64,000 bases of DNA from Puniceicoccus vermicola (GTDB lineage: Bacteria; Verrucomicrobiota; Verrucomicrobiia; Opitutales; Puniceicoccaceae). A program made the position numbers and the translations under genes. Location: positions 1-64,000 of the forward strand of contig NZ_JACHVA010000075.1 in assembly GCF_014230055.1 (NCBI RefSeq). The letters are read 5' to 3'. Positions within the stretch are counted from its first letter, which is position 1. Every line of letters begins with the position of its first letter. The notes below the pieces were generated by a model, which was not told the origin of the DNA, made no database searches, and worked only from the letters and a program-made list of their open reading frames with translations. Below, piece after piece: positions 1 to 64,000 of the stretch.

Positions 1-2
1 TC

Positions 3-479
3 AGACCTCACAAACTCTGGAAAAGCGAGTATAAGTGGAGTTACTGTTACGGAGCCCTCGATGTCGTCGATGGTGAGAGTGTTTTTTTACAGACACCGAC
101 GGTAAACCTGCAATGGACCGAGCAGTTCCTTCTGCAGATCAAAAAGCAGTTTCCCGGGCACGAACACATCGTCGTTTGGGATGGGGCTGGTTTTCATCCG
201 CAGTGCAGCTCCCACGAACGGGTTCCGGAGGGGATCTATCCGGTGGCTTTGCCACCTTACAGCCCCGAACTCAATCCGATCGAGAAACTCTGGGACCTAA
301 TCCAGGACCATACCTCCAATAGACTCTGGCCCACGATCGAAAGACTCGACCAAGTGGTCGCAATGCACCTGAATGATTGGATCGCCGATCCCATCCAAGT
401 CATACGCCTTGTCGGAAACGGCTGGATACGGGCTTCAGCAAACGGTTCTGCCGCAATATTAAATATCAAACCTTTTTAG
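3..479 (+). CDS. IS630-type transposase, C-terminal part (5' end outside window)
   Basis: The frame is open from the window edge to the TAG at 477-479, so this is one uninterrupted 3' portion of a gene. It carries the DDE-superfamily landmarks of IS630/Tc1-mariner transposases: a VVWDGAGFHP block around nt 171-200 (second catalytic Asp) and a PPYSPELNPIEKLW block around nt 252-293 (catalytic Glu). About 158 residues are visible. The protein would cut and join DNA at TA targets (family knowledge). Its 3' end runs directly into a candidate terminal inverted repeat at 472-490 that resembles the ends of three short elements elsewhere in the window. Whether the upstream half is intact cannot be seen. 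Confidence 0.88.
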   Translation, partial: RPHKLWKSEYKWSYCYGALDVVDGESVFLQTPTVNLQWTEQFLLQIKKQFPGHEHIVVWDGAGFHPQCSSHERVPEGIYPVALPPYSPELNPIEKLWDLIQDHTSNRLWPTIERLDQVVAMHLNDWIADPIQVIRLVGNGWIRASANGSAAILNIKPF

Positions 480-490
480 ATTAGGTATAA
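472..490 (+). repeat. Candidate right terminal inverted repeat of the IS630-type element
   Basis: The sequence CTTTTTAGATTAGGTATAA overlaps the transposase stop codon. It matches the right ends of the MITE-like elements (CTTCCTAAATTCGGTATTA) at 14 of 19 positions by eye. The left end of the insertion sequence lies outside the window, so the inverted repeat itself cannot be verified. Confidence 0.45.
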
Positions 491-648
491 CCTACAAGCA
501 ACCCTTCTCGGTGAAGAGGCCGTCCGTTTACCGATCTATTGCCGGACAGCCATAGCTGCCCTTACTCGAGCAATGGAACGGAACTATCATGCCGCCTCAG
601 AGATTCTGAGTCGCTTGAGGTTACGGATGTTGACGTCCTGTGGCTCGA
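480..648. other. Short intergenic stretch
   Basis: Lies between the transposase and the convergent secreted protein gene. No ORF, tRNA or obvious terminator hairpin with a T tract was recognised. Confidence 0.5.
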
Positions 649-3600
649 CTAGTCAGCAATCCCGATCACGCCCCAATTTTTCGGGTTGAGTTTCGCTTCC
701 GAGGGCACATCGGACACCATACCGGTGTTCTTGTCGTGCCAGTAGAGGCGGGAAACTCGGTTGGTGCCGGACGGGTCTGAGAAGATGACTCCGACGATCC
801 CAGTGAGATCCTGATCCAGGGATGGGTCGATTCCGAGGTCTTTCAAAGGCACCCTGAGGAGAACACTGTATCCTAGCATTCCTTGGTTTACGGATACTTT
901 TGCGTCTTTAAGAATCTTAACCACGTCAAATTCCTGGGCGTTGCCGGGATTGTTACTGACGACGTAGGTCATCGGATTCTGCGGGTTTTCGGCCTCTTTC
1001 TGCCAGTAGATCACGGTGTTCTTGCCATCGATCGGAGCGACAAGAAGGCGAATGGGGCCACGCCCTGGTACGTCCAGCTGGAGGTCGACCGCATCGCCTC
1101 CGATAAAGGCATGAGTGAATTGCTTTTCACCATTCTTCCACGGATTTGTATCGTTGACCTGCCAGACGACGGCGAGATCTTGGTTGTCGCGGGCCAGTGC
1201 GGCTCGGAACCAGCGGGTCGGATCGCCCGCCTCCTGGACTCGGAAAGTTTCGGCCCCCGTGATCAGTGAATCGTTCGACCGGGTGTCGGCTTCCGGGGCG
1301 GATTGAGGGAGTTTGCGAACTTTGGCGATCTGAAGGGCTTCCGGCTCCACGTTTCCTTCTGCGGCTCGTTTCTCGGCCAGAGCAATGCCTTTGAAGATCT
1401 GCTCTTCGTTGACGGAGATGGTTTTCACTTCCTTCTCGATCGTCTCACTGCCGAGGAGCTCCATGATGCGGTAGGACGAGCCTCCCGGTTGTAGAAGAAT
1501 ACGATCGTTTTCATCCCTCCAGATGAATCCGCCGAAGGATTCACCGCCAAGATAGGTTTCGTCGAGGGTGACATCACCCTTAATATCCTGAAACAGGTTC
1601 GAGAGAAAGAGTCCATCCATTGTCATGAGAAACCACTCTCCCCGATCTCCGCCGATGGCCGTGACGCTGCCGACTTCGGGAACATCCTCCACGACCCCGT
1701 TGGTGCGGAATGGGGCGATGAGGAGGCCCCGGCTGGCTGCTGGTGCGTCGTGGCGACCATAGGGATTTGGATAGCTGCCGGTCTTTCCATCGACCGTCGA
1801 GTAATTGATCCCGTCGGAGAGATTTCCCTCCAAGTCCATAACGATGGTGCCCGAACGGCTGGACCGGAAATCCGGGTCGAAATGATTTTCCGGAATCTCC
1901 GGTTGGTTTAAGTCATAGACCGGAACACCACCCTCGGTGAATTCTTGAACACGGAAGACCTGTTGGTCGGGCGTGATGAAGGTCATGTCTGGACGCATCC
2001 ATCCATTACTCCAGTAGTGAAGACGGGCTTCGAAACCCTCGACCACTTCGCCCGGATCCTGCTCACCGTTTTCGTTGAGGTCGGTCCAGATCTTGCCGGG
2101 TTCACGGTCATCGCCTCGCCCCGAGGGATAGTCGATGCGAACAACGGGGGTGAAGACTCCCTCGTCGTTTCTCTTGGCAATAATTACGTATCTCTGCTTG
2201 TTGTATCCAGGAACGGATACCGCGTACTCGTAGCCGTTGAACTCGTAGACCAGACCGCGAGTCTTAGCGAGAGCCGGATGGAAGAAAAGAGGTTGTTCCT
2301 GAGTAGGACGATTCTCGATATCCGGATCGGGATCGAGCTGGAACTCCACTCCGTGGGCAATGAAGCGGTTCGAGTCGTAGGTCAGGGGAAATCCGGCCAT
2401 GGCCCCGTAGTCGGCGGCGCCCCAGAACTGTGCGATGAGTTCGCCGTCAGGAGTCCAATGGGTGATGCGGCGGCAGGTGCCGGAGGCTTCGGCTAGCCAG
2501 AGATTGCCATCGGAGTCGAAGTCTAGACCGAGAGGGCGGATAAGATCCTCTTGCACGAATTCACCGGCTGGGCGTTTCCCATCCTTAGCCTCATAGGGCG
2601 AGCCGATGGTTTGTACGAGGTCTCCTTGGGGGTTGAATAAGAATACCTGGTTGGTTGCTTGATCGCTGATGGCATAAGTTGATCCATCCTGGCTCAAAGC
2701 GAACCGAACCGGGTCTTGCAGTTTATCGCTTTGAAAAACGACCTCAGTGGGCTTCCCTTCTTCGTTGAGCACGCGGATGGAGCCGTCCTCGAAGAGTCCG
2801 CGCAGAACTCCATTGCGATCATCCACGGCGATGAGTCCAGGGGCTTCGAATTGGCCTTCCAACGCCCCGGTCGATGCGTCGAGTCGGTAAAAGCTGTTGC
2901 CACGAATGAATACGAAGACCTGATCGCCGATTACCGCGATGGTCCCGTCTTTGACCTCCTCGTTCTCAATGGGAAGGACAGAGTTCGGGCTCTTGTCGTC
3001 ATTTTCAAACAGAACAAGATCCCCGGTTTCCAAATTGTAGCGACGAATGACAGTCTGCTTGATCCAGCTGTCGCGGGAAAAGGCGTAAGCGTATTTCTCG
3101 TCGAGGGTGACATCGATCAGTTCATAGGAGTCGTTCCACTGGATTAGGCCATCGGAAGTGATGTTCATTAAACCGGAAGATCCCTCTGTGCCGGTAAAGC
3201 CGAGAAGAATGGTGTCGCCCCTTGTCGCAGCGGTAGTCGGGTAGCCGTGGTTGCTGCCCCAGATTTTATGGCCGGTATCAGTCGGCCACGGTGGAGTGGC
3301 GGCATTGTAGACACTATTGAGGATTTGGAGTTCGAATGGTTCGTGGTCGACGATGGTGACCGTATATTCACCGGGTGCGACAGGGTTGCCCTGGTCGTCG
3401 AGGCCGTCCCAAAAATCAGTGTTTTCCCCAGCTTCGCGCGGGAACTGTCCGAAGAGGTTTCGCACTCGCTCGCCGTTGGCGTTGTCGATGGCGATGGTCA
3501 CCTCTCCCTCCTTCTCCAGAGTATATTGGATCGGAATGGAGCCTTCGGTCTCGTAGTTGACGAACATCTTAAGACGCTCGGCTTGAAGTTCCTCTTGGGC

Positions 3601-4434
3601 TCTGGCAATTGCCAGGTCACCCTCTTCGCTGATCACAGCCCGGCCCCATCCGTCGCGAGCCCGGAAGAAGAAGATACGGTTGACCTGATCATTCTTTAGA
3701 TTGTCCGCCAAGCGGTGAGAAAGCTTCGTCCCGTCGCTATTGCCCCACATCGCTTCGATGCCAAACTTGAACTCTTCCCCGGGTTCAAGCGGTTCGCCGC
3801 TGGTACGAAGATAAGACCAGGGCCAGAAGGCTTCCATGTTGTAGCCTTCTCCATCCTCCCATTCCTGAAAGGCGATCTCGCCCCCAAATTTCTCCATTGT
3901 TGTACCATACTTTTCCAATTGGTCCGGACGGTCGGGGCCGGTGCCGTCGTAGGGAGGCTTGGATTTAAATCCGCCATGCTTGACGATCATGTAGGGCGTT
4001 TCCTCCGGAGTGGAATAGAAGAGATTGATATGCATCTGGTGCTCATCCTCTTCGCCATCCTCAAAGATGACGCGGGTCTGCATCGCGTCGGACCGCCAGC
4101 TTTGCATGAAGTCTTTACCGCGGGTTCCATTCTGCAGAGATGAAATGTCATGGAAACGACCGAGTAAGTAGATTCCTTTCTCGTCCCACATCAGTGAGGT
4201 CCAGACCGAGTATTTGCCGACGAGGGTGGGATCGTTGTAGCTCCAGATGCTTGCGGAAAGATCCCAGTCGCTTGTCTCTCCGTCGATCACCACTTCTCCC
4301 GGCGCGGGAACGACGGTGATCTCACGGTTGTTGGATGTTGGGTTACTCGCGTCGCCTTGAGCAGGGAGGCTTGAAGCGAAGAATATGCCTGAGGCTGAGA
4401 GGAGTAGCAGGGCTGCTTTTCGATAGACGGTCAT
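649..4434 (-). CDS. Large secreted CBM9-like / FlgD-like Ig / beta-propeller protein
   Basis: 1261 residues with a classical signal peptide (basic start, LLLLSASGIFFASS core, cleavage near ALPAQG-like residues about 26). After it comes a CBM9-like/DOMON-type beta-sandwich (VVIDGETSDWDLSASIW, about 48-260), then a FlgD-like Ig repeat (about 300-370, with the typical WDGLDDQGNPVAPGEYTVTI ending), then a long NHL/YVTN-like propeller region (about 380-1020), and a second CBM9-like sandwich at the C-terminus (about 1100-1255). It is probably exported and binds carbohydrate or another surface ligand; no catalytic motif was recognised. It lies 85 bp downstream of two Gfo/Idh/MocA oxidoreductases on the same strand, which suggests one carbohydrate-related cluster. 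The exact function is unknown. Confidence 0.85.
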   Translation of the reverse strand: MTVYRKAALLLLSASGIFFASSLPAQGDASNPTSNNREITVVPAPGEVVIDGETSDWDLSASIWSYNDPTLVGKYSVWTSLMWDEKGIYLLGRFHDISSLQNGTRGKDFMQSWRSDAMQTRVIFEDGEEDEHQMHINLFYSTPEETPYMIVKHGGFKSKPPYDGTGPDRPDQLEKYGTTMEKFGGEIAFQEWEDGEGYNMEAFWPWSYLRTSGEPLEPGEEFKFGIEAMWGNSDGTKLSHRLADNLKNDQVNRIFFFRARDGWGRAVISEEGDLAIARAQEELQAERLKMFVNYETEGSIPIQYTLEKEGEVTIAIDNANGERVRNLFGQFPREAGENTDFWDGLDDQGNPVAPGEYTVTIVDHEPFELQILNSVYNAATPPWPTDTGHKIWGSNHGYPTTAATRGDTILLGFTGTEGSSGLMNITSDGLIQWNDSYELIDVTLDEKYAYAFSRDSWIKQTVIRRYNLETGDLVLFENDDKSPNSVLPIENEEVKDGTIAVIGDQVFVFIRGNSFYRLDASTGALEGQFEAPGLIAVDDRNGVLRGLFEDGSIRVLNEEGKPTEVVFQSDKLQDPVRFALSQDGSTYAISDQATNQVFLFNPQGDLVQTIGSPYEAKDGKRPAGEFVQEDLIRPLGLDFDSDGNLWLAEASGTCRRITHWTPDGELIAQFWGAADYGAMAGFPLTYDSNRFIAHGVEFQLDPDPDIENRPTQEQPLFFHPALAKTRGLVYEFNGYEYAVSVPGYNKQRYVIIAKRNDEGVFTPVVRIDYPSGRGDDREPGKIWTDLNENGEQDPGEVVEGFEARLHYWSNGWMRPDMTFITPDQQVFRVQEFTEGGVPVYDLNQPEIPENHFDPDFRSSRSGTIVMDLEGNLSDGINYSTVDGKTGSYPNPYGRHDAPAASRGLLIAPFRTNGVVEDVPEVGSVTAIGGDRGEWFLMTMDGLFLSNLFQDIKGDVTLDETYLGGESFGGFIWRDENDRILLQPGGSSYRIMELLGSETIEKEVKTISVNEEQIFKGIALAEKRAAEGNVEPEALQIAKVRKLPQSAPEADTRSNDSLITGAETFRVQEAGDPTRWFRAALARDNQDLAVVWQVNDTNPWKNGEKQFTHAFIGGDAVDLQLDVPGRGPIRLLVAPIDGKNTVIYWQKEAENPQNPMTYVVSNNPGNAQEFDVVKILKDAKVSVNQGMLGYSVLLRVPLKDLGIDPSLDQDLTGIVGVIFSDPSGTNRVSRLYWHDKNTGMVSDVPSEAKLNPKNWGVIGIAD

Positions 4435-4519
4435 AATTGCTGTTTGTGGGTGAGATTCGATGGATTACGGATTTTGGAAAGATGAATGAAAAAGCTGTGA
4501 AGGGGAAAAGTGACGCGGG

Positions 4520-5473
4520 CTATACGGTCGACTTGGCTCGGATGACCCAGCGGGTCGGGGAGAGCTCTGACTCGAGCGTGATCGGCATCTGGCCTTGCCC
4601 CAGGCAATCGCGCAGCACCATGCTCAGCCAGTCTTCGGAGAGTTTCTCTGTGTCGAGGGGACCATGATCCTGATCGCCGATGACGAGACGAGTGATCTCC
4701 CCGCCGGAGCGAGATTCGACGTATCCCTGGGTCCCCAGGATTTTCAGGCCTTCCTCCCCCCAGACGCCGGAGCCGGGTTGGTTCAAATAGTTACAGCTGA
4801 CCGTGGCGACCCCGCCGTTGGTGAGTCGGGCGATGATTGAGCTAGCCATTTGCAGTCCTCCGCCAGTGATCGGATTGCCTAGGCCGGTTTCAATCGCCTG
4901 AATCGATTGAATGGGCGTGCCTGCCACGTGCTCGATAAAGCGAAGGGCATGGATCCCGTTCTGACAAATCAAACCGCCGTCGAGTTCTTCGTCCTGTGCA
5001 CGCTCAGGGTAGTAGGGGTAGGACTTTTCCGAGATGACCTGTACTACCTCGCCGATTCGGCCGCTCAGAACCACATCGCGCATGGCGAGGTAAGGCTGGC
5101 CGAAGGCGGTGCCGGCCATTTCGTGAAAGATTTTGCCTGTTCTGTGAGCAGCAGCGAGGATCGCATCCAGTTCGTCTTCGGTCAGTGCGCAGGGTTTCTC
5201 TGCATAGACATGCTTGCCTGCTTCGAGGGCCTCAATAGCGTGCTGGGCCTGATCCGATCGGCGGGGCGAGCAGAGACAGACGAGGTCGATTGACCTGTTC
5301 GCCAGCATGGCCTCAAGTGAATCGTATTCCTGAATCTGATGTTCCTCTTTGAGTGTGTTTGGAAGTTTCTCGCGGGGGAATTCAGCGATGGCGATCAGTT
5401 CAGCCAGCGGATGCTCGACCAGATTGTTGTGAATCTGGTGCCCGTTGATTCCGTAGAGTCCGATTCGTAACAT
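4520..5473 (-). CDS. Gfo/Idh/MocA family NAD(P)-dependent oxidoreductase
   Basis: 317 residues. The N-terminus MLRIGLYGINGHQIHNNL is a Rossmann nucleotide-binding strand-loop-helix. AGKHVYAEKPCALTEDELD (about 88-106) is the family's conserved EKP block, which places the catalytic lysine region. The C-terminal half is the beta-sheet substrate domain. Members oxidise or reduce sugars and sugar-like substrates in the cytoplasm. It begins 7 bp after the stop of a second family member, so the two are almost certainly cotranscribed. The likely role is stepwise redox conversion of one unusual sugar, but the substrate cannot be read from sequence. Confidence 0.9.
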   Translation of the reverse strand: MLRIGLYGINGHQIHNNLVEHPLAELIAIAEFPREKLPNTLKEEHQIQEYDSLEAMLANRSIDLVCLCSPRRSDQAQHAIEALEAGKHVYAEKPCALTEDELDAILAAAHRTGKIFHEMAGTAFGQPYLAMRDVVLSGRIGEVVQVISEKSYPYYPERAQDEELDGGLICQNGIHALRFIEHVAGTPIQSIQAIETGLGNPITGGGLQMASSIIARLTNGGVATVSCNYLNQPGSGVWGEEGLKILGTQGYVESRSGGEITRLVIGDQDHGPLDTEKLSEDWLSMVLRDCLGQGQMPITLESELSPTRWVIRAKSTV

Positions 5474-5480
5474 AATTCAA

Positions 5481-6524
5481 CTAATGTTTGACCTTCTCCA
5501 CTTGGCTGCTGTTTTGGGCGCGGATCATGGCTTCGATGACTTGCACGCCATGCACGATGGCGTCGGCCGGCGTGCTGGTGATGTCGCGCGTGCGCACGGC
5601 TTCGCAGAAGTCGGACCAAGCGTATTGGCCACTGCCGCCGGGTTGACGCCATTCGTGGGTTGTCTGCTGGTTGTCGGCGTCTACAGTGACCAAGCGCAAG
5701 TGAGACTCCTGCATAGCGGTGCCGAAGTCCTGAATATCGCAGTTACGATAGATGCTGCCGTTCTCGTAGTGGAGGATGAGCGAGTTGCCGTAGTGCTGGC
5801 CGTTTTTGACGCAGAAGCTGGCGTAGATATTGCCGATCGCGCCGTTTTCGAAGGTCATGGAGAGGTTGGCGTTATCCATGGTCGGTCGCTTGGTGAAGAC
5901 CCGAGTGCCGAGCACCTGCAGAGATTCGATGCCTCCCGCGATACGGACCATGTCGTTGATTAGGTAGATGCCGAGGCGAAATATCGGGGCGACCGGGCAT
6001 CGCTCCGGGTCGTCCAACCAACTGCCATCAGCTTCCTCGCGGTAGGAGGCGGTGGCCTCTCCGCCGAAATAGACCAGTTTACCCAAGTTGCATTTTTGCT
6101 CCCAGGCATGGATCTGCTCCATGAAAGCGTTCGGCTTGGGGGTAGGGGAGTTGAGATGGATAATTCGTCCGATCGATTTGGCCTCGTCCAGAACGGCTTT
6201 GGTCGCCTCTGGATCCAGCTCAAACGGTTTTGTGGTTATCACGTCCTTCCCCGAACGGATGATGTGACTCAGCAAGCCGGCCCGTCCCTTGGGGCCCGTA
6301 TAGAGGCCTACAACATCGATATCCGGGTCGGCTAGTAGCTCGTCCATGTCGGTATAGCCTTTCACGGAATACTGTTCGGAGTATTGTTGAACCTTTGCGG
6401 CATCGAGATCGCAAACCGCCCCGAGAGAAAGATGCTGGGAGGCTGAGCCTGAATCGAGGTCTGATAAAATATGACGACCAAAATTGAGGCCGATGATTCC
6501 TATTCTGAGGCGTCCTGATTGCAT
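5481..6524 (-). CDS. Gfo/Idh/MocA family NAD(P)-dependent oxidoreductase
   Basis: I place the start at ATG 6524 (MQSGRLRIGIIGLNFG), because the Rossmann motif GLNFGRHI must sit near the N-terminus and the in-frame upstream extension looks non-homologous. The result is 347 residues. The family block appears as GKDVITTKPFELDPEATKAVLDEA, where TKP replaces the usual EKP but the lysine is kept. The C-terminal substrate domain has regularly spaced beta strands. It is the first gene of the pair with the oxidoreductase at 4520-5473. No Shine-Dalgarno is obvious before the chosen start. Substrate unknown; family assignment is firm. Confidence 0.87.
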   Translation of the reverse strand: MQSGRLRIGIIGLNFGRHILSDLDSGSASQHLSLGAVCDLDAAKVQQYSEQYSVKGYTDMDELLADPDIDVVGLYTGPKGRAGLLSHIIRSGKDVITTKPFELDPEATKAVLDEAKSIGRIIHLNSPTPKPNAFMEQIHAWEQKCNLGKLVYFGGEATASYREEADGSWLDDPERCPVAPIFRLGIYLINDMVRIAGGIESLQVLGTRVFTKRPTMDNANLSMTFENGAIGNIYASFCVKNGQHYGNSLILHYENGSIYRNCDIQDFGTAMQESHLRLVTVDADNQQTTHEWRQPGGSGQYAWSDFCEAVRTRDITSTPADAIVHGVQVIEAMIRAQNSSQVEKVKH

Positions 6525-6809
6525 GAAATAAAAAAAAGTGGTCCCGGAGCCTCTCGAATCTGTGAAAAAAGGAGTCGAAAAGGATAGGGGCAGTTTTCTT
6601 GTAGCACGACATACTTCGTGGTGGAAATACATACACTTTGAATACGATTGGTGGATGGAGGTCCCAACGTCGGAAAGACCCTATCAGAAGCGTGCTCGTT
6701 CGCCCGCTGGCTCCCTGTTTACTGGAGGTCGAATTTCTGAAGGCGAATCGAAAGAACCCGAGATTCTAGGGAGAGTTCTTCGCCCGATGTTTTCGCTTCG
6801 CTCCGATGC
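6525..6809. other. Intergenic region upstream of the oxidoreductase pair
   Basis: Holds the presumed promoter of the minus-strand oxidoreductase operon. ORFs here have no recognisable protein features. No clear operator palindrome was seen. Confidence 0.4.
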
Positions 6810-7150
6810 CTAAGGTTGCGAGAGAGCTTTGAGCTTTAGAAAGCGGTGGCCATCGGGTCCCTTACTGATCGAGGCGATGGTTTCTTCGTCGTCGTAAGAA
6901 TATTCGAATCCATGGTTATCCCAGTGGGATAAGTCGTCGGACCAGAGTGGTTGATATTGAACGGAGTCGCGCAGCGGTTGGTAGCGCAGGTGGATCATGG
7001 TCGGTTCCACGTCGATCTGTGGTAGGACCGTGATGTCGAATGCCTGCGCGTGTGGGGTGAGGGAGAACTCCACGATAATCTTTACCCCGTTCTCGTTGTC
7101 GTCGGCGTCTTCGTCGGATTCGCTACCGGAAAGTTCCTTTTCCTCGACCC
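6810..7150 (-). pseudogene. C-terminal remnant of a secreted protein
   Basis: The minus-strand frame ends in a peptide with real-looking composition: a strand-rich tail containing QYQPLWSDDLSHWDNHGFEY and ending GPDGHRFLKLKALSQP. Such ends are typical of extracellular beta-sandwich proteins in this lineage (inference). Upstream of about 7150 the frame is antisense to the decayed GH52 copy, so the N-terminal part of the original gene has been lost at that junction. No signal peptide or start belonging to it remains. Confidence 0.5.
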
Positions 7151-7690
7151 AGTGGGGCGGAATGGGACAGTTGCTGTCCGGACCGGCGGATCGGGATGTC
7201 TTTGCCAGCATCCGGCGGTTGGGAGCCGAGAGTGAAACGGATGGGAAATGGCAATTGTTGCCGTTTTATGTAGAGCTGTAGGTGGCGACTACGGCTGCTT
7301 ATACCGGTGAGTTTGCCGAGGAAGTGGCGGTCGACGAGGATGCGCCGGTCATGTTAGACGCGGACGAAGTGAAGCGCGAGCTTCGCTGGGCCAATGACAT
7401 CTGGCCGAATGACGGCTTTCAATTGAAAATCTATTCGCCTTTTGGGATGACGGAATCGCCGTAGACTCTGTCTGATCAAACGGCATACCGGCTATCAATT
7501 GCGGACCCTCGAAGAGACGGTACCAGATTTGGTCGGTTTTGCATTGGGCCGATAGATGGGGTTTGCCGCGTATCCTAAGTCGATTGAGCGTCGTCTCCAG
7601 GCTCTGTGTATCTTTTCTCCGAAGACGTGAACGCATCACCGGGGCTGCACTTGCTCGGTTCGGGGATGGGTGTCGTAGGAATTTTTGGGA
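7150..7690 (+). pseudogene. Decayed GH52 beta-xylosidase paralogue
   Basis: The nucleotide sequence is clearly homologous to the first part of the intact GH52 gene at 8059. Positions 7153-7455 match about 8140-8445, for example PVMLDADEVKRELRWA in both. After about 7463 the copy jumps to sequence matching about 8568 onwards, an internal deletion of roughly 100 bp, and the similarity fades near 7690. Two in-frame stops interrupt it: TAG where the functional gene has a GAT codon (about 7279-7281), and TAG at 7462-7464. The first about 27 codons are missing, and so is everything containing the catalytic residues. It cannot make an active enzyme. Confidence 0.85.
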
Positions 7691-8058
7691 GAGGGAGTCT
7701 CGTTTGGGATCTAAATCGTCACCGGTACTTATTGTGGCACCCGTGTCGAACGAATCGTTGATGAACCCTTTGGCACTTAGGTATCCACCTGGGAGAATTG
7801 GGCAGCAGCAAAGAGAGAAACAGGCTTCAAGTAGTGCGTGGCTTATTCAGGATTGTGTTAGGGGATATGCTCTATTTTCATGTGTTACTTGTGGTAACTT
7901 CCAAACGGAATTTGTAGAGTTTGGTATTCTGGCCTTCTGAGATCGCTTCCTAGAACTGAATCTAACTGTTTCAACCCGTGTTTTGCTTTGTTGTTGATAT
8001 ATTGTTGTAAATCAATATAAATAGGACAGTATTCAGTTCTGCTGCATTTCGTTTTATT
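7691..8058. other. Intergenic region, probable GH52 promoter
   Basis: About 370 bp without a convincing gene. The last 100 bp are AT-rich (about 7985-8030) and presumably hold the promoter of the GH52 gene. No strong Shine-Dalgarno precedes ATG 8059 and no shared operator palindrome was found. Confidence 0.4.
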
Positions 8059-10203
8059 ATGTCTGCTCATTATCATACCCAGCACGCGCCGATGGGCGCT
8101 TTTGCGAGTTTCACGATTGGTCTTCCACAATCCCGTGGGGGAATGGGACAGTCGTTGTCCGGCCCGGCGGATCAGGATGTCTTTGCCGGCTACCGGAAGC
8201 TTGGTGGTGAAGGCGCCGCAGATGAAAAGTGGCAATTACTTCCGTTTTACATTGAGCCTGATGTGCCGGCTGCGGCTGCTTATACCAGTGAGTTTGCCGA
8301 GGAAGGGGCGGCCGACGAGGATGCACCGGTCATGTTAGACGCGGACGAAGTGAAGCGCGAGCTTCGCTGGGCCAGTGACATCTGGTCGCATGACGGCTTT
8401 GAATTGAAGATCTATTCGCCCTTTGGGCGTACGGAATCGCCGGAAACCTTATCAGAGGAGGTTGCACGTCTGGCCTTTGCCCCAGTGGTGCAGTTGGAGG
8501 TGGGCTTTGACAATCGAACTAGCTCTAAGGCGGTCGAACTGGTCTTTGGACTCGGACATGCGGCTCATCAATTGCGTCCTCTTGAGGATACGGCTCCGGA
8601 TCTGGCTGGTTTTGCACTGGGTCGGGGAATGGGCTTTGCGGCAGATCCGGAAATGATTGATCGTCGTTTACAAGCGCTGAGTATATTTTATCCAAAGGCA
8701 TGTACGGACCATCGGGGGCTGCACTTGCTCGGCCCGGAAGGCGCGGTGGTGTTTCGGGTTGGAGCTGGTGAGCAGGCAAGCTTTCCGGTTTCGTTAGGAT
8801 TTTATCAGAGTGGGGTCATGACCACTGGTCTAACGGCGTCCTACTATTACACGAAGCTTTTCGACGATTTGGAATCGGTGTTGCGGCATGGTCTTGCCCA
8901 GCACGCATACTATCGTGAGCAAGCGGAAAATCGCGATGCGGAACTGGCGAGAGCCGATTGGCTGAACGCTGACCAGAAGTGGTTGATTGCGCAGGCCACC
9001 CACAGCTACTGGGGTAGCACGGAACTGCTTTGGGACGAGACGGAGAAAAAGCCACTCTGGGTGGTTAACGAAGGGGAGTATCGTATGATCAACACCTTCG
9101 ACCTGACTATCGACCATGTGTTTTTCGAGCTAGATTGGCAGCCCTGGGTGGTGAAAAACACTTTGGATCTCTTTGTGGAACGTTACTCCTTTCGTGACAG
9201 CCTGAATGTGCCCGAAGGTATCGATACCGACGGTGGGATTTCCTTTGTCCACGATATGGGGGTGATGGATCAGTTTACGCTGCCGGGAACTTCCTGCTAC
9301 GAGTGTGGTCAGATTACGGGCTGTTTCTCGCAAATGACGATGGAGCAACTGATCAACTGGGTCTGCTGTGCTGGCACTTATGTGCTGGCGACCGAGGACC
9401 GCGAGTGGTTGCAGGCCAAGCGGGCGACTTTCATCGCCTGCGCCGAAAGCCTGTTGCGCCGGGATCATCCTGATGCGGATCTACGCACGGGGTTGCTCAA
9501 ATTCGACAGTGATCGTTGTGGTCCGGACGGCGCGGAGATCACAACTTACGACTCACTTGATGTTTCTCTGGGGCAGGCGCGCAACAATCTGTATATTTCT
9601 GTCAAAGCCTACGCGGCATGGTCGCTGTTGGAAAAAGTTTTTGCTGAGGCGGCATTGGGCGAGACCGAATGGCAGGCCCAAGCTGTCGCCGCGACGGATC
9701 GGGCGGCTGGCGCGATCGCGGCCAAGTTTGAAACTGACTGCGGCATGTTCCCTGCTGTCTTCGAGGACGGTAATCGTTCCCGTATTCTGCCTGCAGTAGA
9801 AGGCCTTGTCTTTCCGCACTACCTCGGCCTCGTGGACGGGCTGAAGACGCGTCATGCGGAGCTCTTCGACAAGCTGGGGCAGCATATGCAGAATGTATTG
9901 CAACGAGGGGTCTGCCTCGATGCCAAGACGGGAGCTTGGAAAATCTCCAGTACGAGCAAGAATTCTTGGTTCAGCAAAATCGCGATTTCTCAGCACGTTC
10001 TTCGTTCAGTTTTTCCCGGCTTGGAAGTTGCCTCTGAAGCTGGCGCACCTGCCGATGCCGTGCACGCAAGGATGCAGCAAACGGCCGTGATCGGACAGTA
10101 CGCCATGGTCGATCAGGTCAATGTGACCGATGTGGTGTCAATGGGCAGTCGTTATTATCCAAGGATTGTGACGAGTTGTCTTTGGTTGCGAGAGGGAAAA
10201 TAA
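8059..10203 (+). CDS. Glycoside hydrolase family 52 beta-xylosidase
   Basis: 714 residues, the size of known GH52 enzymes. The N-terminus HYHTQHAPMGAFASFTIG is the family signature (HHSPxGAFASFTLG in Geobacillus enzymes). NTFDLTIDHVFFELDWQPW (about 344-362) should hold the nucleophile, by motif E357. TYDSLDVSLGQARNNLY (about 496-512) should hold the acid/base, D498 or D501. GH52 enzymes are retaining exo-beta-1,4-xylosidases that release xylose from xylo-oligosaccharides. No signal peptide is present, so it is cytoplasmic and acts on imported oligosaccharides. A decayed paralogue lies directly upstream. A hairpin follows the stop. Start chosen because the homology begins immediately after it. 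Confidence 0.93.
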   Translation: MSAHYHTQHAPMGAFASFTIGLPQSRGGMGQSLSGPADQDVFAGYRKLGGEGAADEKWQLLPFYIEPDVPAAAAYTSEFAEEGAADEDAPVMLDADEVKRELRWASDIWSHDGFELKIYSPFGRTESPETLSEEVARLAFAPVVQLEVGFDNRTSSKAVELVFGLGHAAHQLRPLEDTAPDLAGFALGRGMGFAADPEMIDRRLQALSIFYPKACTDHRGLHLLGPEGAVVFRVGAGEQASFPVSLGFYQSGVMTTGLTASYYYTKLFDDLESVLRHGLAQHAYYREQAENRDAELARADWLNADQKWLIAQATHSYWGSTELLWDETEKKPLWVVNEGEYRMINTFDLTIDHVFFELDWQPWVVKNTLDLFVERYSFRDSLNVPEGIDTDGGISFVHDMGVMDQFTLPGTSCYECGQITGCFSQMTMEQLINWVCCAGTYVLATEDREWLQAKRATFIACAESLLRRDHPDADLRTGLLKFDSDRCGPDGAEITTYDSLDVSLGQARNNLYISVKAYAAWSLLEKVFAEAALGETEWQAQAVAATDRAAGAIAAKFETDCGMFPAVFEDGNRSRILPAVEGLVFPHYLGLVDGLKTRHAELFDKLGQHMQNVLQRGVCLDAKTGAWKISSTSKNSWFSKIAISQHVLRSVFPGLEVASEAGAPADAVHARMQQTAVIGQYAMVDQVNVTDVVSMGSRYYPRIVTSCLWLREGK

Positions 10204-10211
10204 TAGAGCAA

Positions 10212-10249
10212 ATGTAACGATCGTATAGCTAGCTGGCGATCGCTTACAT
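10212..10249 (+). terminator. Hairpin downstream of GH52, possible terminator
   Basis: ATGTAACGATCG pairs with CGATCGCTTACAT across a 13-nt loop with one bulge. It starts 9 bp after the GH52 stop. There is no clean T tract, so termination is only a possibility. Confidence 0.4.
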
Positions 10250-10465
10250 GACTTTGGATAATTATGATACACTCTTGAAGGTGGAGGGTGCCTGCGTCTG
10301 GGATGTGAGGATGGGATATCTATTCCGGTGAATGGTTTGAGAAGTGAAGACGCCAGAGCCTGGTCGAGGAGGCAATTAGTTTGAGGCCGACGCGGAAAGG
10401 GACATAGCCGACGTTGTAGGCTCGGAAATACACCTGATTCCAACCTGATTTGAGGGTAACTGACT

Positions 10466-10661
10466 TATACCGAATTTAGTAAGGTTTGACCGTTATGGTG
10501 CAGCACAGAATCGAAGCAGCGTAAGGCGCAGGGATCTGATTCGTATCGAGATACGCTCCGATCCCTGCAACGCCGCGACCTTCGATTCTGGGCGCATCCC
10601 CCTCGCTCAGGCTCATTTCTCATCCCGCCATAACTATCAAAACTTCCTAAATTCGGTATTA
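10466..10661. mobile_element. MITE-like element, copy A (about 196 bp)
   Basis: The element has perfect terminal repeats TACCGAATTTAG / CTAAATTCGGTA, extended inward as a long imperfect inverted repeat (left GTTTGACCGTTATGG, right inverted TTTTGATAGTTATGG). The centre contains a strong hairpin with arms GCAGGGATC and GATCCCTGC. It encodes nothing. Two more copies are at 17022-17195 and 38178-38288. The ends resemble the right end of the IS630-type transposase gene at the window start, which suggests that such a transposase mobilises it. Confidence 0.85.
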
Positions 10662-10663
10662 GA

Positions 10664-10862
10664 GGACAATTTTCGGGTGTACATATCTGGATCATTTCCG
10701 TAATCCTGCTCGGGGTCTTCCAGATTAAGCGGCTCACCGTTGAGCGACCAGCGGATATAAGTCATGAAGTGTCCTTGGAGTTCGAAATCAATCGGCATTT
10801 CTTCAGGCGAATAGATCCAAGTGGCGCCATACCAGACCTGAGCGCCGTTGCCGAGGACGATG
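10664..10862 (-). pseudogene. Unidentified protein-coding remnant
   Basis: The minus-strand frame gives a protein-like peptide containing QVWYGATWIYSPEEMPIDFE and LNLEDPEQDYGNDPDMYT. It then runs straight into MITE copy A, which ends it. Upstream it meets the AraC remnant on the opposite strand. There is no start codon of its own before that junction. I do not recognise the family; it reads like a piece of a larger carbohydrate-related protein. Confidence 0.35.
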
Positions 10863-10993
10863 CACGGGTCGGAGAAATTGGAGAAAGGGTAGGGTGGTCT
10901 GATCCCAAGCGATTTGCGGAGAATTTTCGTCGGCACTTCGGAATGAAAGCGAGTGAGTATCGGAGGCGGATGCTAGGACGGGATCGATGTTGA
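10855..10993 (+). pseudogene. C-terminal fragment of an AraC-family regulator
   Basis: The frame encodes VGEIGERVGWSDPKRFAENF followed by RRHFGMKASEYRRR. This is the second helix-turn-helix of AraC/XylS regulators (family pattern IAxxVGFxDxxxFxxxFKRxxGxSPxEYRR). Only this last about 40 residues survive. The ligand domain and first HTH are absent, and the sequence before about 10855 fits a minus-strand remnant instead. It is a gene scrap left by rearrangement beside MITE copy A. Confidence 0.65.
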
Positions 10994-11265
10994 GCCGGAG
11001 GGTGGCTTTCGGCACATGCGAAAACAAGTAGGGCTTTCTTTGTAGATATTTTCATTGTGGATATCTGGTTGGAATTCGTTTGAGACCACACAGTTGTCCA
11101 GGGAGGATAACCTGAGGGATTCGGCGAAGAGTTTATACTTTTGTAAGCTGAAGGTATAAATTCAGTGACTGTGGTTGACGCATTTTCGTTATAGAATGCA
11201 CCTTTTGCGCGTTTACTGTTGGAACGTAAACCTCGGAAAAAGTTCGATAATTTGAATGAGGCCGT

Positions 11266-11280
11266 TTTGACTATGTCAAA
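11266..11280. promoter_or_regulatory. Palindromic operator-like site TTTGAC-TAT-GTCAAA
   Basis: A perfect 6-bp inverted repeat around a 3-bp centre. A second, nearly identical site is 260 bp downstream, and both lie upstream of the beta-helix gene. This pattern is compatible with a dimeric regulator binding two sites. Confidence 0.45.
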
Positions 11281-11526
11281 TAGTTGTAATCGTTTTTTAT
11301 GGCTCGGTCGTTAGCACCGATCTGGACCTTGTTCAGAGAAATAGGGGTTCTATTGAGCACTTTGGAGGGCAGAGTTCTTGGTTTATGCCTCGTAGTGAAA
11401 ACGTTTTTTTAGTAGCTGACAGCCATTGAGTTTTCTCCAGGCTTTTGGGGCTGTCGGGGGTGGGATCAGCACTTGGGCTGCTTGTTTTGCGGAGATTTCG
11501 GATGGCGTGAAGTATTTTTATTTATA

Positions 11527-11538
11527 TTGACATAGTCA
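11527..11538. promoter_or_regulatory. Second operator-like site TTGAC-ATA-GTCA
   Basis: Shares the 12-mer TTGACATAGTCA with the reverse complement of the site at 11266-11280. It lies about 100 bp before the ATG at 11638. It could also serve as a -35-like element; the sequence alone does not distinguish these. Confidence 0.4.
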
Positions 11539-11637
11539 GATGGGTTGTCTCAGTTTTCCGTCACTTTCTGGTGCTTGCGTTCAAGTTCGACTCTAGACGC
11601 GAGGCTTCATCAATCACCCTACAGCCCCAATTTATCC

Positions 11638-14600
11638 ATGAATCATAGGATGACTCATCGCCTGGCGACTGCTTGCTGCGTGTTACTATCACTCACTTTG
11701 GTGGCTTCTGCTGTCGAAGTTTTACAAAACCCGGGCTTTGAGTCCGGCACTTCTCAATGGTCTGGCATTTCTCTGGAGACGATCGAAGTTTATTCGGGCT
11801 CACAATCCGGTAGGATCAACCAAACCTCCTTTTGGCGGATGATTGGGCAGTCGGTTGATTGTGAACCGGGTCAAATCATGTCTTTCGGCGGCTACCTGAA
11901 AAGTGAGGATATTGTTACGAGTGGCGGGGGGATTCGGGTGACCTTTTATGATTCGGGGAATCAGGCGATTTCCACGATTTCAGCAGGCAGCGTGTCTGGC
12001 ACGCAGGATTGGACCTACTGTGAAAATACGGTTCTCGTTCCTACCGCGACGGATTATGCAGTCATTCAACTATATGTAGGGCAAAGTCATTCGACTTACG
12101 GGCAGGTCTACTTCGATGACCTCTTTTGTGACCTATTTTCGCACAAGGAGGTAATCATCAACGCGAACGGCGGTTTTGAAAATGGGTTTGCTGGTTGGCA
12201 TAAAGGCCATGCGAGTTCCAGTAGCAATGCTTACGAGGGAGTGAACGCTTCGGCCATTACGCATGGCAGTTTCTGGAAAAATTCCTGGTATGAGTTTGAT
12301 TGCGACCCCTCGAAGGAGTATGCGGTCTCTTTTGCGGCAGCTTCGGAGAATGCCACATCGAGTGGAATCATCCAGATTCGTTATTACGATTCCAGTGATT
12401 CGCCAATATCAGCCGATGTTTTACTTTCCCTCAGCGGAACCAACGCTTTTGCGGTCTACTACGCGGATGGCATCTACCCACCAGTAGGTGCGGATTATGC
12501 ACGCTTTTATTTTTCCGCAGCCAAGCCAGGAGCGGGCATTTCTTATCTCGATGATGTCTTGATTTCCACAGATGCATACGAGTCTAGTCTCGTATCGCCG
12601 AACTTTATTGATCAAGCACTCACTAATTTGACGCCAGACCCTGGTATGGAAAATGGTGTCTCGGATTGGAGCGGGGGCGCAAACGTTGAAACAACTGTTG
12701 TGGCTACTGGCCTTCAGGCGGCTAGATTCGACGGAGCGAGCTTTTATAAATCGTATTCTCATGATTTGATTCCAGCAGACGAGGGCACTTATTATATACT
12801 TTCGGTACTCGCTGCGATCGAGAATGTTTCCATTAGCCCGTCGATAAAAATTTCATTTTTCGCTGCGGATGGAACGACGAAATTGGGCGATACCGACAAT
12901 ATTATCGATATTGAGGGTACGGCTCCATACCGAGCCTTTTCCAGTCCTTACTATCTGTCACCAGCTGGAACTGCATATTTGAAAATTTCAATTTCGTTTC
13001 CAAAAGAGAATTCGGGCGCGAGACTTTACTTGGATGAAGTGAATCTCTACGAATCAGAGAACCTGTCTGTTCGCTTAGTGCCGACTTATCAATCGGTTGG
13101 GGTGTATATTAGTCGCGAGGAACAGATTGCCAATGAAGTGGCGCACGTCTACTATCGAGAGACGGGCACGACGCAGTGGTATGAAGCCTACAAGCCGGAG
13201 TTCGACGCCACTCGTGGTGAGTATCGCAGCAGTATTGTCGGGCTGAATGAAGCGACTGATTACGAGGTGCAAGTTGTGCTGGAAGCCGATGGTATAAAGT
13301 TTGATGAAGCGGGTGCCCTAGTGGCTACTTGGGATTCTACCCCAACCATTGCGCAGACCATTTCAGTTGCCAGTCTCTATACGGGTGGGCAACTCCTGAT
13401 TGAAGATATGCATGGTGAGCCCGATGGATGGATCAAGATTGTGGGCACCGGATCGAACGATATCGATGGGGGCTATGCGGATGATATTGCTTTGAGAGTT
13501 CTCAACAGCAGCTACTTGATTTTTGAGGGTATCGAAATTGAGGGCGGTCGTCGTCACGCGGTGCAGGTGCAGATGTCTGATCAGATTCGTATCGTTGATT
13601 GCGAAATGTCGGGTTGGGCGCGCCAGCCAAATTACATGGGAGGAGTCTACTCTTATGAGACGCTCGAGGATAAGAATAAGGGGAAGAAGTTTGCGATCAA
13701 CAAAGATGCGGGCGTGCATCTGTATGAGAGTTCACGTGTGACGGTAGAGCGTTGCTATATGCACGACCCGCGGACATCCGCCAACAATTGGGAGGGCCGC
13801 AAGCATCCTGCAGGTCCAAGCGCGATCTATGTTCAGAACATTACGGGAACCAGCAGTAAGATAATGAAAGGCAATTTCGTTGTCCGCTACAATGATTTGA
13901 TTGGTAGTGATGAAATCCGTTGGAACGATGTTATCGAGGGCGAAAACAACAACCAAGAACGTGGTTCCTTCTATCGCGACAGTGATATCTATGGCAATAT
14001 GTTGGCTTTCGCTAATGATGACTCCACCGAATTGGATGGTGGGCAAATGAATATCCGATTCTTTGGTAATCGTATCGAGAGTTGTTATGTTGGGTTAAGT
14101 CTAGCGCCGTGTATTGTCGGTCCGTCGTACGTCTATCAGAACCTTATGTTTAACCAAGGGGACGACCGAAACAGTTGCTTCTCTATTGTTAAATTGGGTG
14201 GGGGGACGACCTACTCGAAGGGCAAAAGTTTCTTCTTCAACAACACGATTCATGGAAAGGGCAATGGCTTGACGAGTGTCCGCTTTGGGGATGATTCCAA
14301 CTACTCCATGTTTCTGGGTCAGACCCGCAATAATATCATTCGCACGACCAACTCGAATCCCAAGTACAATAGGACGATACGCGATGAGGAACAGAACCCT
14401 TGGAATGATTTCGACTACGATAACTTGTCAACTCAAGGCAGTTCCACGGCGAGTACGGAATATGCCGCGGGCCAGGAAGCTAATGGGATACTCGACGACG
14501 CGCCGACCTTCGTCAACGCGGCTGTCGGCGACTTCCGCCTCGCGAGTGGTTCATCAGGTATTGATGATGGCCTGGGTTTGCCCAACTTCGCTGACCAATA

Positions 14601-14982
14601 TCTAGGTAATGCTCCAGACCAGGGCGCTATCGAACATGGTGACAGCTCGATGTTTCCCATCCGTCCCATTGCAATTCATGCTGACAAATACTTTGTTGAA
14701 CTGACTGGCGTCGCTGGTGGCTCTACGACACCAGTCGATGTGACGTTGACAACGGGTACGCTCAGTAGCCCGCTGGGCTACGAGGTCCGCATGAATAATA
14801 CCGTGGATTGGCTCAGCGTGGCTCCCGCAACTGGCACTCTCTCTGCGCACAGCACTGAGTCGCTGACGCTGACTCTGCAAACTGCAGGCTTGAGTGCCGG
14901 AGATAAGCTAGAAGCGACCATTTTGGTTAAACTGGAGAACGGCTTCTCTGTTCCCATTACTGTCAATGCTGAAGCCCTCTAA
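11638..14982 (+). CDS. Secreted parallel beta-helix protein with N-terminal carbohydrate-binding modules
   Basis: I start at ATG 11638 (MNHRMTHRLATACCVLLSL), which gives a clean signal peptide ending near VASA; 1114 residues. Three similar beta-sandwich modules follow. Each opens with a 'pGFEsG...W.g' pattern (NPGFESGTSQWSG, NGGFENGFAGWHKG, DPGMENGVSDWSGG), typical of CBM4/CBM_4_9-like domains. Next come a fibronectin-III-like segment (about 470-590) and a right-handed parallel beta-helix (about 610-990, with repeated strand-turn ladders such as SYLIFEGIEIEGG and SDQIRIVDCEMSG). The C-terminal domain resembles BACON/Ig folds. The beta-helix suggests a polysaccharide lyase or hydrolase, but I cannot assign catalytic residues. 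Confidence 0.85.
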   Translation: MNHRMTHRLATACCVLLSLTLVASAVEVLQNPGFESGTSQWSGISLETIEVYSGSQSGRINQTSFWRMIGQSVDCEPGQIMSFGGYLKSEDIVTSGGGIRVTFYDSGNQAISTISAGSVSGTQDWTYCENTVLVPTATDYAVIQLYVGQSHSTYGQVYFDDLFCDLFSHKEVIINANGGFENGFAGWHKGHASSSSNAYEGVNASAITHGSFWKNSWYEFDCDPSKEYAVSFAAASENATSSGIIQIRYYDSSDSPISADVLLSLSGTNAFAVYYADGIYPPVGADYARFYFSAAKPGAGISYLDDVLISTDAYESSLVSPNFIDQALTNLTPDPGMENGVSDWSGGANVETTVVATGLQAARFDGASFYKSYSHDLIPADEGTYYILSVLAAIENVSISPSIKISFFAADGTTKLGDTDNIIDIEGTAPYRAFSSPYYLSPAGTAYLKISISFPKENSGARLYLDEVNLYESENLSVRLVPTYQSVGVYISREEQIANEVAHVYYRETGTTQWYEAYKPEFDATRGEYRSSIVGLNEATDYEVQVVLEADGIKFDEAGALVATWDSTPTIAQTISVASLYTGGQLLIEDMHGEPDGWIKIVGTGSNDIDGGYADDIALRVLNSSYLIFEGIEIEGGRRHAVQVQMSDQIRIVDCEMSGWARQPNYMGGVYSYETLEDKNKGKKFAINKDAGVHLYESSRVTVERCYMHDPRTSANNWEGRKHPAGPSAIYVQNITGTSSKIMKGNFVVRYNDLIGSDEIRWNDVIEGENNNQERGSFYRDSDIYGNMLAFANDDSTELDGGQMNIRFFGNRIESCYVGLSLAPCIVGPSYVYQNLMFNQGDDRNSCFSIVKLGGGTTYSKGKSFFFNNTIHGKGNGLTSVRFGDDSNYSMFLGQTRNNIIRTTNSNPKYNRTIRDEEQNPWNDFDYDNLSTQGSSTASTEYAAGQEANGILDDAPTFVNAAVGDFRLASGSSGIDDGLGLPNFADQYLGNAPDQGAIEHGDSSMFPIRPIAIHADKYFVELTGVAGGSTTPVDVTLTTGTLSSPLGYEVRMNNTVDWLSVAPATGTLSAHSTESLTLTLQTAGLSAGDKLEATILVKLENGFSVPITVNAEAL

Positions 14983-15062
14983 ACAAACGTAGTCATTTAA
15001 TCGACTCTCCGTAGTTAGAATGGAGATATATTAAATATTTCAGCCTGACTGTACATTGAATT

Positions 15063-16970
15063 ATGATTCCTATACTCTTTTTTCAGCGCCTTCCAATAGT
15101 GGCACTGAGTTTAACCTCCTTTTGCTCTCCTGACCTCTTCGCCTCTGATTCTGATCTGCGTTTCTACACCCGCGAAGTTAGAATTCAAACGAGTGACTAT
15201 ACCGGGAAGCTTACTCTGTGCCCACTTTATGATGACCGGGAATTAGCGATTACAACTCGTTGGGATGATAGTAATCCGCGTCATTACAGGATGCTGAAAC
15301 TGATGGGTGACTATGGTTTCCATGGAACGCTTTATATGAACCATGGTATGAATGGAGAGAAGTCTTTGGACTTCGATCAACTCAAAGCCCTGGATGCCGA
15401 CTTGGGAGCTCACTCGATGACGCATCCTCGTTTAGCCACGAATCTATCAATCAATCAGATGTTTTGGGAAGTTGCCGAGATTCGGGCAATTCTTGAATCC
15501 GAGCGGGATCAACCGATCAACAGTTATTGTTTTTCCGATGGTAATTTTCGGAACAGAGCCCGGCCCTTTATGCAGGGAGAAATCGCTAAGAGCTTACAAC
15601 GTGTTGGTTATACTCATAATGTCTATGCACGATTCGCCGAAAGCATACCGGATGAACTCGATGCCGTTTCGACGGTTAGTCCTATTTCTGCCGGTGATAA
15701 AAACCCTTCGATGAAGAAGTTCGATCAGCGGTTCGAGCAGATTATGAGCGACCCGAATGAATGGTATGCTGAAGCTCCGTGTGTCTCTATTGGAGTTCAT
15801 GTTTGGCTGTATAATGATGAGAGTTGGGGTGAAATGGAGGAGATTTACAAGAAATACGCCAATCGAGAGAATTGGTGGTATTGTGACCAGTCAGACTATG
15901 CGGCCTATCAAAAACTGTTGAAGCATACCTCATGGGCAGTGACTGATCGGAAGGACAATGAAGTCACCTATGAGATTCGGGTGCCCTATGCATCCGATCT
16001 GGGCTCCAATAGTCCTTTGAGCCTTCGCTTCTCAGTGCCCAATTCCAGAGTCTTCGTAGACGGAGAACTTGTCATGGCTCGGTCTGATGACGAGGGGACC
16101 ATTTTTCATCTGCTGCCTCCTGATTTCGCCCAAATTCCACGGGAAATTTCTTATTTTAGAAATTTGACTAACCAGCCATCGCAACCTGCGGGATCAGCGT
16201 CTGAAACTTCATTAAGAGCGTGGCTTTACCTTGGGGCAAATGATCAACTCCAGTTGCAGATATCGAATCGTTCCTCGGTCTCCGTTGAAGAGGTTCGTCT
16301 CAGTTATATTTTGCCTCCGAAATACGAGAACCCACTGGCCGAGAATTTGGTCGGTATTGCCAGCGGGGAAACCCTCAAGTTGGAGCGACCGCTTAAAGTG
16401 ATTGGGTCCGGCGAATATCTTTGGGGTGTGCCTTACTTGCTGTGTCAGATCGATTACCTCGCCAATGGACAAGCAGAGCGAGTGTTCGTTTCTACTTTTG
16501 ATCAGGCAGTGCAGCCGCCCTATGAGGCCGGGTTTCGAGATGATTCATTCGTTTCGGGAATTTTCACGGATTTGAGTATTTCGGAGAGGGCAGCTGAATT
16601 GTCCGAGCCTGGCGCCGCAAAACTTGCGAGTCTCGCTTGGTATGGACCGACAGAAATGGAACGTCTTATGTATAATCGGTATGTTCTCGCAACGGATTTA
16701 CGACTCAGCGATGAGCTAGAATCTGCCCCATCCGGTGAGCGTTATTATTTCATTATTCGGGAGCTCGTTTCCGATCAAGGGGGAGTGCTGGTTTCAAGGA
16801 GCTTCGCCCGCTTGAAGGGGGTCTATTTGAATGGCCGCAAGGTGCCCAAATCTGAGAGAGGAAATATTCCAATTCAACCGGGACTAAATCGATTCGTGAC
16901 AATTCATAAGGTAAATAATCGGACTGACAGAAAGCGCGATTACTTTACCTATGAAGTTCGCAGTCATTGA
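15063..16970 (+). CDS. Secreted polysaccharide deacetylase (NodB-like, CE4 fold)
   Basis: 635 residues with an N-terminal hydrophobic export signal (about 1-28). The NodB homology region starts at about 60. LAITTRWDDSNPRH supplies the paired aspartates (D68, D69), and LGAHSMTHPRL supplies the H-(S/T)-x3-H-P metal motif (H117, H121). CE4-type enzymes use a metal to remove acetyl groups from polysaccharides. The C-terminal about 300 residues form one or more beta-sandwich domains of unknown role. The gene follows the beta-helix protein by 80 bp on the same strand, consistent with joint attack on one acetylated extracellular polysaccharide. Substrate unknown. Confidence 0.85.
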   Translation: MIPILFFQRLPIVALSLTSFCSPDLFASDSDLRFYTREVRIQTSDYTGKLTLCPLYDDRELAITTRWDDSNPRHYRMLKLMGDYGFHGTLYMNHGMNGEKSLDFDQLKALDADLGAHSMTHPRLATNLSINQMFWEVAEIRAILESERDQPINSYCFSDGNFRNRARPFMQGEIAKSLQRVGYTHNVYARFAESIPDELDAVSTVSPISAGDKNPSMKKFDQRFEQIMSDPNEWYAEAPCVSIGVHVWLYNDESWGEMEEIYKKYANRENWWYCDQSDYAAYQKLLKHTSWAVTDRKDNEVTYEIRVPYASDLGSNSPLSLRFSVPNSRVFVDGELVMARSDDEGTIFHLLPPDFAQIPREISYFRNLTNQPSQPAGSASETSLRAWLYLGANDQLQLQISNRSSVSVEEVRLSYILPPKYENPLAENLVGIASGETLKLERPLKVIGSGEYLWGVPYLLCQIDYLANGQAERVFVSTFDQAVQPPYEAGFRDDSFVSGIFTDLSISERAAELSEPGAAKLASLAWYGPTEMERLMYNRYVLATDLRLSDELESAPSGERYYFIIRELVSDQGGVLVSRSFARLKGVYLNGRKVPKSERGNIPIQPGLNRFVTIHKVNNRTDRKRDYFTYEVRSH

Positions 16971-17021
16971 GGAAGGTCTTCGGTTTCGAAGCGTTTTGAT
17001 GTCGAGTCAGGGTTTAGCTGT

Positions 17022-17195
17022 TATACCGAATTTAGGAGGTTTTGATAGTTATGGCGGGCGGAGAATGAGCCTGAGCGAAGGTCACGGCGTTGCAGGGATC
17101 GGAGCGTATCTCGATGCGAATCCGATCCCTGCGCCTTGCGCTGCTTCGATTCTGCTCTGCACCATAACGGTCAAACCTTACTAAATTCGGTATTA
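17022..17195. mobile_element. MITE-like element, copy B (about 174 bp)
   Basis: Same ends as copy A (TATACCGAATTTAG ... CTAAATTCGGTATTA) but internally inverted relative to it. The left side reads GATAGTTATGGCGG and the right side CCATAACGGTCAAACC. The central hairpin with arms GCAGGGATCGGAGCGTATC and its near-complement is kept. It sits 51 bp after the deacetylase stop. Confidence 0.85.
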
Positions 17196-17816
17196 GGGGA
17201 GGGGCTCATTTATCAGAAATCTGTTAACCTAGTTAGTAGTATTGGGCTCCTTCACATCTCCCCGCAGGGGAGGGGGTAATTTGCTGGAATGTCAGAATTT
17301 GCCAGTTAGAACCTATTGATGATGAGGATTTCTAGATCAAAAGAGAGCCCTCTGTAGATTTCAGCGGTGCCGAGATTGATATTTGATCTGCTTGGTAGAG
17401 GGTAGAACCTAGTTTTTCGGTTCCGCCGGTCGTGAGCCCGCAAAGTGAAAATGATCTAGTATGCTTCCTCGCGGCGACAAATAATATCTTTCTGCGTAAG
17501 GCCGCAGTCGCAGATACTCTGCTCTGGGCCGTTTGTTTTCATCTTTCGATAGGTGGACTCAGGTCCGAGAAATCTCCTTTCGATCAGCTCCCATATTTCG
17601 CAGCTGTGGTTTTCATCTCCTTTGGTTTACTCAATCTCGAATCCACTGAGCGGGAGTTGGGCCATCAGACAATTGGTATGCATCTGTTTCGTGGATTTAT
17701 TGGGAATGAAGCAGTTTCACAGGTAGCACGCACGCCGGATGCGCGATGCTCAAGGAAGCACGGGAAGCCAACCTGTAATCTTTAGTATGTTTGGAGTCGC
17801 CCGGAGTCAGAAAATT
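17196..17816. other. Intergenic region before the AI-2E permease
   Basis: About 620 bp. One plus-strand frame of 117 codons (17432-17785) has no recognisable family, an odd composition and no good ribosome binding site, so I do not call it a gene. A small hairpin CTCCCC-GCA-GGGGAG lies at about 17259-17273. Nothing else was recognised. Confidence 0.4.
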
Positions 17817-18941
17817 ATGACAACCTTTTCCATTATGAAGCTTCTCCGTGTTGCGATGGCGATGATCATCGTTTTTCTGGTTTTTCATCTTCTTTATGTC
17901 GGGCAGTCGCTCCTTCTTCCGTTGGTGATTGCGGGGGCTGTCGCCTATTTGATCAGTATTTTTGGGCGGACCATTTCTTCCGTTCGGATTGGAAAGTGGT
18001 CGATTCCGCATCCCTTGGCTGTGGTCTTGGCCTTGGCGGTTATTTTGCTTTCCCTGAGTTTCGTGGTTCAGTTGATCACGGTCAATATCGGCAAGGTGGT
18101 TAATGCGGCCCCTGGGTATCAGCAGAATCTCGAGGTTCTGATCAACAAGGGCTATACCTTTTTCGGAGTAGAGCAGGCTCCGAATCTTAAGGAGTTTCTC
18201 GGGCAATTTGACGTTCGGAAGTATCTGCAGAGTTTTGGAGGAACCGTTCGGGCTCTCCTCAGTAGTACGGGCATTATCATTGTTTATTTGGTTTTTCTCC
18301 TTCTCGAACAGCGGACGTTTCCCGGGAAGATTCGTTCTCTGGTGACTGATCCGGATCGTCAGGATGACACCTTCGCGATCATGGAGAAAATTCGGGATGA
18401 TATCCGCCTCTACATCGGGATTAAGGTTCTGACAAGTGCGGCCACGGGCCTTTTGAGTTACCTCGTCCTCCACTTTGTCGGGGTTTCTTTTGCCAGTTTC
18501 TGGGCGGTTTTGATCTTTCTTTTGAATTTCATTCCCACGATCGGCTCCATCATTGCTACGGCTTTTCCCTCCCTGCTCGCCTTGGTTCAGTTTGAAACCA
18601 TGGGTCCCTTCATTGTCACGGCCTCGGTATTGACTACGATACAGTTCTGCGTTGGCAGTTTGATCGAGCCGAAGTTGATGGGGAATCGTTTGAATCTCAG
18701 CCCGATCATTATTCTCGTGTCGCTCGGTCTTTGGGGGTCCATCTGGGGCATCCCGGGAATGTTCCTCTGCGTGCCGATCACCGTGATCATTATGATTGTC
18801 TGTTCCTATTTTCCCGAAACTCGATTCGTTGCCATTCTTCTATCGGGCAACGGAAAGGTAGGAGGTTTGAATCGGCAGATTTCGGATCTCTCCGACCATC
18901 AGTCGGGAGAAGAAAGGGAGCTCGATTTGGCGAAAGAATAG
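17817..18941 (+). CDS. AI-2E family transporter (PerM/TqsA-like membrane protein)
   Basis: Start placed at ATG 17817 (MTTFSIMKLLRVAMAM), preceded by GGAG about 10 nt upstream; 374 residues, the normal family size. The layout is that of the family: two or three N-terminal TM helices, a soluble central segment (about 100-165), then a cluster of TM helices including the loop LLNFIPTIGSIIA (about 237-249, with the PxxG-type signature) and QFCVGSLIEPKLMGNRLNLSPI. Family members are proposed to export quorum signals or act as antiporters; the substrate here is unknown. It stands alone, upstream of a tRNA gene. Confidence 0.88.
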   Translation: MTTFSIMKLLRVAMAMIIVFLVFHLLYVGQSLLLPLVIAGAVAYLISIFGRTISSVRIGKWSIPHPLAVVLALAVILLSLSFVVQLITVNIGKVVNAAPGYQQNLEVLINKGYTFFGVEQAPNLKEFLGQFDVRKYLQSFGGTVRALLSSTGIIIVYLVFLLLEQRTFPGKIRSLVTDPDRQDDTFAIMEKIRDDIRLYIGIKVLTSAATGLLSYLVLHFVGVSFASFWAVLIFLLNFIPTIGSIIATAFPSLLALVQFETMGPFIVTASVLTTIQFCVGSLIEPKLMGNRLNLSPIIILVSLGLWGSIWGIPGMFLCVPITVIIMIVCSYFPETRFVAILLSGNGKVGGLNRQISDLSDHQSGEERELDLAKE

Positions 18942-19037
18942 GCTTTGCAGACGGTGACGGTAAGAATTTTTATTTTTCTCAAATTTATCCTTGTCAGAAG
19001 ATCGTCTCTCCATCTTAATTCAGGGTTTTTACAGCAC

Positions 19038-19114
<77 letters not shown>

Positions 19115-19116
19115 AT

Positions 19117-19147
19117 GAAGGCCGCGTCCGAAAGGATAGCGGCCTTC
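19117..19147 (+). terminator. Hairpin directly after the tRNA
   Basis: GAAGGCCGC pairs with GCGGCCTTC around a 13-nt loop, starting 2 nt after the tRNA CCA. There is no T tract. The same hairpin is repeated after the duplicated tRNA fragment (about 19502-19532), so it belongs to the duplicated module. Confidence 0.5.
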
Positions 19148-19155
19148 GCCATGTC

Positions 19156-19425
19156 ATGAGCAAAGAGTATCAAGTTTACGTCCTCGAGAACGCAAAAGAA
19201 CGTCGCTACATCGGCCTTTCGGAGGATGTTGATCATCGTCTCGGTCAACACAATAACGGTGAGTCAAAGTGGACAGCAAAGCATGGTCCCTGGAAGCTTA
19301 TTTGGACGAGCAGCCGACTTTCGCTTTCCGAGGCGAGAAAGCTCGAAAATAAGATGAAGCGACAGAAGAGCGGGATCGGCCTGCAAGTAATCATGGATGA
19401 GTATAGCGGCTCGTCAGGCTCATAA
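19156..19425 (+). CDS. Small GIY-YIG nuclease-domain protein
   Basis: 89 residues from ATG 19156 (MSKEYQVYVLENAKERRYIG). The GIY-YIG core is recognisable as YQVYVL...RRYIGLSEDVDHRLGQHNNG, with R28 of the 'DHR' helix and a later KLENKMKRQK segment containing the family's glutamate. Single-domain proteins of this kind are UvrC/SLX1-like endonucleases of unknown cellular role. Its last codons (SGSSGS) are encoded by a partial copy of the upstream tRNA, so the gene is bracketed by tRNA sequence on both sides. A truncated second copy follows. Confidence 0.85.
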   Translation: MSKEYQVYVLENAKERRYIGLSEDVDHRLGQHNNGESKWTAKHGPWKLIWTSSRLSLSEARKLENKMKRQKSGIGLQVIMDEYSGSSGS

Positions 19426-19499
19426 TCCCGCGTCCGCGGGATCCTAGGCCAGCAAAGCTGGTCCCACTGAGCGGGATTCAAATCCTAGCCCTGCACCCA
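19408..19499 (+). repeat. Partial, interrupted copy of the tRNA-Met sequence
   Basis: The D-stem/anticodon part (GGCTCGTCAGGCTCATAA) and the T-arm/acceptor part (TTCAAATCCTAGCCCTGCACCCA, given in two pieces here because of the break) match the tRNA at 19038-19114. The 5' acceptor half is absent. Two insertions of palindromic sequence interrupt it: TCCCGC-GTCC-GCGGGA after the anticodon, and CCAGC-AAA-GCTGG plus a TCCC...GGGA repeat before the T arm. It cannot be a functional tRNA. Confidence 0.8.
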
Positions 19500-19540
19500 A
19501 TGAAGGCCGCATCCGAAAGGATCGCGGCCTTCGCCATGTC

Positions 19541-19696
19541 ATGAGCAAAGAGTATCAAGTTTACGTTCTCGAGAACGCAAAAGGACGTCGTTACATCGGT
19601 CTCTCGGAGGATGTTGATCATCGTCTCGGTCAACACAATAACGGTGAGTCGGAATGGGCCGCCTTTCGGGCGCCGCGGTATCTTCTCTCTAGGTAG
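19541..19696 (+). pseudogene. Truncated second GIY-YIG gene copy
   Basis: Starts MSKEYQVYVLENAKGRRYIG, nearly identical to the upstream gene through HNNGES. After that the frame diverges into unrelated sequence and ends at TAG 19694-19696, giving 51 codons instead of 89. It lacks the C-terminal helix with the metal-binding glutamate. Together with the tRNA fragment and hairpin it forms a second, incomplete unit of the tRNA/GIY-YIG module. Confidence 0.8.
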
Positions 19697-19777
19697 CGAG
19701 CCATGGCCTCATGGCTCCCACGTGCTGAAGGGTTGGTTGCTTGGATTCTGACTTGGGTGCGGGTTGGGTCAACCCGC
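19695..19777. repeat. Extragenic palindromes
   Basis: Contains GAGCCATG-GCCT-CATGGCTC (about 19698-19717) and GCGGGTTG-GGT-CAACCCGC (19759-19777). These are strong, perfect stems in non-coding sequence, resembling repetitive extragenic palindromes. No ORF is supported from 19697 to 20075, apart from the operator-like site listed next. Confidence 0.55.
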
Positions 19778-19953
19778 GCTACCTTGGGTCGGGGCCTTCA
19801 CTTGACGCTCTAGCAGGAACTTTTTTCCATATCCATCAAGCCGAGGTGGGTCCTGTGGTCGCGCTTATGTGGGATTCGCTTTCGTAGGCGACAAAGACTT
19901 CGTCCCTGGGTCGCTGTATTCTCTCCATTCATAGGCAACTTTGGGGCTACTAA

Positions 19954-19975
19954 CTAAAATTATCGATTAATTTAG
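19954..19975. promoter_or_regulatory. 22-bp operator-like palindrome upstream of sulfatase (site 1)
   Basis: Arms CTAAAATTATC and GATTAATTTAG pair at 9 of 11 positions around a central CG, as in LacI-family operators. It is about 100 bp before the sulfatase start. Two other 22-bp sites with the same CTAAAWT...TTTAG ends lie at 26563-26584 and 30115-30136. The LacI-type gene at 25403-26413 is the natural candidate regulator. Confidence 0.6.
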
Positions 19976-20075
19976 TATATATTTTATTCGATAATATATG
20001 ATGGATGTGCTGGTGTGTTTGTGGCGATGGGTGACTCCATCGACATCGGAGAATCCCTGTAACCGTTGGTGCACT

Positions 20076-21623
20076 ATGCTTATGAAGGAGAGAAGGAATC
20101 GGACAAATGTACTCATGATCCTGGCGGATCAATTCAATGCCAGCTGGATGGGAGCTGCGGGGCACGCGCAAGCGATAACGCCGAACTTGGATAAGTTGTC
20201 AGCGGAGGGTGTTTCTTTCTCCAACGCTTATTGCCAAAATCCGATTTGTACGCCCAGTCGCGTCTGTATTGCATCGAGTCAGTATTGTCACAACCATGGT
20301 TATTACGGTTTGAGCGGAAATGCCAACCCGGACTTGCCTAACTTGTTTCGACACTTTCGGTCTGAGGGATACCGGACGGCTGCCTACGGAAAACTACATT
20401 TGCCCTGTGCTCCACGAAATTGGATCGCCGATGATGTGGACGAGTTTGGAGACACCTATGAGTCTGCTGACAATATTCATGGCCAGAGCGAGTTCTTGAG
20501 CGGGCTGGAACGCGACGGTTTGCGGGACTTGGAGGACAGTTGGCATAACTCTAAGAATTACGGGCGTAGTGGAATCCCCATGGATGCAATGCCTTCGCAG
20601 CTTCCGCTGGAGAGAACTCAGGAGATGTGGTGTGCCGGTAAGGCGATGAGTTTTATGGAGGAGAGTGGAGAGATGCCATTTTGCATCCAGGTTTCGTTGC
20701 AAAAGCCTCATCATCCTCTGTTGCCCAATCCTCGATTCTGGGAAATGTATCCTGAGGATTTGGAGCTGCCTTCGACTTGGAATTTGCCGCCCAATGGCCG
20801 TCCGTCTCACTTCCGTGAGCAGTGGGAGGAGTGTCGGAAAATGCAGCCTGAGTTTGGTCAACCCGGTGAGGACATCGAGGCCCTCTATCGGCGGTGCTGG
20901 CGCGGGACACTGGCCTGTGTCACTCAGGTCGACTATGTCATCGGCCAGTTAATGGAATTTTTGGATGAGCGTGGTTTGCGCGATAATACGATCGTGGTTT
21001 TCGGTAGCGACCACGGTGCCTATCATGGTATTCATGGCATCTTGGAAAAAGCTCCGGGTATCTGCTCGGACGAAGTCTGCCGTGTCCCGATGATTTGGCG
21101 TATCCCCGGCTTCCCAGGTGCAGGCAAGGAGTGCAAGGCGCTTGTCGAGAATATTGATATCGGACCGACCTTGGCCGAATTGTGTGGTACGAGGGAGATG
21201 AACTATGCTGATGGTAAGAGCCTGTGCCCATTGGTCGATGGGTCAGTCGACTCGGTGCACGAGGCTGCCGTGACCGAAAATGCATGGAGCAAGGCCGTTC
21301 GCTGGGATCGCTGGCGACTGGTCCATTATCCGGCGGGAATGTTTGGGGCGGAGCCTGAGGGCGAATTGTATGACCTTGAGAGCGATCCTTCCGAGCGGGT
21401 TAATCTTTATGACGATCAGGCTTATCAAGAGCAGGTCCGTATTGGGATGACCCTGCTGACAGACTGGCTGATCAAGAGCATGCGCGTGACCACAACGCCG
21501 ATGCTGGTGCAGACTGTTAAGAAGCTGGGCGAATCAAGAGTGGTGCCGCAGGAGAGTGACGGGCGGGCTGCCAATGCCTTCCAACCCGGAGGCCGTAACG
21601 ATCTACTCATCAACTACCTCTAA
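20076..21623 (+). CDS. Type I sulfatase (formylglycine-dependent)
   Basis: Start taken at ATG 20076 (MLMKERRNRTNVLMILADQF), because the family begins a few residues before the metal-binding strand; ATG 20082 is equally possible. 515 residues. The active-site cysteine motif is CTPSR (C58-R62), converted to formylglycine by a maturation enzyme not encoded here. The metal ligands include D18 in ILADQ and the GSDHGAYHG block about 310-318. No signal peptide is visible, unlike most secreted carbohydrate sulfatases, so it may act in the cytoplasm on imported sulfated sugars. It heads the 20-32 kb locus and has an operator-like palindrome upstream. Confidence 0.92.
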   Translation: MLMKERRNRTNVLMILADQFNASWMGAAGHAQAITPNLDKLSAEGVSFSNAYCQNPICTPSRVCIASSQYCHNHGYYGLSGNANPDLPNLFRHFRSEGYRTAAYGKLHLPCAPRNWIADDVDEFGDTYESADNIHGQSEFLSGLERDGLRDLEDSWHNSKNYGRSGIPMDAMPSQLPLERTQEMWCAGKAMSFMEESGEMPFCIQVSLQKPHHPLLPNPRFWEMYPEDLELPSTWNLPPNGRPSHFREQWEECRKMQPEFGQPGEDIEALYRRCWRGTLACVTQVDYVIGQLMEFLDERGLRDNTIVVFGSDHGAYHGIHGILEKAPGICSDEVCRVPMIWRIPGFPGAGKECKALVENIDIGPTLAELCGTREMNYADGKSLCPLVDGSVDSVHEAAVTENAWSKAVRWDRWRLVHYPAGMFGAEPEGELYDLESDPSERVNLYDDQAYQEQVRIGMTLLTDWLIKSMRVTTTPMLVQTVKKLGESRVVPQESDGRAANAFQPGGRNDLLINYL

Positions 21624-22172
21624 TAGAATCAGGAATCGGTAGGGTGGAAAGCATGCGCCTACTGTGTTTCCATTCGAATCGTTAGCCAACTTTGCTCTTG
21701 CGAATACGCCAGATCGGTAAGGCACGCTCCCCAGGAACCCGGCTACAAGGGCGTTTATTCTAAACTGATTGCAGTCGGGCGCCACTTTGAAGGTTGTGGA
21801 GAAGCTATCCTTCCTTGTCGGAGATGGGTTTTACGACTCTCAATATCGAATCTAGGTCTTGGGAAGAATTCTCCAACTGGTAGAAGAGCGGTGGGAGCTC
21901 TGGGGTGATGGAGATTTGTTGGTGTGATAACGTCTTCTTCGTCGCGAATCATTCGCGTCATTCCTAACCAGAAGTGTCGGTGATTGCTTGGCCGTTGCCT
22001 CTCGGTCCGCTAGGAGAGGGCGTCCAGATTCCTCATGAGCTCGCCTGACTTTGTCCGGACGTAGCTGTTTTGGGGAAACATCCGAGGGAACGGGAGGGCT
22101 GTCTCCAGGCCGAGATCAGACTGCAAGGTTCATCCGTATTTACGGAAAACTGTAGGTGTAACTTCGATTTTT
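21624..22172. other. Intergenic region between convergent sulfatase and symporter genes
   Basis: About 550 bp. Only short, composition-poor frames occur. A short stem CCTCTC/GAGAGG lies at about 21998-22019. No terminator with a T tract, tRNA or repeat copy was recognised. Confidence 0.45.
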
Positions 22173-24149
22173 CTAATCCGAAGGTCCTAGTTGCTTGTGG
22201 ACCGTGCCGTCGTCTTCTGGATTGCGGGCAGTGGACTTTAGCTTGCGAACCATGATGAGGATGTCGCGAATACCTCCAATTATAAACCATACGACAGTGA
22301 TACTGGCGACTGTGGCGTAAAGGTAAATGTTGACCTTCCAGAAGCTCAGCCAGCTACGATCGGCGATGCCAACGATCAATCCCCATGTCGTGCCGATGAT
22401 AAAGGTGATAAACCAACCCATCGTCCATCCGACGTTCAGGTAGTAGATTACCCGGTCTCCCCGTGTGTACTCTTGATTGAAATTGAAGATGCGATGGAGC
22501 CAGTTGCGTGTGTCCCGGACGATTTCCCTGTTCTTGCCGTCGTCGTCTTTGCTGTTGTCGCCGTGAAGCATTTTATTGATAGGGAAGGGCTCTTTGCAGG
22601 TGAGCAAGGAGACGGTGATGTACGCGGCGATGGAGGAAAGGTAGGAGATCATAGCCAGCCAGGCTCCGTTGAGGGGGAACTCCGGCCTGATATTGGTGAG
22701 GGCGGGGACGTCTCCCCAGATCTGCTGCAAGGTAATGCCTGCGGCAGCTACCAACCAGCCAGCTGTCATCGCGGCCCAAGCGCCCTGTGTCGTTCCTCGT
22801 TTCCAGTACAGTCCGCCGATGATGACCGCGCCCGATCCGCCCAGATAGATCGTGCCAGTCAGTAGAAAGTACATCAGTAAGTAGTCTTTGAGCGGAAAGT
22901 ACAGGCTCCAGAAAAATGCGAATGTGGCGACTCCGCAGACGGAAAGCCTGAGCAGTCGCATGTGGGCTTTGGTGGAAAGCTGTTTTTTGCGGAAGGGGAG
23001 GATCACGTCCTGGATGAAGATACTGCCCCAAGAGTGAATCTGCGTGTCGTCGGTGGAGATGGCTGCTGCTATGATCGCGGCCCCAAACATGCCGAGCACT
23101 CCGACAGGCAAAATTGCCGAGAGTAAGATGGGAACTCGCATTTGCTCCTGAGCTTGGGGGTCTTGGATGGCTCCGATTGCGCTGTTGACACTGTCAACCA
23201 ACTCGGGCGTTCCGCCTCCATTCAGCAGGACGTAGGCGCAGATCGGCGCGAACAGCATCAGCATATAGGTGATCCCGTTGCGCCACTCAGCGAGGACACG
23301 GGCCATTTTGGCCTCGTGCGGACTCTTGGCTGCAGCATTGTAGCCTTGGTTGCCTTGCCAGCCGAGGCAGTTGTAGACGAGTTTGAAAGCGAAGATGAGG
23401 AAAAACCAGACCGTGAAATCGGTCAGCTCGTGCTGGTCGAAGGGGTTAAGCATCGATTTTCCCGTTGGGGCGGCTTGCAGTACTGTTCCGATACTGTCCC
23501 ACGAGACAAAGGTGATCAGTATGAAGAAGATGACGAGGAAACTGATGTTCAGAAGTATGGACTGGAAGAAATCCGTCACCATTACCGCAATCAGTCCGCC
23601 GAACAGGGTAAAGCAGACCGCGATGCTTAGGGTGATACCCATGATGACGGGCTTGGTCTGCCAGATGAAACCGAGAAACTCAAAGCTGTCTGGGAGGCCG
23701 CAGAAGTGGATTAAAAATAAAGCGGTGATGCCGGGGAATACTCCGTAGTTCAGGATACCCGAGACCCAAGCCAGAATGCCTGCGTAAACACGAAAATTTC
23801 GGCTGTAACGCATCTCGAAAAGCTGCGCCATAGTCATAGCCTGGCTTTTTCGGTAGCGGTAGACGACCCAGCCGGAAAGGGCGATGATCATTGCGATAGG
23901 GGCCATCATCATTCCCCACCAGGCTCCGCCGAAGCCGGCCTTGTAGAACTTTTCAAAGTTGGCCACTACAGCAATGGCTCCTAGGGCGGCCATGCCGTCA
24001 GCCAGTGTGAGCAGGTAGCGTCCGGCGCAGCGGTTGGCGGCCAGAAAGTCCGAGACGCTGAGAGTGAGCGATTTTGCGTAAACGGCGACCGCGAAAAGAA
24101 ATACGCCGAATGCAATGATGATGGACCAGTCGATTAGGCTGAAATTCAT
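22173..24149 (-). CDS. Sodium:solute symporter (SSS family)
   Basis: 658 residues with at least 13 hydrophobic segments. The N-terminus (SLIDWSIIIAFGVFLFAVAVY) begins with the first TM helix. The segment FGAAIIAAAISTDDTQIHSW is the conserved TM8 region with the Ser/Thr/Asp sodium-site residues. A soluble linker (about 530-580) precedes the last TM pair. Family members import sugars, sialic acids, vitamins or acids with sodium across the inner membrane. Its place between a sulfatase and a glycosidase suggests that it imports a sugar released from a sulfated polysaccharide; the substrate is inference. It is followed on the opposite strand by the sulfatase, end to end. Confidence 0.93.
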   Translation of the reverse strand: MNFSLIDWSIIIAFGVFLFAVAVYAKSLTLSVSDFLAANRCAGRYLLTLADGMAALGAIAVVANFEKFYKAGFGGAWWGMMMAPIAMIIALSGWVVYRYRKSQAMTMAQLFEMRYSRNFRVYAGILAWVSGILNYGVFPGITALFLIHFCGLPDSFEFLGFIWQTKPVIMGITLSIAVCFTLFGGLIAVMVTDFFQSILLNISFLVIFFILITFVSWDSIGTVLQAAPTGKSMLNPFDQHELTDFTVWFFLIFAFKLVYNCLGWQGNQGYNAAAKSPHEAKMARVLAEWRNGITYMLMLFAPICAYVLLNGGGTPELVDSVNSAIGAIQDPQAQEQMRVPILLSAILPVGVLGMFGAAIIAAAISTDDTQIHSWGSIFIQDVILPFRKKQLSTKAHMRLLRLSVCGVATFAFFWSLYFPLKDYLLMYFLLTGTIYLGGSGAVIIGGLYWKRGTTQGAWAAMTAGWLVAAAGITLQQIWGDVPALTNIRPEFPLNGAWLAMISYLSSIAAYITVSLLTCKEPFPINKMLHGDNSKDDDGKNREIVRDTRNWLHRIFNFNQEYTRGDRVIYYLNVGWTMGWFITFIIGTTWGLIVGIADRSWLSFWKVNIYLYATVASITVVWFIIGGIRDILIMVRKLKSTARNPEDDGTVHKQLGPSD

Positions 24150-24317
24150 AGGGTAATGGAAAAATAATTACACAGGTGTTTTCCTGTGGCCCTGGGACGA
24201 GCTGCGTGACCAGCCCGGAGGGGCAGCAGAAAAATCGTTGAAAAAAAGTTGGATAGGGGATTAGCGATCTCCTGGCGGCGTAGGCTTCAGCGGCCTAAAC
24301 GGGAGGTGAAGGCAGAT

Positions 24318-25370
24318 TTACACGCCGTGGTCGTAGTGCAGGCGGATGTTGAAGGATGCTTCACCCGGATCTTTGGGTTGGACGGCGACAGTTAGAACGG
24401 GGGGCTCGTCGGGTTGTATGAAAAGATTTGGGCGTTCGACGCGCTCAAAGGCTATGCTGCGTCCATCGGTGGATTGCAGTGTCCGGCTAAGGACCAAAGG
24501 CGGATCGCTGGGGCTCCAGTCAGTGCCATTTTCAGACTGTAGCAGCACGACGCTGGTCTCACGGGAGGGGGACAGAGTGCCTTGCATGTCTTTGACCAGG
24601 CAGAAGTACTCATTGTCTTCCCGCCATAGGTAGGGATCTTCAAAGGCAAAGTCAGTTTCATCAAAATCGAAAATCGGCGTGGGGTACTTTGTGAATGGGC
24701 CCTCGGGAGTATTTGCCCAGGCCAGGCCGTGGAGAACGCGTCCACCGAAGGGCGGTTTTCCTTCACCGACGCCCTTGTAGATCATCATGAAGCGCCCATC
24801 AGAGGTATCCGTTATCGTCGGATTCGAAACCATGAGTGAATCCCAAGCGCCCGGGCTAACATCGAGAGCCGGGGTTTTTTGGCGTATCCAGGGGCCATTG
24901 GGGTGGTCGGCGATGGCGACTCCTATGCGCTGATTATTGCGGTGGGTCCACCATTCTCCGTTTCCCGCATTGCCCATATAGTATAAGTAGTATCGTCCCT
25001 CGAATGATTTGACGGTTACGTTGTGGAAGCAATGGGCATCCCAGAGCTGACTGTTCCTGTCTCGTGGCCACAATCGTTCGACAAAGGTGAAAGGGCCTTT
25101 GGGGGAATAGCCGATGGCATGTGCGATTTCGGAGTGGGTGACCCAAGCATCATAGCCTTCCGAGACAGGCCAGCGACTGTAAAAGAGGTGGTATTGCTCG
25201 ACGTCGGGGTCTTTGAGCAGCGAGCCGCACCACACATGCCAACCATCTTCGCGAAAGCACTCTTCTGGACTAAAAGGCTTGGGCCCTTCTCGAAAGAAGT
25301 TGCTGAACTGTGACTTCATTGGGGGAAGCACGGTGGGCGAACACGGTTTTTGTTGTGGCATATCTGGCAA
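24318..25370 (-). CDS. Five-bladed beta-propeller glycoside hydrolase (GH43/GH32-like)
   Basis: 350 residues; an internal ATG at 25319 (MKSQFSNFF) is an alternative start. The pattern of repeated blades is clear: WCGSLLKDPDVEQYHLFYSRW, then DAHCFHNVTVKSFEGRYYLYYMG, then MVSNPTITDTSDGRFMMIYKG, then FEDPYLWREDNEYFCLVKDM. Conserved acidic residues at blade starts (as in D of LKDPD, and E of FEDPYLW) match the inverting/retaining propeller glycosidases of clans F and J. No signal peptide. The exact family and substrate cannot be decided by eye. It lies 168 bp upstream of the symporter on the same strand and may be cotranscribed with it. Confidence 0.75.
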   Translation of the reverse strand: MPDMPQQKPCSPTVLPPMKSQFSNFFREGPKPFSPEECFREDGWHVWCGSLLKDPDVEQYHLFYSRWPVSEGYDAWVTHSEIAHAIGYSPKGPFTFVERLWPRDRNSQLWDAHCFHNVTVKSFEGRYYLYYMGNAGNGEWWTHRNNQRIGVAIADHPNGPWIRQKTPALDVSPGAWDSLMVSNPTITDTSDGRFMMIYKGVGEGKPPFGGRVLHGLAWANTPEGPFTKYPTPIFDFDETDFAFEDPYLWREDNEYFCLVKDMQGTLSPSRETSVVLLQSENGTDWSPSDPPLVLSRTLQSTDGRSIAFERVERPNLFIQPDEPPVLTVAVQPKDPGEASFNIRLHYDHGV

Positions 25371-25402
25371 GGGCCTGGATGACTAAAAATGAATGCGGCG
25401 GG

Positions 25403-26413
25403 TCAACTCTTTGCTTCCGAGACTGTGCCTCGGTCTTCGTATTGTACGGGAAGCACGAGCATGCCGGGGCTGGTCGAGTGTCCTTCGGCTTTCTGGATTA
25501 GGCGCAGGACTCCCTCTTGTCCCACCTGATGCAACGGGTACAGGATAGTTGAAATTTTAGCCTCCGATTCGGGAAGGCATGGGTCTATGCCGATGGCGAT
25601 TAGGCTGATGTCTTCGGGGACGGAATAGCCTGCTTCGGTCAGGGCGCGCATGACTCCGAATGGTTTCGAGAAACCGGAGAAGGCTGCGGTGAATTTCTCA
25701 CCTGGGTTCTCGGAAAGGTATTTCTTGACCGCTGCATAGCCTTCTTCGGAGGAGTCACCTTCGCTTTTGACCATGATTATGTTTTTCTCGCTCAGGCCGG
25801 AATAAAGAATGGCTCGGTTGAGGTGCGAGGAGACGAAGGGCGACTGTTCGTCTGAGTAGGAGGATTTGACGCAGAGTATTTTGCTGTGATTCAGTTTCTT
25901 CAGTATATCGAGAGTCAGTCCGAAGGCCGCTTCGTAATTGGGGATGACCGAGTCCCAGCTTGAATCGACTGTGCCGTTGACGATGACGACCGGCATCTTG
26001 AGCTTCTTGAGTTCGCTCAGGAATTGGCTTGGTGGTGGGCCCAGGACGAGAACGCCGTCTGCCTTTCCGCGGGTAAATATGTCGCTGTCCTGTAGGCAGT
26101 CTTTGTTGTGGAGGCGTTTGATGATGGCGTGGAAACCGCGTGCCTCCATAGTTTCCTCGATACCGCGGTAAATCTCAGAGAAATAAGGGTTCTCAAAACA
26201 GCTCCTGAGGTCCTGAAAGGTAGCGACGATAATTGTTTTACTTAGGCGTGTGCGCGTCTTGGGCTTGTAGCCGAGTTTGCTGGCAGCTTGTTTCACCTTG
26301 TCGCGTGTAGTCTCCGGAATTGAGATATCCTGTCGGTTATTCAGGACCATTGATACTGTGGAGAGGGAGAACCCGGTTTTGCTGGAGATATCTTTGAGTT
26401 TTGGTGCGCTCAT
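25403..26413 (-). CDS. LacI-family transcriptional regulator
   Basis: 336 residues. The N-terminal HTH reads LKDISSKTGFSLSTVSMVLN, followed by the hinge SKLGYKPKTR. The rest is a periplasmic-binding-protein-like sugar domain (VLVLGPPPSQFLSEL, MPVVIVNG, ISLIAIGIDP). LacI regulators bind roughly 20-bp palindromes with a central CG and respond to sugar ligands. The gene is the centre of the 20-32 kb locus and lies divergent from the 1170-aa secreted protein. Three 22-bp palindromes in this locus are the likely targets. It lies 33 bp upstream of the propeller glycosidase, so regulator, glycosidase and symporter may form one unit. Confidence 0.93.
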   Translation of the reverse strand: MSAPKLKDISSKTGFSLSTVSMVLNNRQDISIPETTRDKVKQAASKLGYKPKTRTRLSKTIIVATFQDLRSCFENPYFSEIYRGIEETMEARGFHAIIKRLHNKDCLQDSDIFTRGKADGVLVLGPPPSQFLSELKKLKMPVVIVNGTVDSSWDSVIPNYEAAFGLTLDILKKLNHSKILCVKSSYSDEQSPFVSSHLNRAILYSGLSEKNIIMVKSEGDSSEEGYAAVKKYLSENPGEKFTAAFSGFSKPFGVMRALTEAGYSVPEDISLIAIGIDPCLPESEAKISTILYPLHQVGQEGVLRLIQKAEGHSTSPGMLVLPVQYEDRGTVSEAKS

Positions 26414-26562
26414 CTCTGTTTACTAAAATAGGTGGGGAAAAAATGGAATCAGTTTAATCGTGGGGGCTGTGGGGTGGATGTTTTGTCATTGAGACCTATC
26501 GATCGGTTTGGGCCAGAATCGAGAAGGAATATCCAGATGACAGTTCTAATGAATACCTATAA

Positions 26563-26584
26563 CTAAAACATAGATAAATTTTAG
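26563..26584. promoter_or_regulatory. 22-bp operator-like site (site 2)
   Basis: CTAAAA and TTTTAG arms separated by 10 bp, the same overall length as sites 1 and 3. It lies between the divergent LacI gene and the 1170-aa protein gene, about 97 bp before the latter's ATG. Confidence 0.55.
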
Positions 26585-26680
26585 CAAATAAAAAAGTTGA
26601 AAATTTTATCTACCTACTGTTGCTTTCGAAAATTCCCCGAATTGCTTACGAGAAGACCCCGATCTGAACCAATTGCCCGT

Positions 26681-29600
26681 ATGTTTACCCGTAGTATAAA
26701 AATTTTTGGCGGATGTCTGGCGACATTCCTCGTGTTGCCGGAACATGGCTTTGCGGAGTCCAAGCCTCTTCTGATCGAGGCCGAGGATTTTGAATTCCCT
26801 GGCGACTGGATTCCTGCTTGGGGAGCGGGGCAGAACTTGCTGGGAGTCGTGAGCCACGAGAGTAATCATCCCCAGGACGCCTTGACGGTAGTCGATCTGC
26901 CGGAGTCGGGTGAGTACACGATCTGGACGAACTCGCGGGACTATGCGCACGACAAGCCGAAGAGCCGTCGTTATCAGCTTCGGGTAAACCAGATCCCAAT
27001 GGATCGGGAGTCGGGTACTCATGGTGGCGAGGGATGGGCCTGGGAGCGGGTAGGGCGATTATCTCTGGAGCAGGGCGAAAATGTGCTTGAGCTTCACGAT
27101 ACGACGAATTTCTACGCTCGATGCGATGCGGTCTTGTTGACTCAAGACGCCAGCTATGACCCTAACGATGATCCCAATGTGCGCCGCTTCCGCGTTTCTC
27201 CGAAGCGAGTGGGGAGCGGTACCGATGGGGATGCCGGAGAGCCAGGAGAGGTTCGAGTTGACCAGACTTGGAAAGTTGAGGCTACCCTTGAGGGGCCTGT
27301 GGGTCGTCTGCGGTTTTTGAGTGGAGTGGATGCCGGTGGCAAGCCAAGGGTCGTCCGTCAAATCGATCTGTGGGAAGAGGAGGGGTTTATGGCGGAACCC
27401 GTCAACGCTGCGGGTGAGACACTGACACTGATCGAGGCGGATGGAGATCCCGAGATTTCCTTCGGTCGCATCATTCCGTATTGGAGCAACAATGGGAGTG
27501 TGCTTGAAGTGGGTGGAAAAACCTATCAGGTCGTCGGCGGTGATGATTTTCGGAACCCCTTCCGGGCGGGTTACGCTACGGTATTGGTTGCGCGTGCGGT
27601 CACCGATGTCACGGAGGAGGAGGTTGCCGTGCGCTACGAAGGTCCTGGGGGAGAGAAAATTGTGGGTGTGTGGAGTTTGTCGGATGAGCCGAATGTGGCG
27701 AAGGTGAGGTTCTCTTTCTCTCCGGAAAAGGCCGGTTTTTACAGCCTCGCTCTGTCTGCCTTTAGTCCTAGCGCTCGCGAAGAAGTTGCCGATGTGCAAC
27801 TGCCGCCTCTCTATCAATTTCAGCGCCTGCCGGCGAGTCCGACGCTGGTCCCCAGCACTTTGACGCCGGTGCCCGCAGCGATTGTGGAGTTCGAGGGTGG
27901 GCAACCGCAGACGGCTTTCGTCTCGGGCGATCCCGCAGCTTTTCCGCTGGAGTGGGGGACGGGGATGAGTTCCATTTACGGCTTTTCGCTGCTCAATGTT
28001 CGAGGAGAGGTTCAGTTGGGGATTTTTGCCCCTGTATTGGGAACCGAGCGTTCATACTTTGAGGAGGGCGAAGAACTCTCTGTCGATTTTATCGTTGGCG
28101 CCGCTCCGAGTGACTGGAAGGCCGTTTTCGAATTGATAACGACTGATCTGTATGGCTTTCGCGATTACCGGGAGCAATATACCGGTTCGTTGACCGACGC
28201 GGTGTTGAATATCATCGAGCTATTGGCCGATGATGATGCTTCAGGCTGGGATCCCGAGCTGAAGGGCTACTACGATATTGAAGGGGATCCACATATCAGT
28301 CCTGTGGTTGCGCAGGCTTCTCCGTTGGCAGTGTTATCGGCCGCCGTGCTGACGGAAGATGAAGACTTCTATCTGAAGCGGGCTCTACCAGGTATCGAAT
28401 ACACGCTTTCGAGACTGGGTTTCCGCTATTCCGGAAAGCCGGGTTCGCCGCACTTCAATGAAAAAAGTGATGAACAGTTTGTTCCCTTCAGTCCCCAGTT
28501 TAATACGGCTTACTATCAGGGGCTGGACGCGTTGCTCGGCGGAAAGAACCCTTGGATAGGGGAGGCTGTACTGATGGAGGGAGGGAGGCTTCGTCCTACC
28601 GCAGGCTATGCCGTACCCATGCCGGGATGGACGCAGTATCTTGCCGCCGAACGTCTGAAACCCGGCGAGGGTTATCTTGACCAAGCGATTCGGGGGGCGG
28701 ACAGATACATTGCGCAAAAGATTGATGCGCCTCAGAAGAAACCGGTGGGGGTTCGTAATTTTTACAACACGAATTTTTACCCCTATTGGTGGGATCTATT
28801 GGATCTTTATGAGATGACCGGTGATGAGAAGTATTTGGAGGCGGCGGAGGATATGGCCTACCAAACCATGGCGGGCATCCGAATTTTTCCTTCTGTTGAG
28901 GACGGGCTTATGACGATTCATCCTGGAGGAGTCTTTCAGGGGGACAGCGCCCTGCTGTGGAAAGGTCAGGAACGTTTTCGACTGGGCTTTCCGACTCAAC
29001 CCGGCGACTTTCCTGAACGCTTGGTCTCCCAGGCTCAGGTTTCTCCGGTCGGATTGGGGCTTGAGCAGCCGACAACCCTGTTTGGGGCGGAGAAAGCGAA
29101 TCGGCAGATCATGATGACCTCTTGGAGTCCCAGTCTGTTGCGACTTTACGAGCACACAGGCAACGAGCTTCTGCTGCCTTATGCGCGAAATGGGATTATC
29201 GGTCGTTTCTCCAACTATCCTGGCTATTATTTGGGGGGCTTTACGGATGTCGCTCAGCAGCCGGATTTCCCATATGTTGGCCCGGATATCTCTTCGATAT
29301 ATTTCCACCATATTCCGCCCCATCTGGCGTTTGCTCTCGACTTTCTGGTTGCGGAGGCGGTCGAGCGTTCGAAGGGGCATGTTCGCTTCCCTTGGGCACG
29401 TCAGGAGGGATTTGTTTGGTTCGATAATCGCGTTTACGGCATGGGGGAAGGGGAGATATTCGGTGAAAAGGCCCGTCTGTTTCTTAACTCCGAAACCGTG
29501 CTCTTGGATAACCAGCAAGTAAACTACCTGACTGCGAAGTCGCCGGGAATGCTCTGGATTATACTCATGAACGAGGATGCGGAGGCGGTTAACTGCGGGG

Positions 29601-30109
29601 TCTCTCTACTTGAAGGGGCCCAAGTCGATACCGCGGCCACTGGGACAGTCTACGAGATGGATGGAACGGTGAGAGAGATTGCTGTGGAAGATTCCGCAGT
29701 GAGCCTCTTGGTTCCAGCCAAGGGAGAGCTTGTTTTGGCTTTGCCGTCGCGAATTGCGGTGTCTCAAGAGGGCTACGACCGTATTCCTCCGGTGCGTGAT
29801 GGTTTTCTGAGTGTTCCGTTGGGTGAGCCTTGGGGGACTCTTTACGCTTTCCGAATTCGTTCACCTTTTGGCGTGGACTCGATCTATGCCTATACGAGCC
29901 GCTATGTGGGGGAAGGGGCTAACGTAATCTTGCGCATGCTGGACCCGCTCGAGCTTGAGGAACGGCGTTCGGGTTTTCCCTATGAGTTTACTGTTTACCC
30001 TATCAATCCGGGTGTTCCCGTTCGTTTTGAACTCGAACTGCACCGTCCAGGTGCTGAACCGGAGGTTGTGGGGCCACTTGGCTTTCCTGCTTCAGGAGTA
30101 ATGAAATAA
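26681..30109 (+). CDS. Large secreted protein with CBM-like and alpha/alpha-barrel-like regions
   Basis: Start set at ATG 26681 (MFTRSIKIFGGCLATFLVLP), which gives a signal peptide ending near GFAES; 1142 residues. The first module (about 28-150: LLIEAEDFEFPGDWIPAWG and later GENVLELHDTTNFYARCDAVLL) is a galactose-binding-like beta-sandwich. The middle (about 500-900) is helical, with repeated segments such as DAVLNIIELLADDDA, YYQGLDALLGGKNP, GWTQYLAAERLKPGEG and DLYEMTGDEKYLEAAEDMAY, typical of alpha/alpha-toroid glycosidases and lyases. The C-terminus is again beta-rich. I expect a polysaccharide-active enzyme, but no catalytic residues can be named. It has operator-like site 2 upstream. 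Confidence 0.8.
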   Translation: MFTRSIKIFGGCLATFLVLPEHGFAESKPLLIEAEDFEFPGDWIPAWGAGQNLLGVVSHESNHPQDALTVVDLPESGEYTIWTNSRDYAHDKPKSRRYQLRVNQIPMDRESGTHGGEGWAWERVGRLSLEQGENVLELHDTTNFYARCDAVLLTQDASYDPNDDPNVRRFRVSPKRVGSGTDGDAGEPGEVRVDQTWKVEATLEGPVGRLRFLSGVDAGGKPRVVRQIDLWEEEGFMAEPVNAAGETLTLIEADGDPEISFGRIIPYWSNNGSVLEVGGKTYQVVGGDDFRNPFRAGYATVLVARAVTDVTEEEVAVRYEGPGGEKIVGVWSLSDEPNVAKVRFSFSPEKAGFYSLALSAFSPSAREEVADVQLPPLYQFQRLPASPTLVPSTLTPVPAAIVEFEGGQPQTAFVSGDPAAFPLEWGTGMSSIYGFSLLNVRGEVQLGIFAPVLGTERSYFEEGEELSVDFIVGAAPSDWKAVFELITTDLYGFRDYREQYTGSLTDAVLNIIELLADDDASGWDPELKGYYDIEGDPHISPVVAQASPLAVLSAAVLTEDEDFYLKRALPGIEYTLSRLGFRYSGKPGSPHFNEKSDEQFVPFSPQFNTAYYQGLDALLGGKNPWIGEAVLMEGGRLRPTAGYAVPMPGWTQYLAAERLKPGEGYLDQAIRGADRYIAQKIDAPQKKPVGVRNFYNTNFYPYWWDLLDLYEMTGDEKYLEAAEDMAYQTMAGIRIFPSVEDGLMTIHPGGVFQGDSALLWKGQERFRLGFPTQPGDFPERLVSQAQVSPVGLGLEQPTTLFGAEKANRQIMMTSWSPSLLRLYEHTGNELLLPYARNGIIGRFSNYPGYYLGGFTDVAQQPDFPYVGPDISSIYFHHIPPHLAFALDFLVAEAVERSKGHVRFPWARQEGFVWFDNRVYGMGEGEIFGEKARLFLNSETVLLDNQQVNYLTAKSPGMLWIILMNEDAEAVNCGVSLLEGAQVDTAATGTVYEMDGTVREIAVEDSAVSLLVPAKGELVLALPSRIAVSQEGYDRIPPVRDGFLSVPLGEPWGTLYAFRIRSPFGVDSIYAYTSRYVGEGANVILRMLDPLELEERRSGFPYEFTVYPINPGVPVRFELELHRPGAEPEVVGPLGFPASGVMK

Positions 30110-30114
30110 TTTGA

Positions 30115-30136
30115 CTAAATTAAATATAGAATTTAG
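30115..30136. promoter_or_regulatory. 22-bp operator-like palindrome (site 3)
   Basis: Perfect 7-bp arms CTAAATT and AATTTAG around an 8-bp centre. It starts 5 bp after the preceding stop codon and lies about 60 bp before the ATG of the PEP-CTERM gene. Confidence 0.6.
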
Positions 30137-30195
30137 TGATTTAATGTAGTAGATTGTTTATTCCCTTCTCAAAGCACCTCAACCCTATCATCACC

Positions 30196-31059
30196 ATGAA
30201 GTATTCTGTCCTCCAATCACTCCTAGTCGGTGGCATCGCCTTGGCTGCCACCTCGGCCTCCGCCGTCGATATCTATTCCAATGATTTTAGCGGCGCTTCG
30301 CCTTTGGCGGGTTGGGACATATCCCAACCAACTGGCTCGAGTGCTGGAATTTCCAATTCCGAAGGTAACCCGCTCCCGAGTCTTGACGTCAGCGATACCA
30401 GCACCTCGGCATTTGCGGAAGCCGACTACATGGTCTCCGGCATCAGTGCGGCGTCCTCGTCGGGCGATACGCTGAGGACATCCTTCGATTGGAATATTAA
30501 TTCTTTCGCCTGCTCGTTGTCGAATACCGCTGCCAACCCACGGGTGGTTTTGCGGAATGGTGACTCGGACTTTGTCACGTTGGGCTTTGGCCGCCGGGGT
30601 GGATATCCGCAGGGAGTTGCCTTGTTCTTCTATGTCACGGAAAGCGCTGGCACCGTTATCCCTACGAGCTCAGATACAACAGCTGCAGCGATTGGCTATA
30701 ACGGTAGTAGCTGGGATGCTGGCGCTTCCTTTGGGCAATATGATGGAACAACTCCTGGGAATAACAATACGGATGGCTGGATACACTTCGAGCTAAACTA
30801 CACCTCAGGAGACGATACGATCTACGGAACGATGGTCAGAAATGATAATACGATTTCCTTCTCTTGGTCTGTGACTTCGACCACACTTGAGAGCATGGAC
30901 GAGCTTGAATTCCGTGTGATGTCGGGAAGTGCTTCAGAGGCGGAGTTCGGCATCGACAACATAGGGATCTCGGTCATCCCCGAGCCATCTCAGTCTGCTC
31001 TCGGTCTGGTCGGCGGACTGGTGGTCCTGCTCTGCTTGGGCCGTAGAGTCCGCCGTTAG
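30196..31059 (+). CDS. PEP-CTERM sorting-domain secreted protein
   Basis: Start at ATG 30196 (MKYSVLQSLLVGGIALAATS), giving a signal peptide cleaved near SASA; 287 residues. The body is a lectin-like beta-sandwich (NDFSGASPLAGWDISQ, and later DGWIHFELNYTSGDDTIYG). The C-terminus has the full sorting signal: VIPEPS, a hydrophobic segment (ALGLVGGLVVLLCLG) and an RRVRR tail. PEP-CTERM proteins are processed by an exosortase at the outer envelope or extracellular matrix; the exosortase is not in the window. Operator site 3 puts it under the same control as the surrounding carbohydrate genes. Confidence 0.9.
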   Translation: MKYSVLQSLLVGGIALAATSASAVDIYSNDFSGASPLAGWDISQPTGSSAGISNSEGNPLPSLDVSDTSTSAFAEADYMVSGISAASSSGDTLRTSFDWNINSFACSLSNTAANPRVVLRNGDSDFVTLGFGRRGGYPQGVALFFYVTESAGTVIPTSSDTTAAAIGYNGSSWDAGASFGQYDGTTPGNNNTDGWIHFELNYTSGDDTIYGTMVRNDNTISFSWSVTSTTLESMDELEFRVMSGSASEAEFGIDNIGISVIPEPSQSALGLVGGLVVLLCLGRRVRR

Positions 31060-31243
31060 TCATCGGAAGGCCAGGAGCAAAAATAGATCTGCATAGGTGG
31101 GTTTGTTTGGGGAACTGAAACATTAGATAAGACTCGTTTTTGCTGTATTTGACCATTTTGGTCAGGGAGGTGCGTTTTTGAGCATCGTGCCTCAGCAGCT
31201 CAATTGCCCTCCCTCCCTTTAGCTTAGTTCACCCCGTTGCCCG

Positions 31244-31972
31244 ATGTTACCCCGAGTAATAAGAATCCAAAGCGAGAACTCCGAATTTCAGTCTCTCGCA
31301 AAAAGAGAACGGAAGGCTCTTCTTCCTGAGTTCAGTCGAAAGACAGGATTTTCCCTCATTGAACTTCTAGTCGTGATCGCCGTTATCGGCGTCCTCGCAT
31401 CGATTGTTTATGTCGTCATCCAGAGTAGCGTGAATAAGGCCAAGACGACAAGATCGCTGGCGAACCTTCGTGAAATCAATAGCGTCGCTCTTCTCTACAC
31501 CTACGATCACTCGGGCAATTATCCTCAGACCTATGATCGCTACGACCCGTCTACCAAGACGGGAACAAACCTAGGCTGGGGTGAAAAAATCTGGCCCTAC
31601 GTTGTGGGAAGTGACGATATTCCCTGGCCCGGCTTTGGGCCACTTCAGGAGGGCACAATCTTCTGCTCACCCTTTCTCGACATGGATAATCCTATGGACC
31701 GTTCCTATGCGATGAACAAGATGGTTGAGACCTCGGTGGCTGAAAACTACGGACCAAATTATCGCAAATACAAGCAATTGGAGAACCCCAGCAAAACCAT
31801 CATCTTTTCGGACGCGGATAAAAGAAGCTCACTGACCTATGATCAGGTAAGTTTCGATAGTAACGGTAAGTTTAATGTGGTTTTTCTGGACGGGCATACT
31901 GAATCGCTTTTACCAGAAGATATTCCGGAGGACGAAACCGATATTCTTTTCAGCGGATTCGGCGACTCCTGA
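31244..31972 (+). CDS. Prepilin-type pseudopilin-like secreted protein
   Basis: 242 residues. After a basic leader, RKTG/FSLIELLVVIAVIGVLA is a type IV prepilin cleavage/methylation motif: cleavage between G35 and F36, and glutamate at +5 (E40). One TM helix follows. The C-terminal domain contains the H-x-G-type box seen in many Verrucomicrobiota and Planctomycetota pseudopilin-like proteins (IIFSDADKRSS, VVFLDGHTESLLPED). Such proteins are abundant in these phyla and of unknown function; a link to a type II secretion-like apparatus is inferred. It follows the PEP-CTERM gene by 184 bp on the same strand. Confidence 0.88.
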   Translation: MLPRVIRIQSENSEFQSLAKRERKALLPEFSRKTGFSLIELLVVIAVIGVLASIVYVVIQSSVNKAKTTRSLANLREINSVALLYTYDHSGNYPQTYDRYDPSTKTGTNLGWGEKIWPYVVGSDDIPWPGFGPLQEGTIFCSPFLDMDNPMDRSYAMNKMVETSVAENYGPNYRKYKQLENPSKTIIFSDADKRSSLTYDQVSFDSNGKFNVVFLDGHTESLLPEDIPEDETDILFSGFGDS

Positions 31973-32148
31973 GCGCACCGTTTATTTCAATATTTTTTCT
32001 TGGGTTTGCCGCATCCTTCGTTCTCCCGCTGCCCGATGCTAGTTGAAGCTACGAGATATTTACCGTATCCAAGCGAACGTAGCCATGGCGATGGGCTCTG
32101 AAGCAACTGATCTACAGTGGGAAATCGGAATGACCGATTCGAACTCAC

Positions 32149-32796
32149 TTACTCATTGCCAAATGATTTCAGGAACTCGTCTTGAATGCGTTCCTGAACT
32201 TCCTCCAGAGGGATCTTCTGGCCGAGTTCCTGTTCGAGGGAGGTTACGGTGCCGTCGGTGATGCCGCAGGGGACGATGCCGCCGAAGTGAGCGAGGTCGG
32301 TATTCACATTGAGGGCGAAGCCGTGGAAAGAAATCCAGTGGCGGGCGGCCATGCCGATGGCGGCGACTTTGCGTTTCTCGACCCACACTCCCGTGAGACC
32401 GTCGCGCCGTCCGCAGCTCAATCCGTAGGAGGAGACGACGGCGATGATGAGGTCCTCGACTTGGCGGAGGAGGAGGTGGAGGTCTCGGCTGACGGAAAGG
32501 TCGATGAAAAGGTAGCCAGTGATTTGCCCGGGGCCATGGTAGGTGATGTCGCCGCCCCGATTGGTCTCGACCACTTCAATACCATTTGCTTCCAGGAAGC
32601 TGCGGCCGGCGATCATGTGTTGCGCGGCGCCCCGCCGTTTCCCGACAGTGAAGACGGGTTCATGTTCGGTGAAGACGAGGGTGTCCGGACGTTGACCCTC
32701 CCGACGTTCTTGGAGGGTTTTCAGTTGGCGTTCCAAGGCCTCTCCGTAGCGGGTGCGGCCCCAGTTTTCAAATCGGACTTTCTCGGTCTCAGGCAT
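32149..32796 (-). CDS. lipB: Octanoyltransferase LipB
   Basis: 215 residues, the normal LipB size. Signature blocks are present: TNRGGDITYHGPGQITGY with H87, KRKVAAIGMAARHWISFHGF with the conserved K143, and GIVPCGITDGTVTSL with the catalytic C177 of the Cys/Lys dyad. LipB moves the octanoyl group from acyl carrier protein to the lipoyl domains of 2-oxoacid dehydrogenases and GcvH, the first step of lipoate synthesis. It is the last gene of an overlapping operon: its start overlaps the end of the DUF456 gene by 8 bp. LipA is not in the window. Confidence 0.96.
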   Translation of the reverse strand: MPETEKVRFENWGRTRYGEALERQLKTLQERREGQRPDTLVFTEHEPVFTVGKRRGAAQHMIAGRSFLEANGIEVVETNRGGDITYHGPGQITGYLFIDLSVSRDLHLLLRQVEDLIIAVVSSYGLSCGRRDGLTGVWVEKRKVAAIGMAARHWISFHGFALNVNTDLAHFGGIVPCGITDGTVTSLEQELGQKIPLEEVQERIQDEFLKSFGNE

Positions 32797-33298
32797 GGCT
32801 CAGGTGTCGGATGAGGAGGAAGGCAAAACCGACGATGATGAAAAAGCAAACGGCGAGTTTGGTGGCGAGGGCCACCATGGCCCCGAGAAAGGTGCCCCAA
32901 CCGGCTCGCCCCGCGTCCTTAAATCCGCGTCCCCCGAGGATCTCTCCGATAATTGCCCCTACGACCGGACCGAAAAAGATCCAGAAAAGGGGTGGGGGGA
33001 GGAAGATCCCAACGATTCCTCCGATCAAGGCACCAATCGATCCTTTCCATGTGGCCCCGTAGCGGCGGGCGCCGACGATTGAGAGGATAAAATCAAGGAT
33101 GAGGGTGAGGAGAGTCAGCCCCAGCGAGATGAGGAGAAAGGTCGTGCCAGGTGAGTCTTCGGGAAGCCAGAAATGAAAGATCGCCACTCCGGCGAAGACG
33201 AGGACCGGCCCCGGAAAAACCGGGAGGATGGTGAGGATAACCCCCGCCGCAAAGAAGAGAAGGGTCGTCGCGAGCGGGAGCCAGAGATCCGGGCTCAT
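32789..33298 (-). CDS. DUF456 family integral membrane protein
   Basis: 169 residues, mostly hydrophobic with four to five TM segments. The conserved glycine-rich repeats are typical of DUF456: IVGARRYGATWKGSIGALIG, then FFGPVVGAIIGEILGGRG and FKDAGRAGWGTFLG. Function unknown. The start codon overlaps the stop of the AsmA-like gene by 4 bp, and its end overlaps lipB, so the three are translationally coupled. Confidence 0.92.
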   Translation of the reverse strand: MSPDLWLPLATTLLFFAAGVILTILPVFPGPVLVFAGVAIFHFWLPEDSPGTTFLLISLGLTLLTLILDFILSIVGARRYGATWKGSIGALIGGIVGIFLPPPLFWIFFGPVVGAIIGEILGGRGFKDAGRAGWGTFLGAMVALATKLAVCFFIIVGFAFLLIRHLSHA

Positions 33299-35355
33299 TC
33301 GTCAGTCGAACTTTCAGGAGTTTCGGTTGCCGCCGTAGAATCGCCGGTTGTAGTCGAGCCTGCACTGGTGGCTCCAGATTTCTTATTTGTCGCTTTCGCC
33401 TTAGACTGCTTTTTCTGTTTCTTGGAGTCCTTCGACTTTGCCGAGCTCTGGGTGGCAGCATCGGTGGTATCCGAAGAACCCTCCCCAGTGTCCGCAGGCG
33501 TATTGAAGGTTTCCGTATCGGATTTGATGGCGGGTGCGTTGGAGTCTGGTGGGAATTTTCCGTTTTGTAGCCACTCTTCCGCGCCCTTTTGAAACTCTGC
33601 GTGGCGTTTGCTGTTGGAGAGGCGCCAATCATTCGTGCGGGCTCCTCCGGTGGTGGAGTCATAGGCGTTGCCGACTCCCGAGACTGCAGTTGTGGCCGAT
33701 TTTCCAACCGCACCAGAAGCGGTTTTTACGGTTCCAACCGTGGCTTCTTGGAGGCCTTGCCCAGCTTCCTTCAGATTTCCCTTCATGAGACCTTTTCCAG
33801 TATTCAGGAGTCCTTTTCCGAAGCCGAGAACGGTGTCTCCAGCTCCCTTGGCTAGATCGCCGGCAGCCCCTGTGGCGCCGGAGACGATGTCCATGCCGCC
33901 TTTAAAGGTGTTACCCGCAAGGTTGCCAATAAGTTGACCCGGGCGGCCAATGACGTTGAGCAGGGCTTTTCCACCGTTGATTCTGGGTTGGGTCGGGGTG
34001 CCGCCGATTTCAATTTTCGTGACGACATTGCTGCTACTGGTGATCTTGATTTCACCAGTCAATTTGTCGGGGGAGGCAAACCACTTTGTGTAGAGGTCGA
34101 AGGCGGGACCTCCGATGGCGCTTTGGACGCCCGTTGGAACCACCGATTTGACGGTCGAGAGTTCGAAGCCAGTCAGCTGAATGGCTCCAGCGGTGACCGG
34201 AAGACCGTCGCCGATAATGGTGGATTTGGCGACGCCGGAGAAGATGGCGTTTCCGATTTTATCCTGCTTTTGTTCAATCTCGAAGCCGAGCTTTGCGCTG
34301 ACGACCTCATCCTGGACTTTTTTCAGCAGACCATCCGGATCGAAGCCGATATCATCCGCAGTGACGTAAAAGTCGAGAAGGGTGACGTCGAGGGGCTTCT
34401 TCTTTTTGTCCTTGGGCGTGTCGAGGTAGTGAATCTTAAAATTCTTGAGCGAGAATTCTCCGATGTAGATCGGTTCGGTCTCAGAATCGGGGGCTTTGGT
34501 TTTTGCAGTCTTCGGAGTGGGCGCAGCCATGGTTTTCGTGGCTACAGTCGGGGGAGTCGCATCTGCGGTAGCGGTGGCTGTCTTTTCTTTCTTCTTTTTC
34601 TCCTTTTTGGATTTCTTTGAGGAAGTATCATTGGCCACGGGTTGGTCGGGGTCAGCGATATCCTTGTTGGTTTGGTATTCGATGATCGCGTCGGAGAGTT
34701 GAATGAGGGCGAAGTTTACGCCGGCGGGAAGATCTGCAACCGTTTCCTCGGGATTTACAGTGATCTCTCCGGAGTGAAAGTTGAAATCCTTGATCGAGTA
34801 TTGGTTGAGGGCTTTGGGATCGCTCGCATCCGAAAAAGAACCCGCCAATTGGGAGACGGTGATCTTGTCTACCTGGATGGCTTTGCCAAAGCCTCCTTCA
34901 GACGGCTCCTCGGGCGGTTTCTCTTCGTCCGAAGGTTGCATTACCTTCAAGTCTTCGAAGGAAAATTTACCGTTTTTGTCCCGGCTGGTATGAACTTCGG
35001 GAGATTCGACGGTCACCTCTCGAATGACGATGGTGTCTTTGAAAAGAGATCCAGTGTCGATGTCGATGAAAAGGCGGCCCAGCGAGAAAAGTTTCGGCTT
35101 CTCGGGATCGCCGGAAGGATCGGCGACTTGAACACCAGTCACCTCAATGTCACCTTTCCAGAGGTTGATCTTAATGTTTTCGACCGAGGCGTCGGTGCCC
35201 AAAATGCCAGGCAGCTGAGAGTTGGCGGCCCATTTGGCGGTCGGGGAAAGGAAGAAGGTCAGAAAAACTAGAATCCCCACGATGAAAATCGCGACGAGAC
35301 CAAGGAGAAATTTGAGGATCGAGAAACCCTGAGAGGAGGAGGAGGTTTTGTTCAT
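33295..35355 (-). CDS. AsmA-like / DUF748-type membrane-anchored protein
   Basis: Start set at ATG 35355 (MNKTSSSSQGFSILKFLLG), 686 residues. One N-terminal TM helix (about 10-33) is followed by an AsmA-like repeat region: VENIKINLWKGDIEVTGVQV, FSLGRLFIDIDTGSLFKDTI and VRIEVTVESPEVH-type strands. A lysine-rich, low-complexity stretch (about 245-290) interrupts it. The C-terminal part has Gly/Ala/Lys-rich amphipathic repeats (DLAKGAGDTVLGFGKGLLN) and a Ser/Thr/Lys-rich tail. AsmA-like proteins act at the inner membrane facing the periplasm and are linked to envelope lipid transport. First gene of the operon with DUF456 and lipB. Confidence 0.82.
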   Translation of the reverse strand: MNKTSSSSQGFSILKFLLGLVAIFIVGILVFLTFFLSPTAKWAANSQLPGILGTDASVENIKINLWKGDIEVTGVQVADPSGDPEKPKLFSLGRLFIDIDTGSLFKDTIVIREVTVESPEVHTSRDKNGKFSFEDLKVMQPSDEEKPPEEPSEGGFGKAIQVDKITVSQLAGSFSDASDPKALNQYSIKDFNFHSGEITVNPEETVADLPAGVNFALIQLSDAIIEYQTNKDIADPDQPVANDTSSKKSKKEKKKKEKTATATADATPPTVATKTMAAPTPKTAKTKAPDSETEPIYIGEFSLKNFKIHYLDTPKDKKKKPLDVTLLDFYVTADDIGFDPDGLLKKVQDEVVSAKLGFEIEQKQDKIGNAIFSGVAKSTIIGDGLPVTAGAIQLTGFELSTVKSVVPTGVQSAIGGPAFDLYTKWFASPDKLTGEIKITSSSNVVTKIEIGGTPTQPRINGGKALLNVIGRPGQLIGNLAGNTFKGGMDIVSGATGAAGDLAKGAGDTVLGFGKGLLNTGKGLMKGNLKEAGQGLQEATVGTVKTASGAVGKSATTAVSGVGNAYDSTTGGARTNDWRLSNSKRHAEFQKGAEEWLQNGKFPPDSNAPAIKSDTETFNTPADTGEGSSDTTDAATQSSAKSKDSKKQKKQSKAKATNKKSGATSAGSTTTGDSTAATETPESSTDE

Positions 35356-35785
35356 CGATTGATGATAGTGAGCGAAAAACGAGGATAGACAAGTGAGATT
35401 CCCCGTGGGGAGCATTCATTGCCGGTAGATTGGAGGCACTTTCGCAGGGGAAAACTGTATCTCGATGAAAATCAGTGAAATCGGTCTGTTGAGGGGAGTC
35501 ATAAAGTACACCGTTGCACTGGGACGTCCCTTTGAAAGGTAAGACGATGATCCAGAGAGCAGATGCTAGCATTTATCAACCTATTCATTCAGTTTGAGAG
35601 GCTCTGTGTAGCGGACCGTCTTTCGTTGGCGCTCGAATATGGTTTCAGCGAGGAAGACTCCTCGGGAGAAGTCCGAGATTGATTTGAAGATGTTGGCTGA
35701 CAAGATCAAGGGTCCTGAATCGAGAGAATTGCGCCTCAAGGTATTTCGCGGCGTTTTCTCCTATCGTCCCCTCAATTTGTTCCTC
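35356..35785. other. Divergent intergenic region
   Basis: About 430 bp between the AsmA-like operon and the SGNH esterase. In-frame extensions of both genes cross it but look non-coding. No clear regulatory motif was recognised. Confidence 0.4.
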
Positions 35786-36883
35786 ATGAATCAGTCATCT
35801 GCACTCTTCTCCGGCCGTCGGATTCTTTTGACGGCTTGTGTCGTTTTCTCCGCAGGATTTTTCTCCGCGGTTCAGGCGGAGTCGGTTGATCCGGATGATG
35901 AAGCAATCCGCTACGTTGGACGATTTACGGAGGACTACCGTTTTGCTTGGACCGGTGCGGAGATTGAGACGCTCTTTCAAGGTTCGACGATCGCTGCGGA
36001 TCTTCAAGTCGTGGCCGCGCCTCCAGCGGGTTTAACGGTGGTTGTCGACGGAGAGCCTCATTTCTTGAAAATAGGTCCGGGGCGTGGAACCTATACATTG
36101 GCCGAGGGACTGGACCCGAACGAGGTTCATCGGATCTCAGTGGTCAAACGAAGTGAAGGAGCTCGGGGCACGGTGAAGTTTTACGGTTTCGAGCTTCCGG
36201 ATGGAGGCGAGCTAATGAGACCGGATGCGCCGGATCGGCGAATACTGGTCATCGGAGATTCGATCACCTGTGGCTATGGAAACGAGGCCTCCGATCCCAA
36301 AGAGGGAAATACCGTAGAAAACGAGAACGGTTACATGTCCTATGCTTTGATCGCAGCTCGGGAGTTGGATGCGGATGCGATGCTCATTTGTTGGTCGGGT
36401 CGGGGAATGTATCGCAACCGCGGTAAAAATAACGATCAAAAGGGAACTTTGCCGATGCTTTTTGACCAAACGTTGCCGTTTGACGGAGAGATCGAGTGGG
36501 ACCATTCCCGATTCGTGCCGGACGTAATTGTCATCAACTTGGGAACGAACGATTCGGCCGAACTTAACGGGGCGAAACCTCCGCTTCCCAAGGAGGGATT
36601 CGTGGAGACCTATACAGAGTTTCTGAAGAGGCTTCGTGAAATGGCACCGGATTCTGTTTTGATTTTATCGATCGGGCCGATGCAATCGGGGCCGGTCGCT
36701 GGATGGCTGCCGGAGATTGCGGAGGAGTTCGATAATGCTTCCGTTCTGATCTATTCAAAATTCCAAGGGAAAGAGGATATCGGAGGTCATTGGCACCCCA
36801 GCGTGCTCAAGGATCAGAAAATGGCCCAACAGTTGGTCGAAGTGATTGAGGCATCGACGGGTTGGACGACCGGATCAAACTAA
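35786..36883 (+). CDS. Secreted SGNH/GDSL hydrolase (CE2-like acetyl esterase)
   Basis: Start at ATG 35786 (MNQSSALFSGRRILLTACVV), giving a signal peptide cleaved near VQA; 365 residues. The N-terminal jelly-roll (about 35-145; FRFAWTGAEIETLFQG-type strands) followed by an SGNH domain is the layout of carbohydrate esterase family 2. SGNH blocks are present: ILVIGDSITCGYGN (catalytic Ser), VIVINLGTNDS (Gly/Asn) and GHWHPS near the C-terminus (catalytic His region). CE2 enzymes remove acetyl groups from xylan or glucomannan oligosaccharides. It fits the theme of deacetylation in the window. Confidence 0.88.
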   Translation: MNQSSALFSGRRILLTACVVFSAGFFSAVQAESVDPDDEAIRYVGRFTEDYRFAWTGAEIETLFQGSTIAADLQVVAAPPAGLTVVVDGEPHFLKIGPGRGTYTLAEGLDPNEVHRISVVKRSEGARGTVKFYGFELPDGGELMRPDAPDRRILVIGDSITCGYGNEASDPKEGNTVENENGYMSYALIAARELDADAMLICWSGRGMYRNRGKNNDQKGTLPMLFDQTLPFDGEIEWDHSRFVPDVIVINLGTNDSAELNGAKPPLPKEGFVETYTEFLKRLREMAPDSVLILSIGPMQSGPVAGWLPEIAEEFDNASVLIYSKFQGKEDIGGHWHPSVLKDQKMAQQLVEVIEASTGWTTGSN

Positions 36884-37390
36884 TCCGGAGTGAATGTGAG
36901 GTTTCCGGGAATCGGAAACATGGGGTAAATCGGGAGATGGCGAAAGGTGGAAGCCTTTCAGCCGCTCGATGTCGGTATCCTGGTTCGGTGGCAGGTCGGG
37001 ATAACAATCCGGGGGCGTTTGTTAGTGAACAATTGTCAGTGATCGGGGGGACGGACTTTTCGCGTTTTGGGAAGGTGAATCGAGGTTCTGGTCCGATGTT
37101 TTATCGGTAGCATGGGACGAAGAAGTGAGTGGACAATCTCTTGCTCCTTAATCAGCATACATTCTCTCGCTTTCAATAGAATACCCCCCCATGGTTCCCC
37201 ATCCCTTTTGTTTTCGAGCTCCCTTGAGAGGGAGTTGCGGGGAACTTGTGTCCATCGAGGACGCTTACGGACCATGGCATTGGCTTTCTCACTTTTGGAG
37301 AAGTGGATCTCTCGAGCCTCATATTGAGGTTTATGACCTTCTCTAAATGTAACCCCGAAACCCTAACTACACACATACTCAGAACCACAC
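36884..37390. other. Intergenic region before the carbonic anhydrase
   Basis: About 500 bp with no convincing gene, repeat copy or RNA. The promoter of the carbonic anhydrase gene presumably lies in its AT-richer last 80 bp. Confidence 0.4.
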
Positions 37391-38086
37391 ATGAAAACAA
37401 AAACTAGCATTGTTTTACTTGCCTCATTGATTTCCTTTGGAGGACTCTTTGGGGAGAACCTTCCCCTTACCCAAGAGGAGCAAGCCGCACTGACTCCCCA
37501 GGAGGTCCTTCAACGGCTGATGGATGGGAATGCCCGTTTCCAAGCCGGAGAAACCTCTGACCCCAATGTGGAGAAGCGGGTGCAAGCTTCCGCAGGAGGA
37601 CAATATCCCGAGGCGGTGATTCTCTCTTGTCTCGATTCCCGTGTTCCTCCCGAGTTGGTCTTTGATAGCGGAATCGGCGATATTTTTGTCGGCCGGATTG
37701 CCGGTAACATTGAAAACGATGATCTTCTCGGTTCGATGGAATTTGCCACCGCTCTTTCTGGAGCCCGCTTGGTGATGGTATTGGGACATACGAGCTGCGG
37801 GGCTGTCCGCGGCGCCTGTGACGGAGCTGAGTTTGGCCACCTTACCGGCTTGTTGGAGAAGATCGAGCCAGCCATTGAGCAGGTCGAGGATTTTGACGAA
37901 GATGAACGTTCGGGGACGAATTCTGAATTTGTCGACGCCGTCGCTGCGGAAAATGTTCTTTTGACGATGGCCAATATTCGCGAGAAAAGTGAAATTCTCG
38001 CCGAATTGGAAGAATCCGGCGACATCATGATCGTGGGAGGTATCTACGACTTGGGCACCGGATCGGTGACTCTTCTCGAAGAGTAG
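37391..38086 (+). CDS. Periplasmic beta-class carbonic anhydrase
   Basis: 231 residues with a signal peptide (MKTKTSIVLLASLISFGGLF, cleavage about 21). The zinc ligands of the beta class are all present: C80 in ILSCLDSR, H133 and C136 in LGHTSCGAVRG, with the D82-R84 dyad. It interconverts CO2 and bicarbonate in the periplasm. A strong terminator follows, so it is probably monocistronic. With the DabAB pump at 57-61 kb it could take part in inorganic carbon supply, although Dab itself works with a vectorial cytoplasmic carbonic anhydrase activity in DabA, so the link is inference. Confidence 0.94.
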   Translation: MKTKTSIVLLASLISFGGLFGENLPLTQEEQAALTPQEVLQRLMDGNARFQAGETSDPNVEKRVQASAGGQYPEAVILSCLDSRVPPELVFDSGIGDIFVGRIAGNIENDDLLGSMEFATALSGARLVMVLGHTSCGAVRGACDGAEFGHLTGLLEKIEPAIEQVEDFDEDERSGTNSEFVDAVAAENVLLTMANIREKSEILAELEESGDIMIVGGIYDLGTGSVTLLEE

Positions 38087-38133
38087 TTCTCCTCGTTGCG
38101 AGGCTCCATCTGATTCCAGAAGGTATTTGCCCA

Positions 38134-38164
38134 AGAGGGACCGCGAGGTCCCTCTTTTTTTTTG
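38134..38164 (+). terminator. Rho-independent terminator after carbonic anhydrase
   Basis: Stem AGAGGGACC / GGTCCCTCT with a GCGA tetraloop, followed by nine T residues. A textbook intrinsic terminator 48 bp after the stop codon. Confidence 0.95.
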
Positions 38165-38177
38165 AGCCTTTCGTTCT

Positions 38178-38288
38178 TATACCGAATTTAGTGAGTTTTG
38201 ACCGTTATGGTGCAGCGCAGAATCGAAGCAGCGCAAGGCTCATTTCTCATCCCGCCATAACTATCAAAACTTCCTAAATTCGGTATTA
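38178..38288. mobile_element. MITE-like element, copy C (about 111 bp, internally deleted)
   Basis: Both ends are the same as copy A, in the same orientation, but the centre is missing. The left part ends at GCAGCGCAAGGC and continues directly with the right part CTCATTTCTCATCCCGCC. The join lies at an AGGC shared by both sides in copy A, so a deletion between short repeats explains it. It is inserted just after the carbonic anhydrase terminator. Confidence 0.85.
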
Positions 38289-38359
38289 GTTCGACCTCCT
38301 TCTCGGGCTTGTCGGCGAGGGCCTCTCTGTAGTGGGTAGGGCGGTAGCCCGTCCGAGTA

Positions 38360-39730
38360 CTAACGCCCCAAGTCGTCCCCGATGATCTTCTGGTAGGCCC
38401 GGAAGGACGCTTTTGGTGTCCTTTCGAGGGTTTCAAAATCGACGTAGGTGATCCCGAAGCGCATGTCGTAGCCGCGGGTCCACTCGAAGTTGTCCATCAG
38501 AGACCAACAGAAATAGCCTTGGACTGGAACGCCATCCTCGTCGCGGGCTGCCTTCATGGCGTCGGTGTAGCCTTGGAGGAAATTTGCCCGAAATTGATCG
38601 TCGACCGCTTCCTCGCGGCTGTTGGCTGCGACCGAGCAGCCATTTTCGGTGACGTAAATGGGGTAGTCTCCATAACGCTTGTGGATCCAGTTGAGCAGGT
38701 TCCGGAATCCCCAGGGGACCACGTACCAGCCCATGCTGGTTTTCTGCCAAGCCTCATCGGCGGAGAGAGATACCTGCTGGTCATCGCTCATGCCGCCATT
38801 GCCTTCTCCGGGAGCAATGCCTCCTTTTTCTGGGGGGCGGGCCGAGGCGTAGTGGGTCGTGTAGTGATTCAGTCCGATGAAGTCGACAGACCCCTTCACC
38901 AACGCTTGCTGTTCGGGAGTGAAGGAGGGGAGGCGGTCCCCGAGACGTTCTTTCATGATCGCCGGATAGTCGCCCAGGATGACGGGATCGGTGAGCCAGG
39001 CGAAGAAGAACTCCAGAGATTCCTGGGCCGCAGCCCGGTCGGCTTCGTTATCGGTCAGTGGCTCCCGCCAGTCACAGTTGTTGGCGAGCCCGATCTGACC
39101 GGGATAACCGCCTTCGCGGAACTCCTTGACCGCCATACCGTGGGCGATGAGAAGGTTGTGGGCGGCAAGATAAGGTTCAGTATTGGACACGCGGCCCGGG
39201 GCAAATTCTCCGTTTCCGTATCCCAGGACGGCGGTGCACCAATTCTCGTTAAAGGTAATCCAGTGGTTCACACGGTCGCCGAAGGCGTCGAAGCAGGTCT
39301 TGGCGTAGCGGCAGAAGGCTTCACTGGTTTTTTCCGAGAGCCAACCGTCGTTTTCCAATTGGAGGGTGAGGGGAAGGTCCCAGTGATAGAGGGTGATGAA
39401 GGGGGTAATTCCCTTGGCGAGGAGGCCGTCGATCAGGCGGTTGTAGAACTCGATGCCAGCGGGGTTTACGGATCCTTTGCCGTCGGGAATGATGCGGCTC
39501 CAGGAAAGGGAGAAGCGGTATCCGGTAACTCCGAGCTCGGCCATGAGCTCAATATCCTTCTCGAAAAGATGATAGTGATCGCAGGCCACATCACCGGTGT
39601 CCGCATTCTTGATCTTCCCGGGAGTGTGGGAATAGGCATCCCAGATATTGAGGCCTTTTCCGTCTTCGAGCCAGGCTCCTTCGATTTGATAAGCCGCGGT
39701 TGCGGTTCCCCAGTAAAATGGTGTTTTCAT
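38360..39730 (-). CDS. GH1 beta-glucosidase
   Basis: Start at ATG 39730 (MKTPFYWGTATAAYQIEGAW), 456 residues, the normal GH1 size. The signature F-x-WG-x-AT-AAYQIEG opens the barrel. The acid/base is E162 in WITFNENW and the nucleophile E362 in YVTENG. Oddly, the canonical NEP motif is NEN. GH1 enzymes are retaining beta-glycosidases acting on beta-glucosides, galactosides or fucosides. No signal peptide, so cytoplasmic. It follows the IclR regulator and sulfatase on the same strand, which suggests a small operon that processes desulfated beta-linked oligosaccharides. Confidence 0.95.
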   Translation of the reverse strand: MKTPFYWGTATAAYQIEGAWLEDGKGLNIWDAYSHTPGKIKNADTGDVACDHYHLFEKDIELMAELGVTGYRFSLSWSRIIPDGKGSVNPAGIEFYNRLIDGLLAKGITPFITLYHWDLPLTLQLENDGWLSEKTSEAFCRYAKTCFDAFGDRVNHWITFNENWCTAVLGYGNGEFAPGRVSNTEPYLAAHNLLIAHGMAVKEFREGGYPGQIGLANNCDWREPLTDNEADRAAAQESLEFFFAWLTDPVILGDYPAIMKERLGDRLPSFTPEQQALVKGSVDFIGLNHYTTHYASARPPEKGGIAPGEGNGGMSDDQQVSLSADEAWQKTSMGWYVVPWGFRNLLNWIHKRYGDYPIYVTENGCSVAANSREEAVDDQFRANFLQGYTDAMKAARDEDGVPVQGYFCWSLMDNFEWTRGYDMRFGITYVDFETLERTPKASFRAYQKIIGDDLGR

Positions 39731-39870
39731 AGTAGGATAGAGTTGCTTCTGAACCCTATTGACTTGCCGAACGCCCCGGGGAGTCAACGGCAATTCGGAG
39801 GAGGTGGGGAGGCGAGGTGTGCACCAGTAACTCTTCTTCTAAACCGGTGAAGAAGGGTTTAACGGAGGGG

Positions 39871-40626
39871 TCAACCGACCTTAGTGGCCTTGAGGAGATT
39901 CTCCCTGGATGATGAGAGGTGCCGAGTCAGTTCGGCGAAGCTTTGATCCGCTTGGGTTTCAGTGAGGCATAGGAAGAGGCTTCCCCGGTGGGGACCTACT
40001 TGGAAGGGAATCGCGATGCGGCAGATGCCGGGCCGGGCGAGGGAACGATCTCGGAAAATCTCCGAATCGGGAGAGGTTCGGAAGCGGGTGAGAGACTCTT
40101 GGAGTTCCGCTAGGCTTGCAATGCTGCTCAGAGGCCCTCCGACCATTTGTCGCTGTTCCTCCGGGGTCATCAGAGAGAGAATGGCGAGGGCGCCAGCATG
40201 GTCTCCTTCAAAATGAAGGGTATGCCCGGGATGAATGATCGAGACGGCTCCTTCGGCGACCTGGCTGGCGACCACGATCAGACGATCGTTCAAGAAAGTC
40301 GCCAAAGCCGTGGATTCGTTGGTGATTCGGCAAAGTTGGCGAACCGTATTCTCCGCGACACTTTGGAAACCTCCCGATCCGCCGGTGCAGAGCTGTATCC
40401 AGTTCTGCAGGGCAGGACCTCGGACATAGCCGACCTTGCCAGACCGGCGCACATAGTCGGCAGCTTCGAGGGTCTGGAGAAGGCGGGAGAGGGTGGCATC
40501 GGTCGCCCCAGGGAGAGTTTGACGCAGCTCCGAAAAACGGACCGGTTCTTCCTCCAGAGAAATCCTTTCCAGGACTTTGATGCCACGGAGCAGGGTGGAG
40601 GAAGAAGGGTTTTGGGGCGCGGCCAT
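39871..40626 (-). CDS. IclR-family transcriptional regulator
   Basis: 251 residues. The N-terminal winged helix reads STLLRGIKVLERISLEEEPV, then RFSELRQTLPGATDATLSRL and LEAADYVRRSGKVGYVRG. The C-terminal effector domain shows the usual conserved features (STALATFLNDRLIVVASQV; FEGDHAGALAILSLM; SLARPGICRIAIPF). IclR proteins control catabolic operons in response to small aromatic or sugar-derived ligands. The start lies 15 bp after the stop of the sulfatase gene and the GH1 gene follows 140 bp downstream, so it probably regulates this three-gene unit. Confidence 0.93.
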   Translation of the reverse strand: MAAPQNPSSSTLLRGIKVLERISLEEEPVRFSELRQTLPGATDATLSRLLQTLEAADYVRRSGKVGYVRGPALQNWIQLCTGGSGGFQSVAENTVRQLCRITNESTALATFLNDRLIVVASQVAEGAVSIIHPGHTLHFEGDHAGALAILSLMTPEEQRQMVGGPLSSIASLAELQESLTRFRTSPDSEIFRDRSLARPGICRIAIPFQVGPHRGSLFLCLTETQADQSFAELTRHLSSSRENLLKATKVG

Positions 40627-40640
40627 ATTCGGGAAAACCC

Positions 40641-42152
40641 TTAGGCTGGTGCGATTCGGGGCATTGGCAAAACTTCTTTCGCCATTTCCGCCTGCACAAA
40701 GGCTTGCAGGAGTTTGGCTTTGACCGCCGCATATTCGGGGTCGCTCCAGCGATTGTGGATCTCGCCTGGGTCAGTTTTGAGGTCATAGAGCTCTCCGCAC
40801 TCGAAGGCGCGGAAGACTGTTATCTTGTAGCGGTCATCAATGTAGGTCTTGTGTTCGGCTACGCCCGGTTCGTGGTTGTCCTCGACCAGGGTGTGGGATC
40901 GCACCGCGGATTGCGGGTCGCGCCAGGAGGGTAGCTGGTCGACGCCGGTCATAGCGTAAGGTTTGTTGATTCCGGCAGCGCTGAGCATCGTTGTCGGCAG
41001 ATCGACCAGACTCTGGAGTGCCTTCGAACGGCCGTTTTTCGGGACCTCTCCGGGCCAGCGCACAAGGAAGGGAACCTTGACCCCGTCATCGTAGTGGAAG
41101 GGGCCCTTGGCGATCAAGCCATGGTGCCCGAAGTAGTGCCCATGGTCGGAGGTGAAGATGACCAGGGTGTTGTCGGCGATTCCGAGCTCCTCCAAGTGGT
41201 CGAGGATTTTTCCGACGTAGTGGTCGAGGGCCGACACCATGCCGTAGTAAATGGCGATGTCCTTTGCCAACTCCTTCGGATCGTGGGAGTGGTCCTGAAC
41301 CCCATGCATCCATTTTCCGTGAATGCCGTAATCTTCCTTCTTGCCCCCTTCGAGACTCAGCTTGCGGAAAGGGCTGGCATCCGGATCGTCGAGCTCGGCT
41401 GGATCCAGTGACGGGACGGTGATTTTTTCCGGATCATACATCTCGCTCCACGGTTTGGGAATGAGATAGGAGGGATGGGGGTCGAAGAAGCTCGACCAGA
41501 GGAAGAAGGGCTGGTCACTTTGAGCGTATTCGCTGAGGTAGTGATTCGTCCGTTCGCTGATCCAAGTATTGTAGTGATACTCTTCTGGGAGGTCCCATTC
41601 GTGCTTCCGGGGGCCCTGACTTCCCGTGGGTTTTTGGAAATAATCGCGCCAGTTTTTCAGGCCTTTCTCTTCCATCCAGAGCGCGTAGTGCTGGCCGACG
41701 TGGGCTTCGTCCGTGTGGTTCCGGGCGAGCTCGAAATCATCGAATCCGTAGAAGGGGCCCTCGAAGTTCCGCCAGAAATCCAGATCTTGAAGAGTGGGGT
41801 AGGACTCGAGGGAGGGAAATTCCTCGGTGCTTTGGAGTGGTTGGAAGTGGGCCTTGCCGACGAGCCCGGTCCGGTATCCGTTTTTACGCCAAGTATCGTT
41901 CATGGTCGGCCGGTCTTCGAGAAGCTTGGTCCCGAGGGTGTAGGCACCGTGCTGACTCGGCCATTGCCCGGTGAGGATACTCGCCCGAGTCGGCGTGCAG
42001 GTTGGGTTCGGGCAGTAGGCTCTCTCGAAAAGAGTCCCTTGGCGGGCAAGGCGGTCGAGGTTCGGGGTCTGAATCTCGGGGTTGTCGATTCCCAGCGTGT
42101 TCCAATGCTGCTGGTCGCTGGTGATGAGGAGAATATTGGGTCGGGCTTTCAT
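40641..42152 (-). CDS. Type I sulfatase (formylglycine-dependent)
   Basis: Start at ATG 42152 (MKARPNILLITSDQQHWNTL), 503 residues; the longer in-frame extension to 42275 looks non-coding. The formylglycine motif is CTPTR (C52-R56) in NPTCTPTRASILTG. Metal-ligand residues include D13 of TSDQ and the TSDHGHYFGHHG block (about 318-329). No signal peptide is visible at this start. It should hydrolyse a sulfate ester on a sugar; the specificity is not readable. First gene of the operon with the IclR regulator and GH1. It lies directly upstream of the tRNA-Thr gene, on the opposite strand. Confidence 0.94.
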   Translation of the reverse strand: MKARPNILLITSDQQHWNTLGIDNPEIQTPNLDRLARQGTLFERAYCPNPTCTPTRASILTGQWPSQHGAYTLGTKLLEDRPTMNDTWRKNGYRTGLVGKAHFQPLQSTEEFPSLESYPTLQDLDFWRNFEGPFYGFDDFELARNHTDEAHVGQHYALWMEEKGLKNWRDYFQKPTGSQGPRKHEWDLPEEYHYNTWISERTNHYLSEYAQSDQPFFLWSSFFDPHPSYLIPKPWSEMYDPEKITVPSLDPAELDDPDASPFRKLSLEGGKKEDYGIHGKWMHGVQDHSHDPKELAKDIAIYYGMVSALDHYVGKILDHLEELGIADNTLVIFTSDHGHYFGHHGLIAKGPFHYDDGVKVPFLVRWPGEVPKNGRSKALQSLVDLPTTMLSAAGINKPYAMTGVDQLPSWRDPQSAVRSHTLVEDNHEPGVAEHKTYIDDRYKITVFRAFECGELYDLKTDPGEIHNRWSDPEYAAVKAKLLQAFVQAEMAKEVLPMPRIAPA

Positions 42153-42376
42153 AATACCAAAAATAGAAGTAACTACAATTAGTGATAGTATTCGAGCCGG
42201 GCAATCCAATAGTCGAAAAAAGGGATTCTTTGCTGGGAGGATACCTGGATTTCGGCCGCTTCCGCGGTTCCTCACTACGATCGGCGCAGGAGGAGGGCCG
42301 GAGAGAATTCCTTCCCGCTGGCCAACAATTCTTGCTTGTCATCGTGAAGGACATCAGCACTGTACTTTCTTTCGCC

Positions 42377-42452
42377 GCCGGAATAGCTCAGCTGGTAGAG
42401 CAACTCATTCGTAATGAGTAGGTCGTCGGTTCAAATCCGACTTTCGGCTCCA
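42377..42452 (+). tRNA. tRNA-Thr(CGT), integration site of the mobile element
   Basis: 76 nt with encoded CCA. Acceptor GCCGGAA / TTTCGGC, D arm AGCTCAGCTGGTAGAGC, anticodon arm CTCAT-TCGTAAT-GAG with anticodon CGT, T arm GTCGG-TTCAAAT-CCGAC. The last 47 nt are also the left attachment core of the 13.3-kb element, so the gene was rebuilt by the incoming DNA and stays intact. Confidence 0.96.
42406..42452 (+). repeat. attL core (47-bp direct repeat, within tRNA-Thr)
   Basis: From CATTCGTAATGAG in the anticodon arm to the terminal CCA. Identical to 55753-55799. The sequences outside the core differ on both sides. Confidence 0.95.
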
Positions 42453-42457
42453 GGCGT

Positions 42458-42493
42458 AAATCCCTTTTTAATAGCGGCTTGTGGGATTTTTTC
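42458..42493 (+). terminator. Terminator-like hairpin after tRNA-Thr
   Basis: AAATCCC and GGGATTT arms with an 18-nt loop, followed by a T-rich tract. It is supplied by the element; the original chromosomal terminator is now at attR. Confidence 0.6.
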
Positions 42494-42630
42494 TTTTCTT
42501 GTTTAGATTCCTTCTTTTTTGAAGGTGCCCGGAAAGTGCCTATTTTGAAAAGGCTGCTGAAATCCGATATGTGGGAAAAATTTTGGTGTCGATCCCTTCC
42601 GACCGTTCAGCTTTGCTTTCTGACGAACAC

Positions 42631-42663
42631 GAAAAAGCCCCGCCCGATAGTCGAGCGAGGCTT
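42631..42663 (-). terminator. Rho-independent terminator for the 45-aa gene
   Basis: On the minus strand, AAGCCTCGC pairs with GCGGGGCTT around an 11-nt loop, followed by TTTTTC. It lies 24 bp after the stop of the minus-strand small gene and supports that gene being expressed. Confidence 0.8.
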
Positions 42664-42686
42664 CTGCTTCGAAAGTCGCCTTAAGC

Positions 42687-42824
42687 TCAAAGGTTGTCTT
42701 TCACGCTTTCCCAGAGGTCCGTAACACCTGCTTGGAATGCCTCTAAGACTTTTTTGCGAACATCTCGGAAGTGGCACTCGGTACCAAGAGTCCATTGCTC
42801 TTTGCTAAAGTCCGCGCCGCACAT
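42687..42824 (-). CDS. Small element protein of 45 residues, unknown function
   Basis: I choose ATG 42824 (MCGADFSKEQWTLGTECHFR) because GGGAG lies 5-9 nt upstream. The frame is open to 42878 but that extension has no ribosome binding site. The peptide is acidic-basic mixed with a possible amphipathic helix (DVRKKVLEAFQAGVTDLWES). No family was recognised. An intrinsic terminator follows on its own strand, which makes it a credible gene. It sits alone at the tRNA end of the element, divergent from the cargo genes. Confidence 0.6.
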   Translation of the reverse strand: MCGADFSKEQWTLGTECHFRDVRKKVLEAFQAGVTDLWESVKDNL

Positions 42825-42956
42825 TCTCACTCCCGAAAAAATGGATTGGAATTGCCCCAATTTCTCGTTTTTGTGCATTTATGACTAATGTACGCTGAAT
42901 TTTCTCCGGAAGTGAAAAGCTTGCAGTCTACTCGCGAATTCAGATAACTCGTTTCT

Positions 42957-43049
42957 ATGAGCGATGACCCGAAACCCCCGCCGCCCCCAGCACCTATTCC
43001 TGCCCCCACGGGAAACCCTGGAACACGTGATCTAAATCCGACACGGTAG
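42957..43049 (+). CDS. 30-residue proline-rich leader ORF
   Basis: ATG 42957 opens MSDDPKPPPPPAPIPAPTGN, ending ...LNPTR at TAG 43047-43049. The stop lies 2 bp before the GTG start of the membrane protein gene, and the sequence around the stop supplies that gene's Shine-Dalgarno (GGTAGGAG). It could be a short protein or a leader peptide that couples translation to the next gene; polyproline runs stall ribosomes unless EF-P is present, so a translation-sensing role is conceivable but unproven. Confidence 0.5.
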   Translation: MSDDPKPPPPPAPIPAPTGNPGTRDLNPTR

Positions 43050-43051
43050 GA

Positions 43052-43450
43052 GTGAGTTCGAACAAAGAGATCTGGGAAAGCTATACTCGATACACCAAAG
43101 ATCTTACCGAGTACTCACGGAAACTGGGATTCGCCGGCGTTGCGATATTTTGGATTTTGAAGAATCCAGACGGTTCATTTTCGGTCCTCATGAAGATCGC
43201 TTTGATTTTTTTCATCCTCTTTTTCGTGTTCGATATAGCTCAGTCCTATGTTGGATCTCGTCGGCGTCTAGAATGGAACCAGTCCGAAGAACAAAAGATG
43301 TTCGCGAAGTATGAGACGATCGATGGCGAATACCACTGGCCCAGAGAGCTTGATATACCTGCGCAACGATATTTCCGGCTCAAGGTAGGAGCATTGATTT
43401 CTGCTTACTCCCTAATCGTTGCGGAAATGATGCTTCGGTTCGTCCAATGA
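43052..43450 (+). CDS. Small membrane protein, element cargo
   Basis: 132 residues from GTG 43052 (MSSNKEIWESYTRYTKDLTE). Hydrophobic segments lie at about 25-37 (weak), 46-68 (strong: LMKIALIFFILFFVFDIAQS) and 108-129. The soluble loop between TM2 and TM3 is charged (SRRRLEWNQSEEQKMFAKYE). I know of similar small proteins in genomic islands, but no function is established that I can name. The GTG is supported by GGTAGGAG just upstream. It faces the tRNA-distal direction, opposite to the element's core genes, and is followed 53 bp later by a second membrane-anchored protein; the two probably work together. Confidence 0.75.
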   Translation: MSSNKEIWESYTRYTKDLTEYSRKLGFAGVAIFWILKNPDGSFSVLMKIALIFFILFFVFDIAQSYVGSRRRLEWNQSEEQKMFAKYETIDGEYHWPRELDIPAQRYFRLKVGALISAYSLIVAEMMLRFVQ

Positions 43451-43503
43451 AAAGATTAAAGAACCTTTAACAAGATTCGACACCATAAAGCCCCCCATAG
43501 AGC

Positions 43504-44097
43504 ATGGCTAGTATTCTCACCATCCTGAAAGATATCTTCTTCTTGGTTGGCGCCATTGCGGGGCTCTTGGCTCTATTTCGGCAATTTGTAGAGAGCAAGT
43601 TCAAGAAAGACCTCGACCGACTGAATTCTATACTCTCCAAATTTAGTGCTAGTGAAATAATGGACCTTGAGTATTTGATCGGAGGAGCCCGTAAAATTCC
43701 TGACAGTGTCTTTTCCCCCTTCGAGAATCTCGCGAAACAAAGGAAGATCAGCTGGAACGAAGTTTGTTTTACAGGACCATTACGGAAAGAAATTCAGTCG
43801 GAACTTGAATGCCTTGATCAGGATTACCTTTCTCTCAGAGAATTCATTCAGACACCCCACTGGGATGGATCGAACTGGGACTTTAGATACTATTGGACCT
43901 TCGAAAAGAATAGCTTCTCAGAACTGCAAGGCAAAGGCTCCTATCCGGAACATCTAAAGATGGCCGAAGAGGCTGCAGAACGACTCCGAAAAAGATTTCA
44001 AAGGGTCCAGGCTCTGGCTGACCTTCACTTCTATCAAGCTATTGCTTCCGGTTTCACCGTTCCTCGATTGTTCCGAGCACGAGGGCTAGAACTGTAA
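43504..44097 (+). CDS. Membrane-anchored protein, element cargo
   Basis: 197 residues. A single N-terminal hydrophobic helix (ILKDIFFLVGAIAGLLALFR, about 7-26) is followed by a soluble, charged, mainly helical domain (KKDLDRLNSILSKFSASEIM; later HLKMAEEAAERLRKRFQRVQ). The domain is not recognised. Second gene of the plus-strand cargo pair. Paired small membrane proteins at the end of a mobile element, oriented against the core genes, are a common arrangement for phage-exclusion or abortive-infection modules, so a defence role is a reasonable hypothesis but not shown by any motif. Confidence 0.72.
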   Translation: MASILTILKDIFFLVGAIAGLLALFRQFVESKFKKDLDRLNSILSKFSASEIMDLEYLIGGARKIPDSVFSPFENLAKQRKISWNEVCFTGPLRKEIQSELECLDQDYLSLREFIQTPHWDGSNWDFRYYWTFEKNSFSELQGKGSYPEHLKMAEEAAERLRKRFQRVQALADLHFYQAIASGFTVPRLFRARGLEL

Positions 44098-44149
44098 ATT
44101 GAATAGAGATCTACCCAAGCAGCAACATTGCCCGGGCGTGGACCTTCTT

Positions 44150-44228
44150 CCTTTTCGGGTGCGAATACTGATTCCACCGGAGTTTCATTCCGATCGATGT
44201 ATCTGCGAACGCAGCGGATTTCATGAAG
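44150..44228 (-). pseudogene. Duplicated 3' fragment of the RHH-like gene
   Basis: On the minus strand one frame reads EIRCVRRYIDRNETPVESVF, matching IDCVRRYIDRNETPESAFAP at the end of the gene at 44849-45097. The similarity covers roughly 75 bp (about 44150-44225 against 44864-44938). An AGGAGGTGAGCTTC sequence ahead of an out-of-frame ATG at about 44224 could start a 37-residue peptide, but I regard the segment as a leftover duplication. Confidence 0.6.
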
Positions 44229-44229
44229 C

Positions 44230-44505
44230 TCACCTCCTCAGCTTTTTCTTGATGTGGATCGCCCGTTTCGCCGCATCCACGGAGGAGGTCAGAAACTTCC
44301 GGTCTTTCCCGGGGTTGAGGTATCCCCCATCGACATAATACTTGCGAAACGTCGGGTAAGAAACCCCGCAACGGCGGGCGGCTGCCGCTCCCGAGAGACG
44401 GGCCGGCGGCTGGTGCAGTGCCTCGAGGATCGCATTCTGAGTCTCCTTCAGCGACTGAAGCTCCGACAAGATCATTCTCTCCCCTTTAGTCATCCCTTCA
44501 TTCAT
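44230..44505 (-). CDS. Small DNA-binding protein with HTH (excisionase/MerR-like)
   Basis: 91 residues. An N-terminal helix (ERMILSELQSLKETQNAILE) precedes a winged or MerR-like HTH: ARLSGAAAARRCGVSYPTFR, then KYYVDGGYLNPGKDRKFLTS. The lysine-rich tail (KRAIHIKKKLRR) fits DNA binding. It overlaps the start region of the upstream gene by 4 bp (44502-44505), so it is the last gene of a three-gene regulatory operon. It may act as a transcription regulator or recombination directionality factor of the element. Confidence 0.72.
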   Translation of the reverse strand: MNEGMTKGERMILSELQSLKETQNAILEALHQPPARLSGAAAARRCGVSYPTFRKYYVDGGYLNPGKDRKFLTSSVDAAKRAIHIKKKLRR

Positions 44506-44852
44506 CGGTATTCCTCCTGATCTGTGACTTCGATCTCAATTTTCCTTAGAAGGTCCGGTGCGACCTTTGCGGCAGGTCCTGCTGCCGAAACCATCCATTG
44601 TGCAATATCACAAATGGGTTTAGTTCCTAGGAATTCAGGAAATTCAGAAAAGGGTATCTGAAACCAGTGCGCTACCTCCATACTGTTGCGGTGCGGCCTT
44701 CCTCGGAAGGTTACTCTCAGGATCTTATCTTTCCACGCTCTTCTTAATGGCTCTGCACCTGGATAAACTGGTTCGTCTTCGTCGGACCAACGAGCAGGCG
44801 TTTTTAGAATTTTCCCCCGGAAAAGTTGTCGTAGCCTCTGTTCACGCTTCAT
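44502..44852 (-). CDS. Element protein of 116 residues, unknown function
   Basis: Basic N-terminus (MKREQRLRQLFRGKILKTPA), then a central part with aromatic residues (MEVAHWFQIPFSEFPEFLG) and an acidic end (LRKIEIEVTDQEEYR). No family recognised. It overlaps both neighbours by 4 bp, which is good evidence for a translated, coupled gene in the small regulatory operon 45097-44230. Confidence 0.7.
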   Translation of the reverse strand: MKREQRLRQLFRGKILKTPARWSDEDEPVYPGAEPLRRAWKDKILRVTFRGRPHRNSMEVAHWFQIPFSEFPEFLGTKPICDIAQWMVSAAGPAAKVAPDLLRKIEIEVTDQEEYR

Positions 44853-45097
44853 GCTGCTTTCTCCTTCTCAGGTGCGAATGCTGATTCCGGAGTTTCGTTC
44901 CGGTCAATGTATCTGCGAACGCAATCGATTCCATGGGCAATCATGATTTCCCATTCACCTTTTTCAGCTTCTGTGGAGAGCCTCAGACCTTCCATGAGGT
45001 AAGTCTTAGCGGCTTCTTCTCGCGTGATCCGCAGTTCAGCAGCGATGCCATCAAGAACGGCGGCTTGTTCATCAGTCAGCTCGATTCCGATTTTCAT
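44849..45097 (-). CDS. Ribbon-helix-helix-like small protein
   Basis: Start at ATG 45097 (MKIGIELTDEQAAVLDGIAA), 82 residues, preceded by AAAGG. The first 40 residues follow a CopG/RHH pattern: a strand (IGIELTDEQ), then two helices (AAVLDGIAAELRITREEAAK and TYLMEGLRL). The C-terminal tail ends in a Lys/Glu-rich stretch. RHH proteins are dimeric DNA binders, often autoregulators in mobile elements. It heads the operon with the 116-aa and HTH genes. A fragment of its 3' end is duplicated at the end of the same operon. Confidence 0.65.
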   Translation of the reverse strand: MKIGIELTDEQAAVLDGIAAELRITREEAAKTYLMEGLRLSTEAEKGEWEIMIAHGIDCVRRYIDRNETPESAFAPEKEKAA

Positions 45098-45282
45098 AGG
45101 GTATACCTTTACAATAGACCGCCCGCGCTGCTCAGGGTTCTGAATAGGCCACATACGGCCTCCCCAAGCGAACACGCGGGCGGAAAGTGTATTGGAATAT
45201 TGTATGTGTTGAGGTTCAGAATTCCCCGGGCCTTTACGGCTTAAGATTAAATAAGCACACTATTCAGTATTGTCGCAAGCAC
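45098..45282 (-). promoter_or_regulatory. Promoter region of the small regulatory operon
   Basis: AT-rich sequence without a gene between the RHH-like gene and the terminator at 45283-45324. The promoter elements are not certain enough to name. Confidence 0.35.
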
Positions 45283-45324
45283 AAAAAAGGCCGGCGGGGT
45301 AAATGAGGAAATCCCCCGCCGGCC
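45283..45324 (-). terminator. Strong intrinsic terminator of the element's long operon
   Basis: GGCCGGCGGGG pairs with CCCCGCCGGCC (11 bp) around a 14-nt loop. On the minus strand it is followed by TTTTTT. It ends transcription of the operon 51108-45452 before the regulatory operon begins. Confidence 0.92.
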
Positions 45325-45451
45325 TATCCTTTTCTTTCATGAACCCTATATCAGAAGTATGGAAATTCTAGTAATGTATCTTTGATACAATTACGTAATT
45401 GTGCGTAATGCTCGTTTTTGGCTGCCATCGATGCAGGAGTTTTGCCTCTCT

Positions 45452-46405
45452 TCACCCGCTGATGGGCTCGTTCGTCTTCAGGTGTTCTGGAATTGGCCAA
45501 GGCTCGGGCGGGGCAACATAGAAATAGGCATTAGAGCTTTTGCTGATTTCTTGGTTGAGCACAGCGGTGACATCAATCGGGATGTCTTCCCCGTCGATAT
45601 CCGCGGATTCCTGGGTTGAGATATTCACACCAAAGGAAATGTTGCCGAGCTGCCGAGCTCCTGCTCCGGGAACAAAGTTGGTCCCGTCTTTAATGACTTG
45701 GCCTTGATAAACTTCAAAATCGACGGTGATGTCTCCAGTTCCGATCTCGCCATACCAGAACGCCCTCAACCGGAAATCGATTGCGGCATCCGGCAAGTCT
45801 TCGCGGAGCTTCTTGAGGTCCACGCGTACGGCCTCTTCGCCGATCTCCAAGGTGTTATCGCCTGCCCAGAGAAGATAATCGGTTTTGCGACTCCCATCTC
45901 CGACTGGTTCTCCTCTACTCCAACCAACGTCCTGCCCGAAATCGCTGGCTCCGGGAGTCAAATTGGCTGTGCGCGTATCGAGGTCACGACCCCCGACGTC
46001 TTCCCAGGAATAGCGGATGACAATATAATCAGCGTCCTTGATCAGCTTCGTCACATTCACGTTGCAGCGGGCCATGGGAAACATCTTCTTTCCGCCGGCT
46101 TTCCACTGTGCTGGAAGATCCCCGGAGTAGAGGAGGGGCCCGCTTCTTTCGGCGATCACCGCGCTGGCCTCCTCGCAATCCGTGTTCTTGGCACTGTGGA
46201 GAGATTTCATCGGGTATGAGGCTTTGGTTCTCCAGCCCTCGCTGGTGATCTTCACGATGGCTCCCTTACTCCCACCGGCCTGCATGCTTCCTCCGGTAGC
46301 TCGTGGGTAGTCGATGGCCCGCAATACCTTCTTCGAATCAAACCCTGCTGCTACGAGGATGTCAGCGAGCTTGACTCGTGCTTCCGCTGCGCTTTTTCGA
46401 ATCAT
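45452..46405 (-). CDS. 317-residue element protein, possibly structural
   Basis: Starts MIRKSAAEARVKLADILVAA, overlapping the end of the tape-measure-like gene by 4 bp. A helical N-terminus (about 1-35) precedes a beta-rich body. A region about 130-250 contains VGGRDLDTRTANLTPGASDF, then DYLLWAGDNTLEIGEEAVRV and FRLRAFWYGEIGTGDITVDF. This 'DLDTxT ... WAGDN ... E' pattern is loosely like TerD-type beta-sandwiches, but I cannot assign a family. Position after a tape measure suggests a tail-tip, spike or virion-associated protein (inference). Last gene before a strong terminator. Confidence 0.7.
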   Translation of the reverse strand: MIRKSAAEARVKLADILVAAGFDSKKVLRAIDYPRATGGSMQAGGSKGAIVKITSEGWRTKASYPMKSLHSAKNTDCEEASAVIAERSGPLLYSGDLPAQWKAGGKKMFPMARCNVNVTKLIKDADYIVIRYSWEDVGGRDLDTRTANLTPGASDFGQDVGWSRGEPVGDGSRKTDYLLWAGDNTLEIGEEAVRVDLKKLREDLPDAAIDFRLRAFWYGEIGTGDITVDFEVYQGQVIKDGTNFVPGAGARQLGNISFGVNISTQESADIDGEDIPIDVTAVLNQEISKSSNAYFYVAPPEPWPIPEHLKTNEPISG

Positions 46406-48033
46406 TGAAGTTTACTTTCCAACCGGCCCAGGCGCTTTTCCATGGAGACAATTGCTTTCTGCCAAGCCGGTTCTCCCTGGGCTTTGTTACCGCCGCCTCC
46501 GCCGCCTTTCTTCATGTCCTTGGTCTTGGACTTCTGGCGATCCTTCTCAAGGGCATCCCGCATCTCCTCATCGGTGAAGAACCGGCCTTTCTTCCCTTCG
46601 CGGAATTCGCGGAACCCCTTGCCATCGGGGGTGTTCTCACGCTGGAAATACAAATCTTCCTCCTGTTCGGCACGGGCTTTGACCGCTTCGCGAAGATTCT
46701 GATCGCTGGATAGATCGCTTGTGGCGGCTCCACCGGTCGTGGCCGTGCCCACACTCCCACCTGAGCCCCTGGCACCGGCGGTTGCTGGATCATTTAAGGA
46801 GAGAATTCGATTCCTAGTTTTTTCAAGTTCCAACTGCTTCTCGGTCAGCTTCACCCCAATCTCCGCTCTTTTGGCTGAGTCCTCTTCCAGACGCCCTTTT
46901 TCTCTAAGCATCCGGATCTCTCCCTCAAGTTTCTCCGCCCGCTTATTCTCAAGAGCTATCACAGCCTTCGTTCCGCCCTCCTGTTGAGCTCTGATCATTT
47001 CCCGATCAGCTTCCAGCTTTGTAACCCTAGCCAGATTCTTGCGGACGATTTCCAGATTGTCAGAGATCTCCTTATTGCGACGTTCCCGGGCCTCTTCAAT
47101 AGCATCGTGAAGCTTAGCCAACTGGTTCTGCATTTCCATTTCCTCACGTTGGCGAATCTTCTCCAGAGTAATTTCCCGCTCCTTTTCCTTCAGTTCCTTT
47201 GCCTGTTTGATCTGCTCTGCTCGAAGCCGATCCTGTTGAGCCCACTCAAGGCTTTGCTCTGCAAGTTCGGCCCGCATTTCGGACAAACTCAAAGTTGTAT
47301 CATCGATGTCCCCGGTGAGTTGATTGACGATATCACCGAAGGATTCCCCCGCATCGGCAGCAAATTTGAATGTCTTCGCAATGTAGGACACTCCATGGAG
47401 TCCGATCTCGGTGAGTTGATCTTTCAATTCCTCCGCATCCTTGATCATTTCACTTTCAATACTCAGTTCGCTCATATCATTGCGAAGCTTTCGGAGGCTT
47501 TTGCTACCATCCTCCAGGACATTCACAAATGCAGCACCTTCCGAATCAAAGAATTTGAAAGCCAGCCGAAGTCGGTCACTCTCTTCTCGGGTGTCTCTCA
47601 GGCCGTCTGCAACCTCGTAGAGGATATCATCGAATGATTTGGCATTGCCTTCTCGATCCCGCAACTCAATGCCCATCTCTGCGAACGCTTTTTTCGCTTC
47701 TCCGGATCCATTTCTAGCCTCGGCAAGCCGACGATTGAAACGTTGCAGGGCCATATCCGTCGTGCCCGCTTCAATGCCAGCCTTTTTTAGACCAGCTGCA
47801 CGAAGCTCCTGAAGCGCGTCAGTAGTGATCCCGATCGTATCCGCTTTCTTTCCGATGCGGTCCATGTAATCGACGAGGTCGCCGAGCTTACCTACTGCGA
47901 AACCGGCTGCGGCCCCTGCGAAGAGTCCTTTCATCGTCCGGGCCAATCCCTTCCCCCGTTTCTCAACCTTGTCGGCCGCGCGGTCAAAATTCCGGGTGTT
48001 CCCTCCGAAATGTGCAATGATCGAATCGTTCAT
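46402..48033 (-). CDS. Phage tail tape-measure-like protein
   Basis: 543 residues. The N-terminal part matches tape-measure proteins: FDRAADKVEKRGKGLARTMK, a Gly/Ala hydrophobic stretch (GLFAGAAAGFAVGKLGDLVD), then DRIGKKADTIGITTDALQEL and RNGSGEAKKAFAEMGIELRD. About 255-390 is a long coiled coil (ELKEKEREITLEKIRQREEM onward), and the end is Gly- and Lys-rich with a last short coil. Tape measures set tail length at roughly 0.15 nm per residue in siphoviruses, so this would predict a short tail of about 80 nm. No other tail tube, tip or baseplate gene was recognised. Confidence 0.78.
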   Translation of the reverse strand: MNDSIIAHFGGNTRNFDRAADKVEKRGKGLARTMKGLFAGAAAGFAVGKLGDLVDYMDRIGKKADTIGITTDALQELRAAGLKKAGIEAGTTDMALQRFNRRLAEARNGSGEAKKAFAEMGIELRDREGNAKSFDDILYEVADGLRDTREESDRLRLAFKFFDSEGAAFVNVLEDGSKSLRKLRNDMSELSIESEMIKDAEELKDQLTEIGLHGVSYIAKTFKFAADAGESFGDIVNQLTGDIDDTTLSLSEMRAELAEQSLEWAQQDRLRAEQIKQAKELKEKEREITLEKIRQREEMEMQNQLAKLHDAIEEARERRNKEISDNLEIVRKNLARVTKLEADREMIRAQQEGGTKAVIALENKRAEKLEGEIRMLREKGRLEEDSAKRAEIGVKLTEKQLELEKTRNRILSLNDPATAGARGSGGSVGTATTGGAATSDLSSDQNLREAVKARAEQEEDLYFQRENTPDGKGFREFREGKKGRFFTDEEMRDALEKDRQKSKTKDMKKGGGGGGNKAQGEPAWQKAIVSMEKRLGRLESKLQ

Positions 48034-48039
48034 CAGAGT

Positions 48040-48390
48040 CTAGATCATGAGCTGAGCAATTTCTTGTTCGTAGGCCTCAATCTTCAGGAGGATATCCCGC
48101 TTTTCGGCTTGGATCTCTTCGATCAATCTCCGATTTTGGCTAAGGCCATTTTCGATTTCGCCAATGATCAAGTCGGTGAGCGCTTCCAGCGATTTTTTTG
48201 GAAACTTCACTGCGACTGAAATGGCGATGTCCTCGAATCCGGTTCGTGGGTTGAAGCGGGCTAGCAATGCATCGAATTTCGCAGCCATTGTGCGGCCCTG
48301 GCTCATCGAGCTGTTTGCCGTTTCTTTCACGAGTGCAGCAACCAGAACCGAATGGCCCTGGTGTTTGTTGGAAAAATCTTTCAATTCCAT
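48040..48390 (-). CDS. Element protein of 116 residues, unknown function
   Basis: Mainly helical: SVLVAALVKETANSSMSQGR, a middle with FNPRTGFEDIAISVAVKFPK, and a C-terminal coiled-coil-like helix (RRLIEEIQAEKRDILLKIEA). It ends 6 bp before the tape-measure-like gene. In tailed phages this place is often held by tail assembly chaperones; that role is only suggested by position. Confidence 0.65.
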   Translation of the reverse strand: MELKDFSNKHQGHSVLVAALVKETANSSMSQGRTMAAKFDALLARFNPRTGFEDIAISVAVKFPKKSLEALTDLIIGEIENGLSQNRRLIEEIQAEKRDILLKIEAYEQEIAQLMI

Positions 48391-48399
48391 GATTGATCC

Positions 48400-48687
48400 T
48401 CAGCTATTTCCCGGACTGGGGAACACATTGGCGAGTTGTCGATCAATTGCCCGGCATGCTCGCGAGATTATAGGGTCATCTGCGAATTCCAGAGACACTT
48501 TGCTTATTGCCAAACGTGGTTCCAAGGTCTCCTCCAAAATTGCTTCAAACTTGCTGAGTGCTGGCTCTGGGAGGCATCTCACGATCATCTTGCCAAGAAC
48601 ATCAGAAGAGAAATCGACCATCTCCTGATTGAGTTCTTCGGTCGGATTGGATCCACAATCCGGATTCTGTGGGCGACGATCACTCAT
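48400..48687 (-). CDS. Element protein of 95 residues, unknown function
   Basis: Helical, acidic. Contains EELNQEMVDFSSDVLGKMIV and LSKFEAILEETLEPRLAISK. No family recognised. Overlaps the upstream gene by 8 bp and precedes the 116-aa gene by 9 bp in the packed operon. Confidence 0.62.
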   Translation of the reverse strand: MSDRRPQNPDCGSNPTEELNQEMVDFSSDVLGKMIVRCLPEPALSKFEAILEETLEPRLAISKVSLEFADDPIISRACRAIDRQLANVFPSPGNS

Positions 48688-48952
48688 TTGCCAGACTCTT
48701 GTAACCCTCGTAAAAGTTCAGTGCTTTCAACACATGTTCGGCGTCGACGGTTTTCTCCTGATCTAACAACTCGCAGTAGAGCGCGGTGAGAACATCGTCC
48801 AGTTCGTCGAATTCCTCTGTGAGCGCCAAGAATCGACCATTTTGAGAAGGAGGGATGTAGGAAACGACCCTTTCTAAGATCTTTGCCAACAGCTCTCGAC
48901 CGCGTTCTTGCTCGAGGAAAGTATAATCTTCTGGTTGTTTTTGTTTTCTCAT
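48680..48952 (-). CDS. Element protein of 90 residues, unknown function
   Basis: Acidic and helical (RGRELLAKILERVVSYIPPS, FDELDDVLTALYCELLDQEK). No family recognised. It begins 3 bp after the stop of the 185-aa gene and overlaps the next by 8 bp. The tight packing supports expression. Confidence 0.62.
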   Translation of the reverse strand: MRKQKQPEDYTFLEQERGRELLAKILERVVSYIPPSQNGRFLALTEEFDELDDVLTALYCELLDQEKTVDAEHVLKALNFYEGYKSLANE

Positions 48953-48955
48953 ATC

Positions 48956-49513
48956 CTAGAGGTGGCGTTTCGCGAGGCTGGAGACGATCGATTCGGAAGA
49001 CCGACCCGGATAGAACGACGAGAAATTGAGGCAGCGCTCAACGAATCCTTTGGTGCTCCCGGGAGTCGCTTCCGCGGCCGCCTTTACCGCGACCAATCGA
49101 GCGTGAACTTTGGAGGCCTCGAATTCTGATTCAGTTCGCTCCACACTTTCGAGATGCTCAATGGCGTTGGGATATTCTTCCAGACCCGAAAACTTCCCTT
49201 CCGCGGCCAGATACCTCTTGTTTTCGGCCTCAACTTTCTTCGCCCGCCGATTATGCAAGCGGGACACTTGAGCAAGAATCTTGTCAACGGTGCGGCTGGG
49301 ATAGAGCTTGGCTAGCACGAGTCCCTGCTCAATGTCCTCAGTGTCGTGATTCTTGACAGCCTTGATCGCATCTACGACCTGGGTCATTTTGTTCGCAAGA
49401 CCTTTGGCTTTTGCCTCTCCTTCAGCGTAGAAGGTTTGGCGTAGATCGGCAATCGCTGATGGATGATCGACCAGTTTCTGAGCCGAAGATGTAAGTGATA
49501 GTGGTAGTTTCAT
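48956..49513 (-). CDS. Element protein of 185 residues, unknown function
   Basis: Helical and basic. Two segments look related: LAKLYPSRTVDKILAQVSRL in the middle and FSSFYPGRSSESIVSSLAKR at the end, each ending in a helix with basic residues. A charged helix (HNRRAKKVEAENKRYLAAEG) lies between. No family recognised. Overlaps the upstream HTH gene by 4 bp. Confidence 0.65.
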   Translation of the reverse strand: MKLPLSLTSSAQKLVDHPSAIADLRQTFYAEGEAKAKGLANKMTQVVDAIKAVKNHDTEDIEQGLVLAKLYPSRTVDKILAQVSRLHNRRAKKVEAENKRYLAAEGKFSGLEEYPNAIEHLESVERTESEFEASKVHARLVAVKAAAEATPGSTKGFVERCLNFSSFYPGRSSESIVSSLAKRHL

Positions 49514-49713
49514 AGTTTCTTGTTCCGCTGCATGGCGGCTCGCTTGATTGTTTCAGGTAGGAAAAGCTTCCGCCGTGGGCAGACAAAATCCGGAGTAATC
49601 TCACCGGTAGACACCATCCGATGAGCCGTTCGCAAAGAAACTCCGAGAATGAAGGCCGCACCTGAAAGCGTATGCAGGTGAACCGGCTTGGGCTGTGGGT
49701 TATTATGTGCCAT
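49510..49713 (-). CDS. Small HTH protein (AlpA/excisionase-like)
   Basis: 67 residues. VHLHTLSGAAFILGVSLRTA followed by HRMVSTGEITPDFVCPRRKL is a MerR/Xis-type winged HTH, with the recognition helix in SLRTAHRMV and a wing afterwards. The lysine-rich end fits DNA contact. It lies in the middle of the long operon and may regulate it. Confidence 0.7.
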   Translation of the reverse strand: MAHNNPQPKPVHLHTLSGAAFILGVSLRTAHRMVSTGEITPDFVCPRRKLFLPETIKRAAMQRNKKL

Positions 49714-49743
49714 TTCCTTTAGGTTCGGGGCGTCAACCGGAGG

Positions 49744-49992
49744 TTAGAAACGGTGTCCGGAAAGACGACGGCGGCGGGAAATCGGAACGTACTGTGTCTG
49801 CTCCTCACCAGCCTTCGGCAACTGCGCCTCAGCTTCCTCCAGACGCTTGGTTAGGACTTTGAACATTGCCCTGATTGCCGCTTTTGTTGGGAGTCGCCCC
49901 GTCTCATCGCGGGGAATGTCGAGTCGCCGGATCTCCCAGCGCGTAAGGCCTGAAAGCGATTCCAGTTCCTCAAGTGTGCTGTACTCTTGCAT
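49744..49992 (-). CDS. Small protein with HTH and coiled coil (terminase-small-subunit-like?)
   Basis: 82 residues. The N-terminus TLEELESLSGLTRWEIRRLD looks like an HTH. It is followed by KAAIRAMFKVLTKRLEEAEA, a coiled-coil-like helix, and a basic tail. This layout resembles Nu1-type small terminase subunits, but many small regulators share it. I see no large terminase partner. Confidence 0.55.
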   Translation of the reverse strand: MQEYSTLEELESLSGLTRWEIRRLDIPRDETGRLPTKAAIRAMFKVLTKRLEEAEAQLPKAGEEQTQYVPISRRRRLSGHRF

Positions 49993-50040
49993 AAGTTATT
50001 GAAGCGGAAACGGAAGCGGAACTTTTCAGGATAGAATCTC

Positions 50041-50505
50041 TCAAAAACGACCGTCGGCGCGCCCTACCTCTGGAAAATTTTTCTCAAAAAAGGACCCGTG
50101 ATTTTCTCTCATCCAGGCCAAGAGGCGCTCTGTGTCGGTCCCCCCGGGGGGTAATTTTTCGAGAATTGTTGTCCGGTGCTTGCCGATTGCTTGCTTGCTA
50201 ACTCCAAGCCTGGATGCCAGGGAACTGAGACTTTCCCGCCTCTCAGTCAGTATGTGGTGAAGCGCAGCAAAACTCGGTGAGAGGCCGGCCAAGCCGACCA
50301 GGAAAGCCTCGATGGCCTGCAGTGTGTCGCGTCGAGTTCGTTCGGCAGCGATCTCATCAAGCAAGCCTACCAGCTCCCACGCTGTTTCTTCCCCGACTTC
50401 TTGAATCAGGAGATCCATGGCCGGACGGCCCCGTGCATCGTGCACGAGGCGTCCGAATCCTGGACCATCGAGGGCGCCGTTTTCGAATAGTATCTGACGC
50501 TCCAT
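50041..50505 (-). CDS. HTH protein resembling sigma region 4
   Basis: 154 residues. The first two thirds are helical (DLLIQEVGEETAWELVGLLD, RRDTLQAIEAFLVGLAGLSP). A C-terminal HTH reads RRESLSSLASRLGVSKQAIG followed by KHRTTILEKLPPG, similar to sigma-70 region 4 or RNA polymerase-associated activators. It could activate the element's late operon. Starts 3 bp downstream of the 199-aa gene stop. Confidence 0.62.
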   Translation of the reverse strand: MERQILFENGALDGPGFGRLVHDARGRPAMDLLIQEVGEETAWELVGLLDEIAAERTRRDTLQAIEAFLVGLAGLSPSFAALHHILTERRESLSSLASRLGVSKQAIGKHRTTILEKLPPGGTDTERLLAWMRENHGSFFEKNFPEVGRADGRF

Positions 50506-50508
50506 CGA

Positions 50509-51108
50509 TCAGAGATTTGACGAGGCAACCTCCTCAACTTTAGCAATGAATTCGCGGAGCGTTGCGGCGGCCACGTTGTGATAGCGTTGACGAGAGAAGG
50601 GAGGTTTAACCGGTGCGAGTGCCTTGCTCGCCAAGCCGAGACTCTTCAGGATGCGACTCAGATTCATACCTACTGATTCATCGAGCCTTGTGGGATCGAG
50701 ATCTTCAGCCATCTCATGAGCACGTTTCTCGGCGAATTCATGTTCCACTTTCGACGCCCTTGAGATGGCCTCGTTAACTGCCCCGTCTCTGACTCCCCAC
50801 AATGCGCGCTTTGTCTTCTCAAGGTGGCGACGAGCGGCGACGAGTGCGCTCTCGGCCCCGATCCTGGAGGAAGTGGCGTTACCGATTTCACTCGGTTTTC
50901 CGTCCTCGATCGTGGCGGCTTCTTTTTGTTTTGCTTGCGCGAGTGCGCTCTCGGCCTTTTCGAGTCGAGTGGTCGCGTCGGCTTGATCCTTCTCGAGCTT
51001 TTCGAGCTGATCGAGTTCTCCAGTGAACCCGACATAGCCGGGTGTCCGATGATTGAAGTCCGAGTAGGAGATTTCCTGGTCGAACGGATTTTTGGTTTCT
51101 GTGGTCAT
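50509..51108 (-). CDS. Coiled-coil element protein of 199 residues
   Basis: First gene of the long operon. A long coiled coil covers about 30-75 (LDQLEKLEKDQADATTRLEK onward), with further helices about 85-130. A globular C-terminus includes PFSRQRYHNVAAATLREFIA. No family recognised. A scaffold or DNA-binding role is conceivable. Confidence 0.65.
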   Translation of the reverse strand: MTTETKNPFDQEISYSDFNHRTPGYVGFTGELDQLEKLEKDQADATTRLEKAESALAQAKQKEAATIEDGKPSEIGNATSSRIGAESALVAARRHLEKTKRALWGVRDGAVNEAISRASKVEHEFAEKRAHEMAEDLDPTRLDESVGMNLSRILKSLGLASKALAPVKPPFSRQRYHNVAAATLREFIAKVEEVASSNL

Positions 51109-51185
51109 TGTCTTATTTCTTTGGTTTGACTGAACTCCGACCGAACGCGGTCAGAGTGTGAAAATTTAATTTCAAGATCTGCATG
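51109..51185 (-). promoter_or_regulatory. Presumed promoter of the long operon
   Basis: Short AT-richer stretch between the candidate origin and the 199-aa gene, including a small inverted repeat CCGACCGAAC-GCGGTCAG-like sequence near 51140-51165. The promoter elements are not certain. Confidence 0.3.
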
Positions 51186-51303
51186 GGCAGGGGGATCAGT
51201 ATCACCGGCCTTATATATAAGGCCGGGTGATCCTTGATACCGATCCCTGCCCGGTGGGTTCATGATCCCAGAATGATCCCGAAATGATCCTTGATCCTTC
51301 ATC
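51186..51303. other. Candidate replication origin: palindrome plus iteron-like repeats
   Basis: A perfect 22-bp palindrome (half-site CCGGCCTTATA, 51206-51227) is nested in a larger inverted repeat (GGGCAGGG...CCCTGCCC, 51186-51253). Beside it, three 11-bp direct repeats begin ATGATCC at 51263, 51274 and 51285, with further GATCC units on both sides. The block sits immediately downstream of the primase-helicase gene. Iterons next to a replication protein gene are the usual layout of origins in plasmids and satellites. Confidence 0.6.
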
Positions 51304-51307
51304 ACTT

Positions 51308-53242
51308 CTAAGACCGCTTTCTCTCTGAGTTTTTGGCCGATTCGATCTCCTGACGTGCAGTGATCCCTAGGCCGTAGAGTCCGGTGGCTGCGTTGAAGCT
51401 CAATGCCGATGAGGGATCATTGCCTTTTTGATCCCGATTTTTACAAATCCAGCGCTTCGCAGTAGCTTCAGATTTGGCTGTATGTTTGCAGAATGCTTCG
51501 ACGAGATCGCCGTGTTTCCAGCTCTTCCATGGATCGCCGGCGGCAAGTTCAACGATGATCGCGCGGGCTTCCTCCGCTTTGGCATCTGCCTTTGCAGCCA
51601 TCGCGCTTTCAACCTGCACATGCATCCCAGCCTGATCATTCCACTTCATGCGGATTCCCTGTAACTTTGGAATCGGGGCCCGGCGGGTTTTCGCAGTGTA
51701 AATCACTGTCGTCTCTCCATCCGGTTCCCGCTCCATGCGGAGCACGGTCTCAGATTTTCGCTCGAGATAGCTGCCGAGGTGCCCGCGCATCTTCTCACTG
51801 CCCGGGTTGAAATGGAGAATAGTCCAGATCACAGTCCGGAACTCGTTCGCAAGACGGTGAAGCTCTGTGACGACACCCTGAACCTCTCCGGGATCGTTGA
51901 CGTCGTTACAAACGTCGCCGACTCCATCGAGCCACACACTGTGGATCTCATCGAAAGATTTCTGAGCATCGGCAAGAATGACTCGGAGAGCGTAGAGGAT
52001 CCTTCCCGGATCGGTTCCAACCATCGGAAACGAGAGGAATCGCTTTGGCATGCTTTCGAGTCCGGCCCTACGTAGCGAACGCATTCCGACGATTTCAAAT
52101 GCATCTCCTCGAGACTGTTCCGAGTCGATATGGACGATCGCACCTTTGCGCTGCGGGGATTTCCAGCCCAGGACACTCTCTGGAGAAAGGCCAGCGGCAA
52201 GACCACCGACCAAAAGAGCCGTTTTCCCGACCCCCGGCGCTGCGGTCAGGGTGCAAAGGTTTCCCGGGTGCGACACCTCAGTACCGGAAAACTCGTAGAG
52301 GCAAGGTTCTGGAGGAGGAGGATTGCTCGGATCAAATCGAATTTCTTTCAACCACTGGCGGACCTCATCTCCTTCCTCTACTTCCTCGTAGGGCGCGGTC
52401 GACTTTATCATCTGAAAAAGTGACTCGCTTGATCCTCCTTCCTTTTCAAGCCAATCGCTTACGTCACCTTTCGGCAATTTCGACGGTGCAAGGATGCGAA
52501 CTTCCTTTGCTTTTCCGTAAATGGATCTCGCTACGCGAAGAGCATGCTTCTCACCGGATTCATCGTTGTCACGAAGTATCACGACGAACTTTCCTTGGAA
52601 TAGGTCCGCGAAGCTATCGTTCCACTTTTCGGCGCCTCCGCAGTTCGTAGTCGCCGCTATTTTGAGTTTTGCTAGGGTGTCGGCGTCCTTTTCTCCTTCG
52701 ACGATGCAGACCGAATTTTCGTCTTTCCATTCCGGCAGCCGATAGAGGACAGGTTTCACACCTCGCAAGCCCCATCCTTTAGGAGTCCCCTGGACGAATT
52801 CCTTTTCACGCTCTGGATGCTCGAGACGAGCAACGAAATGAAGATCGGATCCGTGTTCGTCCTTGTAATGGTAGCGAGCCGTTTCCTTGTAGCCTTCCGC
52901 GATCAGAGTGTCATACCTGCACCGGCTTACCTTGCGTTCAGGTTTCGAGCCTTTCTGAACTTGGCTTTTTGGTTTCAGCTTGAGCCATTCGCCCAGAAAA
53001 TTCTGCGCTGCTTGTATATCTCCGTCGAACTTTGAGACCGCAGCCAGATCAATGATTCCCCCGCCATTTTTGTCCACGTGGTCGAACCATTCATCTTCGT
53101 TGATCGCGACATTGGGCCCATCTCCACCTCGCCAAGTGGCCGGGATCCGACTGTTCGAATCTACCTCAAGCCCCAGAATCTCCGCGGCAAATCGAACGCA
53201 ATTGCCGCGTTCTTTGATTTCCTCGAAAGAGTAGAAGTTCAT
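51308..53242 (-). CDS. Primase-helicase (TOPRIM plus RepA/DnaB-like ATPase)
   Basis: Start at ATG 53242 (MNFYSFEEIKERGNCVRFAA), whose A overlaps the TGA of the upstream gene; 644 residues. The N-terminus (about 1-90) is primase-like but lacks a zinc-binding cysteine set. The TOPRIM domain is at about 176-265: VCIVEGEKDADTL with E182 and LRDNDESG with D225/D227. The RecA-like ATPase follows: TAAPGVGKTALL (Walker A, K340) and HSVWLDGVGDV (Walker B). The C-terminus may hold a winged helix. It should prime and unwind the element's own DNA. The candidate origin lies just after its stop. Confidence 0.88.
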   Translation of the reverse strand: MNFYSFEEIKERGNCVRFAAEILGLEVDSNSRIPATWRGGDGPNVAINEDEWFDHVDKNGGGIIDLAAVSKFDGDIQAAQNFLGEWLKLKPKSQVQKGSKPERKVSRCRYDTLIAEGYKETARYHYKDEHGSDLHFVARLEHPEREKEFVQGTPKGWGLRGVKPVLYRLPEWKDENSVCIVEGEKDADTLAKLKIAATTNCGGAEKWNDSFADLFQGKFVVILRDNDESGEKHALRVARSIYGKAKEVRILAPSKLPKGDVSDWLEKEGGSSESLFQMIKSTAPYEEVEEGDEVRQWLKEIRFDPSNPPPPEPCLYEFSGTEVSHPGNLCTLTAAPGVGKTALLVGGLAAGLSPESVLGWKSPQRKGAIVHIDSEQSRGDAFEIVGMRSLRRAGLESMPKRFLSFPMVGTDPGRILYALRVILADAQKSFDEIHSVWLDGVGDVCNDVNDPGEVQGVVTELHRLANEFRTVIWTILHFNPGSEKMRGHLGSYLERKSETVLRMEREPDGETTVIYTAKTRRAPIPKLQGIRMKWNDQAGMHVQVESAMAAKADAKAEEARAIIVELAAGDPWKSWKHGDLVEAFCKHTAKSEATAKRWICKNRDQKGNDPSSALSFNAATGLYGLGITARQEIESAKNSERKRS

Positions 53243-53562
53243 CAGTTCTTCTCTTCGTTTCGGTTGTCCGAGAATCCCACCCAGGGACCATGGGCGACTC
53301 CCATTGCCGAAATCATCTCGAGAACGATCGGTAGCGGCCCCTCCATATATGCCCACCCTTGATCGTCGGTCTTGCCGAATCGGGAAAATGCTTCTGCGCG
53401 AAGTCCTTTCGGGAAAACAGCGTGGGAGGTCTTTCCAATCCGCTGAGCCCGGTCTTTAAGTTGGTCCCGGACACCGGCACGAATCGCTCGCAGTTCAGCT
53501 TCGGTATCGTCGAGGATCACCGAGACGCCATTCGGAAGAGTCTGCGCCTTCATTTCCGGCAC
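53242..53562 (-). CDS. Element protein of 106 residues, unknown function
   Basis: MPEMKAQTLPNGVSVILDDT starts a beta-then-helix segment (EAELRAIRAGVRDQLKDRAQ). The C-terminus contains GPLPIVLEMISAMGVAHGPW. No family recognised. Its TGA stop overlaps the primase-helicase ATG, so the two are translationally coupled; a replication accessory role is likely by position. Confidence 0.68.
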   Translation of the reverse strand: MPEMKAQTLPNGVSVILDDTEAELRAIRAGVRDQLKDRAQRIGKTSHAVFPKGLRAEAFSRFGKTDDQGWAYMEGPLPIVLEMISAMGVAHGPWVGFSDNRNEEKN

Positions 53563-53659
53563 CTCCGAGATCTACCGCGGCCCGCGGAAACCCGTTCGAA
53601 CAAACGAAGTGTGCTGCCGGAGAATCGACCTTTCTTCGGGGCTCGGTTCCTGAGACGCT

Positions 53660-53869
53660 TCATCGAGCACCTCCCGTCGTCAGACGGTCGAAGGCGGCGT
53701 CCGCTTTTACTACTGGAATTCTAACGCATCTTGGGCTTAGCCGGATTACCGGGATGATCCCAGCTGAGATATAGTTGTCGAGAGCTCGGATTGAAAACGA
53801 ATACCGTTCGGCGGCTTCGTGCCTAGTGATCAGCTTTTTGGCTGTTTCTGCATGTGCTTGCGCGTTCAT
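53660..53869 (-). CDS. Excisionase-like HTH protein
   Basis: Start at ATG 53869 (MNAQAHAETAKKLITRHEAA), 69 residues. KLITRHEAAERYSFSIRALD and NYISAGIIPVIRLSPRCVRI follow the MerR-like/excisionase pattern: an HTH, then a two-strand wing with a conserved arginine. It lies two genes from the integrase, where recombination directionality factors are normally found. Confidence 0.75.
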   Translation of the reverse strand: MNAQAHAETAKKLITRHEAAERYSFSIRALDNYISAGIIPVIRLSPRCVRIPVVKADAAFDRLTTGGAR

Positions 53870-53900
53870 GACGCACAAGTCTCTTTATTTTTCTATTATG

Positions 53901-54383
53901 TCACGGGGACTTGTTTTCGGGTTTTTGTCCCGACCGCTGACGCCGGTGTTTGATGGTGTCCCCGCAGACGCCTAGTCCCTTGATAATTCCAAGAACATCT
54001 TCCGAACTGACTTGAAGCGTTTCGCCTCTGCTTTCCGCAAAATGAAATTCATCTAGTCTGAGTAACCAACCACGGAATTTTGTGAGAAATCCGGATTGTT
54101 TTCCGTCTCCAAGAGCAAATTCTGGATATCGTGAGATAAACCGAACCAGGGTTTCCGAGTCAGTCGAAGGCATGTCATCCGGATGATCTTTGTCCAGGTG
54201 TCTCCGCGTTAGAATGGCTGCGTTTTTCTTTGACCATCGACTTGCTAGCGTTGCCACTGCTGCTCTTCTCTCGTCTAGACCGAATTCAGGTCTCTCTCCG
54301 GTCTTTGCCTCCCACTTGTCGAGCTCGCGATCTATTTTCGATCGAATGAAGTCAGAAATGGGTCTCCAGTCTCGTGTGCTCAT
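53901..54383 (-). CDS. Integrase-coupled protein of 160 residues
   Basis: Helical and charged: SDFIRSKIDRELDKWEAKTG, ERRAAVATLASRWSKKNAAI, then an acidic and aromatic middle and a basic tail (KHRRQRSGQKPENKSP). No family recognised. Its ATG overlaps the integrase stop by 4 bp, so it is made together with the integrase and may assist integration or excision. Confidence 0.7.
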   Translation of the reverse strand: MSTRDWRPISDFIRSKIDRELDKWEAKTGERPEFGLDERRAAVATLASRWSKKNAAILTRRHLDKDHPDDMPSTDSETLVRFISRYPEFALGDGKQSGFLTKFRGWLLRLDEFHFAESRGETLQVSSEDVLGIIKGLGVCGDTIKHRRQRSGQKPENKSP

Positions 54384-55639
54384 ATTGTAATCGCTTTGAT
54401 TGCGGGGTTCAAAATCTCCGGACTGATCGTCCAGTATCGAAGGGCCTGTGCTTTCTCTACGTCGGTGTCTAGGTAATGACCGAATGTTACATCTGTAGTC
54501 CCATGGCCAAGATTTGCCCTTAAAGCGTCCACGCTTCCGTTGATGCCCCTATGATAGTAAGTTGCGTAGGAGTGTCTTAAAACATCGGCATCAGCTCTTT
54601 CGAATCCGGCGAAGCGTCGGATCACCCGCCATTTTCGTTTCCAGTTAGAAGGTGCAACTTTTCCTTGGCGGTCCTTTGCTGGGATCAGTTTCAACCATGA
54701 CAGCAAGTTGTTCTCAATGTCGACATAGCGACCGGATCGGGTCTTTGAGTCGGTGGTTCGAACTCGAATGGTTTTCCGGTGAAGGTCTATCGCATTCCAG
54801 TAAAGATTTCCGAGTTCGACTTCGGGGCGAAGGCCGGCGAAGGCTAGAATTGCAACGGCACTCCGAGCATCATTGCAGTCGAGACGCAGGTCCTCGGGGA
54901 GGTCCGTATTCTTCGTGTGGTCTTGGCATCCTTGCTTGATTGCCTGGATAACCTGTTCAGGAGTAGCGATCGAGATTCCCTTTTGTGCAGTCGCGAATTT
55001 AGGAATTCCGTCAAAAGGGTTGTTTGTGGCAACTCTGAGCGTCCGAATTGCGTAAGAGAACATTGGCTTCGCGTGAAGGATGGCCGTGTTCCGGCTAGAA
55101 GCGCTAGAAAAGTCTTTTCGGAGGATTTCTTCGATATCGTCCTGGGACACATCTGAGGCCAAGGCAGAATCAAGAACTTCAGCAATCTTCTTTGCGGTCG
55201 ATCTTTTGGTTTGGATGGTGCGAGGAGAGTAGGCGCGGCCCTTCGAGTTTGTAGCGGTCTCAAGATGGTCTTCATATCGCTTCCAAAGGTCCCTCATCGG
55301 CATTGAAGCATTTCGAATATTCTCTCGTTCGGAATATTCGAGAGCGACTTCCGTTAGTGTGACTCCGTAGGGTTCGAGGATCTCGGATGCTCTAGCGGCG
55401 TCTTCTGCGAGACTTGCTTTGATCTTCCGTCCGGCCGTGCCCCATTGATCTGCCATTCCTTTGATCCGGCCTGCCTCGACGTCTGCAGCTCTTTTCGTGT
55501 CGAAGAAGAGACGCTGCCGTTTTCCAGTCGGACTTTTTGCGGCCGGAATACTAATTCGCCAGCGCCCCTTCGATTGATCAAATACCGGAGTCAGAGGCCG
55601 AGCTTTTGGAGCTCTTTTTCGTGCCGCTGATTTCTTCAT
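54380..55639 (-). CDS. int: Tyrosine recombinase (integrase)
   Basis: 419 residues. A Lys/Arg-rich N-terminal arm-binding region (about 1-75) precedes a SAM-like core-binding domain (about 90-210) and the catalytic domain. Active-site residues visible are R271 (FAGLRPEVEL), R355 (DVLRHSYATYY), H379 (ANLGHGTT) and the nucleophile Y389 (GHYLDT). The usual first histidine of the HxxR box is D352 here. It should recombine the 47-bp tRNA-Thr core. Located 114 bp inside attR, transcribed away from it. Confidence 0.95.
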   Translation of the reverse strand: MKKSAARKRAPKARPLTPVFDQSKGRWRISIPAAKSPTGKRQRLFFDTKRAADVEAGRIKGMADQWGTAGRKIKASLAEDAARASEILEPYGVTLTEVALEYSERENIRNASMPMRDLWKRYEDHLETATNSKGRAYSPRTIQTKRSTAKKIAEVLDSALASDVSQDDIEEILRKDFSSASSRNTAILHAKPMFSYAIRTLRVATNNPFDGIPKFATAQKGISIATPEQVIQAIKQGCQDHTKNTDLPEDLRLDCNDARSAVAILAFAGLRPEVELGNLYWNAIDLHRKTIRVRTTDSKTRSGRYVDIENNLLSWLKLIPAKDRQGKVAPSNWKRKWRVIRRFAGFERADADVLRHSYATYYHRGINGSVDALRANLGHGTTDVTFGHYLDTDVEKAQALRYWTISPEILNPAIKAITI

Positions 55640-55752
55640 GATAGGCAGGATAGTGCCTATGGTGCCTAATTTGCAAGCGCTTTAGTGCGGTTCTGTGCAT
55701 TTCCTTGCAATATAAGTTGTTGAAAATCAATAGAGGTCGTTCAAGATTATAG

Positions 55753-55799
55753 CATTCGTAATGAGTAGGTCGTCGGTTCAAATCCGACTTTCGGCTCCA
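55753..55799 (+). repeat. attR core (47-bp direct repeat)
   Basis: Perfect copy of the last 47 nt of tRNA-Thr at 42406-42452. It is the displaced original 3' end of the host gene; the hairpin terminator that once served that tRNA overlaps it. Confidence 0.95.
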
Positions 55800-55818
55800 T
55801 TTTCATGGAGCCTTTTTT
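55793..55818 (+). terminator. Original tRNA-Thr terminator, now at attR
   Basis: GGCTCCA pairs with TGGAGCC around TTTTCA, followed by TTTTTT. The left arm is the tRNA 3' end itself, so this terminator was part of the uninterrupted host gene. Confidence 0.88.
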
Positions 55819-56138
55819 CGGGTCTATGCCAAAGTCTGGGGACCGGGCACAATTTCTGATTATTATTCTCTAGGATTATTATGTTCATCAGCACTGAGCG
55901 AGGACGCTCAGCCGGAAATTTTCAAAGTTTCTGAAGCCGAAGGCTCTTCTTTGATGGAGTTGGCAAAATATCCAAATTAATTGTGTGGAGGTCATCAGGG
56001 GATCAAGAATTCTCGAAAGCAAATGGTTCCTCTATTTGCCTACACTAACCAATTGGGGAATTGGATTATTCTTCCTTGGATCGAAGACCCTGACAGGCTT
56101 TTATAGTTGGACGATTCAGACGCTTTTCCCAACGAATC
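55819..56138. other. Intergenic region after attR
   Basis: About 320 bp of host sequence. A short plus-strand frame (55985-56236) overlaps the next gene and shows no protein features. Nothing else was recognised. Confidence 0.4.
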
Positions 56139-56756
56139 ATGAAGATCCTTATCAGAACTCTGCCCCTCTTCTTGGTCCTTTCTCTGATGGCCTCCGGGCC
56201 TCAGGCACGCGGGCAATCGATCCCGGTCCAACGTAAAGTCGTTGTCAATCAGGAGAGACAGCGAAGATTCGTAAACTCTGAACCAGAGGTCGTCGTACAC
56301 CCGCAGCGAGAAGCTGTCGTTCCTCCCTCTTCACGGACTGTGGTTGCCGATACTGTTTCTTTCTCGGAATCGTCTCTAAAGGGGAACATAACGATTTCTT
56401 TGAAGATTTTTGAGGACGGTGAGGAAATCTCACATGTGGAATTCCAGACGATCAATGAGTTATCTCAGGTCCGGGTCATGGTTCCAACAAGCAGCGACGC
56501 AATATCCAATCTCGAGTTCGTCAGTTTTATATCACCCGTGGGTAGCGATCATTATAGGGTCCAATTTTCATATACGGGCGAAATGTGGTCTTCGGTTGAT
56601 AATGGGGGGAGGGTAGGTGAATCGTTCAGTTGGTCTTCCAAAGTGGAAGTCGAGAAAGGAAAAGAGGAGGTGTTGATGAGGGATGGGTCAATTACCTATA
56701 CATTGAAGGCTGGCGATGAGCTTCAGAAGCTAGGGCCTTTGGGACTCGAAGAGTGA
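56139..56756 (+). CDS. Secreted hypothetical protein
   Basis: 205 residues with a signal peptide (MKILIRTLPLFLVLSLMASG, cleavage about 25 near ARGQ). The rest is beta-rich with regular strands (NITISLKIFEDGEEISHVEF, VEVEKGKEEVLMRDGSITYT). No family recognised. First host gene after the element. Confidence 0.7.
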   Translation: MKILIRTLPLFLVLSLMASGPQARGQSIPVQRKVVVNQERQRRFVNSEPEVVVHPQREAVVPPSSRTVVADTVSFSESSLKGNITISLKIFEDGEEISHVEFQTINELSQVRVMVPTSSDAISNLEFVSFISPVGSDHYRVQFSYTGEMWSSVDNGGRVGESFSWSSKVEVEKGKEEVLMRDGSITYTLKAGDELQKLGPLGLEE

Positions 56757-56946
56757 GTTTTTGGGGCTGGTCACCCTAATGAGCGAGGCGGAGAGAGAAT
56801 AAGATCGAGCATAGAAAAGAGATCGAGTTCGGAGGTCCTTGTTCGGACTTGACGAGACCTATACATCCACAACGAAAACAAACTCGGCTCTCTCACGATT
56901 CCCTCCATAATTCTGTGGTTCTTCTGAGTGGGCCTTATTGTTCGCC
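56757..56946. other. Intergenic region between convergent genes
   Basis: 190 bp between the secreted protein and dabA, which run toward each other. No clear terminator hairpin with a T tract was identified. Confidence 0.35.
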
Positions 56947-59370
56947 CTAGACCCGTTCCAAGCTGGCCCTCTTGTTTTCGACTTGGGAAACTTTCCATTC
57001 TCCGGAAGGCAGTCGGTAGCTGCAGGAGTGGCCGTTGGCTCCCAGGGAGAAGAGATGGAGCCATCCGTTATCGAGAAGCTCTTTCAGGGCGGGCTGCCGT
57101 TCCAGGATGGTATCGAGTATATCCGGATCGGCGGCCACGAAGGCGTGGAGGCGGGAGGGTTCGTGCATCAGTTGCTTTCCAGTGTGGACGGATTGCAGGG
57201 GAAGTCCGGGGCGTAGATCATTTTCATTGCCGAGGGCGACTCCGAGTCCTCCGACCACATTATGGATGCCTTTGTGTCCGCTGCCGAAATGGGTGTTGTC
57301 GACCGAGGAGGCGTAGTATTGGAGGTTGATCCAGCTCCCGACAACCAAGGGGCCGGCGAGGATGGACTCGAGGAGTTTGCCCTCGGGATCGGCGCCGGGA
57401 TCATATTCGTGGAGGAATGCTTTGCCCTCGAGGTTGCTGCTTTGAGTCCAGCTCCGTGGTGCGACGATGAAGCCGGCGTTTCCGGCCAGGCCCCATTCGG
57501 GCCGCACTTGAGACCAGTCGGTGCTACGGGCGCGAATCGCCTTAAAGGTTTCGGTCGAGTTGACGTTCAAGTCTTTTGCGCGGGTGGCTGCCGTCCACAG
57601 CCCTGCTTGATCCAGACTGTGGCGGAGGGTCTCGAGAGTCTCCTTGTGGGAGGAGGGAATCGATTCGAGGTCGAAGAGGGTGACCTCATCAGTCGTGGTG
57701 TTGTGGAGACCGGAGATGAACCAGGTGTCTTTCGGGATGGTGATACCCTGACCCTCCAATCCGCTCCGGACGACTGGATCGTTGAGGAGGGCGGCAGCGA
57801 TGCGGGCATTGGCATCTCCCGGGTGTCCTCCGCAAGCGCCACAGTCCAATCCGGATCCGTAAGGGTTGTTCCGTGTTGTGCTGCCGTGACCGCAGAGAAG
57901 AACGAGGCGCCCGCAATGTTGGGTGAGACTCAGCCCCTTGAGAATCCCGGCTGCTAGGTTGATCCGGGTTTCCGGATCGAGCTCTTCCGCGAACTTGGGA
58001 AGGCGTCCGGACTTCGGTGAGGAGTCACCGAGCCCGAAGGCGCTTTGGAGCATCTTCCAGCCGAAGGTTAACCCGAGCGTTTCGACAAAGCTGAAGCAGG
58101 AGGCGGCACTCTCTTTGAACTTTTTCCAGTTCCGCTCCGTGTGGTGGGGATCGGTGTCTTCTCCTTCGTGATGGGAGTGTTCGCAACTCTTTACGGGAGG
58201 CGCGAGAAGGGCAGGGCACCGGGCTTCGGAATGTTGATGTCCAAATGGGGTGTGGTCCAGTGGGACGCCGAAGAATCCGGCAAAGCCGATCGTATGAATG
58301 TTGGGCAGGGCGGTTTCCAGATTTCTCCGGAAGAGCTCGGAGCGGACGTCAATGCAGAAGGCCGCTTGGATGTCCGGCTTGGCTTTCTCCTGTGGGGCGC
58401 TTTGAGGATGGATCCGTTGTTGCAGCGAATGTTCGATGTGATGCTCGAAGGCGCTCTGCCAGAGGAGGCGCTCCGCGAGGTCAATGGGCATGATTTCGCT
58501 CGATTTCTCGATTGGTTCTTCCATGAGAATGCGCCTCCAGCCCAGCAGGCAGTCTTTGTCTTGCGAGTAGGCATTGTAGAGGGTGCATTCGTAGTTGAGC
58601 AGGATTGCGAGGAGCTGGATCAACTCACTGCCAGAAGAACTCCGGATTTCTTCTTCCCGGTCCATGTAGCGCAGGTGTCCGGCCCACCCGGGTAGAGTGA
58701 GGAGGACCCGGTAGAGGAATTCGGGGAGGAAGGCTTCGGGAATGCCCATGGTCTTGACTGCGTCGGTGATCGCTTCTTCCGGATCGGCCGACATTTCCGT
58801 CAAGGTCTTGTGGGCCTTCTTGAGGCCCATGCAAGCCAACGTTTTGTCGTGACCGACAGATTCGTGCCATGCTTCGTAAAAACCATTCTGAATGCCGGTA
58901 AGAAACCAGGTGGATTGGCCCTTGTCGTAGTAGGCCGCGCACCATTTCGCCGCTTCCTCGCTGAATGCGCGGCCCCAGTGCGTTCCTTCCCTGTCATCGA
59001 GATAACCGCTGAAGGTGCCCGGCCGATACAGTGGCTCCGGGAGCGTCTTCGAGGCGTCTAAATTCTCGGCAAGAGCGTGGGCATTGAGTGCCCGGTCTGA
59101 CTCCCGGAAGGTCGCGATGACCTCCTTGGGCGCCCGCTCAATTGCTTTTTGTAGATCTGCAGTCTGGATTTCTCCCGAGGCGAATTTTTCGGAATACCAC
59201 GATTGTGGCATCGTCAACTGCGCGCCTTGGACCTGGGAGAGGTAGTGAGCGGTGTCGGCGAAGGCGCGGTTGGAGAAGCCGAGAAATGGATTTACGGCGA
59301 CAAAGTTGGCCAGAGGCCAGAGCGGAGCGATTTGTCCGCAAGCTTGTTGGATGGATTGGTGTGGATTCAT
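56947..59370 (-). CDS. dabA: Inorganic carbon pump subunit DabA (DUF2309)
   Basis: 807 residues, full length for the family. The zinc/active-site residues known from Halothiobacillus DabA have clear counterparts: C339 and D341 in AAFCIDVRSE, H495 in LLCGHGS and C510 in LDCGACGGHPGDANAR, with the same spacing of 15 between the last two. DabA is a cytoplasmic, beta-carbonic-anhydrase-like protein that makes bicarbonate from CO2 when driven by its membrane partner. It starts 36 bp after dabB ends, so the two form an operon. In heterotrophs the pair supplies bicarbonate for carboxylases. Confidence 0.96.
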   Translation of the reverse strand: MNPHQSIQQACGQIAPLWPLANFVAVNPFLGFSNRAFADTAHYLSQVQGAQLTMPQSWYSEKFASGEIQTADLQKAIERAPKEVIATFRESDRALNAHALAENLDASKTLPEPLYRPGTFSGYLDDREGTHWGRAFSEEAAKWCAAYYDKGQSTWFLTGIQNGFYEAWHESVGHDKTLACMGLKKAHKTLTEMSADPEEAITDAVKTMGIPEAFLPEFLYRVLLTLPGWAGHLRYMDREEEIRSSSGSELIQLLAILLNYECTLYNAYSQDKDCLLGWRRILMEEPIEKSSEIMPIDLAERLLWQSAFEHHIEHSLQQRIHPQSAPQEKAKPDIQAAFCIDVRSELFRRNLETALPNIHTIGFAGFFGVPLDHTPFGHQHSEARCPALLAPPVKSCEHSHHEGEDTDPHHTERNWKKFKESAASCFSFVETLGLTFGWKMLQSAFGLGDSSPKSGRLPKFAEELDPETRINLAAGILKGLSLTQHCGRLVLLCGHGSTTRNNPYGSGLDCGACGGHPGDANARIAAALLNDPVVRSGLEGQGITIPKDTWFISGLHNTTTDEVTLFDLESIPSSHKETLETLRHSLDQAGLWTAATRAKDLNVNSTETFKAIRARSTDWSQVRPEWGLAGNAGFIVAPRSWTQSSNLEGKAFLHEYDPGADPEGKLLESILAGPLVVGSWINLQYYASSVDNTHFGSGHKGIHNVVGGLGVALGNENDLRPGLPLQSVHTGKQLMHEPSRLHAFVAADPDILDTILERQPALKELLDNGWLHLFSLGANGHSCSYRLPSGEWKVSQVENKRASLERV

Positions 59371-59406
59371 TGGTAGGAAGGATGTTTTGGAGAGAAGTTC
59401 AGTGAC

Positions 59407-60981
59407 TTACCGTCCGGCGGGGACGAGTCCTGCCGCCCGGGAGAAGCGGTTGGCCAGGGTGTTGAGGTAGAAGCCATTGAGGGCGTGAATGTAGAGGGCC
59501 TGGAGCACACGTGGCCTTGCTTTGCCGGTGGGCTGAGTTTGGATAGTCAAGGTGATGAGTAGATAGGCACCCAGGATTGCGGCGAGAATGATTTGTAGGG
59601 CCAATCCTCCGACCGGTTGGTGTGGCAGGGAGTCGGAAAAGTAGCGCATAGTCCCATCGGCGAGGCCCAAGTAGAGGGCGACGAACCCGAAGGCGCCGAG
59701 AATGTTCCGGCCCATCTTCAGCAGGGAACCGTGTTGTTGCTGCGAAACGACGAGGTATTGACTCACGGCCATGGCGAGGACGGTGAGGAAGACCAGTAGA
59801 CCGGGCTTCGTGCTGGCCGAGAGGCCCCATCCCCACGCCATGATTCCGACAAGGGCGATGCTCATTCCAGTGAGTCCGATCAGAATGATCGGCGAGAGAG
59901 GTGCGACCGGGCGAGGCTCCAGCCGTTTCAAATTGGCGATGGTGGAACCCGAGGAGAGGAAGGAGTGGGCTTTGTAGAGCGAGTGGGCAATGAGGTGAAG
60001 AACGGCCAAGGAAAAGGCACCGAGTCCGCACTGAAGCAACATGAAGCCCATTTGCGCGATCGTAGAGTAGGCGAGGCTCCGCTTGACGCTGGTTTGCGTC
60101 AGCATGACGAGAGAGGCGCAAATGAGAGTGAGCGCTCCGATCACGGCGAGGAAGAGCATTGCTCCAGAACTTTCGAGGAGGAAAGGGCTCATGCGGATGA
60201 CGAGATAGCCGCCAGCGTTGATGATGCCGGCATGCATGAGGGCGGAGACGGGAGTCGGGGTTCCCATGGTGTCAGGGAGCCAAGTGTGGAAGGGGAATTG
60301 GGCCGATTTGAGGACGGCGCCTCCGACGATGCACCAGGCGATCCAAGTATGGTTGGCCAGCAGCTCGGGCTGAGCCGAGGTCTGAGCGAAGAGTTCGCTG
60401 AAGTTCTGAGTGCCGAAGACCCGGTAGATTCCGATGAAGGAGAGGATGAGGAAAAGGTCGCCGAGCCGGCTGACGATAAATTTCTTCCGGGCGGAGAGAA
60501 GAGTGCCAAGGCGGTCAGGAAAATAGACGAGGAGGTGGTGGAGACCGAGGCTGCAGACTACCCAGCTGAGCCAGAATTGAACGAGACCCGGCGAGAGAAC
60601 GAGGGAGATGACTGCGCCCAGGGTAACCATCAGCCATTTGAAGAATCCTCCTTGATTCGCATCACCGCTCAGGTAATTGCGGGAGAACCGGACAATGACT
60701 GCCCCGAGGAAGGTGACCAGACCGAGGATCGGGAGGGAGAGGGTGTCGAGCCGGACGCCCAGCACGCCCGCTTCGGTGAGGGTGGCGCTGAGGTTGATCC
60801 TTCCTTGGATGAGCCAGAGGGCAAAGGTGATAAAAGTGGCGACTGTGGCGGCCCAGGCCAGAATCTCGGCTACTTTGCCCGTCCGGCTTGAGTTTTCATT
60901 CAAAATCCGGGTGGAGAAAAAGGCAAAGCCGAGAAATGCCAGCGGAACCCATCCGGTGAGTGTGGTGAAGAAAGTGTCCAT
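59407..60981 (-). CDS. dabB: Inorganic carbon pump membrane subunit DabB (NuoL/MrpA-like)
   Basis: 524 residues with about 14 TM helices of the proton-conducting NuoL/MrpA family. Conserved segments include FLSWVVCSLGLHHLLVYFPD-like loops, FPFHTWLPDTMGTPTPVSAL (the broken helix around the essential Lys/His) and MHAGIINAGGYLVIRMSPFL. The NuoL C-terminal lateral helix is absent, as expected for DabB. It couples cation flow to DabA's CO2 hydration. First gene of the dabBA operon, divergent from a LysR regulator. Confidence 0.93.
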   Translation of the reverse strand: MDTFFTTLTGWVPLAFLGFAFFSTRILNENSSRTGKVAEILAWAATVATFITFALWLIQGRINLSATLTEAGVLGVRLDTLSLPILGLVTFLGAVIVRFSRNYLSGDANQGGFFKWLMVTLGAVISLVLSPGLVQFWLSWVVCSLGLHHLLVYFPDRLGTLLSARKKFIVSRLGDLFLILSFIGIYRVFGTQNFSELFAQTSAQPELLANHTWIAWCIVGGAVLKSAQFPFHTWLPDTMGTPTPVSALMHAGIINAGGYLVIRMSPFLLESSGAMLFLAVIGALTLICASLVMLTQTSVKRSLAYSTIAQMGFMLLQCGLGAFSLAVLHLIAHSLYKAHSFLSSGSTIANLKRLEPRPVAPLSPIILIGLTGMSIALVGIMAWGWGLSASTKPGLLVFLTVLAMAVSQYLVVSQQQHGSLLKMGRNILGAFGFVALYLGLADGTMRYFSDSLPHQPVGGLALQIILAAILGAYLLITLTIQTQPTGKARPRVLQALYIHALNGFYLNTLANRFSRAAGLVPAGR

Positions 60982-61004
60982 GAGTTGGATAATATCGAAA
61001 ATGG

Positions 61005-61018
61005 TTGAATATATCCAA
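61005..61018. promoter_or_regulatory. LysR-type box between dabB and its divergent regulator
   Basis: TTGAATATATCCAA is palindromic at 12 of 14 positions. A further TTGGATA at 60985-60991 pairs with the TATCCAA of this site. LysR regulators bind T-N11-A palindromes in divergent promoters, so it is a natural candidate. Confidence 0.5.
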
Positions 61019-61052
61019 TATAAGAAAAATATAGTTTCGTTCGGATTTATAT

Positions 61053-61928
61053 ATGGATCAGCTAAATTATCATCACCTCCGTTATTTCCATGCCATCGTC
61101 CGGGAGGGAACGCTTACCGCGGCAGCCGCCCGTCTCAACGTCTCACAATCATCTTTGAGCGTGCAGCTGAAACAGTTGGAGGAGAACTTGGGGTGCGCGC
61201 TTTTCGATCGGATGCACAAGGCGCTGCATCTCACGGAGGAGGGGCGGATGGTCTTCGACTATGCTGAGACCATTTTTCGAACCGGTGAGGACATGCTGGC
61301 AACACTTCAGAATCGCGGCAGTAAGTATAGCGAAGTCCTTCGAGTGGGAGCGGTGGCAACGCTATCCCGCAATTTTCAGCTTTCTTTTTTGCGGGAAGTA
61401 ATCGATGACGAGAACATTGAGGTCGTGATCACCTCGGCGAGCATGGCCGAACTACTGCGTCAATTGAAGTCCCACACGCTGGATCTGGTGCTGTCGAATC
61501 GGCCGGTGAAGCGCGATGCGGGAAATTCCTGGCGGAGTAATCTAGTGGCTGAGCAACCGATCAGTCTGATTGGTTCGAAGAAATATCGAAAGAAGAAGGC
61601 ATTTCGTTTTCCCGAAGATTTGGAAAATGTTCCGATGGTCTTACCCTCACGGGAGAGTGAGATTCGCTCCCATTTCGATTTGATTCTCGAACAATACGGG
61701 ATGCGGCCCCTGATTGCTGCCGAAGCCGATGATATGGCGATGTTGCGACTCTTGGCCCGGGAGATTGACGGGATCTCGCTCCTGCCACCAGTGGTGGTCC
61801 ACGACGAGCTGGATCAGGGGATTCTCTACGATCTGCACCAAGTGCCGGGTTTGTTTGAGGATTTCTACGCCATTACTGTGGAGAGAAAGTTCCCGAACGC
61901 GGCGCTTCAGAGGCTCCTGAAAGTCTAG
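61053..61928 (+). CDS. LysR-family regulator, probably of dabBA
   Basis: 291 residues. The N-terminal winged HTH is clear: LNYHHLRYFHAIVREGTLTA, then AAARLNVSQSSLSVQLKQLE and ALFDRMHKALHLTEEG. The effector domain (about 90-290) has the periplasmic-binding-like fold (VLRVGAVATLSRNFQLSFLR). It resembles the NhaR/CbbR-like branch by its 'LNYHHLRYF' start. Divergent from dabB with a 71-bp gap that holds a palindromic box. LysR regulators are common neighbours of dab operons. Confidence 0.92.
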   Translation: MDQLNYHHLRYFHAIVREGTLTAAAARLNVSQSSLSVQLKQLEENLGCALFDRMHKALHLTEEGRMVFDYAETIFRTGEDMLATLQNRGSKYSEVLRVGAVATLSRNFQLSFLREVIDDENIEVVITSASMAELLRQLKSHTLDLVLSNRPVKRDAGNSWRSNLVAEQPISLIGSKKYRKKKAFRFPEDLENVPMVLPSRESEIRSHFDLILEQYGMRPLIAAEADDMAMLRLLAREIDGISLLPPVVVHDELDQGILYDLHQVPGLFEDFYAITVERKFPNAALQRLLKV

Positions 61929-62045
61929 GGTGCAGGGCTCGTTTGCTTTGATATCGGTTCGGGATTGAGGCGGGTCGTTGGAGAGGATCCCTCCCGAGGT
62001 CATTTTCTCGTTTTGTTTTTACGATCTTTTTGCCACCCTCGGCAC

Positions 62046-63308
62046 GTGAAACTCTACCTTCGATTGATCGTCTTGACTCTGGCATGGGCTCCGTCGGTGC
62101 TTTCCGCTCAAGAGATGTTTCTCGGGGGAGACGAGTTCGTATTGGCGAGGGAGCGCAGTTCGAGCGAGCGAGAGCTGCAGGTCTTTTATCCCTACGGTGA
62201 GGACGAGCGCGATTGGGAGAAGCGAATTGAGATTCACTATTACCCTGATTTGGAACAGCCGCGCCGAGTGGTGATGGCGGTTATGAAACGCTTGCGCGAG
62301 CGCTATCCGGATTTGATTTATAAGATCCTTCCTCAGCCGGAGTCGGATCGGGCCGGGGTTTCCTATTTGGTCGCTACGGAGGGAGAGACAGAGGTGCGTC
62401 TGGAGTTTTTGCTCTACGCGGAAAACCCTGGTGTCCGCGGATTGATGGCCTATCGCCTGACCTATCGCAGCCGGGGCCCTGACGCCCGCTACGCGAAGGC
62501 TCTCCTGCGCGGCAAGTGGGACTACTATGAGAGGGCCTTCGTCGAAGCGAACTGGCCCGAGTCTTTGGAGAATGTGGGCAAGGTGACCTCGCCGAGTGTT
62601 TTCACCATGGGTGGCAGCTCCTTCGGAAAGTCGATGTCGGAGGTTGTGCCGGTCGAGAATCGCTCGTTGACGGTTCGTTTGCCCGAGGGACGAATGCTCG
62701 AGGTCGATCGCGCATTTCTTGAAAGCCAGAACATTAAAACGCGGATCCCGTTTTTCTATTTCGCTGTCCCCAAAGATACGGAAAATCTTTTCATCGAGTA
62801 TCAGAGTGCGGGGATTCCGGAAGTGTTGAAGCTCAGCCTAGCGGGTGCCGAAATGCAGTTGGTGGAGAATATCCGCATTTTCCCTTTCATCCTTCCTTCC
62901 TCTTCCGGAAATGAGCGTTTGTGGGAGACCGCGGGGAAACTCCGACGAAAGATCGAAGAGGAATATCTCAACGGTTGGGACGACGTCCGTGTCTCCGAGC
63001 CGTTTTTGACTCAGATCGGGCCTGCGCAAGGGTTTGTCTGTCTGGCCTCGTTTGCCGATTCCGAGGGGATCCGGATGTTTGCCCGGTTTACGCTTTTGAT
63101 GCCTCCCTTGGGGGATCGGGGAATCCTTGCCTTTTCTCAGGTGGATCCTCGATATTCCTCGGTGAAGCGTCTGGAAGATTTGGAGAGTGGAGGAGTCATG
63201 GCTGGCGTCGCGCATTCGATTCGTTTTATCGATCCGGCCACGAGAGTGGTGGAGGAAGAGCCGGAGGCTTCGCAGAAATCCTCTCCGTTGCCATATGAGT
63301 CCAATTGA
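62046..63308 (+). CDS. Secreted hypothetical protein
   Basis: Start at GTG 62046 (VKLYLRLIVLTLAWAPSVLS), which gives a clean signal peptide cleaved near LSA/QE; 420 residues. The mature protein is mixed alpha/beta: RDWEKRIEIHYYPDLEQPRR, VVMAVMKRLRERYPDLIYKI, and later PFFYFAVPKDTENLFIEYQS. No family recognised. It overlaps the start of the DUF4126 gene by 14 bp, which suggests coupled expression and a shared envelope role. Confidence 0.72.
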   Translation: MKLYLRLIVLTLAWAPSVLSAQEMFLGGDEFVLARERSSSERELQVFYPYGEDERDWEKRIEIHYYPDLEQPRRVVMAVMKRLRERYPDLIYKILPQPESDRAGVSYLVATEGETEVRLEFLLYAENPGVRGLMAYRLTYRSRGPDARYAKALLRGKWDYYERAFVEANWPESLENVGKVTSPSVFTMGGSSFGKSMSEVVPVENRSLTVRLPEGRMLEVDRAFLESQNIKTRIPFFYFAVPKDTENLFIEYQSAGIPEVLKLSLAGAEMQLVENIRIFPFILPSSSGNERLWETAGKLRRKIEEEYLNGWDDVRVSEPFLTQIGPAQGFVCLASFADSEGIRMFARFTLLMPPLGDRGILAFSQVDPRYSSVKRLEDLESGGVMAGVAHSIRFIDPATRVVEEEPEASQKSSPLPYESN

Positions 63309-63921
63309 GAACCCAGAGCAGCTGACGGAGCTTACGGCGATTTTCGCCGGACTTGGGCTGAGTGCCGCCGCGGGTCTACGGGTGTTCCTGCCTGTACTGG
63401 CCTTGGCGCTGGCGAGTCGTATGGGATATGTCGATCTGGGGGATCGGTTTGAATGGCTCAGCAATCCCATGATCATCATCGTCCTCGGGACGGCGACGGT
63501 AGCCGAGGTGGCTTCTTATTATATCCCTTGGGTCGATAATCTTCTCGATATGGTCGCCACCCCGGCGGCAATCGGGAGTGGAACCCTGATCGCCACCGCG
63601 ATGATGCCGGAGATGAACTCGGCCTTACAGTGGGGACTGGGGCTTCTTCTCGGAGGAGGTGCGGCGGGCGTCATTCAGGGAACAACCGTCGTTACGCGGG
63701 GAGCTTCGACGGCGACGAGCGGCGGCTTGGCGAACCCAGTCGTGGCGACGGCCGAGACCGGCGGAAGTGTGGCCGTGGCCGGATTGGCTTTCCTTATCCC
63801 CGTAGTGATCGGGATTCTCGTCATTTTCGTGGTCGGATATCTGATCATCAAACTCTTCCGCGTCATCGTGGGTCGCCGACGCCGGACCACGGGCCGGATC
63901 GAGGAAGAGGACCGAAGCTAG
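63295..63921 (+). CDS. DUF4126 family membrane protein
   Basis: Start at ATG 63295 (MSPIENPEQLTELTAIFAGL), 208 residues. The conserved family start GLGLSAAAGLRVFLPVLALA is followed by four to five further TM segments, including VDNLLDMVATPAAIGSGTLI and GGAAGVIQGTTVVTRGASTA. The tail is basic, then acidic (GRRRRTTGRIEEEDRS). Function unknown. The start lies inside the 3' end of the preceding gene. Confidence 0.9.
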   Translation: MSPIENPEQLTELTAIFAGLGLSAAAGLRVFLPVLALALASRMGYVDLGDRFEWLSNPMIIIVLGTATVAEVASYYIPWVDNLLDMVATPAAIGSGTLIATAMMPEMNSALQWGLGLLLGGGAAGVIQGTTVVTRGASTATSGGLANPVVATAETGGSVAVAGLAFLIPVVIGILVIFVVGYLIIKLFRVIVGRRRRTTGRIEEEDRS

Positions 63922-64000
63922 CCGGAGATATTTTTGGAGAAGAACGGCGAGAGCCATTTCTGTCTTAGTTTGAGAGGGGCGGGAGGTGCTGAAGCATCCT

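Follow-up and report, generated by a model that had tools for sequence, protein, structure and literature searches.

Probable phage satellites with tail genes of their own

The tape measure protein (TMP) is the phage protein that determines the length of the tail. The integrase of the satellites known as PLEs is a large serine recombinase. In Vibrio cholerae, the PLEs encode an alternative TMP, a chaperone and a hub and form chimeric tails, and they were reported in 2026 as the first satellites known to have such tails (PMC12987554). Virions contain the PLE TMP in place of that of ICP1, and deletion of the PLE tmp gene lowers transduction by 96-99.9%; the TMP of PLE11 shares 20% identity with that of its helper (PMC12987554). 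The putative tmp genes listed there are confined to PLE-like elements and cf-PICIs (PMC12987554, Extended Data Fig. 10).

The locus described here lies within a stretch of 64,000 nucleotides (the window, i.e., the whole of the DNA analysed) from a Verrucomicrobiia-type bacterium, and consists of a 13.3-kb element inserted in a tRNA-Thr gene, which is probably a phage satellite whose own TMP is built into the tail of a helper, as with the PLEs. Like them, it is integrated and carries an alternative TMP adjoining another tail-linked protein, with no head genes. On the other hand, it has a tyrosine integrase rather than a serine one, no tail chaperone such as the PLEs carry was found in it, and its type of TMP cluster accompanies lambda-type head genes. 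It also belongs to another phylum and has no known helper.

A TMP in the company of an incomplete tail set is likewise found in the cf-PICIs with a putative tmp (PMC12987554) and in satellites of E. coli that encode a capsid, a TMP and part of a baseplate (PMC10448857), but both groups encode capsid genes, and neither capsid nor packaging genes of the kind that characterises the cf-PICIs were recognised in the window element. The size range, tyrosine integrase, AlpA/Xis-like HTH protein and primase-helicase are shared with the PICI/SaPI and P4-like satellites, although the primase is of another type (Toprim) and both the TMP and its neighbour, e06, are additional. No Pfam or PHROG match was obtained in the element to Psu, Sid or Delta, and no homologue of the SaPI capsid modifiers or of PICI-type packaging proteins was recognised. 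The PICMIs (PMC10803314) resemble it in their reduced gene set, in which a capsid-remodelling gene is not recognised, but adjoin fis in the Vibrionaceae, whereas the window element occupies tRNA-Thr, in a genome of the same order as a Verrucomicrobiia MAG, and carries a TMP. The use of its own TMP in the tail of a helper would be new for the lineage and the phylum, but not in principle; no report of a Verrucomicrobiota satellite was found in the literature searched, and the original prediction had called such an element new.

Borders, gene order and replication

Both ends of the element are formed by an exact 47-bp repeat (Table 1), for which the probability of a chance identity is negligible, and the original prediction was correct in placing the element in tRNA-Thr. 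Attachment sites accompanied by an integrase of the element itself are a general feature of phage satellites. In two sister species, tRNA-Thr is whole and the second copy of the repeat is absent, with different genes flanking the tRNA; an attempt to demonstrate the empty site through flank synteny failed, as the flanking genes are not alike.

Table 1. Features of the element and its insertion site, with the main evidence for each.
Feature	Position	Strand	Evidence or remark
tRNA-Thr(CGT)	42377..42452	+	integration target; ARAGORN, Rfam tRNA 71.6 bits
attL, 47-bp repeat copy 1	42406..42452	+	3' portion of tRNA-Thr(CGT)
attR, 47-bp repeat copy 2	55753..55799	+	perfect match to attL
e01, 132 aa, hydrophobic segment	43052..43450	+	possible cargo; no family assigned
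e02, 197 aa	43504..44097	+	possible cargo; no significant family match
e03, 91-aa HTH protein	44230..44505	-	HTH_23 0.004; MerR-like PHROG 0.0075
e04, 116 aa	44502..44852	-	no family assigned (Pfam, PHROGs)
e05, 108 aa, possible small regulator	44849..45175	-	phrog_4085 (function not annotated) 0.0046
Intrinsic-terminator-like hairpin	45277..45336	-	3' of e06; strong inverted repeat and U tract
e06, 317 aa, phage-tail-associated	45452..46405	-	phrog_24956 6.9e-26; predicted TerD-like domain at residues ~120-280
TMP, 543 aa	46402..48033	-	PHROG tape measure 3e-25; stop overlaps e06 start
e08, 116 aa	48040..48390	-	phage tail-chaperone position, without chaperone homology
e09, 95 aa	48400..48687	-	no family assigned (Pfam, PHROGs)
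e10, 90 aa	48680..48952	-	no family assigned (Pfam, PHROGs)
e11, 185 aa	48956..49513	-	no family assigned (Pfam, PHROGs)
e12, 67 aa, excisionase/AlpA-type HTH	49510..49713	-	phrog_597 1.5e-4; phrog_4691 2.1e-3
e13, 82 aa	49744..49992	-	no family assigned (Pfam, PHROGs)
e14, 154-aa HTH protein	50041..50505	-	homologue in L041 (12321-12707)
e15, 199 aa	50509..51108	-	no family assigned (Pfam, PHROGs)
e16, 66 aa, possible small ORF	51105..51305	-	ORF list
e17, primase-helicase, 682 aa	51308..53356	-	Toprim and AAA_25 (RecA-like); phrog_239 6.9e-30
e18, 106 aa	53242..53562	-	no family assigned (Pfam, PHROGs)
e19, 72 aa, Xis/AlpA-like HTH	53660..53878	-	PHROG excisionase phrog_66 7.7e-5
e20, 160 aa	53901..54383	-	start overlaps integrase stop; no family assigned
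Tyrosine integrase, 419 aa	54380..55639	-	Pfam Phage_integrase 9.5e-7; NCBIfam XerA-type 2.3e-11

The tyrosine integrase, the excisionase-like protein (e19) and the primase-helicase (e17) that had been proposed were all borne out by profile matches, and an alternative ATG of e17 at 53242, which overlaps the stop of e18 (ATGA), would yield a protein of 644 aa. What had been described as packed operons is a single tight minus-strand operon, in which neighbouring genes from 55639 to 45452 overlap or are separated by no more than 97 bp, and which ends at a terminator-like hairpin (MFE -33.2 kcal/mol, z -3.46, equalled by none of 200 shuffles). The plus strand carries only e01 and e02, the former with no match in Pfam or PADLOC and none below 0.1 in PHROGs.

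Relatives of the replication and integration genes also occur in other elements, which would suit an ordinary integrative (IME-like) island whose TMP-like protein has a non-virion role. Within the taxonomic order, the relatives of the primase (L036-L040) are all in unrelated elements, one of which (L036) bears a relaxase-like gene, and related integrases are present in two elements without a TMP (L198 and L079), the first of these with no phage structural genes. Such an island is nevertheless improbable here, given that no relaxase was recognised in the window element by Pfam or PHROGs and that both the TMP and e06 indicate phage tails. A profile search with the integrase returned one weak viral locus and one genome locus, the latter being the L041 element discussed below, and a scan of IMG/VR with the primase as a single query gave no match.

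The tape measure protein and its putative TerD-like neighbour

The TMP is a genuine tape measure on the basis of its sequence, as had been suspected, given its PHROG match, a score of 38.2 bits against TIGR01760 (NCBIfam; cut-off 28.8) and a match to Pfam PhageMin_Tail at 2.1e-10.

Its neighbour, e06, matches tail proteins of crAss-like phages, and its relatives are mostly phage proteins, one of which, in the phage L200, lies in a tail cluster two genes downstream of a TMP. As the single-sequence AF2 model was poor, the protein was refolded together with 17 relatives, and this model was used in the comparisons. Foldseek found no significant match to it in the PDB, while a second aligner gave four top-ranking structures with Z of 8.8-9.7, two of them named TerD, followed by an unrelated one at Z 8.1 and others at 5.3 or less. 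An independent match was to a viral model named tellurium-resistant-like. The predicted TerD-like fold is thus assigned with moderate confidence, as TerD appeared with the second aligner only. With e06 as a single query, no match was found in IMG/VR. The tail link of this 317-aa protein adjoining the TMP had been overlooked in the original prediction.

Head, packaging and tail genes

Apart from the TMP, none of the main structural genes of tailed phages had been recognised in the element, and the profile searches agree: the 20 proteins gave no credible match to a capsid, portal or terminase in Pfam or PHROGs at E<=1. The weak matches of e19 to a small-terminase HTH (1.5e-3) and of e11 to a head protease (0.17) are not credible. 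Neither tail-tube nor tail-chaperone genes were found, and profiles for the small terminase, tail chaperone and tail tube matched none of the satellite proteins. The profiles of the candidate chaperone, from phages with the same type of TMP, and of the candidate tail tube retrieve 69 and 70 members, respectively, with none in the window element or in the two similar elements described below (L041 and L044). Nor was a cos or pac site or a protein that redirects packaging recognised. An incomplete virion gene set of this kind is typical of phage satellites. For comparison, among the 49 control loci that have a TMP of this type and at least 7 kb of upstream sequence, head genes on the same strand are present at 40.

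Alternatively, the element might be a small phage that is complete, its capsid having diverged beyond recognition, given that most of its small proteins have no family and that divergent capsids exist. This is very improbable, however, as the sole protein above 200 aa other than the integrase, primase and TMP is e06, with its TerD-like model, and no gene could hold a portal or large terminase subunit of the usual size (>350 aa). As a capsid candidate, e06 itself was rejected, its predicted TerD-like domain being known from phage tail proteins.

Similar elements in other tRNA genes

Two further elements in the same taxonomic order carry a related integrase and a full-length TMP, with no head genes by profile, Pfam or PHROGs. 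The first (L041) occupies tRNA-Lys (9.8 kb, att of 57 nt at 96% identity); its integrase is 34% identical to that of the window element, and it contains a homologue of e14 (32% identity, phmmer 3e-8). The second (L044) occupies tRNA-Pro (9.65 kb, 25-bp att). The original prediction had looked to related genomes for the same gene order in tRNA-Thr; the combination of integrase and TMP does recur, but in other tRNA genes. A wider search in the family of G128 (10 genomes) found no additional element. As these elements were found through TMP homology, the frequency of the TMP among them is biased upward.

The TMPs of the three elements and of one phage (L043) form a single clade (support 98/95). 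The TMP of L044 is 47% identical over 831 aa to the 857-aa TMP of the phage, and the changes between their genes, at 0.41, 0.34 and 0.65 for the three codon positions, are most frequent at the third, so that the L044 protein appears to be kept at full length under selection. Because of this recurrence and clade membership, the TMP looks like functional cargo, rather than the leftover for which it had been taken.

These data bear on the possibility of a reduced, decaying prophage that has lost its head and packaging genes, with the TMP and e06 remaining by chance. The TMP gene is among the largest of a phage and so is likely to be one of the last remnants, and a 181-aa TMP fragment in another locus (L183) does resemble decay. 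In the window element, by contrast, both att sites, the integrase, the primase and the TMP are intact, and the tight operon still ends in its terminator-like hairpin; the TMP has been retained by three elements in three tRNA genes, from all of which the same adjoining genes are absent, the chaperone and tail tube among them, and in the tree the satellite TMPs group apart, joined by that of a single phage. Decay is therefore unlikely, and the preference for a satellite expressed in the original prediction is supported by the intact borders, integrase and TMP, together with the two similar elements.

A satellite or defence island might instead use the TMP and e06 as decoys or dominant negatives that poison the tails of incoming phages and so protect the host. 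Interference with tail assembly is known from the PICIs (Tai, PMC11364771) and PLE (Rta, PMC12987554), and a TMP without a chaperone or tube could have this effect. We regard this as unlikely too, since the TMP of L044 is of full length rather than truncated, and since PADLOC gave no credible defence match for 10 genes of the element.

Proposed cycle and candidate helper

As a satellite that uses its own TMP, the element would have been inserted in tRNA-Thr by the integrase that it encodes; the Xis-like factor is predicted to assist in its excision, and its primase-helicase to replicate it. Since it makes neither head nor terminase, a tailed phage, temperate or virulent, would have to supply the capsid, packaging motor, tail tube and baseplate, to which the element would add the TMP and the putative TerD-like tail-linked protein, which are encoded where its main operon ends. 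The TMP would most likely replace that of the helper in the tails of the satellite particles, so that the tail length and the ejection module would be those of the satellite. We infer helper dependence, induction, packaging and chimeric tails.

More tentatively, and with the balance tilted against it, these elements may represent an independent satellite lineage of the Verrucomicrobiota in which TMP replacement is the defining device of hijacking and a lone TMP suffices to enter the tails of a helper. If so, a TMP without a chaperone or capsid of its own would provide satellite particles with their own ejection module, which might evade exclusion systems that target the helper TMP, or open other hosts. 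The presence in another phylum of TMP-bearing elements without a capsid or a recognised chaperone suggests that tail takeover by way of the TMP has evolved repeatedly, and elements of this type offer a minimal case for the question of how the TMP of a satellite comes to be preferred to that of its helper.

Finally, the search for a full helper prophage, suggested in the original prediction, led to a candidate that was invisible to it: the same genome contains a complete-looking lambda-type prophage with a GpA terminase, a portal, a coat-like protein and a 575-aa TMP. Scaled from the PLE figures, the difference of 32 residues between the two TMPs would make a tail built with that of the element about 3-5 nm shorter than the tail of this prophage. 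DNA shared by the two was considered as a packaging site and rejected, the matches being at chance level. Given that there is no notable DNA similarity between this prophage and the window element and that their TMPs are 23% identical, the prophage may not be the helper. A similarly low identity separates the TMP of PLE11 from that of its own helper.

The probable satellite lineage and its gene content

The 13.3-kb element in tRNA-Thr and its relatives are judged here to form a lineage of satellites which carry a tape measure protein (TMP), with neither a capsid nor a recognised chaperone, in a phylum, the Verrucomicrobiota, for which no satellite report was found in the open-licence papers. 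The coordinates of the element and of the loci compared with it are collected in the table.

The direct repeat of 47 bp and the packed operon that had been read from the sequence were both upheld, given that the repeat is perfect, with its first copy forming the 3' end of the tRNA-Thr(CGT) and its second copy 13,347 bp distant, and that approximately 16 genes of the minus strand follow one another between the integrase and e06, both included (55639 to 45452), either overlapping or separated by gaps of 97 bp at most. This run ends in a 12-bp G+C-rich hairpin followed by a U tract (z -3.46), past which lie three small minus-strand genes, e05 to e03. Within the operon, the primase probably starts at 53242, where its start codon would form an ATGA overlap with e18. 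At the attL end, the adjoining plus-strand pair e01 and e02 has no family match, and its position suggests cargo or conversion genes. A diverged duplication, one copy of which follows e03 while the other lies at the end of e05, is possibly a regulatory repeat or a recent duplication.

The tyrosine integrase, the excisionase-like (Xis-like) HTH protein and the primase-helicase (Toprim and RecA-like) are backed by Pfam, PHROGs and NCBIfam, and the tape-measure-like protein proved to be a TMP which scores above the curated NCBIfam cut-off. A relaxase-like gene was observed near a primase related to the primase-helicase e17 in another element (L036). As had been claimed in the original prediction, no capsid, portal or large terminase subunit was recognised in the element, and the same is true of the tail tube and the chaperone. 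Profiles of candidates for the latter two proteins, built from phages carrying the same type of TMP, recovered 70 tail tube and 69 chaperone members, none of them in the satellites.

Coordinates and main characteristics of the elements, genes and loci
Feature	Location	Size and site	Content or position
Putative satellite	window:42406-55799	13.3 kb, tRNA-Thr(CGT)	
TMP	window:46402-48033 (-)	543 aa	
e06	window:45452-46405 (-)	317 aa	adjoins the TMP
e01 and e02	window:43052-44097 (+)		adjoin attL
Diverged duplication	window:44149-44225 and 44862-44935	~75 bp, 83%	after e03; end of e05
L041 element	G128, Verrucomicrobiia MAG	9.8 kb, tRNA-Lys	57-nt att copies
L044 element	G082	9.65 kb, tRNA-Pro	25-bp att copies
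Prophage	G000:C82:577-25264 (L034/L035)	24.6 kb, tRNA-Gly	lambda-type; 34-bp repeat; GpA terminase, portal, coat-like protein, 575-aa TMP
Element of a related genus (G003)	L198:7145-12039	4.9 kb, tRNA-Thr	related integrase, Xis-like ORF
Host protein with the e06 domain	L199:9534-10667		signal-like start
Element with relaxase-like gene	L036:4332-8689		primase related to e17
N-terminal TMP fragment	L183:9748-10293	181 aa	downstream of an apparent toxin-antitoxin pair and a CRISPR array

The e06 protein

The last large unassigned protein, e06, was the only one in the element which might have concealed a capsid. It matches phrog_24956 (6.9e-26), the tail proteins of crAss-like phages, and a protein placed two genes after a TMP in a phage tail cluster (L200) of the same order. 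When e06 was refolded with 17 relatives, a domain spanning positions ~120-280 was predicted fairly confidently, and the top structural matches of this model were four entries with Z scores of 8.8-9.7, two of them named TerD, although on our reading all four would be of the TerD type; the remaining matches were mostly at or below 5.3, with one radial-spoke chain at 8.1. An HK97-type capsid was ruled out for e06.

This TerD-like domain was also observed in many phage proteins of ~200-1600 aa (IMG/VR loci L283-L316), and it received no Pfam label in the members scanned. As it also occurs in L199, a host protein that has a signal-like start, the domain is not exclusively viral.

Recurrence of the TMP in other elements

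Two further elements of the same order, L041 and L044, were found by taking TMP homology as the starting point, and both contain a related integrase, a replication-initiator-like protein and a TMP, with no head genes found in either of them; the HTH protein e14 is common to L041 and the element in tRNA-Thr. The TMPs of these three elements group in a single clade (support 98/95) with the TMP of the phage locus L043, in which terminase, portal and capsid genes are present. The TMPs of L044 and L043 are 47% identical over nearly their full length, and the codon position at which the two genes differ most is the third.

Of the 49 loci in which a TMP of this type is preceded by 7 kb or more of upstream sequence, 40 have head genes. 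The other nine, judged by their reading frames, comprise the satellites L041 and L044, phages that are Mu/P2-like or divergent in other ways, and fragments. The TMP is a recurrent cargo of these elements. One main rival is that of a decayed prophage, which integrity, recurrence and full length make less likely. An N-terminal fragment of the TMP was also observed downstream of an apparent toxin-antitoxin pair and a CRISPR array (L183).

Candidate helper and possible tail substitution

The PLEs, satellites of Vibrio cholerae, encode a TMP, a chaperone and hub proteins, which they substitute in the tail of the helper, and their transfer requires tmp (PMC12987554). In its anatomy, the element in tRNA-Thr fits a reduced version of this system: its main operon closes with the TMP and one tail-linked protein, and no chaperone was recognised in it. 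The other main rival is that the element interferes with tail assembly as a defence, a possible role which is itself compatible with the life of a satellite.

The single GpA terminase match and the single portal match of the source genome both lie in one lambda-type prophage in tRNA-Gly, which looks complete. Its TMP is 23% identical to that of the satellite, and, as there is no further link between the two, this prophage is a candidate helper only; a virulent phage could equally play this role.

Reuse of the target site

The tRNA-Thr is whole in two congeners, with no second copy of the repeat. A third member of the family, G003, carries two copies of the same 47-bp stretch, one on each side of an element of 4.9 kb in which no TMP was recognised. 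The presence of a related integrase at the same site, without a recognised TMP, indicates that this type of integrase and its site have been reused, and that a TMP is not obligatory.
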